64,000 nucleotides of DNA from Rozella allomycis CSF55 (taxonomy: Eukaryota; Rozellomycota): assembly GCA_000442015.1 (NCBI GenBank), contig KE561200.1, positions 32,852 to 96,851 on the forward strand. Reading direction: 5' to 3'. Within the stretch, counting starts at the first letter, position 1, and every line of letters begins with the position of its first letter. Under the pieces are notes generated by a model. It did not search any database and was not told the origin of the DNA. It was given only the letters and a program-made list of their open reading frames with translations. Shown here one piece after another: positions 1-64,000 of the stretch. Position numbers and translations under genes: made by a program.

Positions 1-1458
1 TGTCGTCGCTTCAGAAAATAGCAGAGGATAGACTTGAAATTGATGATAATGAAGATTATATCAGCGATGCAGGTTCAAGTTCCGCGCTGAGTTCTATTTC
101 ATTAGTGGATAGAGAAGTTGATATGTTGGATATTGGAAATAGTTCAAGAATAAATAGCTTTGAAAAACGATCAGCAGACTATGAATCTATTGATGATGCC
201 TCAATGATTGAAAATGAAATCCAGCCGTTAGAGATAAAGAGCATTGAAGAGAAATTAATGAAACAAGATAAAGTTAAGGATATGACAGGTGTGACGGTGA
301 ATAAGCAGGAACATAATGCGTTTGATCGGACGGAAATTATAAAAATAGCAATGATGAAAAAAGATAAAAATGATGACTTAGTATTGCAGACTAACCATCA
401 AATGTATGTCAAGGAAGACAATAAACTAGATTTAATTTTGAACGAAGAGAACGACAATGAAACAATATCGCCAGTGTTAATTGCACGGAAAGTAGATACA
501 AGAAAAGAAAACGAAAATATAGAAAACAACGAAACAAAAGTTTGGACTATAAAAATGAAGCAAGCTGATTTACCAAAAGGAAGAATATATTTTACGCCAA
601 ACGGAGAAAAAATTGTCGAAAAAATAGGTCAAGTGGACCAATTTACACAAGCTGATGACCATAACCCACAATCTATTAATAGAAATCACAAGCCACAATG
701 TAAAAATAGATCTGCAGAAAGAGGAAAATTCTTTAATGTACGAATTGAAGGGGCACAAAACTTGCCAAATATTAAATTCAAATTATTCCCAAATTGTAAA
801 GTCAAAATTGGGAATCGCATTACCAAAGTTATCATGAATAAAGAAAACCCAACATGGAATGCTAGTTTTGACATTCATCAAAAATCATCTCGTTTGGAGT
901 TTTGTATTTATCATGAAGACGATGAAGATTATTTGATAGGAAAATGCAAAGTGGAAACATCCTTGTTACAAAATGAAATTTACGGATGGTACAATATTAT
1001 AGATTTTAAAGGATGCATTCAAGGTCAACTCTTGCTAAGAATCTTACCTTTGAGCTGCCAAAATATTTCTTCTTCTGTATGTGAGGCAAAATTCAGCATC
1101 GTAAATGCCACTGATGAAAACGACCCTAAAATACATGATATGGAAACTCGGTCTACTGCCGATAAAAGTAAGTGCAAATTGCATAATTGAAATAGTCTTT
1201 GTGAAAACATTAATCAAAGAAGCCTGTGAAAATTCCAATATTTGGAATCAATGTTTTTCTCCCACTCCACGCTCATCCCCATGTGGAACTAAAAAAGGCC
1301 ATGATCTTCAAAAACATAAGGTATTAAAGAATCATAAAATTAAAAAGAATTTCATTCCCAAAAATATTCTCTCAAGATATTCCTATAAATCAAAACCCCC
1401 AAGAGGCCCAGCGATGAATCAATTTACGACCGCACTAAAAGATCTTAATTATAAATAA
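1..1458 (+). CDS. C2-domain protein, 5'-partial
   Basis: The reading frame is open from base 3, so the gene starts outside the window. It runs to 1167, then a 28-nt intron (1168-1195, GTAAGT..ATAG) joins a second exon ending at the stop at 1458. The N-terminal visible part (about 230 residues) is acidic, low-complexity and rich in Asp, Asn and Glu. It is followed by a C2-like beta-sandwich of about 105 residues (roughly 732-1060), with strand-like blocks such as FFNVRIEGAQNLP, NPTWNASFDI, LEFCIYHEDDED and YLIGKCKV. C2 domains usually bind membranes or Ca2+, but the acidic ligands here are only partly canonical. The basic C-terminal tail shows no recognised domain. The rest of the protein and its role cannot be seen. 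Membrane association is inferred from the C2 fold only. Confidence 0.6.
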
Positions 1459-1804
1459 ATACAAATTTTGGAAAAAACACTATTGACGTTTTATTATTCT
1501 GTGATGATTGGGGACTCGGCTTTAGTACCAAAAATTGGGACAACATAGAAATAACATAATATTGATTCACTATAAATAGATTCAAGTTACAATAACACAT
1601 TTTGATAAAATTAATCTCAAAACACGATCATAGCTTTTTCTATTTTTTTAATGAGTTAAAGAATGTATTTATTGAGTACGTTTTTCTTCAAAACTTCAAG
1701 AGCGTAGGAATGTGCCATGAGGATTTCTATTTCTTCGTTCGAAGGCTTCCCTATGTAATTTCTCTATATCAAAAGCTTAAAGTTTTAAAGAAACCCTTGT
1801 CAGT
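1459..1804. other. Intergenic stretch, nothing recognised
   Basis: A 346-bp AT-rich gap lies between the C2-domain gene and the P5B ATPase start. Short open frames here show no conserved blocks and no splice-linked continuation into either neighbour. It probably holds the 3' end of one gene and the promoter of the next. Confidence 0.5.
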
Positions 1805-4800
1805 ATGGAAGTTGAACTTGACGAAGAAATTGTTATCCATGTAAAGCCATTGCGCGAAATTGCCTGGAGAAAGTATTTTGTATCCATCGTCTCCATATTC
1901 TCCTTTGGCCTCTTATACTTGTGTTGCCGCTGGATGCCCAGAGTGTACGCCTATTTGCTGTGTAAAGAGTCATCGGTTTACGATGCAACGAAATGTCTGG
2001 TGATAGTAAAATTATGGAATGCATTTTAAAGAATAATCATGGGGAATCTAGCATTGTCGAAAAGAATGGGTCGAGTTTTACGTACCATTGCTACAAGGTT
2101 ATTTTTAATGAAATGACTGGAGAGTTTCAGCCGATAAAGTATGGGATTTATGATGTTTTTTAGAGGAAAATTATTCAGGAAATGAATTTTGGAGGCAATG
2201 GATTGGCGTGGAAGCAGATTGAGAGTTTGAAAGATGTTTATGAAGAGAATGTTATTAAAGTGCCGATAAAATCGACTATTAGAATATTTATTGATGAAGT
2301 AAAATGAGGGGTNTCTTGGAGGTAATGGATTGGCGTGGAAGCAGATTGAGAGTTTGAAAGACGTTTATGAGGAAAATGTTATTAAAGTACCGATAAAATC
2401 GACTATTAGAATATTTATTGATGAAGTAAAAAAGGTGTTATGTTTTGAAAGGTGTTGCATCCATTTAATGTGTTTCAAATATTTAGTATAATATTGTGGA
2501 GTTTGGACAATTATTATTTGTATGCGGGCTGTGTATTGATAATTTCATTGATTTCTTCAATGATGGCATTATTTGAAACTAGAAGAGTAAAATGTTAATG
2601 TAGAGGTTATTAGAATTTGAGGGCTTTGAATAAATTGAACAATGAAGTTTGCTTGGTGGAATGTGTGAGAGATAATAAGAGTAAAAACACGTGTTGTTTC
2701 ATAAAAGCATTTAAAATTTCATCAAATTTGTTATTTCCGGGGGATCTATTTTTGATTCCTAATCAGAGAATTGAGATTCCTTGTGATTGTGTGTTGATTG
2801 AAGGAAATTGTCTAATCAATGAAAGTTCTTTGACGGGAGAAAGTATTCCCGTTTCAAAGCAAGGAAATCCACAAATAAATTTTAACAGAATAAATAAAAA
2901 TTATCATCATCAACTTAATTCAAAATCTGTGATGTTTGGAGGTACCAGGGTGTTGAAGGCATCTTCAAATGCAAAGGCCGTTGTTCTTTCTACAGGTGAT
3001 TAAATAATAAAATTAATGAAAGGATTTGAAACTGTTAAAGGGACATTGATTAGATCAATGATTTATCCAAAACCACATGGATTCAAATTTTACAGGGATG
3101 CATTTAGATTTGTTGGGATTTTAGCTTTAATTGCAATGATTGGATTTTGTTTCTCTCTTTATTTCTTTATCATTAAAAAAGTAAACATTCATTAAAGTTG
3201 AAACAAAGGCAAATGCGTATTTGATTATTAAGAGAGCATTTGATTTGTTTACGATTGTTGTACCACCAGCGCTTCCATCAACGTTGCTTATTGGGACATC
3301 ATTTGCTATATCTAGATTGAAGAAGAAAGAGATTTACTGCATTAGCCCTTCAAAGTAACAAATAATCAAAATCAATAAAGGATAAATATTGGTGGAAAGT
3401 TGAATTTATTCATATTTGACAAGACTGGAACATTGACTGAACCTGACATGGATGTTTATGGGATTCTAATGAACCAAGAAGGGGAAAAGATATTTAAAGA
3501 TTCAATGTCTCAGCCACAATCTATTTTTGGAATGTCGATGGCTTGTTGTCACAGTCTAAATTTAGATCAGAATAAAATAATTGGAGATCAATTGGAAGAA
3601 AAAATGTTTGAATTTTCTCAATGGAGATTTGATGGATCTACAAGGGTATCGTATGGAAATAAAAAGATTGAAATTTTAAAGATTAATGACTTTAATTCTA
3701 ATTTGAGAAGAATGTCTGTAGTTTGTAAATGTGAAGCTGAAGTTTATGGGTTTGTGAAGGGATCACCAGAAGAGATGATGAGAATTTGTAAAAATGTTCC
3801 AGATTGGTATGAAACAGAAATGAATAAATTTACCAGAAAAGGATTTAGAGTTTTATCTGTTGGATTTAAAAGATTAAAAGAAGAAAATTTGAATTCCAGA
3901 AATCAAATTGAAAAAGATTTGGAATTTTTAGGATTTCTAATTTTTGAAAATAAAATAAAGAAAGAAACATTTAAAGTAATTTCTGAATTGAATAAAGCGT
4001 CTTGTAAGAATATAATTTGTACAGGGGATAATCTATTAACAGCTTGTTCAATTTCCAGACAATGTAAAATTATTCCACAAGAAGACACAATTTTCATTTC
4101 TAAAATATCAAATAATTTCATTGAATGGATTTCTCTAGATGATCCATCAATCTCTTTAGATTTAAAAAATTTTTCTTCTTTCAAATCTAATTATACCCTG
4201 GCTTGTACTGGAAAAGTTTTTGATCTTCTTTCTAATTCTTCCCTCTTAGATAAAGTAAATGAATTAAATAAAATTCAAAGGTTTTAATCAAATGCAAAAT
4301 ATTCGCTAGATTCTCTCCCGATCAAAAACAAAAATTAGTAGATCATTACCAACAACTAGGGTATTACGTCAGTTTCTGTGGCGACGGTGCAAATGATTGT
4401 GGCGCACTAAGACAAGCTGACGTTGGAATTTCTCTTTCTAATTCAGAAGCTTGTGTTGCTGCTTCATTCACTAGCAAAATACCAAACATCAGTTGTGTTT
4501 TAGAGATTGTTAAACAAGGTAGAGCTGCACTTGTAACTTCATTCTCTTGCTTCAAATACATGGCNCTCTCTTTCTAATTCAGAAGCTTGTGTTGCAGCTT
4601 CATTCACTAGCAAAATACCAAACATTAGTTGTGTTTTAGAGATTGTAAAGCAAGGTAGAGCTGCACTTGTAACTTCATTCTCTTGCTTCAAATACATGGC
4701 TCTGTATTCTATAATTCAATTCACTTCAGTTATTCTACTGTACACTCAAATGGCTTCACTCGCAGATCCACAATACCTCTACATTGACTTGTTCATTGTT

Positions 4801-5509
4801 TTCCCTCTAACTTTAACAATGGGTCGCTTCAATTCAAACACTAAAATCTCTAAAAAGAGGCCAACAGCGAATATTTTATCACCAAAAGTTCTTGTTTCCT
4901 TGATTGGTCACATTCTCATTCAAATCATATTTCAAATCTATACGTACTTTACTGTCATCCACCATCATTCTTTCACTCTAACTCCTATACTTGAAAATGA
5001 TACAAATTCGTTTAATCTTTTAACTTCATCCATTTTCATCTTTACTATTTTTCAGGTAAATTTACAAAATACTTTTCCCGCCTAGTATGTCACTCTAGTT
5101 GATGTTTTCATTGTTGGCGCGCCATTCCAAGAAATCAAATTTAAGAAACGTAAATGATATTCCTTTTCATACTGTAGCATTGTTCCTAATCACGTTCACA
5201 GTGCTTCTGGCTTGCAATGTTATTGTATCCCTCCAGCCAAGTACTTTCATTTCCAACAGCTTGTATCTCGTTCAACTANTAGCTCCTGATTTGAGACTTT
5301 ATATTCTCACTTTGACAATCATCTGCTCACTAATCTCAAAGTTGTGTGAAAAGTTTGTTTTCCCGGTTATTGCAAAAGTTATAAAGAATATTTCATCGTT
5401 TACTTTATTGGATGTCGAACAGGATCCATTGATTGATCATGAAAGTGAATGGAGAGACAAGAAGAAGTACAAGAGGTTGGAGAAGTTGTTATCAAGTGGA
5501 TTACGGTAG
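1805..5509 (+). CDS. YPK9: P5B-type cation-transporting P-type ATPase
   Basis: This is a polytopic ATPase of the P5B branch (yeast YPK9, animal ATP13A2), which acts in lysosome/vacuole membranes; animal members transport polyamines. About ten introns of 24-30 nt connect the pieces (for example 2006-2031 and 4255-4280), each restoring frame. In order the protein has the P5 N-terminal membrane motif, the actuator TGES loop (near 2836-2847), the TM4 signature PPALP that separates P5B from P5A, the phosphorylation site DKTGTLTE (near 3418), the KGSPEE nucleotide-domain motif, TGDN, the hinge [10 protein letters not shown] (near 4382) and the C-terminal membrane helices. The stop is at 5509. Two haplotype-like duplications interrupt it (Ns at 2313 and 4565), and a third (N at 5581) repeats its 3' end. 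Skipping one copy restores the frame. The N at 5279 keeps frame and looks like one unread base. Family call is firm; the transported substrate is inferred. Confidence 0.9.
2189..2431 (+). repeat. N-joined direct duplication (haplotype-like) 1
   Basis: Bases 2189-2307 recur at 2316-2431 across the single N at 2313. Within the exon the two copies differ at five third-codon positions and every change is silent. A protein with both copies would lose frame. The pattern fits two alleles placed end to end at an unmerged contig overlap, not a biological tandem duplication. Confidence 0.8.
4428..4703 (+). repeat. N-joined direct duplication (haplotype-like) 2
   Basis: About 136 bases ending at 4564 recur after the N at 4565, in the hinge and TM5 region of the P5B ATPase. 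The copies differ only at silent positions (Ala GCT/GCA, Ile ATC/ATT, Val GTT/GTA, Lys AAA/AAG). Removing one copy restores the conserved protein. Confidence 0.8.
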
Positions 5510-5735
5510 CTATTACTAATAAATAATAATGTTAATTATAATCTTTTTAAATATTATTACCCTGATTTATAGTAATTGTANTTGATCATGAGAGGGAATG
5601 GAGAGACAAGAAGAAATACAAGAGGTTGGAGAAGTTGTTATCAAGTGGTTTACGGTAGCTATTACTAATAAATGATAATGTTAATATTAATTTTTTTCCA
5701 TATTATTATAACATTGATTTATAGTAATTGTACTC
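5432..5735 (+). repeat. N-joined direct duplication (haplotype-like) 3
   Basis: The last codons of the P5B ATPase, its stop codon and its 3' flank occur twice, before and after the N at 5581. The coding part is nearly identical, whereas the noncoding tails differ by several substitutions and small indels, as expected for two alleles. Confidence 0.75.
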
Positions 5736-5816
5736 TATAGTTCTCAATGTACTTTATATCTCTCAGTCATCACGGTTCACCCAATACCCGGTCTTGACTA
5801 CCAGTTGTCAATTCAT
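5510..5816. other. Intergenic stretch made largely of a repeated 3' end
   Basis: The 307 bp between the ATPase stop and the P450 start contain the second copy of the ATPase 3' end (5582 to about 5735) and AT-rich flank with AATAAA-like signals. No separate gene is seen. Confidence 0.6.
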
Positions 5817-8800
5817 ATGCCGTCAATGAATTTGAAATCATCGTCAATACCTACCTTCTGTGATGATACTGATATATCTTCACTATCTCTTTGTACCATT
5901 TTCGATCGCTACGATCATTCAAAGTCATTCGTGTTCGCTATAGGTAAACAAGTGTCATTACAAAACGCTCCTTCCAACCTCATATTCAAACCAAGTCTTT
6001 TAGCCATTATTTCCTTTCTAATAAATCAATGGCAAGTCCCGTCTGTCAACCTGTACACTATCACCGGGAAACACATAAAATCAACAAGCGCCTTTAAATC
6101 TTTGAGTGTAGCTTATGCAGACACTAAAGACACAGTTCAACTGGAAATAAACACACCGGATGCTCCTCGCACTGTTCCTATAGTCGGTACCTCGCATAAT
6201 TAACGTAACATAGGAAATCTTCCTCAAATCTTGCCGTATCCAATGGCCGCCTTTCGCGAAATAACTGAAAGCTACGGCCCAATGATTCCCATAATGGTGC
6301 TAGCCGAACGTGCGTGGATAATTGACGATCCAAGACTCTTGGACGAGCTGACAGCTAAACCAGAAACATTCGGAAAACTGTGCAATAAAGGCATCATGAG
6401 CGAGTTGCGCAAGATTGGCGGCGACGGCCTCTTCACTTCCGCTGACCATGAAGAGAATTGGGGTATGGCGCACAGAATATTAATACCCGCCTTTTCGCAG
6501 AAAGCGTTGAGAGTGTACATTCCAGAGATGTGTCGGCAAGCGAAAAAGCTGCTGGATGCGCTGTGCAAGGGGTCCAGCCAGACGGATGTGGATGTGCCGA
6601 AATGGATGACGAAAATTACTATTGAGACCATATCAATGTGCGGATTCAGCTATGCGTTTCATGGGCTCGACAAGGAAGAAGACGATCCGTTTGTGAAGGC
6701 GATGGGATACTGTTTGGAAGAAGTTCAGCTGAATTCTATGAGGACAAAGATAGGACAGTTTATTAATCGAAAGAGGCAAGAACAGTTCGACCATAGTATG
6801 AAGTATGTTGAGAGTGTGGTGAAGAATGTTATCGAGGAAAGACGAAAATCGGGTGTAAAGGTGGATCCGAATCAGCCTAGAGACTTTCTGGATATCATGT
6901 TGTCGGTAGCCGATCCGGAAACAGGGAAAATGCTGCCAGACGAAAATCTGATACATAATTGCATNTGCTGCCAGACGAAAATCTTATACATAATTGCATT
7001 ACTTTTCTTGTCGCTGGGCATGAAACCACAGCGTCAATGCTTTCTTGGACCCTCTACTTAGTCGCGACACACCCAGAAGTGAATGAGAGAATATGCTATG
7101 AAATAGATACAGTTTGCGGCGATGCCTTTAAGGAAGGGCGAATGTTGAATGAATCGGAAATTGGAAAATTAACGTAAGTCATACACTCAAAATCTATAGA
7201 TATACTTTACAAAGTGATAAAGGAAGGCTTACGTATGTATCCATCAGCTGGTGCCTATGCTAAAGATGTTTTGAAAGACGACAGCTTGGGTGGAGTACCT
7301 GTCAAAGAAAATGACTTTGTTGCAGTAAGTGTTTACGCTATGCATTTCAACACAACATACTGGGGAGATGATGCTGAAAAGTTTAATCCTGACAGATTTA
7401 ATCCTGAAGAAGAGGCTAAAAGACATCCAAGTGCCTATTCCCCATTTGGTTCTGGACCTAGAGCTTGTTTAGGCGCTCAATTCGCGCTGTTGGAGGCCAG
7501 GATAATCTTGGCTTATATATACTATCACCTGCATGTATCCGCAAGTCCTAACGCAGTCCCTCGTTTGATTCAAAAGACAGCATTCAAACCAGAAAGGCTT
7601 TACCTTCGTTTTAAGAAAAGAACAACTCCGAATATACGAAACGCCTCACCGTTTACTGCCCCTAGTAGAACATCAACGCCCGTCACTAGAGAAAGAAGTG
7701 AAGTTGTGCTTACAAATGGAACACCTGATGACCAAATAGTATCATTGGCGTCTGTGTCAGGGGGCATGCCAGTTGTCAACATATTATATGGAAGCAACAT
7801 GGGAACTTGTGAAGAAATGGCATCAAATTTCGCCAATCATTTGAGAAAATCCGGCGCGAATGTTGAGGTACGCAGTCTTGACAATTGGAACGATCTTGAA
7901 GATACAAAACTGGCTATTATAATTACCAGTACATACAATGGCTTACCTCCAGATAATGCAAAGAAATTTGACCAAAATATAAAGAATTTATTATTGAAAT
8001 CAGAATCGAAAATGAAGAAACTCAGGTAAATACTTGTCCAATGTTTCTTATAGATTTGCGGTATATGGAGTAGGGAATACTCAGTGGAGAACATTCCAGG
8101 CATTTCCAAAGTATGTAGATAAGTCGCTTTATTCGCTTGGAGGAATAAGAATTATGCCAAAGGGAGAAGGAAACGTTGATGATGGATGTGACATTGAAAA
8201 GCATTTCAGCGATTGGCAAGAAGAATTCTGGAAAACTGTAAAAACAATCTATAATTTTGTTCCATCCAAAACACCCATAGAGGAATTGATGGGTGAGCAA
8301 GTGAACATCATGCCTTTAACCCAAGATCAACTGAATGGATTAGAAATAATGAATCCATGCCCCCTTTCTTCTGCGAAATTGCATAAAATTGAAAAGATTA
8401 AGGAACTTCAATCCAAGGAATCTTCTTTTAGAACACTTCATGTTGAACTCGCACTGCAGCAAAATCAAAAATATTCAACAGGTGATCATTTTGGAATTGT
8501 GGCACCAAATTCGAAAAAGGATGTTTTACTAGTCCTGAATAATTTGATTCTTCCGGAATCTATTCATGCGTAAGAATATCAATTGAATAATATTAGTGAT
8601 TCCCCTATTTTGATTCATGCTATTGAAGGCCAGACATTAACCAACAAGAATTGGAATATTATCCCGTTGAACAAACCAATAACTGCAAGAATGATTTTAT
8701 CAAATATTTGTGACCTAAAGGCCATTCCTAGCAGGCAAATCATTTCGGATCTCTGTAAGTATACTGATTGTCCACCTGAAAAAATGGAACTACAAAAGCT

Positions 8801-9596
8801 TGCTGATATTGATTACAATTCTAAAGTTGCTAGTGTTCGTCTTCCATTAATTGAAGTCTTCAGAAGATTCGCGTCCGTAAAAATCCCCTTGATTTCATTT
8901 CTTTCAATTTCTCCAATAATTCAGCCGCGACTTTACTCAATTTCCTCTTCACCATCAATGTTTCCTAATACAGCTCATTTGACGATATCTATTTTACAAC
9001 GACCAGAGGCGATGTATGACAAAAATCAGACATTTACAGGATTTGTGAGTAACTATATTTCAAATATTGAAGAAAACAATTACATTTTCGGCTTTCCAAA
9101 ACCCCATGGCTCCAATTTCCATCTTCCGGAAGACAATGAAACACCAATAATAATGATTGGTGCTGGGACAGGTCTTGCACCTTTTCGCGCGTTTTTACAA
9201 GAAAGGCATGTAAAATTAAGAAATGGAGAGAAGTTGGCCCAAGCACTACTAATATTTGGCTGTCGCAATCCTAATCATGATGAACTTTACGCCGAGGAAA
9301 TTAACGAATATCTTAGTTCTGGAGCTTTAACTGCAAAATATGTAGCCTATTCAAGAGTTGAGAATAATAAGATGTATGTACAAGATCGTATAAAACAGTC
9401 GGATTGCAAAGATATGATCTGGAGTTTGTTTCACGAACAATCAGGAAAGGTTTATGTTTGTGGTGATGGCGCGGGAATGGCGAAAGGCGTTATCCAAACA
9501 TTCAAAGACATTGCTAGTGAATTCGGCTTTGATGGAGAAGAGTATTTGAGAAACGCATTGAAAGAATTAAGATACCTCGAAGATGTGTGGGCTTAA
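5817..9596 (+). CDS. Self-sufficient cytochrome P450-P450 reductase fusion with extra N-terminal domain
   Basis: This is a single-chain monooxygenase of CYP505/P450foxy architecture that uses NADPH electrons to hydroxylate a substrate, typically a fatty acid. The heme domain has VPIVGN at its start, I-helix AGHETTAS (near 7016), ExxR within KEGLRMYP and heme-Cys loop FGSGPRACLG (near 7447). It is followed by flavodoxin ILYGSNMGTCEE, FAD motif RLYSISSS, NADPH loops GAGTGLAPFRAF and VCGDGAGMA, and the terminal Trp of the reductase family. Introns of 27, 28 and 27 nt near 6190, 8030 and 8575 restore frame. The junction at 7174-7200 is out of frame by one base with an AG acceptor, so an indel or unusual splice is likely. 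A duplicated piece surrounds the N at 6965. About 120 residues precede the P450 part and are absent from usual family members; they weakly resemble a doublecortin or ubiquitin-like fold. The ATG at 5817 is the first in frame. Confidence 0.88.
6931..6999 (+). repeat. N-joined direct duplication (haplotype-like) 4
   Basis: A 34-base block just before the I-helix codons of the P450 is repeated on both sides of the N at 6965. The copies differ at one silent position (Leu CTG/CTT). Reading through both breaks the frame; using one restores it. Confidence 0.75.
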
Positions 9597-9794
9597 TAAA
9601 GAAAACTTGGATTCCTTAATATTTTTGACTTTATATCATTAATTGAATTGATTAGACGGTAATTGAGAATTCTTGTTAACATACAGAGTGAGAGATCAAT
9701 AATAAATATATTCAAATACGAAATCAATTTAACTAAGTAAAGAAAATCGAATGGTTTAGTAACAATGTGATCTTAGAATTTTCGTATTTTTAAC

Positions 9795-11036
9795 ATGAGC
9801 AAAAAAGCTCTTAGCCAAGATGATTTTAGGAAAATTTTAGCTACACCAAGAAACAGCGACGCATCAGAATTCACAGAAATGCCTGTAAAGTATCAAGCTC
9901 CAGGTAGTCAAACTCCAAGAATATCCATGATGCCCTATGAGAAGAAGTTAAAGAAAAAAGGAGAAGAATTTAAGAAAACCGTTAATCCCGCTGTTATATT
10001 TAAAAAGAGCCAAACTGGATACGAATTTAGAGATAGGGCGTTGGAAAGAAGGTTGGATTTACAGCAGGAGGTTGATTTTGAAACATTTAAGAAACAATTT
10101 GAAGAAACTTTGAATAACAAAGCAGAAGACAAACCTGAAAAGGTCACAAGTAAATCGAATGAAATAGAATTAATGGAAAAGTCAGCATCAGAAGACGGAT
10201 TTAAGTTCCAACACAGTCACTTGGAGACTTTGGATGAAAAGCCTGATATAGTTAATGCTGTTGAAAAATACTTGCGTTTCAAGCCAAAGCCAAAATTGGA
10301 TTCAAATTTGACTACGTTTGTCTTTGATTTAAGCTCTCCAATTCTTTTACCGCCAATTAAAAGTTTAAAGCCTAAAAATTCAAATAAAAAGAAGGCAGAT
10401 CCAGATGTAGTCCGATTAATTTATAACAAAATCGAATCTGTTTTTACGAATCATCGATTAGAAATGTTGAGTAAACCAGTGCAAAAGCCTGAAAACAAAA
10501 AGGAAAAGACAATTGAAGAAAATGTAGACCAATATGACCCAGATGAAGATATTTTTGCGGATGCCGGGGATTATAAGGTCGAATATAAAGCCAGAGAAAC
10601 AGACATTGGAAATGCAAAATCAAGGACTGAAAAACTTTTTTCCGATATGGAGAAAGAATTAAATGAGCAAGAAGAGGTCAATATTTCAGGTGAAACGAGC
10701 GAACATCAGACTCTGGATAAACCAGAATTGAAACCTGCAATTGCGAAAATTCCGACATCGACATCAAAGTCGAAGATTTTACCTGATAGTGATTTTGTTG
10801 ATCTAGACATTGATAACAATGAAAATATAGTTTATACAGAAGAAATAATTGATAGCGATGAAGATGTTGAGGTCTCTTTTGAGAAACCAAGTATTTTACA
10901 ACAAGCCTCTGATTCAAAACACAAAAGGAAAGGGAAAGATTATTCAAAATCTTCAAATAAAAAACTGAAGACTAAAAAGGAATTCGATCAAGTGGTTGGG
11001 ATTTTGGAATCTAAATATCAAACAAAGTTGAAATAA
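9795..11036 (+). CDS. IK: RED/IK-family spliceosomal protein
   Basis: A single uninterrupted frame of 413 codons. It carries the RED N-terminal signature around residues 70-85 (YEFRDRALERR) and the FADAGDYK block around residue 255 that follows an acidic DPDEDI run. The remainder is charged, low-complexity and ends in a Lys-rich tail. RED (IK, SMU-2) is a component of the pre-B spliceosome that works with SMU1. It is present in many eukaryotes with intron-rich genes and absent from Saccharomyces. Its presence agrees with the intron density seen here. It is itself intronless. The stop is two bases from the stop codon of the convergent threonine aldolase gene, so the 3' UTRs must overlap. Confidence 0.8.
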   Translation: MSKKALSQDDFRKILATPRNSDASEFTEMPVKYQAPGSQTPRISMMPYEKKLKKKGEEFKKTVNPAVIFKKSQTGYEFRDRALERRLDLQQEVDFETFKKQFEETLNNKAEDKPEKVTSKSNEIELMEKSASEDGFKFQHSHLETLDEKPDIVNAVEKYLRFKPKPKLDSNLTTFVFDLSSPILLPPIKSLKPKNSNKKKADPDVVRLIYNKIESVFTNHRLEMLSKPVQKPENKKEKTIEENVDQYDPDEDIFADAGDYKVEYKARETDIGNAKSRTEKLFSDMEKELNEQEEVNISGETSEHQTLDKPELKPAIAKIPTSTSKSKILPDSDFVDLDIDNNENIVYTEEIIDSDEDVEVSFEKPSILQQASDSKHKRKGKDYSKSSNKKLKTKKEFDQVVGILESKYQTKLK

Positions 11037-11038
11037 AC

Positions 11039-12054
11039 TTAACACTCTTTTATTAGTAGTTCTTTTTTTCTATTCATGTGATCCAAAAGTAAGTCAATTG
11101 ATTCTTTCGGGATGTTCAAATGGAAAACGAATCTTACAATTCCTTTATGTGCTTGTGGCAAGATTACTTGTTTTGAAGACATTTCGTTAGCGAATTCATT
11201 CCAATTTCCTTCATGGACATTTAAAAAGACCTAAAAATGAAGGATTTTAACCGCAAGTACCATATTGGTCTCTGTAGGTAATGCAAATGTAAATTTCAAT
11301 TCATGGCAGTTATCATAGAAATATTTTGCCTTTAAATGGTCATTTTTGATTTCAGATGGAAAATTATGATCCAAAGAGTACAAACAACAAGCGGCTAAAT
11401 ACCCCGCCTGTCTCCACCCTCCACCAAACAGCTTTCGAAAATGGCGGGCTTTTTTGATGAACTCTTTTTTCCCAACCAACACTGAGCCTATTGGAGCTCC
11501 CATTCCTTTAATCATAAAAGTATCAAAATACCTTTTGAAAAACAAATTGAAATCTATTTGTTTAATCTTTTAGTTTTACTGAATCAAAGAATGACCCGTA
11601 CTCTTCCATTGTGATTCCACTTTGAACGGATGCATTCCAAAGCCTTGCGCCATCTAGATGCATTTTTACCCCAAAATCACGTGAAACAGCATGGACTTCC
11701 TTGATCAAATTTTTAGGATATATCAACCCATTTAATGTATTTTCTAATGCAATTAAATTCGTTCTTGTCATATGTATATCAGAATCAACATCCACATTTA
11801 TGTTATCCAAAATATCTTCCTTTGTTAAAAAGTATCCTTTCTTGGGTGATANTGAATCGAGGATTAAAGATTCCAACGGGCTCAAATGGGTTCTTATTGC
11901 TATTTGGTTGCTCATTGTTCCGGTAACGCAAAATAATGCCGCTTCTTTACGAAAAAGCGCAGCCATTTTTTGCTCTAATAAATTCACTGTTTCATCTTCC
12001 TATAACAGAAAACAGAGGGGTGTACTTGATACACATCATCACCAACAATGGCAC
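11039..12054 (-). CDS. GLY1: Low-specificity L-threonine aldolase, interrupted by assembly gaps
   Basis: A PLP enzyme that splits threonine to glycine and acetaldehyde. Recognisable blocks are VGDDVYQ then EDETVNLLEQ across a 26-nt intron, the Asp/Ala block MHLDGARLWNA, and the PLP-lysine motif ISICFSKGMGAPIGS, which is assembled by two 26-nt introns (near 11547-11576 and 11508-11540). A short final intron of 21 nt leads to the last exon, and the stop is at 11039-11041. The N at 11852 replaces about twenty residues that normally lie between the substrate loop and PKKGYFLTKED. The N at 12055 cuts off the N-terminus, since bases beyond it no longer match the family. The breaks look like assembly gaps and not gene decay. 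The gene is convergent with RED. Confidence 0.8.
11852..11852. other. Assembly gap (N) inside threonine aldolase
   Basis: One N replaces coding sequence for about twenty conserved residues. Unlike seven other Ns, no duplicated block flanks it. Confidence 0.7.
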
Positions 12055-12055
12055 N
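12055..12055. other. Assembly join (N) upstream of verprolin-like gene
   Basis: The threonine aldolase sequence ends at this N and what follows belongs to the divergent verprolin-like gene region, so the aldolase start is missing here. Confidence 0.6.
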
Positions 12056-12144
12056 GGCGATTTTGCGACCATTAGTGTAGAGATACTTTTTAAATGTTTG
12101 AAATTGAAATGGCCAATTCATAAGAACTTGCAACGCCACAATAC

Positions 12145-13390
12145 ATGAATGCTCCTCCTCCACCCCCTCCGATGGGAGGACTTCCAATATCTTCTAATCC
12201 ACCTCCAGCTACAAAATCCAGAAATGATTTACTAAAAAGCATTGAAAAAGGTTCAAAACTTAAGAAAACTGTTACAAATGATAGATCATCACCTCTAATT
12301 GCAGGTAATAATCATTTTACTATATAAAAGCTTCCAAGGATCCAGAAAAACTGAAATCTTCTTCTTCAGCCTCGACTGCTACACCCAGCGGTGGTTTAGG
12401 TGGATTATTTGCGGGTGGAATACCAAAGCTTAAGCCATCTGGCTCCAGTAATTCTATTTTCGACTATTTAGAAGATACTCAATTGTCAAAATCGCCTTCA
12501 GCTCCCATTGTAAAATCCGAAACGCCGGCTATAGCCAAAAGAACACCTCCTCCTTTAATGCCACGAACTCTTAGCAATGAAGGCTTATCGAATACTGAAA
12601 ACGATAAATTCACTAGAAAGCCACCTTCGCCTCCTGTAGTGCCTCGTAGATCTGATGAGGTAAAAACAACCAATAGACCTCCACCACCTCCACCGCCTTC
12701 AAGGAATAGAGATAAAGACACGGAACTTAAAAAAGACATTGATTCTCCAAGAACTTTTTCCAGGCCGCCTGTACCACCGCCGCAAAGAAGAACGGAAACA
12801 ACCAAGGAAGTTGAATCACCAATACTAAGCACACACCAACCTTTGCAAAAGACTATTATCGCAGAAACAATTCCTCAAAGACAACCACCGCCAATCAATC
12901 CTCGAAATGAAACAGCAACAAGGCCTCCGCCTCCGCCACCACCAGCCAGAAGGGAGCAACAGTCAGTTACGAACACAAATCAAAATGTAACTATTTAAGT
13001 GTTTCATTTATAGCCTCTTAGCGTAGAACAGCGTCTTGCGGCATTTACATTTAATAGTGATTTGCCAACTCCGAGGCAGTTTATTCCTTTCAAAAAGTCG
13101 TATAAAAACAAATTATCCGAGCCGATGGAAATTACAGGCAACGGCTCTGTCAAAGTAGATGAAACTGCTTTTGTATTTTATTCTCAATTGCTAGAAACAA
13201 CGCTTAAAGGTGCTGTACAAAGACAGGACTTTGAGACATGCATTTCTCTTAGACAAGCAAACAAGGTATAATCATACGTTAATTAAGAAAATAGGAATTG
13301 GAAGATTTGAAGCAAAAACAGGTTCAAGGAACTCCAATTGATAACGAATGGAAATCTCTAAAACTACGAATAGACACACTAGTAAAATAA
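12145..13390 (+). CDS. Verprolin/WIP-like WH2 proline-rich actin regulator
   Basis: Four exons joined by introns of 26-30 nt. The N-terminus is a polyproline run followed by a WH2 actin-monomer motif (RNDLLKSIEKGSKLKK, then DRSSP). The middle is long, disordered and rich in Pro with PPPPPP blocks. Near the C-terminus the block FTFNSDLPTPRQF resembles the WASP-binding tail of WIP and verprolin. The last about 60 residues contain a helical segment (QRQDFETCISLRQANKELE) like a UVR motif, which is not usual for verprolins. The protein probably binds G-actin and a WASP homologue to promote branched-actin assembly at endocytic sites or amoeboid protrusions. The start ATG at 12145 directly precedes the polyproline run. 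The N at 12055 lies 90 bases upstream, so an upstream exon could be missing. Confidence 0.75.
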
Positions 13391-13403
13391 AGTAATTTTG
13401 AAA

Positions 13404-13895
13404 CTATTTTATTGTAAACTTTAAAATTGCACTGGATAAAGTTCCCATTATGCTTTTTGAATAGTTTTGATAGATTGACCAATTCAGCACGGGAAATGGA
13501 TTACTTTCCCAAACGTCATGGTGCTTCACAATTTGAAGGTTTGGTTTGGCTAGAGTAATCTTTGTTGTCACATTCATATCGAAAGGACGTTTGATAAACC
13601 ATGAATCTGGATACCCAAAGTAGATTTGACGGTTTTTGATACTTAATTCTAGACTAGTTTCAGACTCTTCAATTTTTGTATCTTGAACTTGAAATTCAAT
13701 TTTGGAAAATATTTTAAAGAGACTTTTAAACTGGATTTTAATGTTATCAATTCCTTGCACTTTCATAAGATTGTCTTCAAAGGAAGCGTCTGGTGCATAT
13801 AATTCCGAAATAGACCTCTCCTGTATTTCATTTTCCTTGCAACAATAAACTATTTCCAATTTCTTCAATATATTATCAACATTTTTCCCTGACAT
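13404..13895 (-). CDS. Small NTF2-like (SnoaL-type) fold protein, function unknown
   Basis: A single exon of 163 codons. An N-terminal helix pair (LKKLEIVYCC, then ERSISELYAPDASFED) is followed by alternating strands, ending in HHDVWESNPFPVLNWSIYQNY, which resembles conserved uncharacterised NTF2-like proteins of plants and fungi (DUF2358-type). The repeated Asp and aromatic positions fit the conical beta-alpha fold, but no catalytic residue set is obvious. The gene is convergent with the verprolin-like gene (13 bp between stops) and oriented the same way as the E2 gene upstream. I assign no function. Confidence 0.5.
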   Translation of the reverse strand: MSGKNVDNILKKLEIVYCCKENEIQERSISELYAPDASFEDNLMKVQGIDNIKIQFKSLFKIFSKIEFQVQDTKIEESETSLELSIKNRQIYFGYPDSWFIKRPFDMNVTTKITLAKPNLQIVKHHDVWESNPFPVLNWSIYQNYSKSIMGTLSSAILKFTIK

Positions 13896-13997
13896 GTTAA
13901 ATGGCGCGGAATAATTATGACGTCATCGCTCACCAAAAAATAGTCACAAAAAATCAATCACAATCACAAAAAATAATAAAGCAGAAACATATTTTTA

Positions 13998-15383
13998 TTA
14001 AACATCCAAAAGAAATCGTCTTGGATCTTCAATTAGTTGTTTGACTTTAACAAGGAATGTGACGGCTTCTCTTCCATCAATTATTCTGTGATCATACGTC
14101 AAAGCTACATACATCATAGGCCTTATTTCAATCTTTTTACAAATAAAGTAATAACTCTACCTTTCCATTGACAACAACAGCCCGCTCCTTTATGGAATGC
14201 ATCCCTAATATCCCTGCTTGAGGGGGATTGATTATTGGAGTTCCCATCAAAGAACCGTAAATACCTCCATTGGAGATTGTAAAGGTCCCTCCGCTTAGGT
14301 CTTCCATAGCTATTTGGTTTACTCTTGCTTTATCACCTAATTCTGTCAGTGTCTTTTCAATGGAAGCGAAGCCCATTTGATGGACATTTCTAATGACAGG
14401 GGTCACTAATCCCTCAAATTCAATATTCTATTTTGGTACTTTTGGTGTGGCGACGGCAACGCTAATATCAACATAATTATGGTAAACTAAATCACCGCCA
14501 TCAATCTTGGCGTTAACAGCGGGAATCTCTTGGAGAGCTATCGCACTGGCTTTGATAAAGGCTGACATGAACCCGAGTTTGGCCGAATGTTTCTTTTGAA
14601 AGTCATCTTTATATAAAGATCTCATTTCCATCAAATTTCTAAATTCTACCCACCATTTCATTTTACGTCATATCAATCTCATTAAAAGTCGTCAAAGAAG
14701 CTGCCGTGTTTTGCGATTCTTTCAATCTTTCAGCTATGCGAAGCCTCATGCGACTCAATTTCACCTGTAGTTTAATTACCCATATCTAAATACTCTAGTT
14801 TCAGATCTCTCACCAAAATTGATTTTTGGCTCCTGTTTTGTGTCTGGGACAACTTTGGTGGCAGCAGGTTGCGGCTTTGAGGGTGTCGGGGTTACTACTT
14901 GAGAAGCCTCGGCTTTCGTTTCGACAGTCTTTTTTTCATTGGTTTCACTGGGCTTGGTGTCTACTGCCTTGGGTTTTGCCGATTCACTTTTCCCTTCTCC
15001 GACAGCTAGCTTAAATAAATCTTGTCCCACTTCAACTGTATCTCCTTCATTCGCAAATGTTTCCACAATAGTCCCACTTTCAGGTGCATTTACGGGCAAT
15101 CCAATCTTGTCAGTTTCAATTTGTGCAACAGGTTCATCTTGAGCAACATATTCTCCCTTTTCTAGGTTTAAATATTAATAAATTTATACTTTTTTCCCAT
15201 GAAGCTAATGTTCCTTGGTTAATGGAGTCGGCAAGAAAAGGAACCTTGATAATGACTTCATTTGCAGCTAAAAAATGGCATGTAACTCTTACAATATAAT
15301 CGGCTAAAGCATTGGTTACATGAACGGGATAATATGTAACGAGAGGAACTTATTAAGATCTTTCTGTGAATACTGAGAAACAT
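13998..15383 (-). CDS. KGD2: Dihydrolipoamide succinyltransferase, E2 of 2-oxoglutarate dehydrogenase
   Basis: Mitochondrial TCA-cycle enzyme that transfers succinyl groups from lipoyl-lysine to CoA. Seven exons are joined by introns of 25-29 nt. Exon 1 (start at 15383) encodes an Arg/Ser-rich presequence of about 30 residues typical of mitochondrial import. The lipoyl domain has the acceptor motif ETDKIGLPV. An Ala/Pro/Thr/Lys linker follows, then the catalytic core with [36 protein letters not shown] and the active-site histidine in [12 protein letters not shown]. The core ends DPRRFLLDV at the stop. There is no peripheral E1/E3-binding domain between linker and core, as is normal for eukaryotic succinyltransferases. 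The identity is firm. E1 and E3 are not in the window. Confidence 0.92.
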
Positions 15384-15509
15384 TAGACAAGGGTCTTTGA
15401 TTGCAGTCTTTATTTTGGTCCTAGAAACTCAAGTATAGATTCTTTCAATCAAATTTATAATTCAGTAACTGTGAAAGCCACTCTGATCGTTTTAAACCTG
15501 GTAACAACA

Positions 15510-16466
15510 ATGATCGAAAGAAAACATATTCTATATCTGGAACCAAGCCTGAATTCCATTCTATGCAAAAAAGTAAAACAGTTTTTTGACTTGTCGGCTA
15601 AACTTTATGGACCAAACGAAGCGCATTTGTACCATCCACATTGCTCAATGACTGGTTTCTTTGAAATCTGTGGAAAAGAAGAACAGGATGTAGTCAAAAT
15701 ACAAGAGGGCATCATTGATATATTAAATAACTGCATAAGCAGCAAAACAGACGAAGTTGTGAAATTAGTAACCATTGAATCTCAAACCACATCTAAAACA
15801 CTTTATACCAAAGGGAAAGAACCCAAATTGAATCACTTTCCTTCACTACGTTTAAATTTAGAAGCGAGATTCATTAGCTCACTGGCTGTAAAGGTTAGTG
15901 CTGAGATTGTAGAGAAACTCGACTTGTTTGTGCGACCGAAAAAAGTGGATCATATTTCATTGGCCTACATGAACCATTTTACGGTTTCAAAAGCTGAATA
16001 TGAAAGAGCAAAGGCTAATGAACGGTCAATGAAAAAGTCAAATTTGACCAGAAAATTGACACTGACTTATCACAAAGAAAGAACACTAAAGGATTCCAGT
16101 GAAAGTTCTTGGAGAACCAAGTCACATACTGACATTGATATCGAACATGTTAAACCGCAATTGAAGAGAACTGATTCGACTCCAAATTTACTAGCGTTGA
16201 CAGACGAAATTCCCATTCCAATTGACATTGAAGAGCTTGAAGTGTTTGCGCTTCATTTCTTCAAAGACTTTTTAGAGTTTTCCAAGACATCATGGGATGT
16301 AGCATTTTATGAATTGGAGTTTGAAAGTGAGACTTTGGATAGAAAGCATGTTTTTAGAGAAATTAAACGTTGGAAAAATGTATTTGATTTCACTTCCATT
16401 TCAGAGGATTTTCTTGCAAACTTAATTGCAAGGGTCAAAAGCCATAATGGCAAGGTTCGTGTGTAA
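15510..16466 (+). CDS. 2H-phosphoesterase-like protein
   Basis: One exon of 318 codons from the ATG at 15510. Two His-x-Ser motifs sit in the right spacing for the 2H superfamily (LigT, tRNA ligase CPDase, UBASH3): PHCSMTGFF near residue 48 and DHISLAYM near residue 152. These would form the paired catalytic histidines acting on 2',3'-cyclic phosphates or related nucleotides. A Lys/Ser-rich insertion after the second motif is followed by a helical C-terminal part of about 90 residues that I cannot assign. The actual substrate is unknown. The gene is divergent from the E2 gene, with 126 bp between start codons. Confidence 0.55.
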   Translation: MIERKHILYLEPSLNSILCKKVKQFFDLSAKLYGPNEAHLYHPHCSMTGFFEICGKEEQDVVKIQEGIIDILNNCISSKTDEVVKLVTIESQTTSKTLYTKGKEPKLNHFPSLRLNLEARFISSLAVKVSAEIVEKLDLFVRPKKVDHISLAYMNHFTVSKAEYERAKANERSMKKSNLTRKLTLTYHKERTLKDSSESSWRTKSHTDIDIEHVKPQLKRTDSTPNLLALTDEIPIPIDIEELEVFALHFFKDFLEFSKTSWDVAFYELEFESETLDRKHVFREIKRWKNVFDFTSISEDFLANLIARVKSHNGKVRV

Positions 16467-16561
16467 CATAAATAGATTCCATCATTTTTACCACTTAAAG
16501 TCATAATAATAATAATGATAATATAATTGTTATAAATACCCCACAATTTATTTCATCACAT

Positions 16562-18154
16562 CTACATAAAATTGTTTAATGGTGCGTATGCCATAGCCTT
16601 AATGTTTGGATGAGGAGCGCATGTGAATTGGTTTATTTCCATTTTCAAATCAGAGTCGAAATTAATATAAGCACCCTTATTTCCTATTGTATCACTAAGT
16701 TGGAATTTGGAATTGTAAAATTACCAATAGTTTGGCGCCGAAAAAATGGTAATGCATTTCCCTCCATGGGCAATTTCATATCCTTCTTCTTTAACTTCAT
16801 GAGAACGAATAATGAAATCCAAATTATTTCTTTTAAGAAAATCATGTGTTACATCTGGGCCGAAAGAATATGAAGCGCCTCTTTTCCCAAACCCAACCCC
16901 TGGTTCAGGTTGAGGATCACTCCAAAGTAAAGCAGTCATTAAAGGATCCTTATCCGCTAAATCTAAATGATATTTTTTTTGGTTTACTTGGCTGTTTAAA
17001 CCTATCTACTTTATTTATGTCCTCCAAACAAAAATTGCCGTCACCAATGCCACCATGAACAACAAGTATTTTATCTTGTATCAAATTAGCGATTGGCATG
17101 GCTTCAAAAACAGAGCTAAACATTTTAAAAAGATTCAAGTTAAATCTATTATTGAAAAGGTTACACATTTACTTTGCTTCAACCTCATGTTTAAATCCAA
17201 AATTGAAATTCATAGAGTCAGTCTCATGATTTCCTCTAGACAAATAGATTGACTCGGGGCATGCTAACTTCCAACTCAAAAACGTCAAAATAACCTCAAA
17301 GGAAAATGAGCCTCTGTCAACAAAATCACCATTAAAAAGGTAAATATTTTGGGGCGATGGATTTCCATTGATTTCAAAGAGTTTTAAAACATCATAAAAC
17401 TGCCCATGGGTATCACCGCAAACTGACAACTTGGAATTTTCAGGGATAACAACATTAACCATGTTGGGACAATTGAGAAAATACTCCCTAGCGCGTCTCA
17501 AAATTTGAGCAGCAAATTTAAAGGGAATTAATTTTTGATTTTTAAACCTTTCCATCATATCTAAAACAAAGTCCACAGTAATTTCATCTTCCAAAATTTT
17601 CCCATCATAAGATGGGGAAACATCTTTAACAACATGGTTTGTAATAGTTTACCAATATCATTTTCATTAATCAGATCCCATATTATCTTATGATGCTCAT
17701 CAACTGCTATAGCTTTTTCAAATTCCATCTTTTTAACGATCTTTTCTATTGTTTCACACCTCTTCTTAGCTTCTAAATCACCGGGTGCGACTTGGCAAAC
17801 GATTTTAAAGTCTTTTAAACTTTCCTAGTAAATAATAATCTACATCATTACTTTGAACTTTTGCAAGCCAACATTAGCTAGCGCTCTTCTATAGTATGCT
17901 TTGACATATTTAGGATCACATTGTACAGCCATATCAGCGTCTGAAAGAGCTGCCCCGTATAACTCTAACTTCAAATTTGCCATGGCCCTATTTGAATACA
18001 AGATGGCGTTTTTCGGGTCCAACTCGATGGCAAGACTATACAGTTCACAGGCTTTTTCAAAATGTTGTTCTATTGACATATAAGATGTCATATTACCTTT
18101 AAATGAAGTATTCGCCTGTGATTTGTATTCTTCCGCCGTCAGACTCTTTGTCAT
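16562..18154 (-). CDS. PPT1: Serine/threonine protein phosphatase 5 (TPR-PPP)
   Basis: Six exons linked by introns of 25-30 nt. The N-terminal about 110 residues are three tetratricopeptide repeats (ACELYSLAIELDPKNAILYSNRA, in shorter form LYSNRAMANLKLE), which bind the C-terminal EEVD of Hsp90 and autoinhibit the enzyme. A linker with SYDGKILEDEITVDF leads into the PPP catalytic core with metal and active-site motifs CGDTHGQ, NGDFVDRG, RGNHETD, VVHGG, FIIRSHE and FSAPNYC. The C-terminus, recovered after the last 30-nt intron, reads CAPHPNIKAMAYA. PP5 dephosphorylates Hsp90 co-chaperones and signalling proteins. The start codon lies 33 bp from the start of the divergent acyl-CoA dehydrogenase gene. 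Confidence 0.93.
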
Positions 18155-18187
18155 GGTAAATTTCGAAATTTCTAAATTCCAATTTAC
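18155..18187. promoter_or_regulatory. Shared divergent promoter space, PP5/acyl-CoA dehydrogenase
   Basis: Only 33 bp separate the two start codons, so promoter elements of each gene must overlap the other's 5' UTR or coding region. No defined element is visible. Confidence 0.45.
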
Positions 18188-19685
18188 ATGAACAAGTGCA
18201 TAAAATTATTGGGCCATTCATCGAAATCTTTTATCCAAAGACACTCCTTCAAGTATTCCACAAAAGTTAATCACTTGTTCGCCTTCACAGAAGAAGAGCT
18301 AATGCTTAAAGAGTCGGGTATGCATGAATGAAAAGGAAAATTAGTTGCTAAATTTGCCAAATCAGTCATTGCACCTAAAGTGGCCGAGATGGATGAAGCT
18401 GAAAAATTAGATCCTATTGTTTTAAAGGGGTTGTTTGAAAATGGAGTACGCATTATCACCATTTATCCAATAGTTAATGGGAATTGAAACAGGAAATGAA
18501 TACAATGGATGTAATGCATCATTTACTTCAGCCATCCTTGCTGTTGAAGGTAATTAATTACAGGTGGCATTATGTAGAATTGGCCAAAATAGATCCCTCG
18601 ATTTCTGTAGTCTGCGATGTTCAAGTATTTTAAATCTTTGCAATATAGTGTAGAATACACTGGTTAACACTCTCTTCCGCAAATATGGAAATAAGGATCA
18701 ATCTCAAAAATATTTATCAAAATTAGCCACAGATACAGTAATTTAGTTCAACTGAATTAGAAAGGTTGGATGCTTTTGCCTTAGCGAGGCTGGTTCTGGA
18801 AGTGATGCATTTGCCCTTCAAACAAGGGCTGAAAAACAAGGGGATCATTACATTATTAATGGGTAATAATTTAAATTAAACTGTTTGAGATCAAAAATGT
18901 GGATTACCAATTCTCTTGAGGCTGAAATATTTCTTGTGTTTGCCAATGTTGACCCATCCAAAGGTTACAAAGGCATCACCTGCTTTATAGTTGAGAAAAA
19001 TATGGGCGTCGAAGTAAATAAAAAAGAGAAAAAGGTAATTTGTAACGTCGCACAATGATAGCTTGGAATTCGTGCATCCTCAACTTGTTCTCTAACGTTT
19101 GATAATGTTAAAGTTCCCGCTGAAAATGTTCTTGGGACCGTTGGGCATGGTTATAAATATGCGATTGAAATTCTAAATGAAGGTAGAATAGGTATAGCCG
19201 CTCAGATGGTAATGATTGACCCTGGAGTTAATAGATTGGATTGGCTCAAGGGGCCTTTGATCACACGATGCCATATTTGTTTCAAAGAAAACAATTCAAC
19301 TCAAGAATTGGAGACTTTCAAGTAATTTGAATTAAAAATAGTTACAGGGATTGCAACACCAATATGCACAGGCAGCGGTAAATATTGAAGCAGCAAGACT
19401 CTTAACTTACAATGCATCAAGACTTAAGGAAGCTGGAAAAGACTTTGTAAAGGAAGCAGCCATGGCTAAACTCTATGCATCACAAGTCGCTGCGGATGTC
19501 TCCTCCAAATGCATTGAGTGGATGGGTGGTGTAGGCTTCACGAAAGACTTCCCCGTTGAGAAATATTTTAGAGATTCAAAAGTAGAAAATGCAAAATTAT
19601 AATATAGATCGGTGCAATATATGAAGGTACGAGCAATATTCAATTGCAAACTATTGCAAAATTACTCACCAAAAATTATGAATAA
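18188..19685 (+). CDS. ACADSB: Short/branched-chain acyl-CoA dehydrogenase, mitochondrial
   Basis: FAD enzyme of isoleucine catabolism and beta-oxidation that desaturates acyl-CoA at C2-C3. Eleven exons are interrupted by ten introns of about 26-29 nt; several of these are the only way to keep frame. The N-terminus ([19 protein letters not shown]) looks like a mitochondrial presequence. Conserved blocks are [88 protein letters not shown] and the catalytic-base region [15 protein letters not shown]. The [12 protein letters not shown] block is characteristic of the short/branched-chain (ACADSB) subgroup. The stop at 19683-19685 follows directly. Confidence 0.9.
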
Positions 19686-19702
19686 TGAATAAATTTGATA
19701 TC

Positions 19703-20096
19703 TCACTTTAATGTAGCTCTGTCTTTTTCGGCCAATTGCTTAGCCCTTCGTATTCTTAAACTGTTCTTCATGTCAATAATTTGCTTTTCCTTGTATTGTT
19801 CTATTTCTTTGGAAATAAATTCTTTTAAAATGTCCCACTGACCAGGCCTAAGGTCTTTAATTAGGCAATGTCGATGAATACTCGCCTTGTCACATAATTG
19901 CCTAGCCTTTATTTCACCTACTCCCTTGTATTTACTAAATCATATTTGTTTAATGCTTTTACCATATAGCGTCAGTAACCAATCGATATTCTTCTAAAGT
20001 TTCTCCGAGAAAAGAGATTGAAGCAGAAGTTAGTTTCTTGGCTGCTTCAATTTTAGCCTTGGACATGTCAAATTTCTTAAATTGGATATTCTCCAT
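19703..20096 (-). CDS. Putative mitochondrial ribosomal protein S13-like
   Basis: Two exons with one 28-nt intron; about 121 residues starting at 20096. The middle block KYKGVGEIKARQLCDKASI resembles the helix-hairpin GIGxxxA element of ribosomal protein S13 that contacts the head of the small subunit. It is followed by a helical segment (LRPGQWDILKEFISKEIEQY) and a basic tail (LRIRRAKQLAEKDRATLK). Spacing and charge fit S13 of mitochondrial ribosomes, but the canonical RGxRH motif is missing. Another helix-hairpin RNA-binding protein is possible. The gene lies between two divergent genes, tail to tail with the acyl-CoA dehydrogenase (17 bp between stops). Confidence 0.45.
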
Positions 20097-20226
20097 TCAT
20101 CGAAATTGTGCTACGAAAATTGACTATTGGCAAAAATTTATTTTAGGAAGCCAATATTTCATGCTTCGTAAAGTGTGAATTATTTTGCTAGTCTAAAAAT
20201 ATTCACATCAGCCACGAAGGTCTAGG

Positions 20227-22446
20227 ATGAAGTTCGCTTCGTACTTGGTCTCCGAGCGTATATCGGAGTGGAAGCTTAAATATATAGACTATAAAATTCT
20301 AAAAAAGTGGATAAAGACAGCGAGAACAACTAAAAACGAAGATCTAGATCTTGGTACATTTTTTGTTTTTTTGTTAAATAGTTTTTCCTGAAGGAATAAC
20401 GGAAGCTTTTAATAAAAGAATTAATCAGGAAGCAGAAAAAATAGATGAATTCTTCCAGAGTACGATTTTTTATACCTCTAAAGTTAGTCCAAGAGAATCA
20501 AGCTGTTCTAAGATTTCAAGAATTATTGAACCAAACGAAATGTATTTCTCAGATTCAAGTCTCCAATACTAATAGCTTGCGCCGAAAATTGTACGCCTTG
20601 CGAAGTGAATATCCAATGGCAGAAATCAATAGCCAGGTGACAAGTGACGAATTACTTACGCCCGATTTTTTGAAAGAATGGTACCATTCACCCAAAAAGT
20701 TGCGTTCAAAAATGAAAAAGCATTATTTGGAAGCCTATCGATTTTTGGACATTCTGAAAGCGTACAAAGATTTAAACTACACTGGATTTTCAAAGATATT
20801 AAAAAAGTTTGATAAATATTTGAATGTGGACTTTAAAGATCAATATTTAGAGAAGCTTAATACTATGCATTGGATGACATCGAAACAGATTCAGACACAT
20901 ATGAAGAAGATTGAGGTAATATTCAGTTCAACAAATTAAAAAGATTTTGTATGCATCTTTATTTTGCAGGGGACAAAGGCATGCTGCGATGGATGCATTA
21001 AGACTCCCTGATTCCTCAAAAACCACATACCACGCCGTGGCCTATCGAGTCGGATTTTTAATGGGAATATCACTCATGGCAGTCTTTCTTGTTATTAAGG
21101 AACGTAAGAAAATTATGCATTTACAATAGTCATCCTTATGAGAACGAAGAGAGGAAAATTGTATGACTACGTTTTGAACATATACCCTGCTCTAAGCTTT
21201 CCAGTTTTACTTATTTGGGGAATAGCTTTCGACGTTGTTATTTGGCAGAAATCAAAAATTAATTACTCTTTCATATTCGATTTGAATCCAAGACGTCAGT
21301 TGCACCCACATCAATTTTTGGAGATTGCAAGTACATTTACTACAATTTGGAGCTTGGCCTGTTATATTTTCTTTAAAAAATATTTAAACAAGATTATATC
21401 TCCATATGGCCAGCCATTTACTCTTGTTGTCATTTTGTTTGCCTTGGTTGTTTGCCCATTTAATGTATTTTATCGTAGAGCTAGATATTGGACTCTATCA
21501 GTATTGGTAATGTTAATAATCTGCTGTTATTTAGCGTCGAATCTTGTTTTCGCCATTTACAAGGGTTTATTTTGCTGATTTCTTTTTGGCGGACCAATTG
21601 TGCAGTATATCAAGTTCCTTAAGAGTTCTATCTAGAGCGATTTGCTTGGCCCAAACTAATAGAGATGATCCGGCAAATCCAATTTGCCAGCTGCATAAAT
21701 CATGGTTTGGATTTCTTCTCATAGGATTGCCAGCATATTGGCGTTTGATGCAGTGTTTAAGACGTTACTATGATACAAGAAAGGCATTCCCTCATTTGGC
21801 CAATGGTTTGAAATATGCAGTGGCCTTAATTGTCGTCTTCTTTACTGCCCTCAAGAAAACGGATGGTAAAACTCATTGTTATAGGCATATAGATTTTCAA
21901 GACAATTACATCATTAATATTTTGTTTATTTTATTTTCATCTTTGGCTTCGCTGTATTCTTACATTTGGGACGTTACGATGGACTGGGGTCTTTTTAAAC
22001 CATCGTCAAAGAACTTCATGTTACGTGACAACTTGATGTATTCATGGACGTAAGATTATTTTTATGACTTTATTTAGCTGGTTTTATTATTGGGCTCTTA
22101 TTTCAAACATGATTTTGCGAGCTGCTTGGGTGTTTTCATTGTCAATGGAGGGGTTAAAACTCTCTACTACTAAAGCGATAGTTACAAACGTATTGGGAGT
22201 ATTGGAAATATTAAGGTACGTAGAAATCACAATATTTAAACTAGACGTTGTCAGTGGAATTTGATAAGGATGGAAAATGAACATGCCAAGAACTGTGGAG
22301 ACTTCAAAGTGATAAAAGATAATGATATGCCATTACCTCTTGTTTCTTTTACTACAAAAGATAATATCTTTTCAGAAGACAATGAATTCGATTATGAGCA
22401 GCACGATCCGGATGACAATAATCTTATTAACAAGAAAGATAATTAA
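20227..22446 (+). CDS. SYG1: SPX-EXS phosphate exporter (XPR1/SYG1 family)
   Basis: Eight exons joined by seven short introns. The N-terminal SPX domain begins MKFASYLVSERISEWKLKY and continues through YIDYKILKKWIK and LNYTGFSKILKKFDKYL; SPX domains sense inositol pyrophosphates. A membrane part with several hydrophobic helices follows. The C-terminal EXS domain shows FFLADQLCSI, PAYWRLMQCLRRYYDT, NGLKYAVAL, LRDNLMYSW and EILRRCQWNLIRMENEH, which is the diagnostic end of XPR1/SYG1. The family exports inorganic phosphate across membranes. An acidic tail of about 45 residues closes the protein. The 28-nt intron after EFFQ uses the later of two AG sites, because the earlier one leads to a stop. 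Confidence 0.92.
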
Positions 22447-22562
22447 TCCAGTCACTAATCTGAATCACATATTTTTGATTGTAAAATAAATTGATTAAAT
22501 ACATATTGATACTATAATGATTCTTTTCATTAACCGGAATTTTCGTATTTCTGGCTGTTCAA

Positions 22563-22933
22563 ATGGCGGATGAATTTCAAAACGCTGAAGAGGTAAAGTT
22601 TTAACCCATTATATATAGCGTGCATTTTTGCCTGAAGAGGTTAACGCAATTATTAAAGAAGGGATTGAATCAACAATTCAGAATGCTTCATATCACCACA
22701 ACAAAGTTGCCCAGTGGAACGCTAATATTGTAGAACTAACATTGAAAAAATTGGTAGGATTGAATAAGCCTTTCAAATATGTCGTTACATGTGTCATAAT
22801 GCAAAAAACAGGTGCTGGATTACATGCCGCAAGTTCTTGTTACTGGGATAATGCAACAGATGCATCTACTTGTTTTAAATGGGAAAACAAGTCCATGTAT
22901 ACCATTGTTAATGTATACGGTCTTGCAATATAG
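22563..22933 (+). CDS. DYNLT1: Tctex-type dynein light chain
   Basis: Two exons with a 26-nt intron after the first eleven codons; about 115 residues. The blocks [34 protein letters not shown] and [19 protein letters not shown] are the core of Tctex1/DYNLT light chains. It would dimerise and link cargo to the intermediate chains of cytoplasmic dynein and is also found in outer-arm flagellar dynein. With CEP290 elsewhere in the window, it supports a microtubule-motor and flagellum-bearing cell. Length and ends match the family. Confidence 0.9.
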
Positions 22934-23058
22934 TCGTAATAAATGTCTAAACTACTGATGCCTAGTCTTTCAACAACTATTTTTAATTGCAATTATAGCT
23001 AATTTTATATCTATAAATGGTTTGTCGCACAAGTTTCTTCATTTTGAAAAATCACAAA

Positions 23059-23487
23059 ATGGAAATAGTACCAACAGACACCAAAAGGTTGAGAGCTTGT
23101 CTTTTGTGCAGTTTGGTAAAAGTATTTTTGAATCTAAATGTTTTATTTAGACAATGGCACAGTTTAAAATGAATGGCTGTGAAAACTGTGAATCTTTACT
23201 AATGATGAAGGGTAACACTGACAGAATTTTTGATTGTACAAGCCAGAATTTTGACGGGTAAACATATTTTTCTATTAACAATTAAGATGTACAGCCCTGA
23301 TGGCGCCAGGTCACTCTTGGGTTGGTAAATGGCAGAGAATCGGTAATATATGATTTCACTATTCCACAAAGACAAGTTTTCAAAAGGCATTTATGCTCTT
23401 AAAGTGTATGGAAGACTACCAGAAGATCTTATAGCCCATTTAGAGGATCAAGGAGTTAATTATACACCGCTAGAAGAAGACGATTAA
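23059..23487 (+). CDS. SPT4: Transcription elongation factor SPT4
   Basis: Four small exons recovered only by removing three introns of about 29 nt. The protein starts MEIVPTDTKRLRACLLCSLVK, shown here without its tail, and has the four-cysteine zinc finger CLLC and CENC. These are followed by DCTSQNFDG, APGHSWVGKWQRI, GIYALKVYGRLPE and the C-terminal GVNYTPLEEDD. SPT4 pairs with SPT5 (DSIF) and travels with RNA polymerase II as an elongation and pausing factor. All zinc ligands are present and length (about 114 residues) matches the family. Confidence 0.92.
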
Positions 23488-23519
23488 ATTTTTGCATAAA
23501 GAAGACTTGTTTATATTTA

Positions 23520-24274
23520 TTACTCTTCACTTTGTTTCTGAACAATTCTAATATCTTTATAGTATGGCAAAAAGGCATTTAAATTTTGAGGATCAAAGCC
23601 TTGATGATTCAACATTTCTACTAACGCTTTGAAAAATATTTCATTGCCCATCTCTGAGAAATGCAATCCATCGCTAAATAGTTTTTCGATATTTTCTTCG
23701 TTATTCTCAAATAGGGAAAATGTATCGAGACAAGGTATGTTCTCTGCTCGAGCGACCTCTTTACATGCAATTGCATACAATTTTGTATTTTCCTTCAATC
23801 GATTATATGAAGGAAGGCCCTTTCTTATGCATTCTTTATTCCATTCTTCATCGTCTAGTGTTGGCGGGGTGGACAATATCACACTTAATTTTTCAGCTTT
23901 CAACAAATTGACTATCTTTGTTAAGTTTGTTTTATAATCTTCCACTGGTACGTGTTGAAAGAAAATATCTTCCTTGCTTAATCTTGCGTCATTCGCTCCC
24001 AGGAATACAATTGCTAATGTCGGATACAAGGATTTACACATTTTTAAAATGCTAGGTACTTCAGGAAGAATATATTTCGATGAGTAGCCTTTATATTGTT
24101 GAAATCTTTGTGATTACCTGAAAATCCAAAAGGTAGGCACAATGCTTTTGTGGAGAATCTATCAGAAAGCCTTGACAGCCATCCATTTTTTTCAAAGCCA
24201 AACTAGAAAATTAAAGCTGAGACAAATACTTGAGTTAATGAATCGCCGATAAAAATAAAAGATGAAACTTTCAT
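23520..24274 (-). CDS. IAH1: SGNH-hydrolase, isoamyl acetate-hydrolysing esterase type
   Basis: Three exons with introns of 27 and 29 nt. Block I of the SGNH fold is FIGDSLTQFGFEKNGW (nucleophile Ser in GDS), block III is FLGANDARLS (oxyanion Asn), and block V is SDGLHFSEMGNEIF (catalytic Asp and His). The arrangement and length of about 233 residues match IAH1-type esterases, which hydrolyse short acetate esters in yeast and act on lipids in other organisms. The start codon lies 21 bp from that of the divergent TRM82 gene. Confidence 0.88.
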
Positions 24275-24295
24275 GGTGGCTTGTCGAATTTTTTC
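24275..24295. promoter_or_regulatory. Shared divergent promoter space, IAH1/TRM82
   Basis: The two start codons are separated by 21 bp, the tightest divergent pair in the window. No TATA-like element can fit here in addition to both 5' UTRs, so each promoter must reach into the partner gene. Confidence 0.45.
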
Positions 24296-25421
24296 ATGTC
24301 AGAGAACTATACTGGTTTTGTTAGACTGATATCATTTGATAATAACTTTCTAATGTTTAATAGAAATAGCGCAATATGCTTTGACTCTTCTTCTCTTGCT
24401 AAAATTTTTGAAATAAAGGATCTTGAGGCAGGTATTAGAATGATTGAAGCCAAATGTCCTCATTTGTTTATTGCACTAGAAAATAAGAAAGTCATGCATT
24501 TTGAAGTGGAAAAAGAAACTGCAACTTTAAAATCGACCTGGACTGTTCAAAAATCAGTCACCTCAATGTACTTTATAAGGGAAAAGAACATTCTTCTCGC
24601 TTCTGATAAGTTTGGGGATGTCTTTACGTAAGTTTAATGCATGCGTAATAATTAGATTTCAAATTGGCGATAGTGAAGGAAAGCTTGTAATGGGACAAAT
24701 ATCAATGATTTTGGATATGGTGTACGACGAGCAAAGAAATTTTATTATAACATCTGATAGAGACGAAAGAGTGCGACTAAGCAATTATCCAAAGGCATAT
24801 ATAATAGAAAAATTTCTTATGAATCACAAAGAGTATGTGCATGGGGTTTTCTTTATGTAGATTTGTTTCTGCTTTGGCACTTGAAGGAGATACTTTAGTA
24901 TCAGGGGGTGGTGATGATTACGTAACGATTTGGAATATGAATTCGTATGAAAAAACCGAAGTTTTAGTTAAAAAGGACGGCATGTCTGATGACATTACCG
25001 TCGCCAAAATTATTTTATCTGAAAACAAAGCCTTCCTCTTATTAGAGAGATCGAATTTGATAGTTGTGATTGATATTGAATCTCACAAGGTTGAATATTT
25101 AGAAATGCCAAACATTTTGACTTCATTATCTTCAGTCAATAATTGCATTTTCTCCTTGTCAATTGATGGCGTCTTGTATAAGATAAACTCTTCTTTAACA
25201 TATGAAGCACTTTCATTCAAAACCGAAGAATTCTTTGAAAAGATAGAAATTACTAGTAACAATTCATGTCACTTTTCATAGATGACTTTGATTTTTCTAG
25301 AGAGTTTACATTGCATAATATGAGAAAATCGCTCAACTTTGGAAAAAAGGGTAAATCCAAAGAAGATGATCAAGATGAGATTGAAGAAGAAAACTCTAAT
25401 AAGAAAATTAAAGCTAACTAA
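24296..25421 (+). CDS. TRM82: tRNA (guanine-N7) methyltransferase WD40 subunit
   Basis: Four exons joined by introns of 26-28 nt. It is a WD40 beta-propeller with the TRM82/WDR4 signature: GQISMILDMVYDEQ, then TSDRDERVRLSNYPKAY, then HKEFVSALAL after a splice, and VSGGGDDYVTIWNM. TRM82 stabilises the catalytic subunit TRM8 that makes m7G46 in tRNA; the partner is not in the window. The C-terminus is acidic and Lys-rich after a 26-nt intron and stops at 25421. The identity rests mainly on the DRDE block, which is specific to this family among WD40 proteins. Confidence 0.85.
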
Positions 25422-25491
25422 ATAAATTTAAAGCATAATTTACACTTTCATCCCAAGGTATAAATAGGGTTGTGAATTCAGTCGCTCTAAG

Positions 25492-26505
25492 ATGATATTA
25501 TTCTTTTCAATTCTCTACTTTTCATCATACTTGGCACTACCACATCACTGGACGTCAGATCATTATTTCAAATCTACAGCTCACGAAAAGAATATTCTCC
25601 ATTATTTAAAGAATGAAGGCAACTATAGTTCGTTTTATGATCAAATCAAAGATAACGATCAATTGACTGAAATCCTCCAACACGGAAAAGACTTGCTAGT
25701 ATTTGTGCCTACAAACGAAGCTTTTAAAACATTTGTCCCGGGCTTTGAAGACAAGAATGCTATATTTTCATACCACATTGCCAGTTCCAGTGGCAGAATG
25801 TCGCTTGCACGAAAGCCATTTGATCTAACATCAGGCGAGCTTCTCCCCTCAATTCTAGCAGACTCATCTCTCAAAGGCGGTCATCAATTTCTCAAGGTTT
25901 ACTTGAACGAATGGCAACATGGACGTGTGTATATAGGAAACGAAAGATCATTTTCAAAAGTTTTGGGAAAACCGACTGTAGCTTCAAACGGAATGATATT
26001 TCTGATTGACTCTGTGCTATTACCACCATATGATATTTGGAGAATGATTAATGACATTCAGTTTCATGGACATTTAACCAATGTAGTAACCATGTTGGAA
26101 GTTTCAGGACTTGCCAATGAATTGGAAATGCGCCAAGGATTGACGTTTCTGGCTCCAACTGATGAAGCATTTGAAAGGTTAGGACCTTCCGCTGTGAGAC
26201 ATCTACTATCCCCAACTGGAAAGCCATTATTGAGAAGAATTTTGATGTATCATTTTGTGCCAAGAGAAACATACTACAGCCATTACGTGCAGACTGGAGA
26301 TACTACTTGGGAAACTATGCTATATGGTAAACCGATTCAAGTTCACAAGATATCGTTCCAAGGCGAGAGACACTTTTCAAGCATAATTCTTAATGAAGAG
26401 TCGAGAATAATATATGGTGATGTATTGTGCTCGAATGGCGTTGCGCACATAATTGATAATGTGTTGATTCCAAGTTGGGAGATGAAGGAGCTGGAAAACA
26501 TTTAA
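25492..26505 (+). CDS. Secreted fasciclin (FAS1) domain protein
   Basis: One uninterrupted exon of 337 codons, unusual beside its intron-rich neighbours. It starts with a hydrophobic signal-peptide-like segment (MILFFSILYFSSYLA) and has two FAS1 repeats. The first has LLVFVPTNEAFKTF and NGMIFLIDSVLLPP. The second has LTFLAPTDEAFERL, RRILMYHFVP and NGVAHIIDNVLIP. FAS1 domains act in cell adhesion and extracellular matrix in animals, plants, fungi and bacteria. No GPI-like C-terminal hydrophobic tail is present, so it is probably soluble or matrix-bound. It is convergent with the myosin gene, with 40 bp between stops. Confidence 0.85.
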   Translation: MILFFSILYFSSYLALPHHWTSDHYFKSTAHEKNILHYLKNEGNYSSFYDQIKDNDQLTEILQHGKDLLVFVPTNEAFKTFVPGFEDKNAIFSYHIASSSGRMSLARKPFDLTSGELLPSILADSSLKGGHQFLKVYLNEWQHGRVYIGNERSFSKVLGKPTVASNGMIFLIDSVLLPPYDIWRMINDIQFHGHLTNVVTMLEVSGLANELEMRQGLTFLAPTDEAFERLGPSAVRHLLSPTGKPLLRRILMYHFVPRETYYSHYVQTGDTTWETMLYGKPIQVHKISFQGERHFSSIILNEESRIIYGDVLCSNGVAHIIDNVLIPSWEMKELENI

Positions 26506-26545
26506 GAAAATGGAAATAAATCATGTTGATTTGAATGTTATTTAT

Positions 26546-29500
26546 TTATTTGTTGTTATAATCAATATACCCTTGTACCAATGATAATATTCTTGTCGCC
26601 TATAAAAATACTTAAAGTTCATCATTACCTTATCAGTTTGAAACATGATTTTGGAGTTTTGTTGAACGATGATAATATAAGTAGTGGAAGGGATAATCTC
26701 TACTATTTCAGAATATAGAACAGATTTAAATGGTTCCTATAAAATGGTAAAATTGTATTTTTACCTTTTGCCAGTTAATAAAATAATGCAACCCGGTTAC
26801 TGATACTCCAAGATTAATTTCCCTATCAATATCATTGAAAGAATTTTGTTTGACAGGAAAGAAGCAAGTGCCATGAAAAGGCCATTGTCTGATAATTTTC
26901 AAGTATTCCTTTCTAGCGTCAGCAGAGCAAGTTCCTTTTAGAGATGAGTGTGCCGTCTCAACTTTTTTATGAATGTCTTTGTATTCTTGTAGAAAATTAA
27001 GAGGAAAGAGAGATCGTAATGGTGCATCATAAGATTTTAGTCTGCTGAAATTCTGATCACCAAAAGAATTTTGAATTGAGAGACCAGCAAGATTTATTGC
27101 TTCATCTTCAGTTAGAGGATGTTGGCCATTAAATACATCTTTTTCAGCCTATTCAAGATTAACGTTTTAAGTACCTGGATGAATGTTAAATGCTCTTCAT
27201 AGTCAGAACCACTTGGAAGCAGTGGTTGGAAGAAATAAATCTTTTTGAGAATTAGTTTATATTCAAATGACTTTTTCTCAAATTCATAAAACAAATCGCC
27301 CATTAATGACCCTGGCTCCAACAAATTGTCCAGGGGATCGAACAAACCGAATTCAGTTGCAGACTTTATTCCAATCTTTTCGCAAAGACATTCTAATATA
27401 TCAGAAATTGTAGAAATCGGAGAAAATGTGAGAGACCTCTTTTGACCATCGCCTGAATGAATAGTGCAAACGGCTGGTTTGTGATTCAAGAGGGAAAAGA
27501 TTTCTTTTTCAGAAGGCGGATTCAACCTTTTTATTTTAGATAAAAACAGTTGGTTTAATAATGTTAAAATAAAAGTTGATGTTGGTGTATTTGTACTTTT
27601 AACGTTTAGAATTGAATGCTTACAATTTAAGATGAGATCTCAAGTAATCTAAAATGATTGGCGAATTGGGATACACAATGGCAGAGCAAATTAATAAAAT
27701 ATTCCAGATTGCTGGTGCAATTGTCCTACTGAAAGAGTTTAGAAGAGATGTACTTTTCAGAAGAGGGAATCTTTGTCGTTTGTTTTATTAATTGAAGAAA
27801 AGTTTCATCTTTGTAATTTTCGTTTTTAATCATTTCAATCAAGAGAGATTGAAGCAATTCATTTGATGAAATTTGTTCTGTTTAATCAAATTAAGAAATT
27901 TACTTTTATTATTTTTTGATTTTCCAGTTGAATAAATTTGAATTAAATTTTGAATATTTTTGGCTTCATTTTCCATTTCATCTTTATTTGAAATTGAATT
28001 TATTAATCTATTTTTAGAAAATGACCAATCTTGGTCTGAATAAACTTGTTTAATCAAATTCTTATCAAAAACATTTCCTAATCACAAAAATAGAAAAACA
28101 AAAACCTTTAATCATTTGAATTGATTTTAACAATTCATAATCTTTTGATTTAAACAAACTTTTATTCTCCATTTTATACAATGTATCAGGCCCTGGTATT
28201 CTCACTGTAAAAGATTGAATCAAACTTTCTCTAATCAAATCTAAATTCTTTATTTCAAATTCTAAATTTAATGAATTCTTCTTTCTTGGTTGTTTCTTAC
28301 AAAATTCATTCAAAAATCCATGAAATTCTTTTGATATTTCATTAATAGATTGAGAAAAATCAGAAATAGATTCAGTTTCTAAAAATAGAAAATGAAATTC
28401 CAAAATATCATTTTCACTTTTCTTTACTGAAATATCAATTTGTTCTAAATTCAATTCCCAATCAATTATTTGATTCACATTAAATGTGGCCAGAATATTC
28501 TAAATAACCATACACTGAGAAAAGAACCTTTTTTAAAATGATTAATGAAGATGGACTGATGGCCAAAGTTACGTTTTCAGGGAAACTCCAAGGTCCGTTG
28601 TGTTTCACTTTGTAAAAGAAGCAACCAATGATTATCAAACAAATAATTTACCAAAAGTTGGAATTCTTTTCATTGTCTCCAAAAATAGAACCTTTTAGAA
28701 TCCACAAGAAGAATTTACTTTGCATTGAATTGAAGTTTTTCCCGCCAATTTTGAATGAGACTCGACCAAGCCATTCAACCAAGCTTCATGTGATTGTCTT
28801 TCAATTAAATAAAATGGAATAAATTCCTTCAAATCACTATAATAACAACATGATCAAATTACTATCTTGCCTTTAGTAATGTCTTGTTGTCTTTAGCATT
28901 ATGAATTAAATCTCCAAATGTTATTTGAGCCTTCAACCCTCCAAGCTGAAGAGACAATTTCTCATTAATCAACATTTCATCAAACAAATAACTCTTCATT
29001 GTTTGATAATAAAGCAAATTATATTCTGCAGATTCACATTCCTGGTCTGCCAATATAACTCTCTTTTTCAATTCGAAATCTAAAATCTTGTCACATTTAT
29101 TAAAAACATCCCAAACATATTCTGATCCTTTCACAAAAACACCCTGGCAAACCAAACCCCATCCATTGACATTCCTTATAGTTAGTTTATGTAGAATCTG
29201 TTCAAGTAAATCAGAAACTGTTGTCAATGAACCAACAGCATATTTTTGTGATGATGCGTCCATTGTTTTAATGCAAACAAGAGTTCTTTCATTCTTTATT
29301 ATTTGTGAAATTTCCAATTCATTTAGAATAAACTTTCTGTTGCCTTTGCCAGTCAATTCTTTAAAATATTCTTCAACTGTATTATTTTTACGTTCAATTA
29401 GAAATGATAAAACATATTTATTCATATTCTATTGATATATAATAAAATTGTTACTTTTGGCGGCAAGATGCAATTACACATGCTTGAAAGTATATCCCAC

Positions 29501-32500
29501 AAATGTAGTTCGTAATTGTTAGATTTATCTATAGGTGTATTATTCAATTGCTTAATTAATTGAAAATAAACTTCTTCAGACAAATCTGGATTTTCATGAA
29601 TCAATTGCAAGAGCTTATTTATAGAAATCAAATAATCATCGACATTTTTAGTTTCACAAATTTTATTTATTAATTTAAATGTTTCAATAGCCAAATTCTT
29701 TATTTTAGAACATGAAATTGTTAAACTGTTATCAATAGACTTTGAATACGTTAAAATAGATTGAATGGCTTTTATTTTAGCATCCATGTCGTATTCATTC
29801 ACGCCTTGAATCAAAAGAGATTTTTCAGCGTATAAATAGATTGGATAATTTTCTACAAATTCTTTGTTTTTAATTTCTCTCTTTTCAATTTCATCTTGAG
29901 TTTGCTGTTGAACAGAAGAATTATTTAAATGAAGGCCTTTAATTTGTGCTTCCTGTTGAGCATTGGAAATAATATTTGGTTGCAATTCAATTTCAGCCTC
30001 AATGGCCTCTTTAAATATTTTTGGCTCTGATGAAATTTCAGTTAATTTAACATCAACAGATTGTTTATCTTCTTCTTGATGTTTTTGTTTTTGTTCATCA
30101 ACCACAAAGTCATCCAGAAATGAGAAAATATTGGCCACCTCATTAACCAAATTGGATTCCATTTTAATTGAATCATTTTGAAAAAGTTCAGGCAACTCAT
30201 CAATATCATTTCTAAATTGTGTATCATTTGCGGTATTTGTCACGTCAATGTTTGAATATTGCTTCCTAATCGCATTGGTCAACTTGAATTGCTGTAATTT
30301 ATCCATTTTACCGCTTTTATATGCTTTTCTTCCGACGCAACTAAATTGTTTTCGTTGATTGGCTCATTTTGTTTCCTATTTGGAAATCCTAGTCGAACCC
30401 TTGTATAGTGACCCCGGTAAACTTGCTATGAATAAAATTATCTTTTTACTTGACTGAATTTTAACAATTGCTTTCTTTTTTATTAAAAATCCTCTATAGC
30501 CCAAAAACTTGAGACATTCTAAAACAATGTCATGAAGCTACGCTTACCATTTTGAAGGCTACGCATTGCAGAAATCGCTTTACTTCTTTGTCTTACTTTG
30601 AGAACAGTTCTAACCCATCCACCAATTCTACTTGAAGCTTCATTCTCAATTTCATTTGATACTTGTTCCAATCTAAGATACTTTATAATCGTAAGTGAAT
30701 TTAACTACACATTCAGTTTTTAGAAATATCTTTGTCTTTCCAATTGCCAACTTTTCAGGCAATTTGAATTTAAAANTTAATTCTTGAAAATCGTTGGTGT
30801 TTGATTGAATAAACAAGGGATGATATCATTTTAGATTTAATGTATTTTGATTACCTTGAACGAAATTCAGCAACAGTGAAACGATAGGGATATCCCAATT
30901 TTCTTATTTGAATTGTTTCCATCATCCCAGAGTATCTCATTTGATCTTTTGAATATTTGGACTTTATTTTACCAATAACCATCTCTGGATTAAATTCGAA
31001 TGCTTTCTTTTCACTATTTGGCTTAATGCAGCGAATGTAGTGAGGAGTTGTTGACTTTAAGATATCAACAAGAGAATAAAGCTGAGACTTGAAACTGGAC
31101 CCACAGCTAGACTTTTTACTTGAAACATTTAAACTTTCATTTAAGCTTTCATTAAAAATTTCTTTTACAAATTGATTCTTTTTCTATCAAGAATGTTTCT
31201 TACTGATGAATTTTCGAAAATAGAAAACAATTCTTCATCAACGGCGTCTTTATTCTTTTCCAAGAAACTTTCCACTTGATAGAAAACTTCTCCAGCGTAA
31301 TGAAAAACTCCAAATTGATTCTTTAAAGTTTTTGGTTTTAAAAATCTATTTTTATTTCCCAATGATTCTGTAAGTTTTAACAAGAAACTCTCATCTGTTC
31401 CCTTGGGAAATTTACACTCTTCATCCAACAATGCCAAAATTCCTTCTTTATAATAGATNATGCCAAAATTCCTTTTTTATAATAGATTTAATTTAATACC
31501 CATTTTCCCTTCAATCACATCAAGACTTGGCTGGTTGTCGTTAAATGAAATTTCTGTCCAATCTAATCCTTCTTGTTGGTATTGTTCTTGTTCAAGTTTA
31601 AAAATGAAAAGATTAAAAAATTGTTGCAGTTTTTCATTGGCGTAATTAATACACAATTGTTCAAAACTATTAATCTTTTAATTAACGACTTCACAAAATA
31701 CCTGAAAGTTTTCAAACCCAAAAATGTCCAAAATGCCAATGTATTTGTCATCCATTTGTTCACTACTGGTTGAACTATTAATCACATCAACTAGATGCTG
31801 AAACAATTGATTGTAAATAAACTTTGCAATTGAATCTCTATTATCCCAAATCTTTTAATTTATTCAAATTTAAAATACTTGAATTTCCTTTATTGGTATG
31901 AAAGTAGTTTCTCCCCTAACATTCATCTTCTTAAACAACAAAACCCTCTTAAACTTTTCAAAATCTATTCCCATCGATATTGAGATTTTCTCAACTAAAT
32001 CTTCATTCGACAACACCAAAGAATCAGATTCATCCTTTGTAAACTTTATATTGCCAAACAACAGAATCGACGACACAAATCTCATCAATTCAACAATCTT
32101 CTCTTCCTCAAACCCTAGAATAGTCAACGAAATCTTCAATTCAGAAAACTTTTCACATTCATCAATCCCTTGCACATTCTTTGTTCCATTCTTATTTAAA
32201 TACTCATAATCTTCAAATGGCAACAGCCCATACATCTCCGCTTCTTCTTTACTGCATCCAAGTAACATTTGATAGAAAATATGATAATTTCTTTCATTTT
32301 TAGCTTGCTTTGAAATTCTACTCTTTTCCAACAAATAATTTTGCATTGTCGCTCCTTTAATAACATTATTATCATCAAAATGAATCTTTATAAACTTTCC
32401 AAATCTGCTCGAATTGTGGTTTCTCACGGTTTTGGCATTCCCAAAACTTTCCAATACTATATTCGCCTCCATTATTTTTCTAGATATACTAAGACCATTA

Positions 32501-32926
32501 GTTCGCATTATACTGCTCAGATACTCCAAGATCAACTTTGTGGACTCTGTTTTTCCAGATCCACTCTCTCCACTGATTATCATTGACTGACATTTCCCAG
32601 TAGAAACAAGATTGTGATATGCTTCTTGAGAAAGTGCATAAATGTGCGGCGGCAAGTCTCGTATTCTTGCACTGGAGTACGCTTCGACATATTCCTTTTA
32701 CAAATCAATCAAAGATTTACTCTATTGTATATCGGGAGCAGTGAATATGGGTTCAAAGCAATCAATATGGTTCCACAATACGACTATAACCAGCAAAAAC
32801 AATCCTTACATAAATTTTCTGTTGACTATATCTACTTCCCAGCGCATTCAAAATTGAATCATCCGTAAGCAAAGTCAAATTTGTCATATCGTCTATATCT
32901 TCCTCATTTGATCCTGCTCCAAACAT
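26546..32926 (-). CDS. MyTH4-FERM/MyTH4-FERM myosin (myosin VII-like)
   Basis: A large actin motor encoded by about 25 exons separated by introns of 26-30 nt. The motor starts near 32926 and shows the P-loop GESGSGKTE, switch [16 protein letters not shown], relay [32 protein letters not shown] and [15 protein letters not shown]-like motifs ([15 protein letters not shown] and one weaker upstream) follow. The tail has a low-complexity acidic part, then MyTH4 (ILTYSKS to QLIKQLNN, near 29450-29790), FERM1 (about 28080-29425), a second MyTH4 (ending [15 protein letters not shown] near 27620) and FERM2 ending at 26546. This order is that of myosin VII and its amoebozoan relatives, which move to filopodial tips and act in adhesion and phagocytosis. 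Two introns end in TG. The N at 30776 keeps frame; the N at 31459 carries a short duplication. The first codons are uncertain. Confidence 0.88.
28626..28651 (-). other. GT-TG intron in myosin FERM1
   Basis: A 26-nt intron starting GTAAAT and ending CATTG. Removing it gives [12 protein letters not shown], matching the FERM F2-F3 junction (PTYGxxFFxVK). The next AG would delete six conserved residues, including the Gly and aromatic pair. Confidence 0.7.
30827..30854 (-). other. GT-TG intron in myosin motor
   Basis: A 28-nt intron from GTAATC to AAATG. Splicing yields [14 protein letters not shown], the expected motor block after the converter entry. No AG lies near enough to give a frame-compatible alternative. 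Confidence 0.7.
31431..31487 (-). repeat. N-joined direct duplication (haplotype-like) 5
   Basis: A 28-base block covering the end of a myosin intron and the start of the next exon occurs on both sides of the N at 31459, with one difference in the intron. Using one copy restores [12 protein letters not shown]. Confidence 0.7.
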
Positions 32927-33004
32927 TGCACAATCCAAACAATAACACGCTTCTTGGAAACAGCAAATAGCATTTCCATTGGCATTGCCAACTTTGCGAA
33001 TTTT
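32927..33004. promoter_or_regulatory. Divergent promoter space, myosin/RABL3-like
   Basis: About 78 bp lie between the inferred myosin start and the GTPase start. An in-frame extension of the myosin frame into this stretch is possible (Cys-rich codons), which would make the space even smaller. Confidence 0.35.
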
Positions 33005-33700
33005 ATGAAAGAAAAGATTAGAGTTTTGGTTCTAGGAGATTATGGTATCTTTTGGTTTGGTAAATAACAAAAGCATCTGGAAAGACAAGTTTGTTGGAAG
33101 CGCTTACTGGAGAAAAGCAGCGCAAGATTATGGGGTGCCAGCCCTATGTACAGGTACGCTGTTTTAAATTTCGGTATAGATTATAGAAAAAGATTCGAAT
33201 GTATTGGTCGTGGAATGGCTTGAAGTAGGGATTGATCCTACGGCCAAATCTACGCAAAGTAAAGGCTGTGTGTTTCCTTTTGCAGAAGGTAATTTGGATT
33301 TGCGGGTGTGTTAGCCTTTGTATGTGTTCATGATTTATCCAATAGGAAATCTTTACAGAACATGTGGAAAATTATTGCGGATGGACTGTCATTTCACCGA
33401 AGAGTGTCGTCTGCGTCTCATGAGAAGCTATTGCATATTGTAAATACTACTGAAAAAGAGGTCTTGCCAATTCTTTTAGTTGGAACAAAGCAAGACAAGG
33501 CGAATTTTGATATACTTGTGAATAATCATTTGGAGGCCAATCTGATTGAAGAATACAAGGCACAGTCATTACATTTAACATGCAAGAATGGAATGATTGA
33601 TGAATCTATGAGGAATGAAATTTATAAATTTTTGTTTAGTATTGTTAAAGATACATCCAGCCCCACATTAGTCCATAAGCGAAGAATATTTAAAGATTAG
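33005..33700 (+). CDS. RABL3-like small GTPase
   Basis: Four exons with introns of 26-29 nt. After the first splice the P-loop reads LGDYASGKTSLLEAL. A GCQPYV block corresponds to the switch I threonine/Gly-Cys region of RABL3, and VVEWLEVG replaces the usual DxxG of switch II, as in this family. CVHDLSNRKSLQNM and LLVGTKQDKANF (G4 in TKQD form) follow. There is no C-terminal prenylation Cys, as in RABL3. RABL3 proteins are atypical Rab-like GTPases involved in prenylation regulation and division. The family call is moderate, since switch regions are divergent. Confidence 0.6.
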
Positions 33701-33722
33701 AATAAATAGGATTAACAATATT

Positions 33723-35621
33723 TTATTTAATGTTTTGAGCTCCAAATAGGAGTGCAATAAATGAGTCTACAGAGCGCTGAATTTTGATATTCATGTGAAT
33801 GTCTTGGTAAATATGCGAAAATGCGTACATAATCAATGGGCCAACGTTATCATGAAAGAAATTGATATTTTTAGCCTTTTCAGCAATAAAATAGTGTTTT
33901 GAATAGTCTATAAGGCCTTCTTTGAGTTCATCAAAGTCGCGAATGGCAGCTCTTGGATTCCATAAAGCCCTCGCTGCTAGAGTGTTTAAGAATGCAGAAA
34001 TAACGTAAAGATAATATTTCTTTGAAACCAAATCGAATAATTCTTTTGCGAGAGGTAAATAAATTATATCCATTTGAAGTAAATTATCGTTTAATTCTTT
34101 CTTGTAAACTTCAATTGAAGATTTGAATTTTAGTTTCTTTGAACCATTAAAAGATCCATCTTCATTAAAGTAAGATTGAAGAGAGTAAAATAATTCATCA
34201 ATTTCTTTTTCTGTTATTTCATTAAATGTTGGATACTGTAGAACTATTTTTCTAAAATGATCTTTTTGAGATTGAGAAAAATCCAGATCTGTTTTGTAAA
34301 TTTCCATAATAGATGCCTTTAGATAATTATCTTTCCATTCGCTTATCATAGGCGATAATTTATTGATTAAACTATTTATTTGAGGCTGAATCGAATTTAA
34401 GTAATCTGTGGTTGATCTTAATATCAAATGAGCATCCAAGAGAACTTTTGGTTGTTCAACTTCAGCAACGTAAGGCTTTTCATCAAAATTATCTTTAGAT
34501 GAATCATGAGAATTTTTAATTTGAATAAACCCATGGATTAGTTTCTTTATTGTTTCCAAATCTGAACTTTCATTAATATGAAGCTTTAATCTCAATCCAA
34601 ACAATAAATCAATGCTATTTTCAATCGCTTTATTTCTACTAAAATTTTGGATCGTTACAAAAATGTCCTGAAAAATGTCTCTAGCTATTTTTATTGCTTC
34701 CTCTTTGCTAAACTTGAGCATTGATTGTTCAAGTGCACAAGCCACAATATACTCTTTAGGTATCAATGTATTAAAAAATGATGGTATTTTATTTCCTGTA
34801 TGTTTAATCACCCTTTCAAAATGTTTTTGCAGCATTGAAAAGAAGATTATATAATCTTCAGGTTGATTATACAATGGCCCAAATATATTATGTTTAAGCC
34901 AATCTAATACAGCATGCTTTTTAGCTCTAATCAAATCAGCTGAAACAACAGAATACAAATTAAAACTTGTCTCACTCATTGAAGGATAATATTTTGAAAG
35001 TTTCTTTTCCATTTCTTCTAATGATAAAATTCTTCCATTTTCTTCGATCAAAGTCTTTAGTTTTGCCCACAGGATTGGAATATGCTCATTGTATGGTAAA
35101 ATCCTCATTTCAAGCAAACATGGGTCATTCAATCCTGGTGTTGCAACAGTCGCCTCTTGATGAACTTTTTCAATTATTTCTGCAGGCTTTAATGCAAGCA
35201 AATCATTCTTTAATGATATTTGTTCCCTTACTCGCCTCAAAATAGTTCCAACCAAACAATTCTGACATTTCACCACGGCATAATGCTCTAATGTGCTTTG
35301 AACATATTTTTTATATTTTGGATCAGGATATTGTACTTGATGTTTTGCAACTATAGCTTCATACCCTTCAGATACAATCCCAATAGTCGTATGTGACTCT
35401 TGTGATGTTTCAAATTCATTGAATATACTCTCAAGCATTTCAAAAGACCAATCTACTTGCTCTTGGTTCATGATAAAACCTTTTGTTTGCTCTTTTTTGG
35501 ACTTTTCATGTAAATGTCCCTTGTCTCTTGGCGGTGTAGGCAGGTTTTTCAATGTTGCATAAACATCTTTGCAAATAACAAGCACTAATATAAAAATTGA
35601 TAGCTTGCTATAAAATATCAT
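33723..35621 (-). CDS. Secreted orphan protein, 632 residues, intronless
   Basis: One long exon starting at 35621. A signal-peptide-like hydrophobic N-terminus (SKLSIFILVLVICKDVYA) is followed by about 610 residues that are predicted mostly helical, rich in Lys, Glu, Leu and Ile, without transmembrane segments or internal repeats I can see. Cysteines are few, with one close pair in VKCQNCLVG. I do not recognise a domain. Its secretion signal, large size and lack of introns set it apart from neighbours. It could be a lineage-specific secreted protein, possibly acting at a host or prey surface, but nothing in the sequence proves this. It sits 85 bp downstream of the TrpRS gene on the same strand. 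Confidence 0.7.
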   Translation of the reverse strand: MIFYSKLSIFILVLVICKDVYATLKNLPTPPRDKGHLHEKSKKEQTKGFIMNQEQVDWSFEMLESIFNEFETSQESHTTIGIVSEGYEAIVAKHQVQYPDPKYKKYVQSTLEHYAVVKCQNCLVGTILRRVREQISLKNDLLALKPAEIIEKVHQEATVATPGLNDPCLLEMRILPYNEHIPILWAKLKTLIEENGRILSLEEMEKKLSKYYPSMSETSFNLYSVVSADLIRAKKHAVLDWLKHNIFGPLYNQPEDYIIFFSMLQKHFERVIKHTGNKIPSFFNTLIPKEYIVACALEQSMLKFSKEEAIKIARDIFQDIFVTIQNFSRNKAIENSIDLLFGLRLKLHINESSDLETIKKLIHGFIQIKNSHDSSKDNFDEKPYVAEVEQPKVLLDAHLILRSTTDYLNSIQPQINSLINKLSPMISEWKDNYLKASIMEIYKTDLDFSQSQKDHFRKIVLQYPTFNEITEKEIDELFYSLQSYFNEDGSFNGSKKLKFKSSIEVYKKELNDNLLQMDIIYLPLAKELFDLVSKKYYLYVISAFLNTLAARALWNPRAAIRDFDELKEGLIDYSKHYFIAEKAKNINFFHDNVGPLIMYAFSHIYQDIHMNIKIQRSVDSFIALLFGAQNIK

Positions 35622-35705
35622 CTTCTATAAACAAGCCCTGCCTTTTAAGGAAGAAAACTCTGCCACATGAAAGCGTGATCCGAAATTTATGAAACCAGTA
35701 TTAAA

Positions 35706-36774
35706 CTATTTATTAAATTTCGTATTATAACTATTGGTCAAGTTTAAATAAGTCGACATTGCAATCTGGGTAAAAAAGAATAACAATTTACATTTGTGAC
35801 ATCACATGCATTAATTTTCAAGATTTTTTCAATTTCGTTTTTATTTTCCATCCATCTTGAATACTCTAACCTTATAGGTCGAAAATATTCAATCAATGAC
35901 TCTGCTACAATATCTTTAAATTTGTCATATCTATTAAGATTTTCATATTCTAATTCAATCGACTGCAAATCCATTTCTTTAATGCCTCCTAGAATGGTCA
36001 TCAAATTTGAAACACCGGACATTTTTACAGGATCATACAATATTTTCGTTCCAATATCAGTTTTCGCTCTCTTTACAGTTTCACGAATTGAATCTGGAGA
36101 ATCTGTAATGAAAATACATCCATTCTTTGACTTGTCGGATTTTGACATTTTGCTAACCGGATCCTGAAGACTCTTAACCTTGGCAATCTCGGCTAACATT
36201 AAATCTTCATATATTTACATAAAATCGCTTCAGGAACAGGCAAATAATCTGGGGCTTCTAAAAATTGTCTGCATTTATTGGCTAATTTTCTAGTCAAAAC
36301 CATATGCTGCGTTTGATCCTCGCCAATTGGAACATGAGTTGCTCGATACGCGAGTATATCAGCTGCTTGTAGTATAGGGTATGTGAATAACCCCACATTG
36401 CCAACGTTACCCGATTTCAGCTTTTCTTTCCATTGAATCATTTGATTTAATTCATTTACAGATAGCAGACAACTTAAAAACCAACTCAAGTTTGCGTGCA
36501 CCAAATTATGCGATTGTACGAAAAGACTCTTTTGAGGAATTCCACATGCAAGTAATGTAGCTGCAGCTTCTATGATGAAATATTGAGAATATTTGTTTGA
36601 TGTATAAGCATGTAAATCCATAATGCCAAAATAAAAGTTGTCTGTAGTTTTTGCCAACTTGACTGAATTTTTTATCACACCGAGATAATTCCCCAGGTGC
36701 ATTTTTCCGGTAGGTTGACTAGACATTATCTTTAATGATACTTACATTCCGGTCAAAATTCGTTTCGCTTGCAT
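35706..36774 (-). CDS. MSW1: Tryptophanyl-tRNA synthetase, bacterial/mitochondrial type
   Basis: Class I aminoacyl-tRNA synthetase that charges tRNA-Trp. The correct start is at 36774: a short first exon (MQAKRILTG) joins via a 27-nt intron to the HIGH-type block IQPTGKMHLGNYLG, so the later ATG at 36726 is inside the intron. It continues with IMDLHAYTSNKYSQYF, SCLLSVNELNQMIQWKEK, PILQAADILAYRA, PVGEDQ-like PIGEDQTQHM and, after a 26-nt intron, the KMSKS loop SKMSKSDKSKNG. A final 26-nt intron adds the last exon to the stop at 35706. The sequence is of the bacterial type used in mitochondria. A classical presequence is short or absent, so import would rely on the first about ten basic residues. 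Confidence 0.87.
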
Positions 36775-37032
36775 AAATTGCCAAGAAGAAAATTCGGAGA
36801 TCGGGTATGAAAATTCCAGCAAATAGGATAATGCTTAATGAGAAAAGGCTATAAAGATTAATGAAATCGGTAGCATAGAATATAGATTTTGCGAACCCTT
36901 ACTTGGTGATTCAATACTATGAGACTTGGAAAATTGGAAATAGTCACTCGAAAATATGACTTTCCTCCAATTATACATAATTGAAATAAAAAAGACTAGT
37001 TTGTCTGGTTAATCCAGACTTTTCCAAAATTG

Positions 37033-38200
37033 ATGACTGATTCTGTAAATACCAATCATTATTGAAGATTAGCGTTCATTAGCCAGGAAAAATATCAAAA
37101 AAGGATTAAACTTTACAATTATGACTGTTGGTCATAGTGGATTGGGAAAAACAACCTTTGTTAACACATTGTTGGAGACTACAGTTATTCCTAAAAAGGA
37201 GATCCCAGACGGCTATCATTCATCTCTGCCTAAAGAAATTGACATTCAGACATACACTTTAGGTAAATAGCATAAAATATAACCCATTAGATATCGATGA
37301 AGGTGGGAACAAGATATCCGTCTCAATTGTTGACACACCGGGATTTGGTGATTCTTTAAACAACACTGACAGGTACATTGCATCATTTATTTCTTTGAAA
37401 GCCCACAGAAACTAATGGAGTATTTGGAAACTCAGTTTGATGAATTTTTGGCCGAGGAAACACGCATCAAGAGGAATCCGAAATCTGAAGATAAAAGAGT
37501 TCACGTTATTCTTTATTTTATATCTCCATTTGGACATTCGTAAAATGAAATGATGATATAGAGATAGATTGAAAGAAATTGATATTCAAACAATGAAACT
37601 TTTGTCCAAGAGAGCAAATATCATCCCTGTAATCGCAAAAGCTGACGGGCTCAATGCAACTGAATTGCAACATTATAAGAGAAGAGTAACTGATTAATCA
37701 GGTTATTACAGATCATGGAAGACATCAGAAAGTTTCAGATCCCAATTTACGATTTTCCGTTTGATCCAGAAGAGGACGATGCTGAGTTTATCAAGTTGAG
37801 TTTAGAAATGAGGGTAAATTATAAGCATTAGTAATGATAGAATTGTTTACCATTTGCATTGATAGGTGCTGATCATGAAATGGTAGAGAATGGTCGTCGC
37901 AAAAGAGGTAGAATGTACCCATGGGGTTTTGTCGATGGTAATTGCATGATTATTTTTTATTAAAGTCGATAATCCAAAACATTCTGACTTTTCAAAGCTA
38001 AAGAAAGTATTACTCAAGTAATTAAAATACAACATCGATAAAGTACCAATCTAAATGACTTGAAGGAAATAACGCAACTAATTTTGTATGAAAACTATAG
38101 AACAGAAAAGTTGAGCGAAGGAATGTAATATTTGTTAAACAAAATCAATAGGGAAATGGAGGAAGGACAGCAAGTTCCCGAAGCTGAAGTGTCTGCCTAA
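37033..38200 (+). CDS. Septin
   Basis: Ten exons joined by nine introns of 26-29 nt. A four-codon first exon (MTDS) leads to the polybasic RKNIKKGLNFTIM, then G1 GHSGLGKTT, G3 DTPGFGD, G4 IAKADGL and the septin unique element near QYPWG-like GRMYPWGFVDVDN and ENYRTEKL. Septins polymerise into GTP-binding filaments at the cell cortex and cytokinesis ring. The C-terminus is short (VPEAEVSA) and lacks the long coiled coil of group 3/4 septins, so it resembles the coil-less class (Cdc10-like). The protein is about 300 residues. The identity is firm; the subgroup is inferred. Confidence 0.9.
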
Positions 38201-38250
38201 ATGTTAATAAAAATGATTTCTTGAATAATATATTAAACAATGTCATGTAA

Positions 38251-40174
38251 ATGGTTTTAATGAATGTTGGGGACCCCTGCAATCTCTCGTATTCTATGCT
38301 TGAATGTAATCTTGACCCTCGTCTTCCAGTTCATGCCAAGACAAAGGAGAAAATAGTGATGGTGCCAGTACCACAAATTAAAATGGATGAATATTTTTTC
38401 GAATGGCTGTTTTCTACCGACGCAATACAATTATTGGAAGACAACAACAATTTTGATACCCAAACAGACGAAATAGAAGCTATAGAAAATAATAATAAAC
38501 TGGAAGATCATCCCCCGATGTCGCCTAGATTGAAGAGAACTACAGAGTTGTTGTCATCAGATGTGAAGAGACTGAGTATCCTAGGTAAGAAGAGATTATT
38601 TGAATGATAAAGAAGAAAATAGTTTGATAGGAGAAAAGTGCTCCTTTGAAACCGACAAGGACAAAACAAAAACGATAGACCGTTTCCATTTTCCGTTTGG
38701 AAAGCCCATCCCTGAATACGAAAAGAAGAATCGATTAAGAATTATTTTGGTATGCAATTGATATGCGATTAACAAAGCATGCTGCGAGAGAGAGATTTCC
38801 AGATCATGGATTGTCATGCNATTTCCAGACCATGGATTGTCATGCTCTGAGTTTGCCGCCATTACAAAAATCTGCAACTTGCCAATGTATTTAAATCAGT
38901 GTTTATTTAAGAAAATGGAGAGTAATGAAAATGCAAAAGTGAAGTATATGCGATTTGCAAAGTAGAAAAATACAAAGATTGTGTTTTAGAGTATATAAAG
39001 ATTTGTATATGAAATATCATGATGAAGTTTCATTAATATTTGGGATAATAAAAAATGACAATAATAAATATTTTACGCGCGATGATTTGGTTCCCTTGAT
39101 TTCTGAAATTTTGGAAAAACATGCTGGGTTAAAATTTCTGGAGCAATTGCCAATGTTTCAAGAGAGATATAGTAATTATGTATGATTTGATTGATTTCTG
39201 TGGAGACTGTGATTTGTAGAATATTTTTTACGATTAACAAATCATGGAATGGAAAGATAACGTTGAATGAGTTTAAGAGCAGCAATTTTGTGCAGATATT
39301 GAAAAAGTTGGAACAATATGATGATATAAATGAAGTAAAATTAAAATATGAAATTAATGAAAGTGTCGTGATTATTTTAGTTATAAACATTTTTATGTAA
39401 TTTATTGTAAATTTTGGGAATTGGATTCTGATCATGATTTGAAGATTAATAGAGAAGCGTTACTTAAATATGATAATTATGCGCTTTCATCGAAAATAGC
39501 AGAGAGAATTGTTGCAGGGTATGGACTAGGAAAGAGCAAGAATGAAGTAATGGAATATTCAGATTTTGTTTGTAAAATGAAAATAAATAAAATAAAGGGT
39601 TTTTGTTGGCAGAAGAAGATAAAGAGAATCCAAGGAGTATTGAGTATTGGTTTCGATGCATGGATCTTGATGGCGATGGAATCATTTCTATTTATGAAAT
39701 GGATTATTTCTTTAAAGAGCAACAAAGAAAGATGGAAATGATGCAAGTTGAGTCAATTAATTTTCTAGATTGCATTTGTCAAATGTAAATCTTTTTTTTC
39801 ATTTTTATAGATTTGATTCAGTGGCACCTCAGATACCCCTGCAATTGAAATTGAAAGATTTGAAGAAAAGCAAAATAGCGCCACTATTTTTTGATATGTT
39901 TTTTAATTTTAGTAAATTTATAGCACATGAGCAGCATGAAGCATCGTGGGATGTAATGGCAGATAAAGAAATGAGGTAAATCAAATCTATTTGTTTAATT
40001 AGTTTGTGGGATAAATTTGCTGAAGAAGAATATGACAAGATGACGTTAAATGACGACAATGAAGTTTCTCAAGGGTCTTCTGGAAATCCTTCTGTGGATG
40101 ATTTTGCAATCTATGAAGGGCTTTGCGTTAATCGAAACTTTAATGAAGATGATAAAAACATGACAAATCTTTAA
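38251..40174 (+). CDS. PP2A regulatory subunit B'' (EF-hand type)
   Basis: Nine exons with eight introns of 24-29 nt. After an acidic N-terminal part, the B'' (PPP2R3/PR72) core shows [89 protein letters not shown] and the Ca2+ loops [11 protein letters not shown] and [12 protein letters not shown]. The C-terminus contains [13 protein letters not shown]'' subunits target PP2A and make it Ca2+-responsive. A short duplication flanks the N at 38820, and using one copy restores the frame. The first exon has two possible ATGs (38251 and 38260). The family call is firm from block order and EF-hands. Confidence 0.87.
38795..38845 (+). repeat. N-joined direct duplication (haplotype-like) 6
   Basis: A 25-base block is present on both sides of the N at 38820 in the PP2A B'' gene, with one silent difference (Asp GAT/GAC). 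Confidence 0.7.
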
Positions 40175-40274
40175 TAAACTATTTTAAAAATCAACTAGAT
40201 CTCAAAATAGATCAAATAGATCAAATAGATCACAAATCACTCTGTACAAATTATAAATTGTGCTATTTATTAAT

Positions 40275-42137
40275 CTAAACAAGTTCTGCATCTTCCAAGT
40301 ATCGATATTCAAATGTGAATTCACTCTTCCTCCTTTGACACCACGATCCTTCATAGTCAAAATAAATATAAGTTCCTTGCTCATATTCATCTGTAATCAA
40401 TTTAGGCTCATCGTGTCGCTGGAACCACGTTAGATATTTCTTATGAAACCTCCAACTTTGTCTCTTCAATTCTTTCGCAGCCAAATACCTCCTTTCATCC
40501 CCACCAATTACTTACTGTTGATATGTCCTCTGCTGATAATAGAATATAAAAAATAATGTATCATTTTCAAATTTCTCATAAAGAACCGGATTCTCAAAAA
40601 TTGGTAGTGGCTGAGTAGGATAATATGGCGGGGTGTTTACAGGATTCTTTGGCGAATAATTCAAACTTCTATTCATTCAATAATCAAAATTATTACTTTT
40701 CAGAATCTACAACGTCTGGAATGTTTTGAAACGATGAATCTACCAGATTCTGCATCATCGAAAAATCATTCTTTGCTACAAATAATAAACAGTCAACTTT
40801 GTTACGTTTCATTCTATTTGATGTTGACATGTAATCAGTCAACAAAGAAAATGAAAGATTCAAATTCTCACCGTCAGCATCCGAGCCTCTACTCAAAATA
40901 TTTACAGGTGTTTGCGCTCGCTTTAAATTGGCTTGAATATCATGAGACATTAAATGGCTTTCTGTAAGTTTCGAACTATTCGAATCTGGAATCGATGTTG
41001 ACTCTGAAATTGACGGAGATCCTTCATCTTTCTTTTCAACACGCGGTACAATTCCTTTCACTCAATTGATTATTCATTACCCTTGATCTTTGTTGTTGGC
41101 GATGGGGTAACTAGTGATGGTGGAAGTTGCTTGTTCCACACTTTATTGGTTTCATTTGAATTCGACTCTGTTTTCGAACTGATCATGGCAGAATAAGGCA
41201 CATTCGGTTTGGGTGGTGGCGGAGCAGGCACCGGCGTTGGGGTCAACGTCTGTTTTATAAGCACCGGAGGATTCGATTCTATTTATCAATATCAAATATT
41301 TTTACTCTTTCTTATAATTGGCTCTTTAGGTTTCAAACTACTGGAATTGTTCAAAGGAGTTTTGCTTGGTTCAACTTCTACAGGCTTCTTCTTGATTTCA
41401 GGCTCATCGTCATCCTCATTTAGTTCATCCTCGTCTTCCATATTTAGCTCTTCATACATTTCTTCATCTTCATCGAAATCAGGCTCTTCATTGTTTTCAA
41501 GGTAATATTCAACGCTGTCTTTAATACCAGAAACCTGCTCATTGGTCAAAATGTCATTCTCCAAGTTTCTCAAAACATGCTCCAACTTGGCTTGATGGAA
41601 CTTATATCTTTCCACTTTAGCCTCCAACTCTTTCCTCTTTTCAAGTTCACTCTTTTTCTGCTTTTTTAGTAACAATGCTTCTATTTCCGCCTCCTTGGCA
41701 TCTATTTGCGTATTAAGCCGATCAACACACCCATTAATCCACGAACACAAATCCGACTTTTCTTTTTCCCTGGGATCTATTTTAACAGCTGCGTTCAGTC
41801 CTTCTTTCGAATACGCTTTGGTTTTCATTTCGCGCTCGCAAGCCTTATTTCCATGTTTAAATTACCTTACTTTGAATTTCTCCATCATAGTTTCAATTGT
41901 TCGCCTAGATTCCAGTAAACTAGTCTTGTCTTTAATCTCGGTTCCCGCAATCCATGTTTTAATTTGATCTCTTAGTCGCTGCAGCTTTTTAATTTCTCGC
42001 TTTAAATCATTCTCAAACTTTTCTTTCTGATTTGATGTCGTAGCCGCATAAAGTTTATCAAATATTTCTTCAAAAACCGCTATCCCTTCAGTAACTTTTT
42101 TTAACGTTTTATCTATTTCGCCTGTCTTATACACCAT
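40275..42137 (-). CDS. NOT3: CCR4-NOT subunit NOT3/NOT5
   Basis: Six exons with introns of 26-28 nt. The N-terminal helical coiled coil is highly conserved ([47 protein letters not shown], then [20 protein letters not shown]). The middle is acidic, then Pro-rich. The C-terminal NOT box is present ([77 protein letters not shown]). The protein recruits the CCR4-NOT deadenylase to mRNA and, in NOT5, senses codon optimality on ribosomes. The start codon at 42137 gives MVYKTGEID, equivalent to the family's start. A single gene seems to serve both NOT3 and NOT5 roles. Confidence 0.93.
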
Positions 42138-42248
42138 AAATTTATACTCTGGAGCTTTCTCGTTGTCATCTAAAACGTGGAAATTTACAAGAAAAGGTGC
42201 GCCGTTCGCAAAGCAAAGCAAATATTTAAAAACAAAATTTTATTGCTA

Positions 42249-43110
42249 TTACAAATACAATAACTGGACTTTGGGATATGATAACATTAATATTGACCTC
42301 CAAAGTAACCTAGATAAGAAACCTGCTGCAAGCACACCATATGCATTGAATATATTCACATTTAAGAATGCTTTGATAGTAACCCTTGATTTAATTACCA
42401 GATAATGCTTCCGCATTAGATGTTAATACAAATACATTTATCAATGCAAAATAGTCAAGAGAGTTGTAATCCCAGATAACCATCAAGAGAACAATCAATT
42501 TAAAAAAGGAAGATATGATTAAAGATATGGAAATATAATTGTATCTATATGGCAATATCATACGTTTTACTTGACAATAATAGTTTGAGACCATTTCATT
42601 GTTACAAGACACCAGACAGCGGCCAAAACACCCAAATGAAATACAAGAACATCTAAAATTAGAATAACATATTTATATTACCGATTGTTGATATGACAAA
42701 AAGATAGATGTATTTAAAAATGAAGCTTGAGGTTTGAAAATCGACAATAAACCATTTAATATCTCTATTACAAAGCATTATAATGTACAAACATCAAATA
42801 GTATCAAAAGCGTCCCTATACGAAAAACAATGCTTTGAAATCCCTTGTCGACGTATTCCATTCTATTGAAAAGCAGATGCCTATAGACTTGAGATTTATG
42901 CAACACCATTTAAGTACTAAACATTACAATTACCATGTCTATGAATATTATTATAAATTCCAACTCCACATATGGATCTGCAATAACCCTGCATTTTTCC
43001 TCATTGACAAAAATGCATAAACTTACACAAGGAGACAGCCTAATATTTCCTTTTGAATATTCTGTATATAAACTATTAACTGAATGACCGCATTGCACGC
43101 AAATGGGCAT
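42249..43110 (-). CDS. ARV1: ARV1 lipid-homeostasis membrane protein
   Basis: ER membrane protein needed for sterol distribution and GPI-anchor synthesis. The ARV1 homology domain is complete: MPICVQCGHSVNSLYTEYSK, NIRLSPCEKCR (four zinc-type Cys), ADPYVELE and FIIIFIDM joined to VLHKSQVYRHLLFNR. Several transmembrane helices follow (KYIYLFVISTIDVLVFHLGV, ISLIISSFFKLIVLLMVIW). Seven exons are joined by introns of 26-28 nt. The second intron (42907-42933) restores the frame only if its 3' end is TG. The start is 35 bp from the divergent CWC22 start. The stop is about 110 bp upstream of the NOT3 start on the same strand. Confidence 0.88.
42907..42933 (-). other. GT-TG intron in ARV1
   Basis: A 27-nt intron from GTAATT to AAATG. 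Removing it produces IDMVLHKSQVYRHLL, matching the invariant ARV1 block (FIDLxLxKxQxYRHLL). The internal TTTAG would leave a frame ending in a stop. Confidence 0.7.
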
Positions 43111-43145
43111 TTTTTAAATTTTGGTAAAGAAATTTCATAAAGAGT
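43111..43145. promoter_or_regulatory. Shared divergent promoter space, ARV1/CWC22
   Basis: 35 bp between divergent start codons; no recognised element. Confidence 0.4.
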
Positions 43146-45504
43146 ATGATGGCAGAAGAAACTGTTTCGGTGCCCGTGTTTGATCAAACAAGGTCAGGAG
43201 GAGCGTATATTCCACCTGCGAGACTTGCGCAAATGCAGCAAATAGTTACTGACAAGAAAAGCGAGGCCTACCAGAGAATGGCATGGGAGGCACTTAAAAA
43301 GTAAAGGTAACACTAGTATAATATAGGTCTATAAATGGGTTAATTAACAAAGTTAATATTTCCAATATAAAGCATATTGTGCCCGAGTTGTTTAGTGAAA
43401 ATCTCATAAGAGGAAGAGGACTGTTTGCGAGAAGTATGATGAAAGCCCAGTCTGCTTCTTTACCATTTACAAGAGTATATGCGGCTGTCGTGGCAGTTGT
43501 TAATACAAAATTACCGATGGTTGGTGAAGTGTTGCTGAAGAGATTAATAATACAGTTTAGAAGGTCATACCGCAGAAATGACAAGGTAATGCTATATAAT
43601 TTTTGTTAATAGGCTCAATGTTTGGCTGTGACAACGTTTCTTGCTCATTTAGTCAACCAAAGGGTAGGGCATGATATTATCGCATTGCAAATATTAACGC
43701 TGCTATTGGAAAAGCCAACCGATGATTCTGTAGAAATAGCTGTTGGTTTTATGAGAGAATGTGGTTTGTTTCTGCAGGAATCATCACCTGCAGCAACGAA
43801 TACCGTTTATGAAAGATTCAGATCAATTTTGCATGAAGCGCAAATAGACAAGAGAGTTCAATATATGATTGAAATTCTGTTTCAAGTCAGGAAAGAAAAG
43901 TTTAAAGTAAGCAATTTATGAAATTTCAGAAAGGAACATCCTATTGTGATTGAAGAGCTTGACTTGGTAGAAGAAGAAGAACAAATAACGCATTTTCTTT
44001 CTATAGATGAGGAACTTGATGGACAAGATTCATTAAATATTTTCAAATTTGATTCTAGCTATCTTGAAAATGAAGAAAAGTATCAAAGAATAAAAGCTGA
44101 GATTCTTGGAGAAGATTCAGATGAGGAAGAGGGTTCATCTGATGAGGAACAAGAAGAGACTGAAAATGCAAAGGTTGAGATACAGGACAGAACAAGTACT
44201 AATTTGGTGAATTTGAGAAAAACCATTTATTTGGTTGTAATGTCGTCTGTTGACTTTGAAGAATGTGTTCATAAGTTAATAAAGTTGAATATTGCAGAGG
44301 GACAAGAGGTATTTAATTTGTGAAATTTCGTAATTTAGATTGAGTTGTGCAAAATGTTAATTGAATGTAACAGCCAAGAGAGAACATATAATCGTTATTA
44401 TGGATTGATTGGGGAACGTCTTTGCAAGTTGAATCAAATCTGGATGGAGCAATTTGATAAATCATTTAGAGAGACAGTAAATTTAGTAAATTTCAGAAAT
44501 TAGTTTGAAACAATTCATAGATACGAAACCAGTAGAATAAGAAACACTGGCAGATTTTTTGGACATTTATTTTCAATGGATGCACTTCCGTGGTCAATAT
44601 TTGAGATTATTCATTTAAATGAAGAAGAAACCACATCCGCTTCTCGTATCTTTATAAAGGTATTGTTTCAAGACTTGTGTGAATCTCTTGGATTGAAAAA
44701 GCTTAAAGAGAGGCTTTCTGATCCGTAAGTTATAATTTAAAGATTTATTAAAGATTTATGCAAGAATTTTTCACTGGAATTTTTCCCAAAGAGAATCCAA
44801 GAAACACTCGTTTTTCTATCAATTATTTTACTTCTATTGGATTAGGTGGAATTACTGACGATATGCGTGAGTTTCTCAAGCAGAAAATTCAAGAGCAAGA
44901 AAGCAGCGATGAATCTGAAGAAGATTCTTCAGAATATGAAAGTTCCGATCAAAGTGATTCTGAATGTGAACCGTCAAGTCCACGCAGAGATCATAATGGT
45001 AAGTTAGTTGAAGCAGAGTACAACTATCGCATGCGTTCACCAAGTCCTTCTCGCAGCCGAGGAAGGTCACCAAGTAGAAGCAGATCACCTGCTAGACGTC
45101 ACCATGAAAGCAGATCTCGTCACCGTGAAACAGATAGATCTCCAGTCAGACGTCATCGTGAGCATGAAAGAAGCAGATCTCGTCATCGACGCACTAGCAG
45201 ATCCCCTGTAAAACGTCGTGATACAAGCAGATCCCCTGTTAGACGTCACCGTGAAACAGATAGATCTCCAGTGAGACGTCACCATGAAAGAAGTAGATCT
45301 CGCCATCGTGAGACGAGTAGATCTCCAGTTAGACGTCACCGCGAAAGAAGCAGATCACCGGTGAGGCGCCGCCATGAAAGTCCATCAAGAGAAAGTAGCA
45401 GATCTCCAGCTAGAGAAAAAAGATCACGATCCATAAATCGTCGCTCAAGAAGCAGAACTCCAAAGCGTTACAATAAAAGAAGCAGATCTCGCTCTCGTCA
45501 TTGA
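43146..45504 (+). CDS. CWC22: Pre-mRNA splicing factor CWC22 with C-terminal RS domain
   Basis: Seven exons with introns of 26-30 nt. The MIF4G domain has [62 protein letters not shown] and [11 protein letters not shown]. The MA3 domain follows an acidic linker and has [48 protein letters not shown] and [17 protein letters not shown]. The last about 160 residues form an acidic stretch and then a long Arg-Ser/His-Arg repeat domain. CWC22 recruits eIF4A3 to the spliceosome for exon-junction-complex loading. Animal CWC22 also has an RS-like tail whereas yeast CWC22 does not. The call is firm. The retention of an EJC loader fits a genome with many introns. Confidence 0.92.
45060..45420 (+). repeat. 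RS-domain coding repeats in CWC22
   Basis: Tandem imperfect units coding for [12 protein letters not shown]-type 10- to 14-residue blocks recur many times here. Codon usage varies between units (AGA/CGT/CGC, AGC/TCT/TCA), so the array is not a very recent expansion. Confidence 0.8.
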
Positions 45505-45608
45505 ACTCTAAATAAACAATACTTTATTATTGATTAATCTAGTCAAAGATATAAATGAAAGAAGTAAACTTTTATTGAGTATTTCCCTCAACCTGAATAT
45601 CTTCAAAA

Positions 45609-47450
45609 TCAAAAGCTATAAAATTTGACCTTTGCAATCAACTTTTCATTAAAGATAAAATTTCCCTGAAGATTTAAATGAGATAAATTTGATGTTTTCA
45701 TGCTATCAAACAAATGAGTAGCGCCTAAATCGTGGATCTGATTGCATTCCAAGTCAAGAGCCCTAAGCATGCATGATGGTAATATTTGTGAAAAACGGAT
45801 AGCTGTTGCATCAGTAAGTAAATTCTTTGACAAGTCAAGAACATGCAACCTTTCAATAAGAGTGAACAAAGATTCAATATCCTCATCACACAATCTGTTT
45901 CCAGAGAAATCAATTTGTTTCAAAGATATTGGCAAACTTAAAGATGCAAAAGCATGCTTCAAACTTGGCTTTATTTGAAACTTGTCGTAAAACGATTGTT
46001 GTTGAAGTCCAGACACACATAATTCTTCAAGTTGTAAACCTCCTAGATTGAAAAAGAATGGTTTGATGTCCTGACTTGGCATTCCTTCCATGCAATCAAA
46101 AGAAAGTGATTTCAAGAATATTTTATTGCGACTCTTGAATATATTGATAATTTGGTTTAAACTTCCTGCTTGAAATGATCTCGCTTGAACAGAAAGTGTT
46201 GTTAAATAATTCTTCTTAAATCTCAAGGCTTTTGATAAAGCTACAAAACTCGTTTTCCTGATTTCTTTTGTTGCAACGCTCAATGATTGCAAAAAGTAAA
46301 GTCTTTTGCCCAACAATTTAAACGCTCTTTCATCAATATCGTAAATTGAAACAGTAAAGTCCCTTATTCGGCTTTTGTGCAGTCGGTTGAATAAACAGTA
46401 CAGTCCATTATTAATTTGAGTTGTATTGCAGTACCTTCTATTCAATCCAATCGACATTGTTGTGACTTTACACTCTTTAAGTGCTTTTGAAAGATAGATG
46501 AGCCATTCGCTGTCAAAATTATTGTCAGATAAATCAAGAGTTGTAACAGGTAGAGTTCTTATACAATCAACCAATTCAAATGGTAACATGGTCTTAATTC
46601 CAGTCAATGATAATACAGAAAGCCTATCTAAACATAAAAATGATGAAATATTGATATTGCAATTAATGTTGCACATTTCTACATTCTTAATACGTCTCGA
46701 TAACTTTAAAATATCCAAAAGTTCTGTATTTTTGCAATGAGATTTCAAATTCCAAAAAACAACTCTCTCCAATTGCTTAAAACAAGGGTCATTAAATTGA
46801 TACTTTCCACATGGAATATTACCATCCGTAAATGTTACTGATTTCAAAGTGTCCATTGAACTAAGCGATTCTATAAACTGTTTAAACCCACGGCTTTTTA
46901 AAAGTGAGCGCCCAATAACAATTTCTTTGATTGCAGACTTTTTCATCGCTACTTGAAGCTGACCAATCTCGTCACCACGAAATTCCAAAAGTGAAAAGTC
47001 AATGAAAGTTACTCTTGAATTTGGAAGCTCATTTATGATCTCTTTAATCTTTTTGGAAGATATCGCACGTATTTCTTCCTCTTCGATATCATCGTCAAGT
47101 CTGGTAAAGTCAAAATGCAATATGAATCCAAATTTCTCAGGGAGATTTAACGGTATAATCTTTTTCGAAAAGTATCTCATGTCTGATGCTACAATACATT
47201 TTAGCAAAGAAAGGGCATCTTTGGACCGACTAATGATTCTTGCCTTGACTTGTGAAAACTTGGTGTCTTTAAGATTCAAATTTGGAAAGACATCGCTAAA
47301 CTTTTCAATTTTCAGTTGTCTTTGGAGGTTCAATAACGGCCTGATCATCGTAAAAAATTTTCGGTTCGTCATTGAAAGGATCAAAAGGTCTGCAGCCTCC
47401 AACTGAAAGAAAATGATACGGATTGTTTCACTTGATAATACCGAGAGCAT
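45609..47450 (-). CDS. F-box leucine-rich-repeat protein
   Basis: One intronless frame of 613 codons. An N-terminal F-box-like helix set (LSSETIRIIFFQLEAADLLI, then MTNRKFF) would bind Skp1. It is followed by about 14 leucine-rich repeats, best seen near the C-terminus (LKQIDFSGNRLCDEDI, LHVLDLSKNLLTDATAI, LRALDLECNQIHDLGA, LSHLNLQGNFI). It is likely a substrate receptor of an SCF ubiquitin ligase, in the FBXL style. The substrate cannot be inferred. It is convergent with CWC22, 104 bp between stops. Confidence 0.72.
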   Translation of the reverse strand: MLSVLSSETIRIIFFQLEAADLLILSMTNRKFFTMIRPLLNLQRQLKIEKFSDVFPNLNLKDTKFSQVKARIISRSKDALSLLKCIVASDMRYFSKKIIPLNLPEKFGFILHFDFTRLDDDIEEEEIRAISSKKIKEIINELPNSRVTFIDFSLLEFRGDEIGQLQVAMKKSAIKEIVIGRSLLKSRGFKQFIESLSSMDTLKSVTFTDGNIPCGKYQFNDPCFKQLERVVFWNLKSHCKNTELLDILKLSRRIKNVEMCNINCNINISSFLCLDRLSVLSLTGIKTMLPFELVDCIRTLPVTTLDLSDNNFDSEWLIYLSKALKECKVTTMSIGLNRRYCNTTQINNGLYCLFNRLHKSRIRDFTVSIYDIDERAFKLLGKRLYFLQSLSVATKEIRKTSFVALSKALRFKKNYLTTLSVQARSFQAGSLNQIINIFKSRNKIFLKSLSFDCMEGMPSQDIKPFFFNLGGLQLEELCVSGLQQQSFYDKFQIKPSLKHAFASLSLPISLKQIDFSGNRLCDEDIESLFTLIERLHVLDLSKNLLTDATAIRFSQILPSCMLRALDLECNQIHDLGATHLFDSMKTSNLSHLNLQGNFIFNEKLIAKVKFYSF

Positions 47451-47586
47451 AAGAAATTTGTTTGCAAACCTACTGTAAAGGCGCAGTCAATCTGACAGGA
47501 TGAAGCTTTACAGTTTAAAAAGTCAAAATTAATAACTAATGCAAATTATTTAAACAAATTTATATGTATTTATTACAGCTCGTATT

Positions 47587-49255
47587 TTAATTCAATAGAA
47601 ATTGTTGAGCCTGTTCTTTAGTGCCTTCTGGATTATCCAGTTGCCATTCAATCATTTTATTCGAGTAAAAAGAAATTTGTGTTTTTTCTATGCCTAGGAC
47701 ATCTATTAATTCATGACCCTATGATTTTCTTCATGTAACTCTTACATTTAATAATGGTCGCATGTCCCAGCATCCATCCAAGTTAAATAATTCAACGGAT
47801 CTGAAAATCTCCTTGTTTATTTGCACAATCTCTTGAAAGCTTTTTATGGAATGTGAAACTTCATGAATAGAAGCCATCAAAAGGCACATAGGCCACAAGG
47901 GTCCTACGCTTCTTAAAAATAGACCAACATATTTTCTGGACTTTTGCACCGGGAAATTATCCATAAATGATTTGGTATTTAAAAGTCCCGTTACGCATAC
48001 CTTTAAATTTTTAATGTCTTTATTGGTAGCCTTTAAAGAATGAGTCGCTATAAATGAAACTAGAGGAATTTCATTTCTTTTCTTTCCAGATGCGTTATTA
48101 ACAAAATAGCCATGCAATGGCAATAATCCCAATCCATACATACAAAGGCGTTGGTCAATTGAATCGATTGATTGTTTAAACGGTTGACTGTCGATAAATC
48201 TGAAAGTGAAAATAAATTTATCAAGCGTACTTTTTATAATTTTTAAGATACAAGTCCACAAAACAATCAAATTTTTCTTCTGGGCAATCAACTGCATTGA
48301 ATGTGTTAGAATCTTCGACTAATGAATCAAGTTTAAGTTCACATCCCCATCGAAACACATTGGAACACATTTTTGTTTTGACAATCAAGTTTAAAGAATC
48401 AGTCCGATTTTTATGTTTAAACATTTTATCCAGCTCGGTTCGTACTCTTTCACGGCTCACTTTATCGTGAAACGCTTCGATAACACTCTTATCTTCAACT
48501 GCTTCAAAGATTTCTTTTTCTATCGAATAAGAAAATCTAGAGGCGAACCTTTTTCCATGATAGATAAACAGTTACCTTATTGTTCGTAATATTCTTAATG
48601 GATCGTCGAGAAAGGTTTCTTTTGGTGGCAAAGGTGTTCTAATAATTCGGTTCTTCAAATCTTCTAAACCTCTTTTTGTGAAGTCTTCCACAATCTTTGT
48701 GTGAATGTTGAAAAATAATGCATTTATTGTAATATCTCGGCGAAGAGCATCTTCCAGAGGTGTACCAAATGTAACATGGGATGGTATTCTTGAATTGTCA
48801 GCATATCAACTATAGAAATAAATTAAGGAATTACTTTTCACTTCTCAAGTTAACAAAATCGATTTGATGTCCAAATAATTTAACAGTTGCTGTTTCCAGA
48901 TGCTTACTTTTATCTGGATTACTTCCAATAACGCCGATTGAAATATGCGGCAACTTTAATTCATTCACATAAGAATCAAGCTTTTTGGCAAACTGTTCAC
49001 CCGTCATGGTATCTAGCGCTACATCAATATCGTCACAAGATATGCCCAGTAACTTTCTCAAAGTGAAAAGCATCTTACTTTATCACGGACCCAGCCTCCA
49101 GCGATTCTACATACTACGTTCAACTTGTAATGTTTGACACAGTTAACAAGAACTTGACAAATTTGTTCTTCTGTTTTGTTCAAGATTATCATATTTTCAG
49201 GCGTCCGTAAGTCTTCGGGGCTTAGTTTGAACTGTGATCTATAAATATTTGTCAT
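47587..49255 (-). CDS. CCA1: CCA tRNA nucleotidyltransferase
   Basis: Adds CCA to tRNA 3' ends. Six exons with introns of 26-30 nt. The class II nucleotidyltransferase core begins VVCRIAGGWVRDKLLG, with the metal-binding DDIDVALD, then VNLRSEKYADNSRIPSH and FGTPLEDALRRDITINALFFN, and the amino-acid NTP-recognition motif FLDDPLRILR then FASRFSY. The C-terminal body ends IEWQLDNPEGTKEQAQQF. The start at 49255 (MTNIYRSQ) is the first ATG in frame. The intron at 48807-48834 restores EKYADN only with a TG 3' end. The enzyme normally serves nucleus, cytosol and mitochondrion. tRNA genes in the window indeed lack encoded CCA. Confidence 0.92.
48807..48834 (-). other. GT-TG intron in CCA1
   Basis: A 28-nt intron from GTAATT to TAGTTG. 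Splicing at TG gives LRSEKYADNSRIP, which is a conserved block. Splicing at the internal TATAG, two bases earlier than the TG, gives an immediate stop. Confidence 0.75.
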
Positions 49256-49382
49256 TTGATTAAGCGGATCATATGCATTCAAAATTTACAACGAATCAGT
49301 GATTCATGATTGAGATTTATTTGTGACAAAAACTGCCCTTTAAGGAAATTAAAAAATTTACAGTGCAAGCCATTATCTGTCA

Positions 49383-50526
49383 ATGAACACAAAATATAGG
49401 CTAGTAGATCTTTTTGCGCAAGGTTCTTTTCAAGAAGTAATATCTAAGAAGTTATTTGAAACTTTTCACGAGAAGTTAATACAAGCGGACTCATACTTTT
49501 GCTTGGCGGAATACCAAAAGGCAGCTGTAACGATACTACAATAATTTAAAAGGGCTTATATTTTAAATTAACACGTGAGACCTCTGGAAAGCTTGTCTCA
49601 TTGACTAGACTGGCGCAAGTAGGACTGCAAATGCCAAAGTTTACGGTGGAAGATAATGGCAAAGAGATTAGTCTTTTAACATATACTAAGAATATGATGG
49701 ATCGATTAAATCATAAAAAGTAAATGTCTTCATCGTTCGAGAAAGAAATAGTTCAATTATTGATAACAGATTTCATTATTTCAGAGGAAAACTAGAACTT
49801 TACAATCATAATTTTGAAGCAGCGCTGCCAGTATTTGAGCATATTTTACCAAAAATGGACTCTTGGCTTCCGATAAATATCTTTGCCAATTATTACAAAG
49901 GCGTTTGTCATTTGCTAATGGGTAACAAAATTCAATAAAACCAAAAATAGATAACGATAAAAAATCCATGAAATGTTTTGAAGAGACGATTAGAGAGTAT
50001 ATGACATCAAAAGAAAAAATAGTCAATGATATGCCATTAATTTTCGATGAGGATATTATTGAATCACATGGACCGTTAAATAACGATCGTAGGATTTTTC
50101 GATGTATTAAATTCAGATATTATGGCTGCTAATTGCTTTGTGAATGCAGTTCTAAATCACTCAGCTTTATCTACCTCTATGGAATTGATAGATTATGATT
50201 TCATTATAACTCATTTAAAAGCCATTTTAACAGAAGAATACAGTAACCATCTTACCTTTAAGCAGCGCGCCTTCGCGCATTATTTGATAGCAACTCTAAT
50301 CTCTCGACAGAGTGACTACGAAGATTCCAAGAATCTTGCAAGGTTTCATTTTACAAAATCAATGACTTGCGACGCTAAACTGTTAAATTCGGTTAATGCC
50401 AATGCAGAATGCGAACGCTTTTTCGCTTTCAATAACTTTCTTAAGACTGACTTACTCATGTCAAAACTTTTAAGTCAAAATGCAAGACAAATGCCATTGA
50501 AATCATTTAACATTATGATTAATTAA
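49383..50526 (+). CDS. Helical-repeat (TPR-like) protein, function unknown
   Basis: Five exons joined by introns of 26-29 nt; about 340 residues. Paired amphipathic helices suggest TPR-like repeats (QADSYFCLAEYQKAAGLYFKL, shown in part as YFCLAEYQKAAGLYF; LELYNHNFEAALPVFEHIL; NYYKGVCHLLM). The spacing resembles subunits of APC/C (APC7), cohesin loader (MAU2) or PCI-type scaffolds, but I cannot choose. No enzymatic motif is seen. It is divergent from CCA1 with 127 bp between starts and convergent with LSM6. Confidence 0.5.
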
Positions 50527-50570
50527 TAAATTAGTTTATTATTGGGCATTAGCTTTTAAGATGGGGTTTT

Positions 50571-50807
50571 CTAGGTTTGAGAGGTTGAAGTTGCGCTAAT
50601 ATACAAGACATTATTTCCTCTGACAAAAGCATCGCCATATTTATTTTTCAATTGTCCGTTCACATATTCTTCAGTGTTTTCCAAAACTAAATTCATGTAG
50701 CCGTCTAGGCAAACCAAGATTCCTTTGTAATCGACATTTGAGTTTAGTTTAACGTGTACTTGTTTACCAATTACAAGTCGCAAAAAATCAGAAGGAGTTT
50801 GAGCCAT
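50571..50807 (-). CDS. LSM6: LSM6 small nuclear RNA/decay factor
   Basis: A single exon of 78 codons from the ATG at 50807. It has Sm1 and Sm2 motifs: TPSDFLRLVIGKQVHVKLNS, VDYKGILVCLDGYMNLVLE and YGDAFVRGNNVLYI. LSM6 is part of the LSM1-7 ring (mRNA decay) and LSM2-8 ring (U6 snRNA). An upstream in-frame ATG exists but would overlap the RAD23 start and extend the protein beyond the family's normal N-terminus, so 50807 is preferred. Confidence 0.93.
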   Translation of the reverse strand: MAQTPSDFLRLVIGKQVHVKLNSNVDYKGILVCLDGYMNLVLENTEEYVNGQLKNKYGDAFVRGNNVLYISATSTSQT

Positions 50808-50843
50808 CAAATCCAAAAAGTTCAAACTTTTGGAAAATTCACA
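50808..50843. promoter_or_regulatory. Shared divergent promoter space, LSM6/RAD23
   Basis: 36 bp between divergent start codons of two housekeeping genes; no recognised element. Confidence 0.4.
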
Positions 50844-52003
50844 ATGAAAATCACCCTTCGTACTCTTCAACAAAAGTCTTATCCTTTGGAAGTCGAGCCA
50901 GAATCAACTGTTTCTACTTTGAAAACTAAAATTGAGGGAGACTTTGGTCATCCTGTAGCTTCTCAAAAATTGATATACTCTGGCCAAATATTGCAAGACG
51001 ACCGCACTATCGCCAGTTACAATGTCAAAGAGAATGATTTTTTTGTTCTTATGATTACAAAGGTAAATTTCTTAGAAGCCCTTGTGATAGGCACCTATGA
51101 AAGCGCCGGCTGCTGTGTCAACACCATCAACGCCGGTAGCAAGCAATTCAAGCGTACCCGTGGCAAAAACTTCAAATCCCCCCGAAACATCCGGAAATGT
51201 GGCTTCAACTGAAAGTGCTACTGCTGCTGGAAATGCCCCCAGCCAACCCCATCCAAGTCAAATGTTTGGAGGTAAAAAAATGTATATAGTTACATTTAGT
51301 TTCAAGGGAACAATATGAAGCAATGTTGAACAATCTTGTTGAAATGGGTTTCCCAAAAGAACAAGTTGTTAGTGCATTGAAGGCTAGCTATTTCAATGCT
51401 GACAGAGCAGTAGAGTTTTTGATGAACGTAATCTTGTTTTTTAGTTAAATAGCAGGGAATTCCTAGTGATGCCGCTGAAAACAACCAGTCACCACCAACT
51501 GCAACGAATCCAGTGACACCTGCAGCAACTGGGAATGCAGTCGCACAGGAAAGTTTGCCTTCAAATCCTAACGCACTGAGTGGAATTTCTTCTGACCCCC
51601 AATTACAACAGTTAAGGCAAATTGTTCAATCCAATCCGCAAGTTTTGCAGCCATTGCTTCAGCAATTAGGAATGAACAATCCCGAATTAATGCAAGTAAT
51701 AGACCCACCTTTTGTAATAAAGGCAATAAGTGAAAATCCAGAGGCTTTCTTACAAATGCTTTCCCAGCAAGGTGAAAATATGGAAGAATACGATGAAGGT
51801 ACTGAGCAGGAAGGCGTTCAATACATTCAAGTTACTCCAGAAGAAGAAGAAGCCATAAATAGAGTAATAACTCATTTTAAAATTCATTTTAGTTAACGGC
51901 ACTTGGATTTGACCGTGCCAGAGCAATAGAAGCCTTTTTTGCTTGCGACAAAAACGAGACTATGGCTGCCAATTATTTATTTGATAGCATGGATGAGCAA
52001 TAA
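50844..52003 (+). CDS. RAD23: RAD23 ubiquitin-shuttle and nucleotide-excision-repair protein
   Basis: Five exons with introns of 25-30 nt. Domains in order are an N-terminal UBL ([30 protein letters not shown]), a Ser/Thr/Pro/Ala linker, UBA1 ([20 protein letters not shown]), the XPC/Rad4-binding domain ([34 protein letters not shown]) and UBA2 ([26 protein letters not shown]). RAD23 delivers ubiquitylated cargo to the proteasome and stabilises Rad4/XPC in repair. All four domains are complete. Confidence 0.94.
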
Positions 52004-52130
52004 AGGTCTCTTTTAATTTTATTACTAAGATAGCTTTTAAATTAAACAATACATGTCGCAAATGTCGTGTCGTTAGGTCCCCATCGAAATCGAAATGTTT
52101 GATAAAATTTATCCTGTCCCTGAAAGTGTA

Positions 52131-52203
52131 GCCTTCTTAGCTCAGTTGGCAGAGCGCATGCCTAGTAAGCATGAGGTCGAGTGTTCAAATCCCTCAGAAG
52201 GCA
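52131..52203 (+). tRNA. tRNA-Thr (AGT)
   Basis: A 73-nt cloverleaf with acceptor stem GCCTTCT/AGAAGGC, D-arm GCTC..GAGC, anticodon stem CATGC/GCATG around loop CTAGTAA (anticodon AGT), T-arm GAGTG/CCCTC with loop TTCAAAT (one mismatch), and discriminator A. There is no intron and no encoded CCA. A-box and B-box promoter sequences are present internally. Confidence 0.93.
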
Positions 52204-52212
52204 TATGTTACC

Positions 52213-52217
52213 TTTTT
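52213..52217 (+). terminator. Pol III terminator of tRNA-Thr
   Basis: A run of five T starts nine bases after the tRNA-Thr 3' end. Confidence 0.75.
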
Positions 52218-52245
52218 GGACTTTGTTTTCTATTTGTAAACAATA

Positions 52246-55200
52246 ATGCAAATGCAAGTTTTGCAGTCTACTAATATTCCCTGGAGCAATATTCTTTCAT
52301 TTAACTTATTGAAACAACGAAACGATCCTATTTTTGATGAATTGATTGACTCATTAATTGACAGCAATGCAACAAAGGATGATTTAAAGCGTTCTATTGA
52401 TGAATGGGTTAACCTGTTTAATGTAAAGGGTTAAAGGATACAATATAGTTTATGAAGCAGGGTCTTATCCTTCGCACAGAGTATTTGGCCACGGCAGATG
52501 AAGAGATCACCCAACTTCAGGTATAAGTTTCCATAGAACTGGAAAGAATGAAATTGATGCCCTAAAAATAAAATCAAGCCCTGACCAGATTTTTTTCGAC
52601 AGAAATATCTCGGATTATGAAAGTCGACTGCAGGAATTGCAAAACGAGCTGACCGTATAACATAATATTGTACCTTTCCCATAGAATGCCCAAATTCAAA
52701 ATTCAAAATATGAAGACCAAGTTATGGAACTGAAAGAAGAAAACAGAAGGTCCCAAGGTATGCAATGAAACTTCTACCATAACAAGATCTTTTGTGTGAA
52801 GAGTTGTCTAATGAGAATAAGACATTGGAGAGTGAAATTAAATCACTAGAAGACACTTTGCAGAAAGAAAGACTTGATTCTTTGAACCAATTACAAGTAA
52901 ATGATTGATATTGCCAATATTATGAGTTTGAAACTAAAATTGAACGAATATGAACTCAAGTTGGATCAGTCAGAAAAGGAAATAAAGAATTATAAAAGCT
53001 CTCTTCAAAAAATAAAGGATCAGCTATCTTTAAAGAAGGAGCAAGATGATGAATACAAAAAGATAATTAGAGACAAAAATTCAGAGGCATCTAGGTATTT
53101 GAAAGAAATCGAGGACACAGTACGCAAATACGACTCACTGAAACTGGAAAATGATAATAATATACTCTGTCTAAAGAAATTGAGGGACGATTATGAAAAG
53201 TAAGAAAGAAAATTACCTTACATCTTGAGTTTGAGAAACGAAAAAAGAGAACTTGAAATTGTCGTACAAGAAAATGACACATTGCTAAGATCATTAGAGA
53301 ATGACAAGCAATCTTTAGAACGGAAATTAAATGAAGCATTGGCTAAACTGGAAGAGAGAAACAACTTGGATGAAGTTGTATTTGATGAAATAAAAGAGCA
53401 AATTGCGGAATGGACTGTAAAGATACTTTTGTATTTACCAAAGGATGTTCTAGAAACAAAAGAAAAGGAGATATGCCGATTGATTGATGAAAACGAGCGA
53501 TTGAAAAATGATATGATTAAAAAGAATATAGAGTTAGAGGAATATGGATTTAATCTACAAACAATCGTTGAAAAGGACGAAAAGATAAAGGAGCTTTCTG
53601 ACGCACTTGATGATGCATATCAAGACTTTGAGGCCCTTGGAGGGACCATGGTGAATATAGAATCACAAAGCAGGGAAAGAATATCTGAAAATGGAGAAAT
53701 TAATGATTTGGCAAATAAATTGCGACATCAAATAAAATTAAACGAGGATTTAGAAAGTCGTTGTGTACAATTGGAAACAGAAATAGTTCATTTTCGTTCA
53801 ATGATTTACCGATACGAAAGTGGTAAATATTTATAGTTAGTTGAAATAGGTGAGTATGGATTGACTGAAGCAAACCATGAAATCTCCAAATTAAAGAAAT
53901 CAATTCTAACGAAAGATAATGAAATAAATGAGCTTGTGCAAAATGTAAATCATTTAGAACACGAAGTAAAACTTGATATGGAATTAAAGAGATCAACGAC
54001 CTGGTCGAAGAGAATTTAGCGATAAAGGAAAAATACAATGTCAATGAAAATGAATTAAGGAAAACAACTAGAGCATTAAGGGCTTTAGAGAGTGAAAAAT
54101 TAAGGGCGGAAAACTATCAGTTGAGAAAAGAAATTGACGACTTGGAAGAAGAAAGGATCAAGCTGAAGAATCAAATCAGAGTCAAAGTTAAAGAAAAGGC
54201 TGAAGGTGCATTAAGCATTGGAATGAAAGTTACGGATATATTATATCTTGAAGAAGGAGTTCAACATGAACCCCAAGCGGAAGAAAATACGAAAAAGTTT
54301 GTTCAAAATGAACAGTTAAGGTTTTCAGACAAGAATATAATGACAGACAATTTAACACAAATAAAAGATGATAAAAAAGTAACTAATTCATTCGTACAGT
54401 CCTCATTTGACAAATTTGAAAAAGCCATACAATCTGAATTGTCGACGTCCGAGCAAGAAATCCAAACGGTATTTTTTCAAAAGGGCCAGTCAATTCAAAC
54501 GATTGAGCAAGGAGTCGGAGATTCTAAATATATCAAAGAGCTTGAAGATCGATATGAGCAAATTAAAGAGAAATTAAGAAATGTTTTAAACAAGAGAATT
54601 CAAGAAGATGAAGAAAATAATTCTAGATTCATCGATTTGACTGACAAAGTAACCTTCAATTTAAAGTAAAAGAGTATGAAAATGAAATTAACCAATTGAA
54701 ACAAGTGATAGAGAGTTATTCAAAAGGTGAACATCCCATAAATCAATTCTATAAAGCTTCCATGGAAACCCTGGAAGAGCAATTGAAATACAAGGAAAAG
54801 ATAATTTTCAATTTAGAGAAACTATTGAAAGAGGCGCAAGNAGAGACACTATTGAAAGAGGCGCAAGAATCGGTTTATGAAAAATTGGAAACTCGTAAAT
54901 AAATATGCTTTCATAGAGTTAGAAAAAAATGAATTAAAGAATTACTATGATACTTTAAAGGAGAAAAAAAATCTCCTTGTATCTCAAAGCCTGGTTGAGA
55001 AACCAGTTCAACTAGAACCTCAAAATAACTTGTAAACAAACAAAAGTTTCATAATAGCAACGACATTCGAATGCTAAAACAAGATTTTCATCAAACTGTA
55101 AAAATAAAAGTAAAGCAAAATGATCTTAATTAAAGGAATATGAAATCGAAACCCTTCAATTAACAATAAATACCCTGGAAAGAGAATTGAATTTAGAAAA

Positions 55201-56717
55201 ACAGAAACATTCTTCATTAAATAAAGCCTTAGATCAATTGAAACATCAAACAGACGAAAAAGATCTTGAAATTAAGGACTTGCAAAGAAAGGTAAGCACC
55301 TATAACGTTATGTAAAAGGTGGCCTTCTTGAAGCAAAAAGGAAAGAGTGAATTAGAGAAAGAAAAGAAGGATCTAGAAAGAATATCTTTAGAAAAGGAAA
55401 AGCTTCGTGTTGAAAATGAACAAAGAATATTGAAGAGATCAAATTCTTCATTAACTGAAATCTCTAAATACAAGAGAGAAATGGAAAAGATGAAAGAGGA
55501 AATCAAAGAAAAAGAAAATTTGATCAATGAACTTTACCAAATAAAGGAACAAAAAGATAAAATGGCCAATGATTTGGTAAAGAAGAGTGTTTTTGCCACA
55601 AATTGTTCAATTAAAATATCCAAATTACAAAATCAAATTTCTGATCTAAAAGAGGAAAATGCTAGAATAAAAGAAAGAGGTAATGTTCTATTGTGAATTT
55701 TCAGAGTTGATCTTAATGAAAAAGAGAGACCAGAAACAACAAGAGTAAAAACTTGGGAAGCCGAAAGAAAACTTCAAAGAAAATTAAAAACATGTCAAAT
55801 TCAATTAGAAGAAACTGTATCAAAGTTAAGATCGAAAGAATCTGAAATCAATTCTCTAAAGGACTTGATTCAAAAACAAGCAACACCGTCAAATAAAAAT
55901 GAAGTTGAAAAATTTAATCATTTACTAAAATCAATCGAATCTAAAAGTTTGGAAATCAAAAACTTAAAATCCCAATTGGATGCCCTGGAAAGCAAAGACT
56001 TTCACGACGAATTGAAAGCATCGAAAATCAAAGATTTAGAATCACGAATAGAACATTTAATGGATATTTCCGAATCGTCGCGTGAAATTAAAGACTACTT
56101 GACAGAGATCGGCAATTTAACAAAAGAGGTTGTAGAATGGAAAAGTAAATACGAAGCTGCCCAATTCGAGCAAACCAAAAACCAAAAAGAAATTGACCGC
56201 TTAAATCATAATATTAAAGATCTAGAAGGTCTTCTATTCACTAAAGAGAAGGCCAAGAAAATGTCTCTCGAATTGGAATCATTGAGAAAGGAAAATACAG
56301 AATTAAAAAATTGTCTTCTTGAGACTTCTAAATTTGAAAAGTAATGAGCGCTTTTCATAAATAATAAAGCCTTCAAGAAGAAAACCAAAAACTAATGTCT
56401 GAAATTTCTGTATTGAAATCTAAACTCCAGTCGTTTACAGGGTCTTCTACAGTCGCACCCAAGAAGAAATGGGAATTCGAAGTAAGATTTTAATTAAATA
56501 TTTAAACTAGATCGAGTCACTTCAATCGCAAGTTCAAAGTCTGTCAGAAAAATTAGAGAAACCCAAATCAGACGATTTTGAAAGTTTAAGACAAAAGGTT
56601 CAAAAATATGAAGACTCTAATGTTTTGTTGATCAACGAATTGAAAGAAATCAGGGATAGTTATCAACTAATTAAGGCAGAGAATCTTAGACTCAAACAAG
56701 CCAAAAGTTTTGAATAA
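52246..56717 (+). CDS. CEP290: CEP290 ciliary transition-zone coiled-coil protein
   Basis: Seventeen exons joined by introns of about 22-30 nt encode a nearly continuous coiled coil of about 1,350 residues. Several blocks align with CEP290: the start IPWSNILSFNLLKQRNDP (human INWKEIMKVDPDDLP), YESGEYGLTEANHEI followed by INDLVEEN, LEEERIKLKNQIR, and the C-terminal VKTWEAERKLQRKL with LKDLI. CEP290 tethers the ciliary membrane to transition-zone microtubules. This copy is much shorter than animal CEP290 (about 2,480 residues). A short duplication flanks the N at 54841. The intron at 52897-52924 restores frame only with a TG 3' end. The start lies 42 bp after the tRNA-Thr gene. The identity rests on these blocks, not on coiled-coil character alone. 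Confidence 0.75.
52897..52924 (+). other. GT-TG intron in CEP290
   Basis: A 28-nt intron from GTAAAT to TTATG. With TG the frame continues QLQSLKLKLNEYELK; with the AG two bases downstream the frame ends in a stop after eight codons. Confidence 0.65.
54815..54867 (+). repeat. N-joined direct duplication (haplotype-like) 7
   Basis: A 26-base block (coding LLKEAQ) recurs on both sides of the N at 54841, with one base difference. Confidence 0.7.
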
Positions 56718-56805
56718 TCAATAAAAAATATTTCATTTTGTCTTCGCATCCTTCTTATTTTTTCCATTTGTTTCCGCGAAATATCCGATATCTTAATTCA
56801 AGATC

Positions 56806-57970
56806 ATGCAAATTACGTTCGTCTTGGATAATGGACAGTTGAACACTATAGACGTTGATAAATCCTTGAATGTAAGACTAAGAATTATTGCTTACAGATT
56901 TCAAGTTTAAAAGCACTTTTGGAGTCTGAAATGAAGATTCCACGCAGAGAAATCGTCTTAATTTACAACGGGAAAGAGATATCCAACAACGATCTTACCT
57001 TGGAACATGCCGGGATATCGAATTTCGACGTAATAACAATCCGTAGAAAGCAAAGTCAAATCCCTTCAGCACCTAACGTAACTGGAAGTAATCAAAATAC
57101 GTTACAAAATATGTTACAAAACCCAGAACTAATGAGACAATTTCAGCAAATGGTAAAACGTTTAATTCTGTATTTTAGATTTCAAACCAACAGATGCCAG
57201 GATTAGGAACCAATGATAGCATGAGCTTAGATTATCAAAAAAGGTTGGAAGAAAATATAAGAATGCAAAACGTTCAACAAAATATGGAATTGGCTATGGA
57301 ATATTATCCGGAAATGTTTGGAAGTATTACCATGTTGTACGTAAATTGTCAAGTAAACGGAATTAACATCAAAGCTTTTGTTGATTCTGGGGCCCAAATG
57401 ACAATTTGTAAGAAAAGTGTTTTACTTTTATTAGTGAACAAACAAACGGCTGAAAGATTGGGATTAATGGAGCTCCTAGACACACGATATCAAGGGAAAG
57501 CAGTCGGTGTTGGAACGGCCAATATTATAGGCAGGATTCACGCCGCAACATTGAAAATCGGAAATCAGCATTTGATGTGCTCGTTTACAGTAATGGAAGG
57601 CCAAGGTGTCGAATTTCTTTTCGGTTTAGATATGCTAAAAAGGCATCAAGTAAAAAAAGCATATTTCACCTGAAAGGCTAAAATTGATCTTGAAAAGAAT
57701 TGTTTGAACATAAATGGTGAAGAAATCCATTTTCTTCCAGAGTCAGAAATACCATTAAGTGGTTTAGCCAAGTCACCTTTACCATCACCTCAAGTGAAAG
57801 ACCATCCAACCTCATCATCAAGTAAATCAACGTCCTTTGATGAAGACACAATTCAAAATTTAATAAACTTGACTGGTGCAGGGAGAGATAATGTTATAGA
57901 AGCGCTGAAATTAGCTCAAGGTAATCCAGACCTTGCAGTTAGTTATCTCATGGAACTTCATAATAAATAA
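56806..57970 (+). CDS. DDI1: DDI1 ubiquitin-directed aspartyl protease
   Basis: Five exons with introns of 26-27 nt. Domains in order are an N-terminal UBL (MQITFVLDNGQLNTIDVDKS, IYNGKEISNNDLTL), a helical linker (ELMRQFQQM), the aspartyl-protease domain with catalytic motif VDSGAQMT and dimer elements GRIHAATLKIG and FLFGLDMLKRHQAKIDL, and a C-terminal UBA (LINLTGAGRDNVIEALKLAQGNP, AVSYLMELH). DDI1 cleaves or shuttles heavily ubiquitylated proteins and works alongside RAD23, which lies 5 kb upstream. The active-site Asp and Gly are present. All family domains including the UBA are complete. Confidence 0.94.
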
Positions 57971-57979
57971 AATTGATTT

Positions 57980-59074
57980 TTATTTTAAAAATCTTTTCAG
58001 ACATTCTAAATTCCCACAATCACGAGCAACATCCAAAGCCGTCTTCCCTTGATAATCCTTTTGTTCAAGAAAGTGACTGCTAAAATGTATATCCTTGAAA
58101 ATTTGTTTGAATATTGTGTCGCATGAGCTAATTAGCGCTAGAAAATGAAGAACAGTGGACTTTGAAAAATCTTGGCTATTTAATATCCACTGCGATTCAT
58201 CGTTGTATCTCTCTCTTCTTTTATCAATTATCAATTGAAGCGTAGCTGGCATTTTATTCTTGACTGCAAGCAATACAGCGTTACATCCATCAAATGCTCT
58301 AGCATCCATGTCAACGTTGAAAGTTAATAATTCTTTAACGAAAAAAGTAAATCCATTTTCCACTGCTAATAAAAATGGTGTCCTGCCCATCCTATCACAC
58401 GATTCTAGCCACCTCTTGTCTTTCTCGCAACAAAGTTTGATGACACTCCAGTATCCATATTTAGCTGCTTGATAAAGTGGCGATACCTTGTGAGAAAATG
58501 AATTATTCAAGTAAACAGATCTCCATTTTTCACTAAAATCATCAGCATTCCCTTTGATAATGTCCCATTTTGATATAGCGGGAAATGTATCAATATTAAT
58601 AAGAGCAATAGCAGAAACGGATAATTTTGCAAACAATAGTCTTCCAAGTTTTCTTTTAGTCAATCCATAGATAACAGGTATATTTTTTGACTTGCATTTT
58701 TCAATGATGCTGTATACCGAACAGTAAAAGTGATCTATCCTTGAAGACTTAAGAAGATACCAGCTTCAGTATTTTTAGACAACTGGATATTGGTAGCCAT
58801 GATTACACCAAACACCCTTAGTTGCGATTTTTCAAGCTGCTTCTGAATTTCTTTCATACCCACGATAACATATCTTTCGTTGAGGTTAGGATAACTTACT
58901 TGTTTTGATCATTAAGAAGGTTACATTTATGCAAGGCTGTTTGGGATTGCCAGACCTCGTTTATTAGATCAAAGAGTTGGTTTTCAAAGGTTTCAGTTAT
59001 GATTTGTGTGACATACCAAAAAAGTATAAAAATTAAAGTTACGGTTGAATTACTCGACAATTTTGTTCTTTCAT
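57980..59074 (-). CDS. SBP2-like L7Ae RNA-binding domain fused to ankyrin repeats
   Basis: Four exons. The first third contains an L7Ae/SECIS-binding-protein-2-like domain: VIVGMKEIQKQLEKSQLRVF, then NIPVIYGLTKRKLGRLL and SVSAIALINID, aligning with the GLREVxKHLKxxKxK, IPFVFAL-RKALGR and PVSVVGI blocks of SECISBP2. The C-terminal half carries about four ankyrin repeats (SPLYQAAKYGYWSVIK, GRTPFLLAVENGFTFFVKEL, NAVLLAVKNKMPATLQL, GKTALDVARDCGNLECL). This combination is not one I know. SECISBP2 supports selenocysteine insertion, whereas L7Ae domains in general bind kink-turn RNA. The start at 59074 depends on a 26-nt intron (59017-59042) whose 3' end is TG, since without it no in-frame ATG exists. 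The stop is 9 bp from the DDI1 stop. Confidence 0.6.
59017..59042 (-). other. GT-TG intron in SBP2-like gene
   Basis: A 26-nt intron from GTAACT to TTTTG connects the only plausible start exon (MKEQNCRVIQP) to the L7Ae frame (YVTQIITETF). No AG occurs in the interval that would restore this frame. Confidence 0.55.
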
Positions 59075-59083
59075 AAAATTTCC

Positions 59084-59096
59084 AAAAGAATCAAAA
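59084..59096 (-). terminator. Pol III terminator of tRNA-Val
   Basis: Two T-runs of four bases on the minus strand directly follow the tRNA-Val 3' end and lie within the 5' flank of the SBP2-like gene, whose ATG begins at 59074. Confidence 0.6.
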
Positions 59097-59170
59097 TGTT
59101 TTCATCCAGACTTGAACTGGAGGCCTTCTGCGTGTTAAGCAGATGTGATAACCAACTACACCATGAAAAC
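59097..59170 (-). tRNA. tRNA-Val (AAC)
   Basis: A 74-nt cloverleaf on the minus strand: acceptor GTTTTCA/TGAAAAC, anticodon stem TCTGC/GCAGA around loop TTAACAC (anticodon AAC), T-arm TCCAG/CTGGA with loop TTCAAGT, discriminator A. There is no intron and no encoded CCA. Confidence 0.92.
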
Positions 59171-59239
59171 TTGAATTTGAAGAAATTAAAGAGGGTCAAA
59201 TTAAATAACTTTAAGGGTAGGCATAAAAGACCTTCTTTA

Positions 59240-61199
59240 TTATATTGGAGTCGTTTGCTCTTGCAGCCACTCGACGCACTCTTTTTCAAGAAGTGGTGAA
59301 ACCTTCTCGTAGACCTTCTTGTGATACGCATTAATCCAGGCGATTTCGTCTGTTGTCAATAAGCTTTTCGTAATCAACTTTTTATGAATGGGAACCTTTC
59401 ATGATAGCTTTAATAAGCGACTTACAACAGTGACAGCCTCAAATCCTAGAAATGAGTCGCCCATAACTGTGTATTTTGGAGTTACTTTCTTGACGACCAA
59501 AACATTTTCAATTCTAATACCGAATTTTCCGTCTTCATAATATCCAGGTTCTATTTTAAAATAAATTGTATCTTTTTACCATTGGTTACAGTCATATTAG
59601 GCTTTAATGGAACATTGTTGTAACCAATTCTTGGTCCAATTCCTTGTGGGCCTTCATGGACATTCAAAAAGCTTCCAACTCCGTGCCCCGTCCCGTGTCT
59701 GTAATTCAAGCCAACTTTCCACAGTGCAGATCTTGCCAGGCAATCAATGCTGTAGCCAGTAGTGCCTTCTGGAAAAATTAAAGAATCAATTGCAATATGT
59801 CCTTTCAAAACTCTTGTGAAACATTCCTTCTCATAATCAGTTGGGTTTCCAAAATGCACTGTTCTTGTAACATCAGTAGTGCCGTCAAGAAATTGTGCCC
59901 CTGAATCACATAAATACATTTCATTGACAGATAAATTTCTAGCGGACTCCTTTTTGGCATGATAATGGATGACTGCACCATTGGGCCCAGAACCTGAAAT
60001 TGTATCAAAACTAAGCCCCTTAAAGTGCTTAACCTTTTCTCTAATAGATTCCAATTTATCAGATACAAATACTTCATCCATAATTTTTCCATTTAACATT
60101 TCTTTTTCCAACCAACAAAAGAATGTACACTAATATAAACCAAAAAATGGCAATACCAAAGCAGCAGCGTCCCTTATATGGCATTGACGAAATCCTTCAA
60201 TCTCAACATCGTTTTTTATAGATTTTAGCAAAGTTAATGGAGAAGGAGATACAACTTTAACCTTTTCTTGATCCACTTGTTTTACCAACGCTACACTACA
60301 TGTCGGCCCAACAAGAAAACTATGATCCTTAAAGTTCTCCAAATCTTCAAAGATTTGATCATAATTTTTTAATTCCACACCCTTTAACAAACTCAAAGCC
60401 TCCTTTTCAACTTGATCGACTTGACAGTAAATGATACAATCACTTTTAGTGATCAAAGCATACGAAAAGAAAACTGGATTCATTGGAACATCACTACCTC
60501 TTAGATTAAACAACCCTATAACAAATAAACGTCAAACGTTACAGGCAATTTCATCAAGACTGGAAATTAAGTAGCCTTCGCTACTATTTTTCTCCAATTC
60601 TTTTCTAACATTTTCTAGTTTTTCTTCAAACGATTGGCCTGCAAATTGCAATGGTAAATTGAAGATTTTCTTATACTCTGGAGTTGGTCTGTTCTCCCAT
60701 ACTTTATCAATTAAATTTTCGGTTATATAAACCATTTCTATATTCTTATATTCTTGTTTCCTTGTTGATTCTATATCAATAAAAGATATACACTACCAAA
60801 TGTAACAAGACGGGGGTCCACTCCAACACGCACGGTTTTTCCTGGAAACATTTTAGTGAGCCATTCTTGCCAACTAGGTGTTTCAGCCAATCCTTGTTTC
60901 ATCAATGTCCATTCATTTTGATTAAGTTCTTGCGAAGCTTGTAAGAAATATCTTCCATCCGTCCACAAGGCGGCCTTTTCTTGAGAAATAACAGCGAAAC
61001 CAGCTGAGCCCGTGAAACCAGAAATAAATGCTCTTCTAGCATCCCACGGTGCAATATATTCACTCTTAAACGTTTAAAACAATGTGTTAAATACCTGATG
61101 TGCGTCTTCAGAAGGAACAAAATAAGCATGCACATTGTACATTGGTAGTTTCATTAGTTCCCTCAAGTTTTTCAGTGATTTTGAGCGAACGGAAGTCAT
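59240..61199 (-). CDS. XPNPEP1: Xaa-Pro aminopeptidase P
   Basis: Dimanganese metallopeptidase that removes N-terminal residues before proline. About seven exons are joined by introns of 26-30 nt. The N-terminal creatinase-like lobes have [29 protein letters not shown] and [11 protein letters not shown]. The second lobe has [18 protein letters not shown]. The catalytic pita-bread domain has metal ligands in [19 protein letters not shown] (two Asp), [18 protein letters not shown] (His) and [16 protein letters not shown] (two Glu). The C-terminus ends [11 protein letters not shown]. The junction near 60105-60132, between LVLPFF and WLEKEM, is out of frame by one base with any AG acceptor. A homopolymer error (a run of six T) or an unusual splice is suspected. 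Otherwise the gene is complete. Confidence 0.9.
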
Positions 61200-61245
61200 T
61201 TAAGAAAATTCAAAATCTTAATTGATTGAAATGGTCACGAAAAGT

Positions 61246-62304
61246 TTATTTTGTTTTAGCGATTTCAGTGCCCCCTTTAGCACCAAGCATTCTTTTAATG
61301 TCTCCATAGATTGCAAATTGTCCAGCTGTTAAACTTCCAACCTAATTATTTTTAAGAGATTCAATATTTACCATTACAATACGTGGACCAAGACCAAGGA
61401 ACAAACCTCTTGGTCCCAAATCTTTTGCAATTTTTATTAGTCTTGTCATGATTCCTTCTGCAGATGATCCCTTTGTCTTGTTTATTTTTGAAAGGAGGGT
61501 GTCTGCTGGCTGTGACACAATCGCGGCACAAGTTCCAGCAATTAAACCGCTTCCCAAGTTTACTGAAGTAACCATTGAATTTGAGAGATTTTCTTTTGGT
61601 GTAGAAAGGCTTTGATAGATCTTTTCAGATACAACTTCGTAGACGGCAAACTTTGTCATTGTGTAAGGAACCTGTTTGAGGACAATAGGTCTAATATCAG
61701 ATTTAAATTTAATGATTACCCAAACCCTGAGTAAAATCCTCTGAGAACTCCTTCTTCTTTTAAGATTCTGCCAAACCCAGTCAAAAGGCCACTTGCGAAA
61801 CCAGGTTGAGAAACGAGTCGAATTCTTGTAGCTTCTAATGGACACAATGCGACATCAGCAATAAATTCAGCCAATGCACTTCCAGCCAAGTAAATAGCAA
61901 TTCTATTTTGTTGAGCAGTTTCCATGCCTAGTCCTTCCACCAACTTCTTTTTAAAAAACTCGTACCCTCCAAATTTTAAAGCACCTTGAAGAAAATAACC
62001 GGCAAAAGTTGGTCCTATTTAATGATTGGTGGGATGATTACCGAATCCTGTTGCGAGTGCGCCGATGCCTTCAGATTTTACAATTTGTTGAGCCGAGCGC
62101 AGCATGCCTTGATTGTAGATGGTTGGTTCTAATTGTATTCTAGTTTTGACGACATCCACTGGCGTGAGAACACCTTGATTAGTGAATGATAAAATTGGTA
62201 CCATGGGTAATAGCGCAGCATAGAGCACCAGCTACAGCGAATCGAGAATACAAGTCTATTCCGGTAGGATTTGGTCCATGTGATGGTGCAGATGAATCAG
62301 GCAT
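61246..62304 (-). CDS. MIR1: Mitochondrial phosphate carrier
   Basis: Inner-membrane carrier that imports phosphate for ATP synthesis. Five exons with introns of 27-30 nt. Three carrier repeats carry the signature PxDxxKxR or its variants: [28 protein letters not shown] and [15 protein letters not shown]. Phosphate-carrier-specific blocks are GWxPTFAGYF-type [22 protein letters not shown], given here in part as [35 protein letters not shown] and [14 protein letters not shown]. The C-terminus ends [16 protein letters not shown]. The start at 62304 ([13 protein letters not shown]) is the first in-frame ATG; a longer N-terminal extension is open upstream without an ATG. Confidence 0.93.
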
Positions 62305-62532
62305 TGATACTGTTGCTAAGCCGGGGTTGTGAAAATCCGAGTATCTAAATGGAAATGTTGGAATCACAAAGGAGAAAAATGAAAAGATTAAAAGGAGAAA
62401 CAATGCTACAGAATATTAAATAAAAATATTAACATTTAATAGTATAATACAAGAAACCGAAAAATATACACTCTCATATTCAATAATTTTTTATACAATT
62501 GTAAATATTTTTTATTCCATTGTAAATATTGT

Positions 62533-64000
62533 TTATTTGATTAGAAACGAGATGGATTGAATAAAGTTTCCTGGTTGCACCATAGAAGGATGATAAAATG
62601 AATTGAACAAGGTAGGATTAGAGCTATCTATAAGTTGGCATGATCCATTGATGGAAGAATATTTAAGACAGATGTATTCTTTGAGAATGTTTTCTACGTA
62701 AAAATTGCACTGATTAAATTGGAAGATTATAATTACTGTCAAAGATAGAGTAGAGTCTTCATAATTGATGCATTGAGCTTTGTGTTTCTGTAGAGGGAAG
62801 AATATTTTAACATTCTAATCTGAATAAATAATTTACTTTGTTTACGTTTGATATTTCATGAGAGAGAAGCGCTAGAGAAGACAATGCAGATTTTGGTGCT
62901 TTGAATAAACTGATTATTGAAGAGAATGAATGTTCATCCAAGAATTCACCTTTTGAGAGAATTAAAGTTTTTAATGATTGTAAATCCATATCAGAAATTG
63001 AATCTAGAGAATATAAATCTATTTTAAAAGAAGAAGAAAAAATACCAGAAATTTTGAAATCAATTTTCCAATTGTTGGCCCTTGTAAAGTCAATGATGAG
63101 ATTGATGTTTCCAACGTTGAAATTAGCAATTAGATTTGGAGATTCAATAATTTTAAAATTTGAATCTGAAATATTTTCAAAGAAGATTTTAATTTTAGAG
63201 AGAGAATAAAGCGATTCTAATTGACCAGAAAGATCAACAAGAAGAGATTTTAATTCATCAATGAAAAATAAAGATTTATTTGGGAAATCTAGAAAAGGTT
63301 TTGAATTTTTATTTCCACTTTGTTTGTCTCTTTTGTAACCATCTTTAATAATGAATGAATTGTTTGATAAACATTGAAAGACAATGACATTTCCAGATCT
63401 AAATCTAATTGTAAAACAATTTTTATAATTTGGAATAAAAGAAACAATTTGATTTTCAAGTTTAATAAAATATTTTCTACAAATCTTTAAAGGAACAAAA
63501 GTGTTTAAAATAAATTCAAAAATTTCATCAATTAATTTTTCTTCTTCAATTTCTGAATTTGCTTTAATAAAATCTTCAATCATAAAATTCAATTGAATTG
63601 AAATTAATGAAAAAATATTTTCCTTTTCAATCAGAGTAATCCCATTGTCAGTTTGAAGAAATATAATTTCAAACTTTTCATCTCCAATTGAAAACAAAAA
63701 TTTAAACTTTAAAATTTCAATCCAATTTATTTCACCAAACGATTTCAATCGATGAGAAAAACAAAATAATTTTTTATACAATTTGAGAAATTTACAAATT
63801 TCAGAATTCTTATTATTCTTTAAAATTATCGCATTAATTGATTCATTATAAAATAAATCATCTTTAAATTGTAAAGAAGAAAATATTAATTTTTCATTCA
63901 AGAAAATAACAGCAGTTGAAATGTTTGAAATTCTTATTAAAGTGTTAAAGAACAAAAGATGACCATTGAATGAACAAAATGAATCATCCAAACTTAAATC
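62533..64000 (-). CDS. Unidentified protein, 5'-partial at window edge
   Basis: The frame is open to base 64000 and runs down to about 62820, then continues to a stop at 62533 via an apparent 34-nt intron, longer than is usual here. About 450 residues are visible. They are rich in Phe, Ile, Asn and Ser, with alternating beta-like and helical stretches and no recognised catalytic motif. One block (FLDEHSFSSIISLF, then SALSSLALLSHEI) vaguely resembles helical Mediator or vesicle-coat subunits, but I do not assign it. Base composition is even more AT-rich than that of its neighbours. Confidence 0.5.

Follow-up and report, generated by a model that had tools for sequence, protein, structure and literature searches.

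Does Rozella allomycis, an early-branching relative of the fungi, splice some of its introns at TG instead of AG? The question arises from a stretch of 64,000 nucleotides of R. allomycis CSF55 (the window), in which the first-pass annotation had proposed six introns of 26 to 28 nt that begin with GTAA and end in TG. Reading the segments directly, we found all six as described, five on the minus strand and one on the plus strand, and they are sized like the normal introns of the window, where 115 predicted AG introns span 26 to 31 nt. The introns, and two of the genes that carry them, are as follows.

28626..28651, minus strand: GT-TG intron of 26 nt in the FERM domain of a myosin tail (sequence, frame and ungapped alignment with myosin VIIb)
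30827..30854, minus strand: GT-TG intron of 28 nt in the converter of the myosin motor, joining EFRS to RYHPLF
42907..42933, minus strand: GT-TG intron of 27 nt in ARV1, joining FIDM to VLHKSQVYRHLLFN
42391..43110, minus strand: ARV1 gene, with three or more AG introns besides the TG intron; 3' end provisional
48807..48834, minus strand: GT-TG intron of 28 nt in CCA1, joining LRSEK to YADNSRIP
47587..49255, minus strand: CCA1 (tRNA nucleotidyltransferase) gene, carrying one TG intron besides four that end in AG
52897..52924, plus strand: GT-TG intron of 28 nt in a CEP290-like coiled-coil gene (frame evidence only)
59017..59042, minus strand: GT-TG intron of 26 nt in an SBP2-like gene, joining VIQP to YVTQII

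In sequence context, too, these introns resemble AG introns. On a matrix of donor and 3' context the six scores range from 0.7 to 3.8, and the median of 353 AG introns is 2.5. Together with three further cases outside the window (GTPase gene L006 and kinases L061 and L063), all nine TG introns start with GTAA and end in TG, their terminal triplets include ATG, TTG and CTG, and position -3 is a pyrimidine in five. Minor-class (U12) introns carry the donor [AG]TATCCTT and a branch site resembling TTCCTTAAC; that donor stands at the start of none of the nine. We also enumerated, for each intron, the equivalent boundary placements and the open canonical alternatives. CCA1 and CEP290 allow a single boundary, GT-TG, and the only equivalent boundary of the converter intron is GG-AT; FERM and ARV1 each have six equivalent placements and SBP2 has four, with no GT-AG, GC-AG or AT-AC among them.

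The claim that these introns restore the frame of conserved proteins is borne out by homology for five of the six (converter, FERM, ARV1, CCA1 and SBP2), with CEP290 retained on frame only. In CCA1, all 119 homologues among the matches listed align without a gap over the residues YADNSR, Y and R being invariant, and use of the AG at 25 nt leads to a stop codon. The deposited CCA1 protein lacks YADNSR and fits an open 46-nt GT-AG alternative, with hardly any difference in the Pfam head-domain score (102.5 bits TG-spliced versus 100.2 for the deposited protein). In ARV1, 17 residues spanning the join are ungapped in 64 of 70 homologues, and the Arv1 Pfam match reaches 151.1 bits over positions 1-202 of 202 when TG-spliced, compared with 84.6 bits for the deposited protein. 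Both deposited proteins were modeled without the TG splices and are missing conserved residues.

The converter join lies within a Pfam Myosin_head match of 181.9 bits and is ungapped through EFRSRYH in all three alignments displayed against PDB myosins, two of which open a gap right after RYH. The FERM join (ungapped against myosin VIIb, E value of 0.007) and the SBP2 join (ungapped against human SBP2, 7zjw_B, E value of 2.3e-5, the alignment taking in only six residues before the join) are the weaker cases. For the CEP290-like coiled coil, whose gene name is that of the first-pass annotation, the support consists of reading frame and stops; a frame match of this kind is weak evidence by itself, because 7 of the 49 AG junctions likewise offer a GTA..TG candidate that keeps the right frame. 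Judged from their alignments, the homology-supported TG cases do exceed chance.

How common such introns might be was gauged from an independent set of 60 junctions outside the window, picked from Pfam exon hits blind to the dinucleotides and partly read by eye. Fifty-seven end in AG and one is U12-like; the remaining two, which are the only non-AG U2-type cases, are both GT-TG (kinases L061 and L063), and other acceptors are absent. The TG share is thus 2/60 outside the window (95% confidence interval, 0.4 to 11.5%) and 6/121 within it. In the CDK-like kinase L063, the 28-nt TG splice scores 65.5 bits, versus 60.0 for a 25-nt and 58.0 for a 31-nt intron, 54.7 for a 34-nt AT-AC intron and 29.9 for a 55-nt GT-AG intron that loses the HRD motif; in L061 the TG splice scores 46.8 bits versus 38.1 for a 28-nt AT-AC intron. 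The GTPase L006, which came from the coding-model scan described below and not from the 60-junction set, aligns across its join, but with a one-residue gap two residues past it. Homology therefore extends across the join of eight introns: converter, FERM (weakly), ARV1, CCA1, SBP2, L061, L063 and L006.

The final coding-model scan covered 348 kb with free acceptors, counting cases that do not lie beside an N. TG had the top rate among the 15 non-AG dinucleotides (5 per 2,972 sites), compared with none over 1,066 sites for CG and one over 1,531 for GG. The TC rate is close to that of TG (1.47 per 1,000), the TG gain of 15.1 is equaled by AA at 15.5 (four AA cases away from an N), and homology support is lacking for two of the five TG calls; the scan by itself would not be decisive. 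It recovered the CEP290 and CCA1 introns of the window, and a sixth TG case in it adjoins an N. An early gene-finder run with free acceptors was discarded as too noisy (TG 5 versus AA 9), having recovered the converter and CCA1 introns, and a gap-model run was set aside with 46 gaps left unresolved, of which 32 did not adjoin an N, a candidate being absent in 23 of the 32. A raw tally of dinucleotides 16 to 49 nt after GTAA shows an AG excess at 26 to 28 nt, a method that is blind to a TG class of 5%.

Could the real introns be canonical, the conserved residues being lost or the canonical splice giving an alternative isoform? Open in-phase GT-AG choices do exist in CCA1 (46 nt, the choice that the deposited protein matches), ARV1 (42 nt, from a different donor) and L063 (55 nt), as do open AT-AC segments in the converter, CEP290, L061 and L063. 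Human TG 3' splice sites offer a precedent: they pair a GT donor with a TG acceptor while the introns are in other ways of normal U2 type, make up about 0.02% of sites, and, according to Szafranski 2007, are all alternative, with no constitutive ones found, an AG at most 28 nt away and a pyrimidine preferred at -3 (PMC2374985). In Rozella, by contrast, TG is apparently the main site in a few percent of introns. In two of the nine, the converter and SBP2 introns, an AG is lacking both in the 28 nt downstream and in the intron itself beyond base 12; the other seven do have a nearby AG (in L006, for example, inside the intron at 12 nt). Within the limits searched, FERM, converter, SBP2, CEP290, L006 and L061 have no open GT-AG choice. 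The canonical choice in CCA1 would remove the ungapped YADNSR, that in ARV1 would cut away part of the block VLHKSQVYRHLLFN, both AT-AC alternatives of the converter would, by reading, remove RYHPLF, and both kinases score best with the TG splice among the alternatives scored (for two further AT-AC alternatives, of 31 nt in L061 and 52 nt in L063, the analysis went as far as translation). Where scored or aligned, then, the open canonical alternatives would lose or worsen conserved protein, and we consider canonical splicing of these introns quite unlikely.

Base errors in the assembly or strain polymorphism turning AG into TG appear more doubtful still. The assembly does contain join artefacts in the form of single Ns, some with flanking duplicated sequence (e.g., at 2313 and 31459), and a deposited Prp18 and the contig disagree at VKASFAYLL/VKANDAYLL. 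Random changes should, however, also yield CG, GG and an altered G, yet both unselected non-AG U2-type cases and L006 are TG, and errors would hardly be expected to strike the acceptor position in five genes within the window. A change in the RNA that creates AG at the acceptor before splicing seems hardly credible: we found no point in its favor, we know of no editing that converts U to A, and such a reading is unnecessary since yeast can use UG acceptors.

The mechanism first suggested for the TG acceptors was that the 3' end is picked mainly by distance, with any NG near 26 to 28 nt accepted. The tight length range of the introns and the lack of a visible branch-point motif in 251 AG introns speak for this idea. 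Against it, AG is kept at 57 of the 60 junctions, the final trinucleotide of AG introns is far from random (TAG in 202 and AAG in 101 of 353), TG alone was found with homology support, and CG and GG are nearly absent from the coding-model scan, although counts are too small to exclude them and rare CG or GG acceptors may occur. The TG splice in CCA1 would skip a TAG that precedes the TG by 3 nt, which argues against first-AG scanning there and does not by itself exclude an effect of distance. On this evidence choice mainly by distance is unlikely and the extension to NG in general is not supported, while the minority TG class itself stands on protein conservation, the two unselected junctions and L006. 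The first-pass annotation had also pointed to U2AF and the U2 snRNA; the branch-recognition sequence of the U2 snRNA is normal, U2AF1 differs from the human protein by an R32-to-S substitution in its first zinc finger, and a second U2AF1-like match looks like a putative ZRSR2. As both U2 snRNA and U2AF1 look ordinary in sequence, we rejected them as the cause of TG use.

Partial counterparts exist elsewhere. Micromonas introner elements IE-B and IE-D share GT-TG ends, but have 25 and 6 members and lengths that vary between 100 nt and, in certain IE-B members, 6,494 nt, unlike the tiny introns of unrelated genes in Rozella (PMC3879977). Fritillaria likewise has a genome-wide class of non-AG acceptors, but with AG/AC and AG/AT ends and duplicated U2AF genes (PMC13326754), and the fungus Ganoderma lingzhi has GT-TG introns, though only 22 of them, or 0.024% (PMC11590231). 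Among the literature matches listed, titles and abstract openings contain no report of TG acceptors from Rozella, a scope that does not take in the 2013 paper on its genome; the main text of PMC7072748 does not name Rozella.

The likeness that bears on mechanism is with yeast prp18 mutants. Yeast lacking Prp18 uses AUG, UUG and CUG acceptors, and also ACG, UGG and CAU, and deletion of the Prp18 loop raises use of an AUG acceptor in MUD1 (Roy 2023; PMC10711555). The first three are the acceptors seen in Rozella, but the yeast sites are alternative sites in mutants, whereas the Rozella ones are TG only, in wild-type genes and small numbers. Impaired Prp18 goes with the acceptance of a range of non-AG sites (AUG, UUG, ACG, UGG, HAU); beyond ATG, TTG and CTG, Rozella has none with homology support in the 60 junctions and none that is clear in 348 kb. 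Prp18 and Slu7 are present in Rozella, Slu7 at C191:400005-400629, and the RNase H domain of Prp8 was found at C134:15781-16539. The VGIHxR loop motif is missing from Rozella Prp18, which reads GVMGPINLNERHARDLI versus GVTSVGIHARSAHSKI in yeast and GLTMVGIHQRTGKSSI in a metagenomic protein (the comparison set being one yeast and two other sequences). The PDB Prp18 9if7_SD likewise lacks VGIHxR, so that a change in the motif need not imply TG use.

We propose that ordinary U2-type micro-introns of 26 to 28 nt, some 2 to 5% of those in Rozella allomycis, would use TG as a normal 3' splice site in functional genes. They would be defined, as AG introns are, through the 5' site and short length, and at the second step of catalysis their last G would still dock on the first intron G without strictly requiring A at -2. 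The cause that we favor would be weaker second-step proofreading through the changed loop of the Prp18 conserved region. The sequences, the reading frames, the conservation of the proteins and the loss of the loop motif are direct observations, and from these we go on to infer splicing at TG in vivo, its frequency and the Prp18 link. A TG class spliced as a normal site seems to us probable. The loop change as its cause is a possibility that we advance tentatively, and the full picture, in which the wild-type Rozella spliceosome no longer needs the acceptor A, hundreds of constitutive GT-TG introns lie in essential genes, and a diverged Prp18 loop gives the prp18 loop mutants of yeast an equivalent in nature, is more speculative still.

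If the class is real, deposited Rozella proteins would be wrong wherever TG introns occur, and the two that we examined from genes with a TG intron, CCA1 and ARV1, are both damaged; a few percent of the tiny introns of this organism appear to end in TG and to be misread by standard annotation. Few rules are as conserved across eukaryotes as the AG ending of introns. If confirmed, TG ends at a few percent of the introns of one genome, in conserved genes, would provide a test of how the 3' site is recognized in the second step, with the Prp18 loop as a specific, testable candidate cause. These observations suggest a relaxed rule for intron ends in the splicing machinery of Rozella.

The six introns with a TG 3' end (TG introns) that the first-pass annotation reported in the myosin gene (FERM and converter regions) and in the ARV1, CCA1, CEP290 and SBP2-like genes were each recovered from the sequence with the same coordinates, length and ends. 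A boundary-ambiguity test left a single possible boundary for the CCA1 and CEP290 introns and one equivalent placement (GG-AT) for the converter intron, while the FERM, ARV1 and SBP2-like introns have 6, 6 and 4 placements yielding the same mRNA. None of the equivalent placements of the six is GT-AG, GC-AG or AT-AC.

It is protein matches that carry the case for these putative introns. TG splicing of CCA1 gives LRSEKYADNSRIP, with no gap against 9kma and 9ns4; among the matches listed, the join (the exon-exon boundary after removal) is ungapped in 119/119 homologues, with Y, R and P invariant there. The TG-spliced protein is 99% identical to the deposited Rozella allomycis CSF55 protein, which lacks YADNSR, consistent with an open 46-nt GT-AG alternative; a closer TAG acceptor at 25 nt would bring in an in-frame stop. 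Because the Pfam head domain score hardly separates the TG-spliced from the deposited protein (102.5 versus 100.2 bits), the evidence at CCA1 is the invariant residues. TG-spliced ARV1 has a complete Arv1 domain in Pfam (positions 1-202 of 202, 151.1 bits); the deposited protein, of 152 residues, is missing the YRHLLFN block and scores 84.6 bits split over two stretches. The 17 residues spanning the ARV1 join align without a gap in 64 of 70 homologues, with an insertion in one. The converter join, between EFRS and RYH, is ungapped in each of the three alignments shown with solved myosins; in two of these a gap follows directly on RYH. The FERM join is ungapped against myosin VIIb in a weak (E 0.007) but position-exact match. 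The SBP2-like protein, aligned after removal of the TG intron and two AG introns, has no gap over the TG join against human SBP2 (E 2.3e-5). CEP290 is a coiled coil, where support comes only from frame and stops, plus selection of the same splice by the coding model.

The window corresponds to C187:32852-96851 of the genome record (213 contigs, 9.97 Mb), has a GC content of 29-38%, and suits the standard code, its long ORFs terminating in TAA, TGA and TAG. It contains 11 single Ns; those at 2313 and 31459 sit between duplicated sequence and represent unmerged assembly joins, so gene models are broken there. A self-trained gene finder restricted to GT-AG introns predicted 251, mostly of 26-30 nt and 194 with a GTAA donor, among which no branch-point motif was visible. 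A later model, covering 348 kb, predicted 353 AG introns (TAG 202, AAG 101, CAG 31, GAG 19), 115 of them in the window. These splice signals are weak; AG itself is not. One stop-free 27-nt GT-AG intron lies in the myosin motor (window 30946-30972, minus strand), and with it excised the Pfam score, otherwise 181.9 bits, rises to 196.7.

Outside the window, neighbouring exon pairs were hand-listed from Pfam exon hits in five families without regard to TG, and a script listed GT introns connecting both known exon frames. The 60 junctions analysed all lie in TCP1 chaperonins, kinases and kinesins. At 49, a GTA..AG intron of 25-31 nt was present and was accepted on the existence of that solution, not on individual comparison with homologues; the other 11 were classified by eye.

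Junctions classified by eye
L054: ordinary 28-nt AG intron
L096: ordinary 28-nt AG intron
L062: GTTA..TAG intron
L042, C191:490845-491060: segment ending in AG, resembling two head-to-tail introns (54-60 nt in this and the next three)
L044, C69:62880-63080: as L042
L078, C198:47840-48045: as L042
L084, C22:33260-33470: as L042
L056, C112:41655-41860, minus strand: kinase gene; two 26-nt AG introns apparently flanking a 2-nt exon, GG, within YRDLKPEN
L095, C112:21855-22075, minus strand: U12-type-looking intron, donor ATATCCTTT, end TTTAACTTCAAAC, within the kinase HRDIKGGN motif
L061: GT-TG intron, kinase gene
L063: GT-TG intron, kinase gene

L054 and L096 were overlooked by the script because their Pfam hits overlap. 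The tally is therefore AG 57, U12-like 1 and TG 2, an AG dominance at odds with the earlier proposal that the 3' site is set mainly by distance. The four head-to-tail segments and a fifth (C132, near 127450) each resemble two 26-30 nt GT-AG introns with no exon between and AG directly followed by GTAA at the centre (parts of 30+30, 30+29, 26+28, 27+29 and 28+27 nt). Such an arrangement would suit either recursive splicing on a tiny scale or duplication of an intron; counted as a plain pattern, it is in no clear excess (12 versus 5-10 in controls). A second U2AF1-like match (C191:599776-600220, minus strand) reads like ZRSR2 and, together with the L095 intron, suggests that Rozella may keep a minor spliceosome.

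In-frame GTA..TG candidates were available by chance at 7 of the 49 AG junctions, and TT, AA, TA and AT more often than TG; with chance candidates this common, frame alone is weak evidence. TG splicing of L061 gives MDYVSGGELFD, with no gap against CaMK1D; the script listed no GT-AG solution, and a 28-nt AT-AC reading is open yet scores 38.1 versus 46.8 bits for the TG splice. At L063, removal of the 28-nt TG intron yields YIHKAGFIHRDIK, which aligns with CDK12 without a gap, and the 65.5 bits of this reading exceed those of 25-nt (also TG-ending, 60.0), 31-nt (58.0) and 34-nt AT-AC (54.7) readings and of a 55-nt GT-AG intron (29.9), which would remove the catalytic HRD. A ninth GT-TG intron, in a GTPase gene (L006), has a single boundary, with no canonical alternative found within the limits tested; against the closest solved relative, Lsg1, a one-residue gap falls two residues past the join. 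The protein also resembles GNL1, where we presume the gap to be absent. The TG acceptors noticed at first pass thus appear, from sequence evidence, both to hold in the window and to extend beyond it. Two further candidates (C191:4502-4528 and C132:25220-25247) come from the coding model alone, without homology support.

TG accounts for 2/60 junctions outside the window (95% CI 0.4-11.5%) and 6/121 within it (1.8-10.5%), the latter a biased figure, since the six introns counted are the very observation that prompted the analysis. Published figures are about 0.02% for human TG acceptors (PMC2374985), 0.024% for Ganoderma GT-TG (PMC11590231) and 0.26% in fungal annotations for all minor intron types combined. 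At least 2/60 would arise by chance with p = 7e-5 at the human rate and p = 0.011 at the fungal all-minor rate. In a coding-model scan TG had the highest rate of 15 dinucleotides (1.68 per 1,000; TC 1.47, others at most 0.89); the score gain for AA equals that for TG, and 2 of 5 TG calls are unsupported.

Of the components that the first-pass annotation named for inspection, U2 and the U2AF protein U2AF1 appear ordinary: U2 retains GUGUAGUAUCUGUUCU, and U2AF1 has, by eye, both zinc fingers, in a gene with AG introns of its own. Slu7 and Prp18 were also found. The conserved Prp18 loop reads GVMGPINLNERHARDLIETHQIAHVLNDE in both the hand-spliced contig and the deposited protein, compared with GVTSVGIHARSAHSKI in yeast and GLTMVGIHQRTGKSSI in a metagenomic protein; the VGIHxR motif is missing from the Rozella loop. 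It is missing from the Prp18 in PDB 9if7_SD as well, which weakens any link between its loss and TG acceptors. Elsewhere in the Prp18 gene (L098, C211:45130-45790), VKASFAYLL stands against VKANDAYLL in deposited P0192, a short stretch seemingly inverted. According to PMC10711555, AUG, UUG, CUG, ACG, UGG and CAU acceptors become active in yeast without Prp18, and loop deletion raises use of the MUD1 AUG acceptor more than loss of the whole protein. The nine Rozella acceptors (ATG 4, TTG 4, CTG 1) and the Prp18 loop would fit these results by analogy. Two of the nine TG introns, those of the converter and the SBP2-like gene, have no AG nearby (none in the 28 nt downstream, none inside the intron beyond base 12). 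An altered loop could then cause TG acceptor use, a link we consider possible but rather doubtful. TG acceptors are already known elsewhere, though only as alternative sites of low frequency or within a small number of introner elements, and the putative Rozella TG introns are, as far as sequence can indicate, a variation on that phenomenon.
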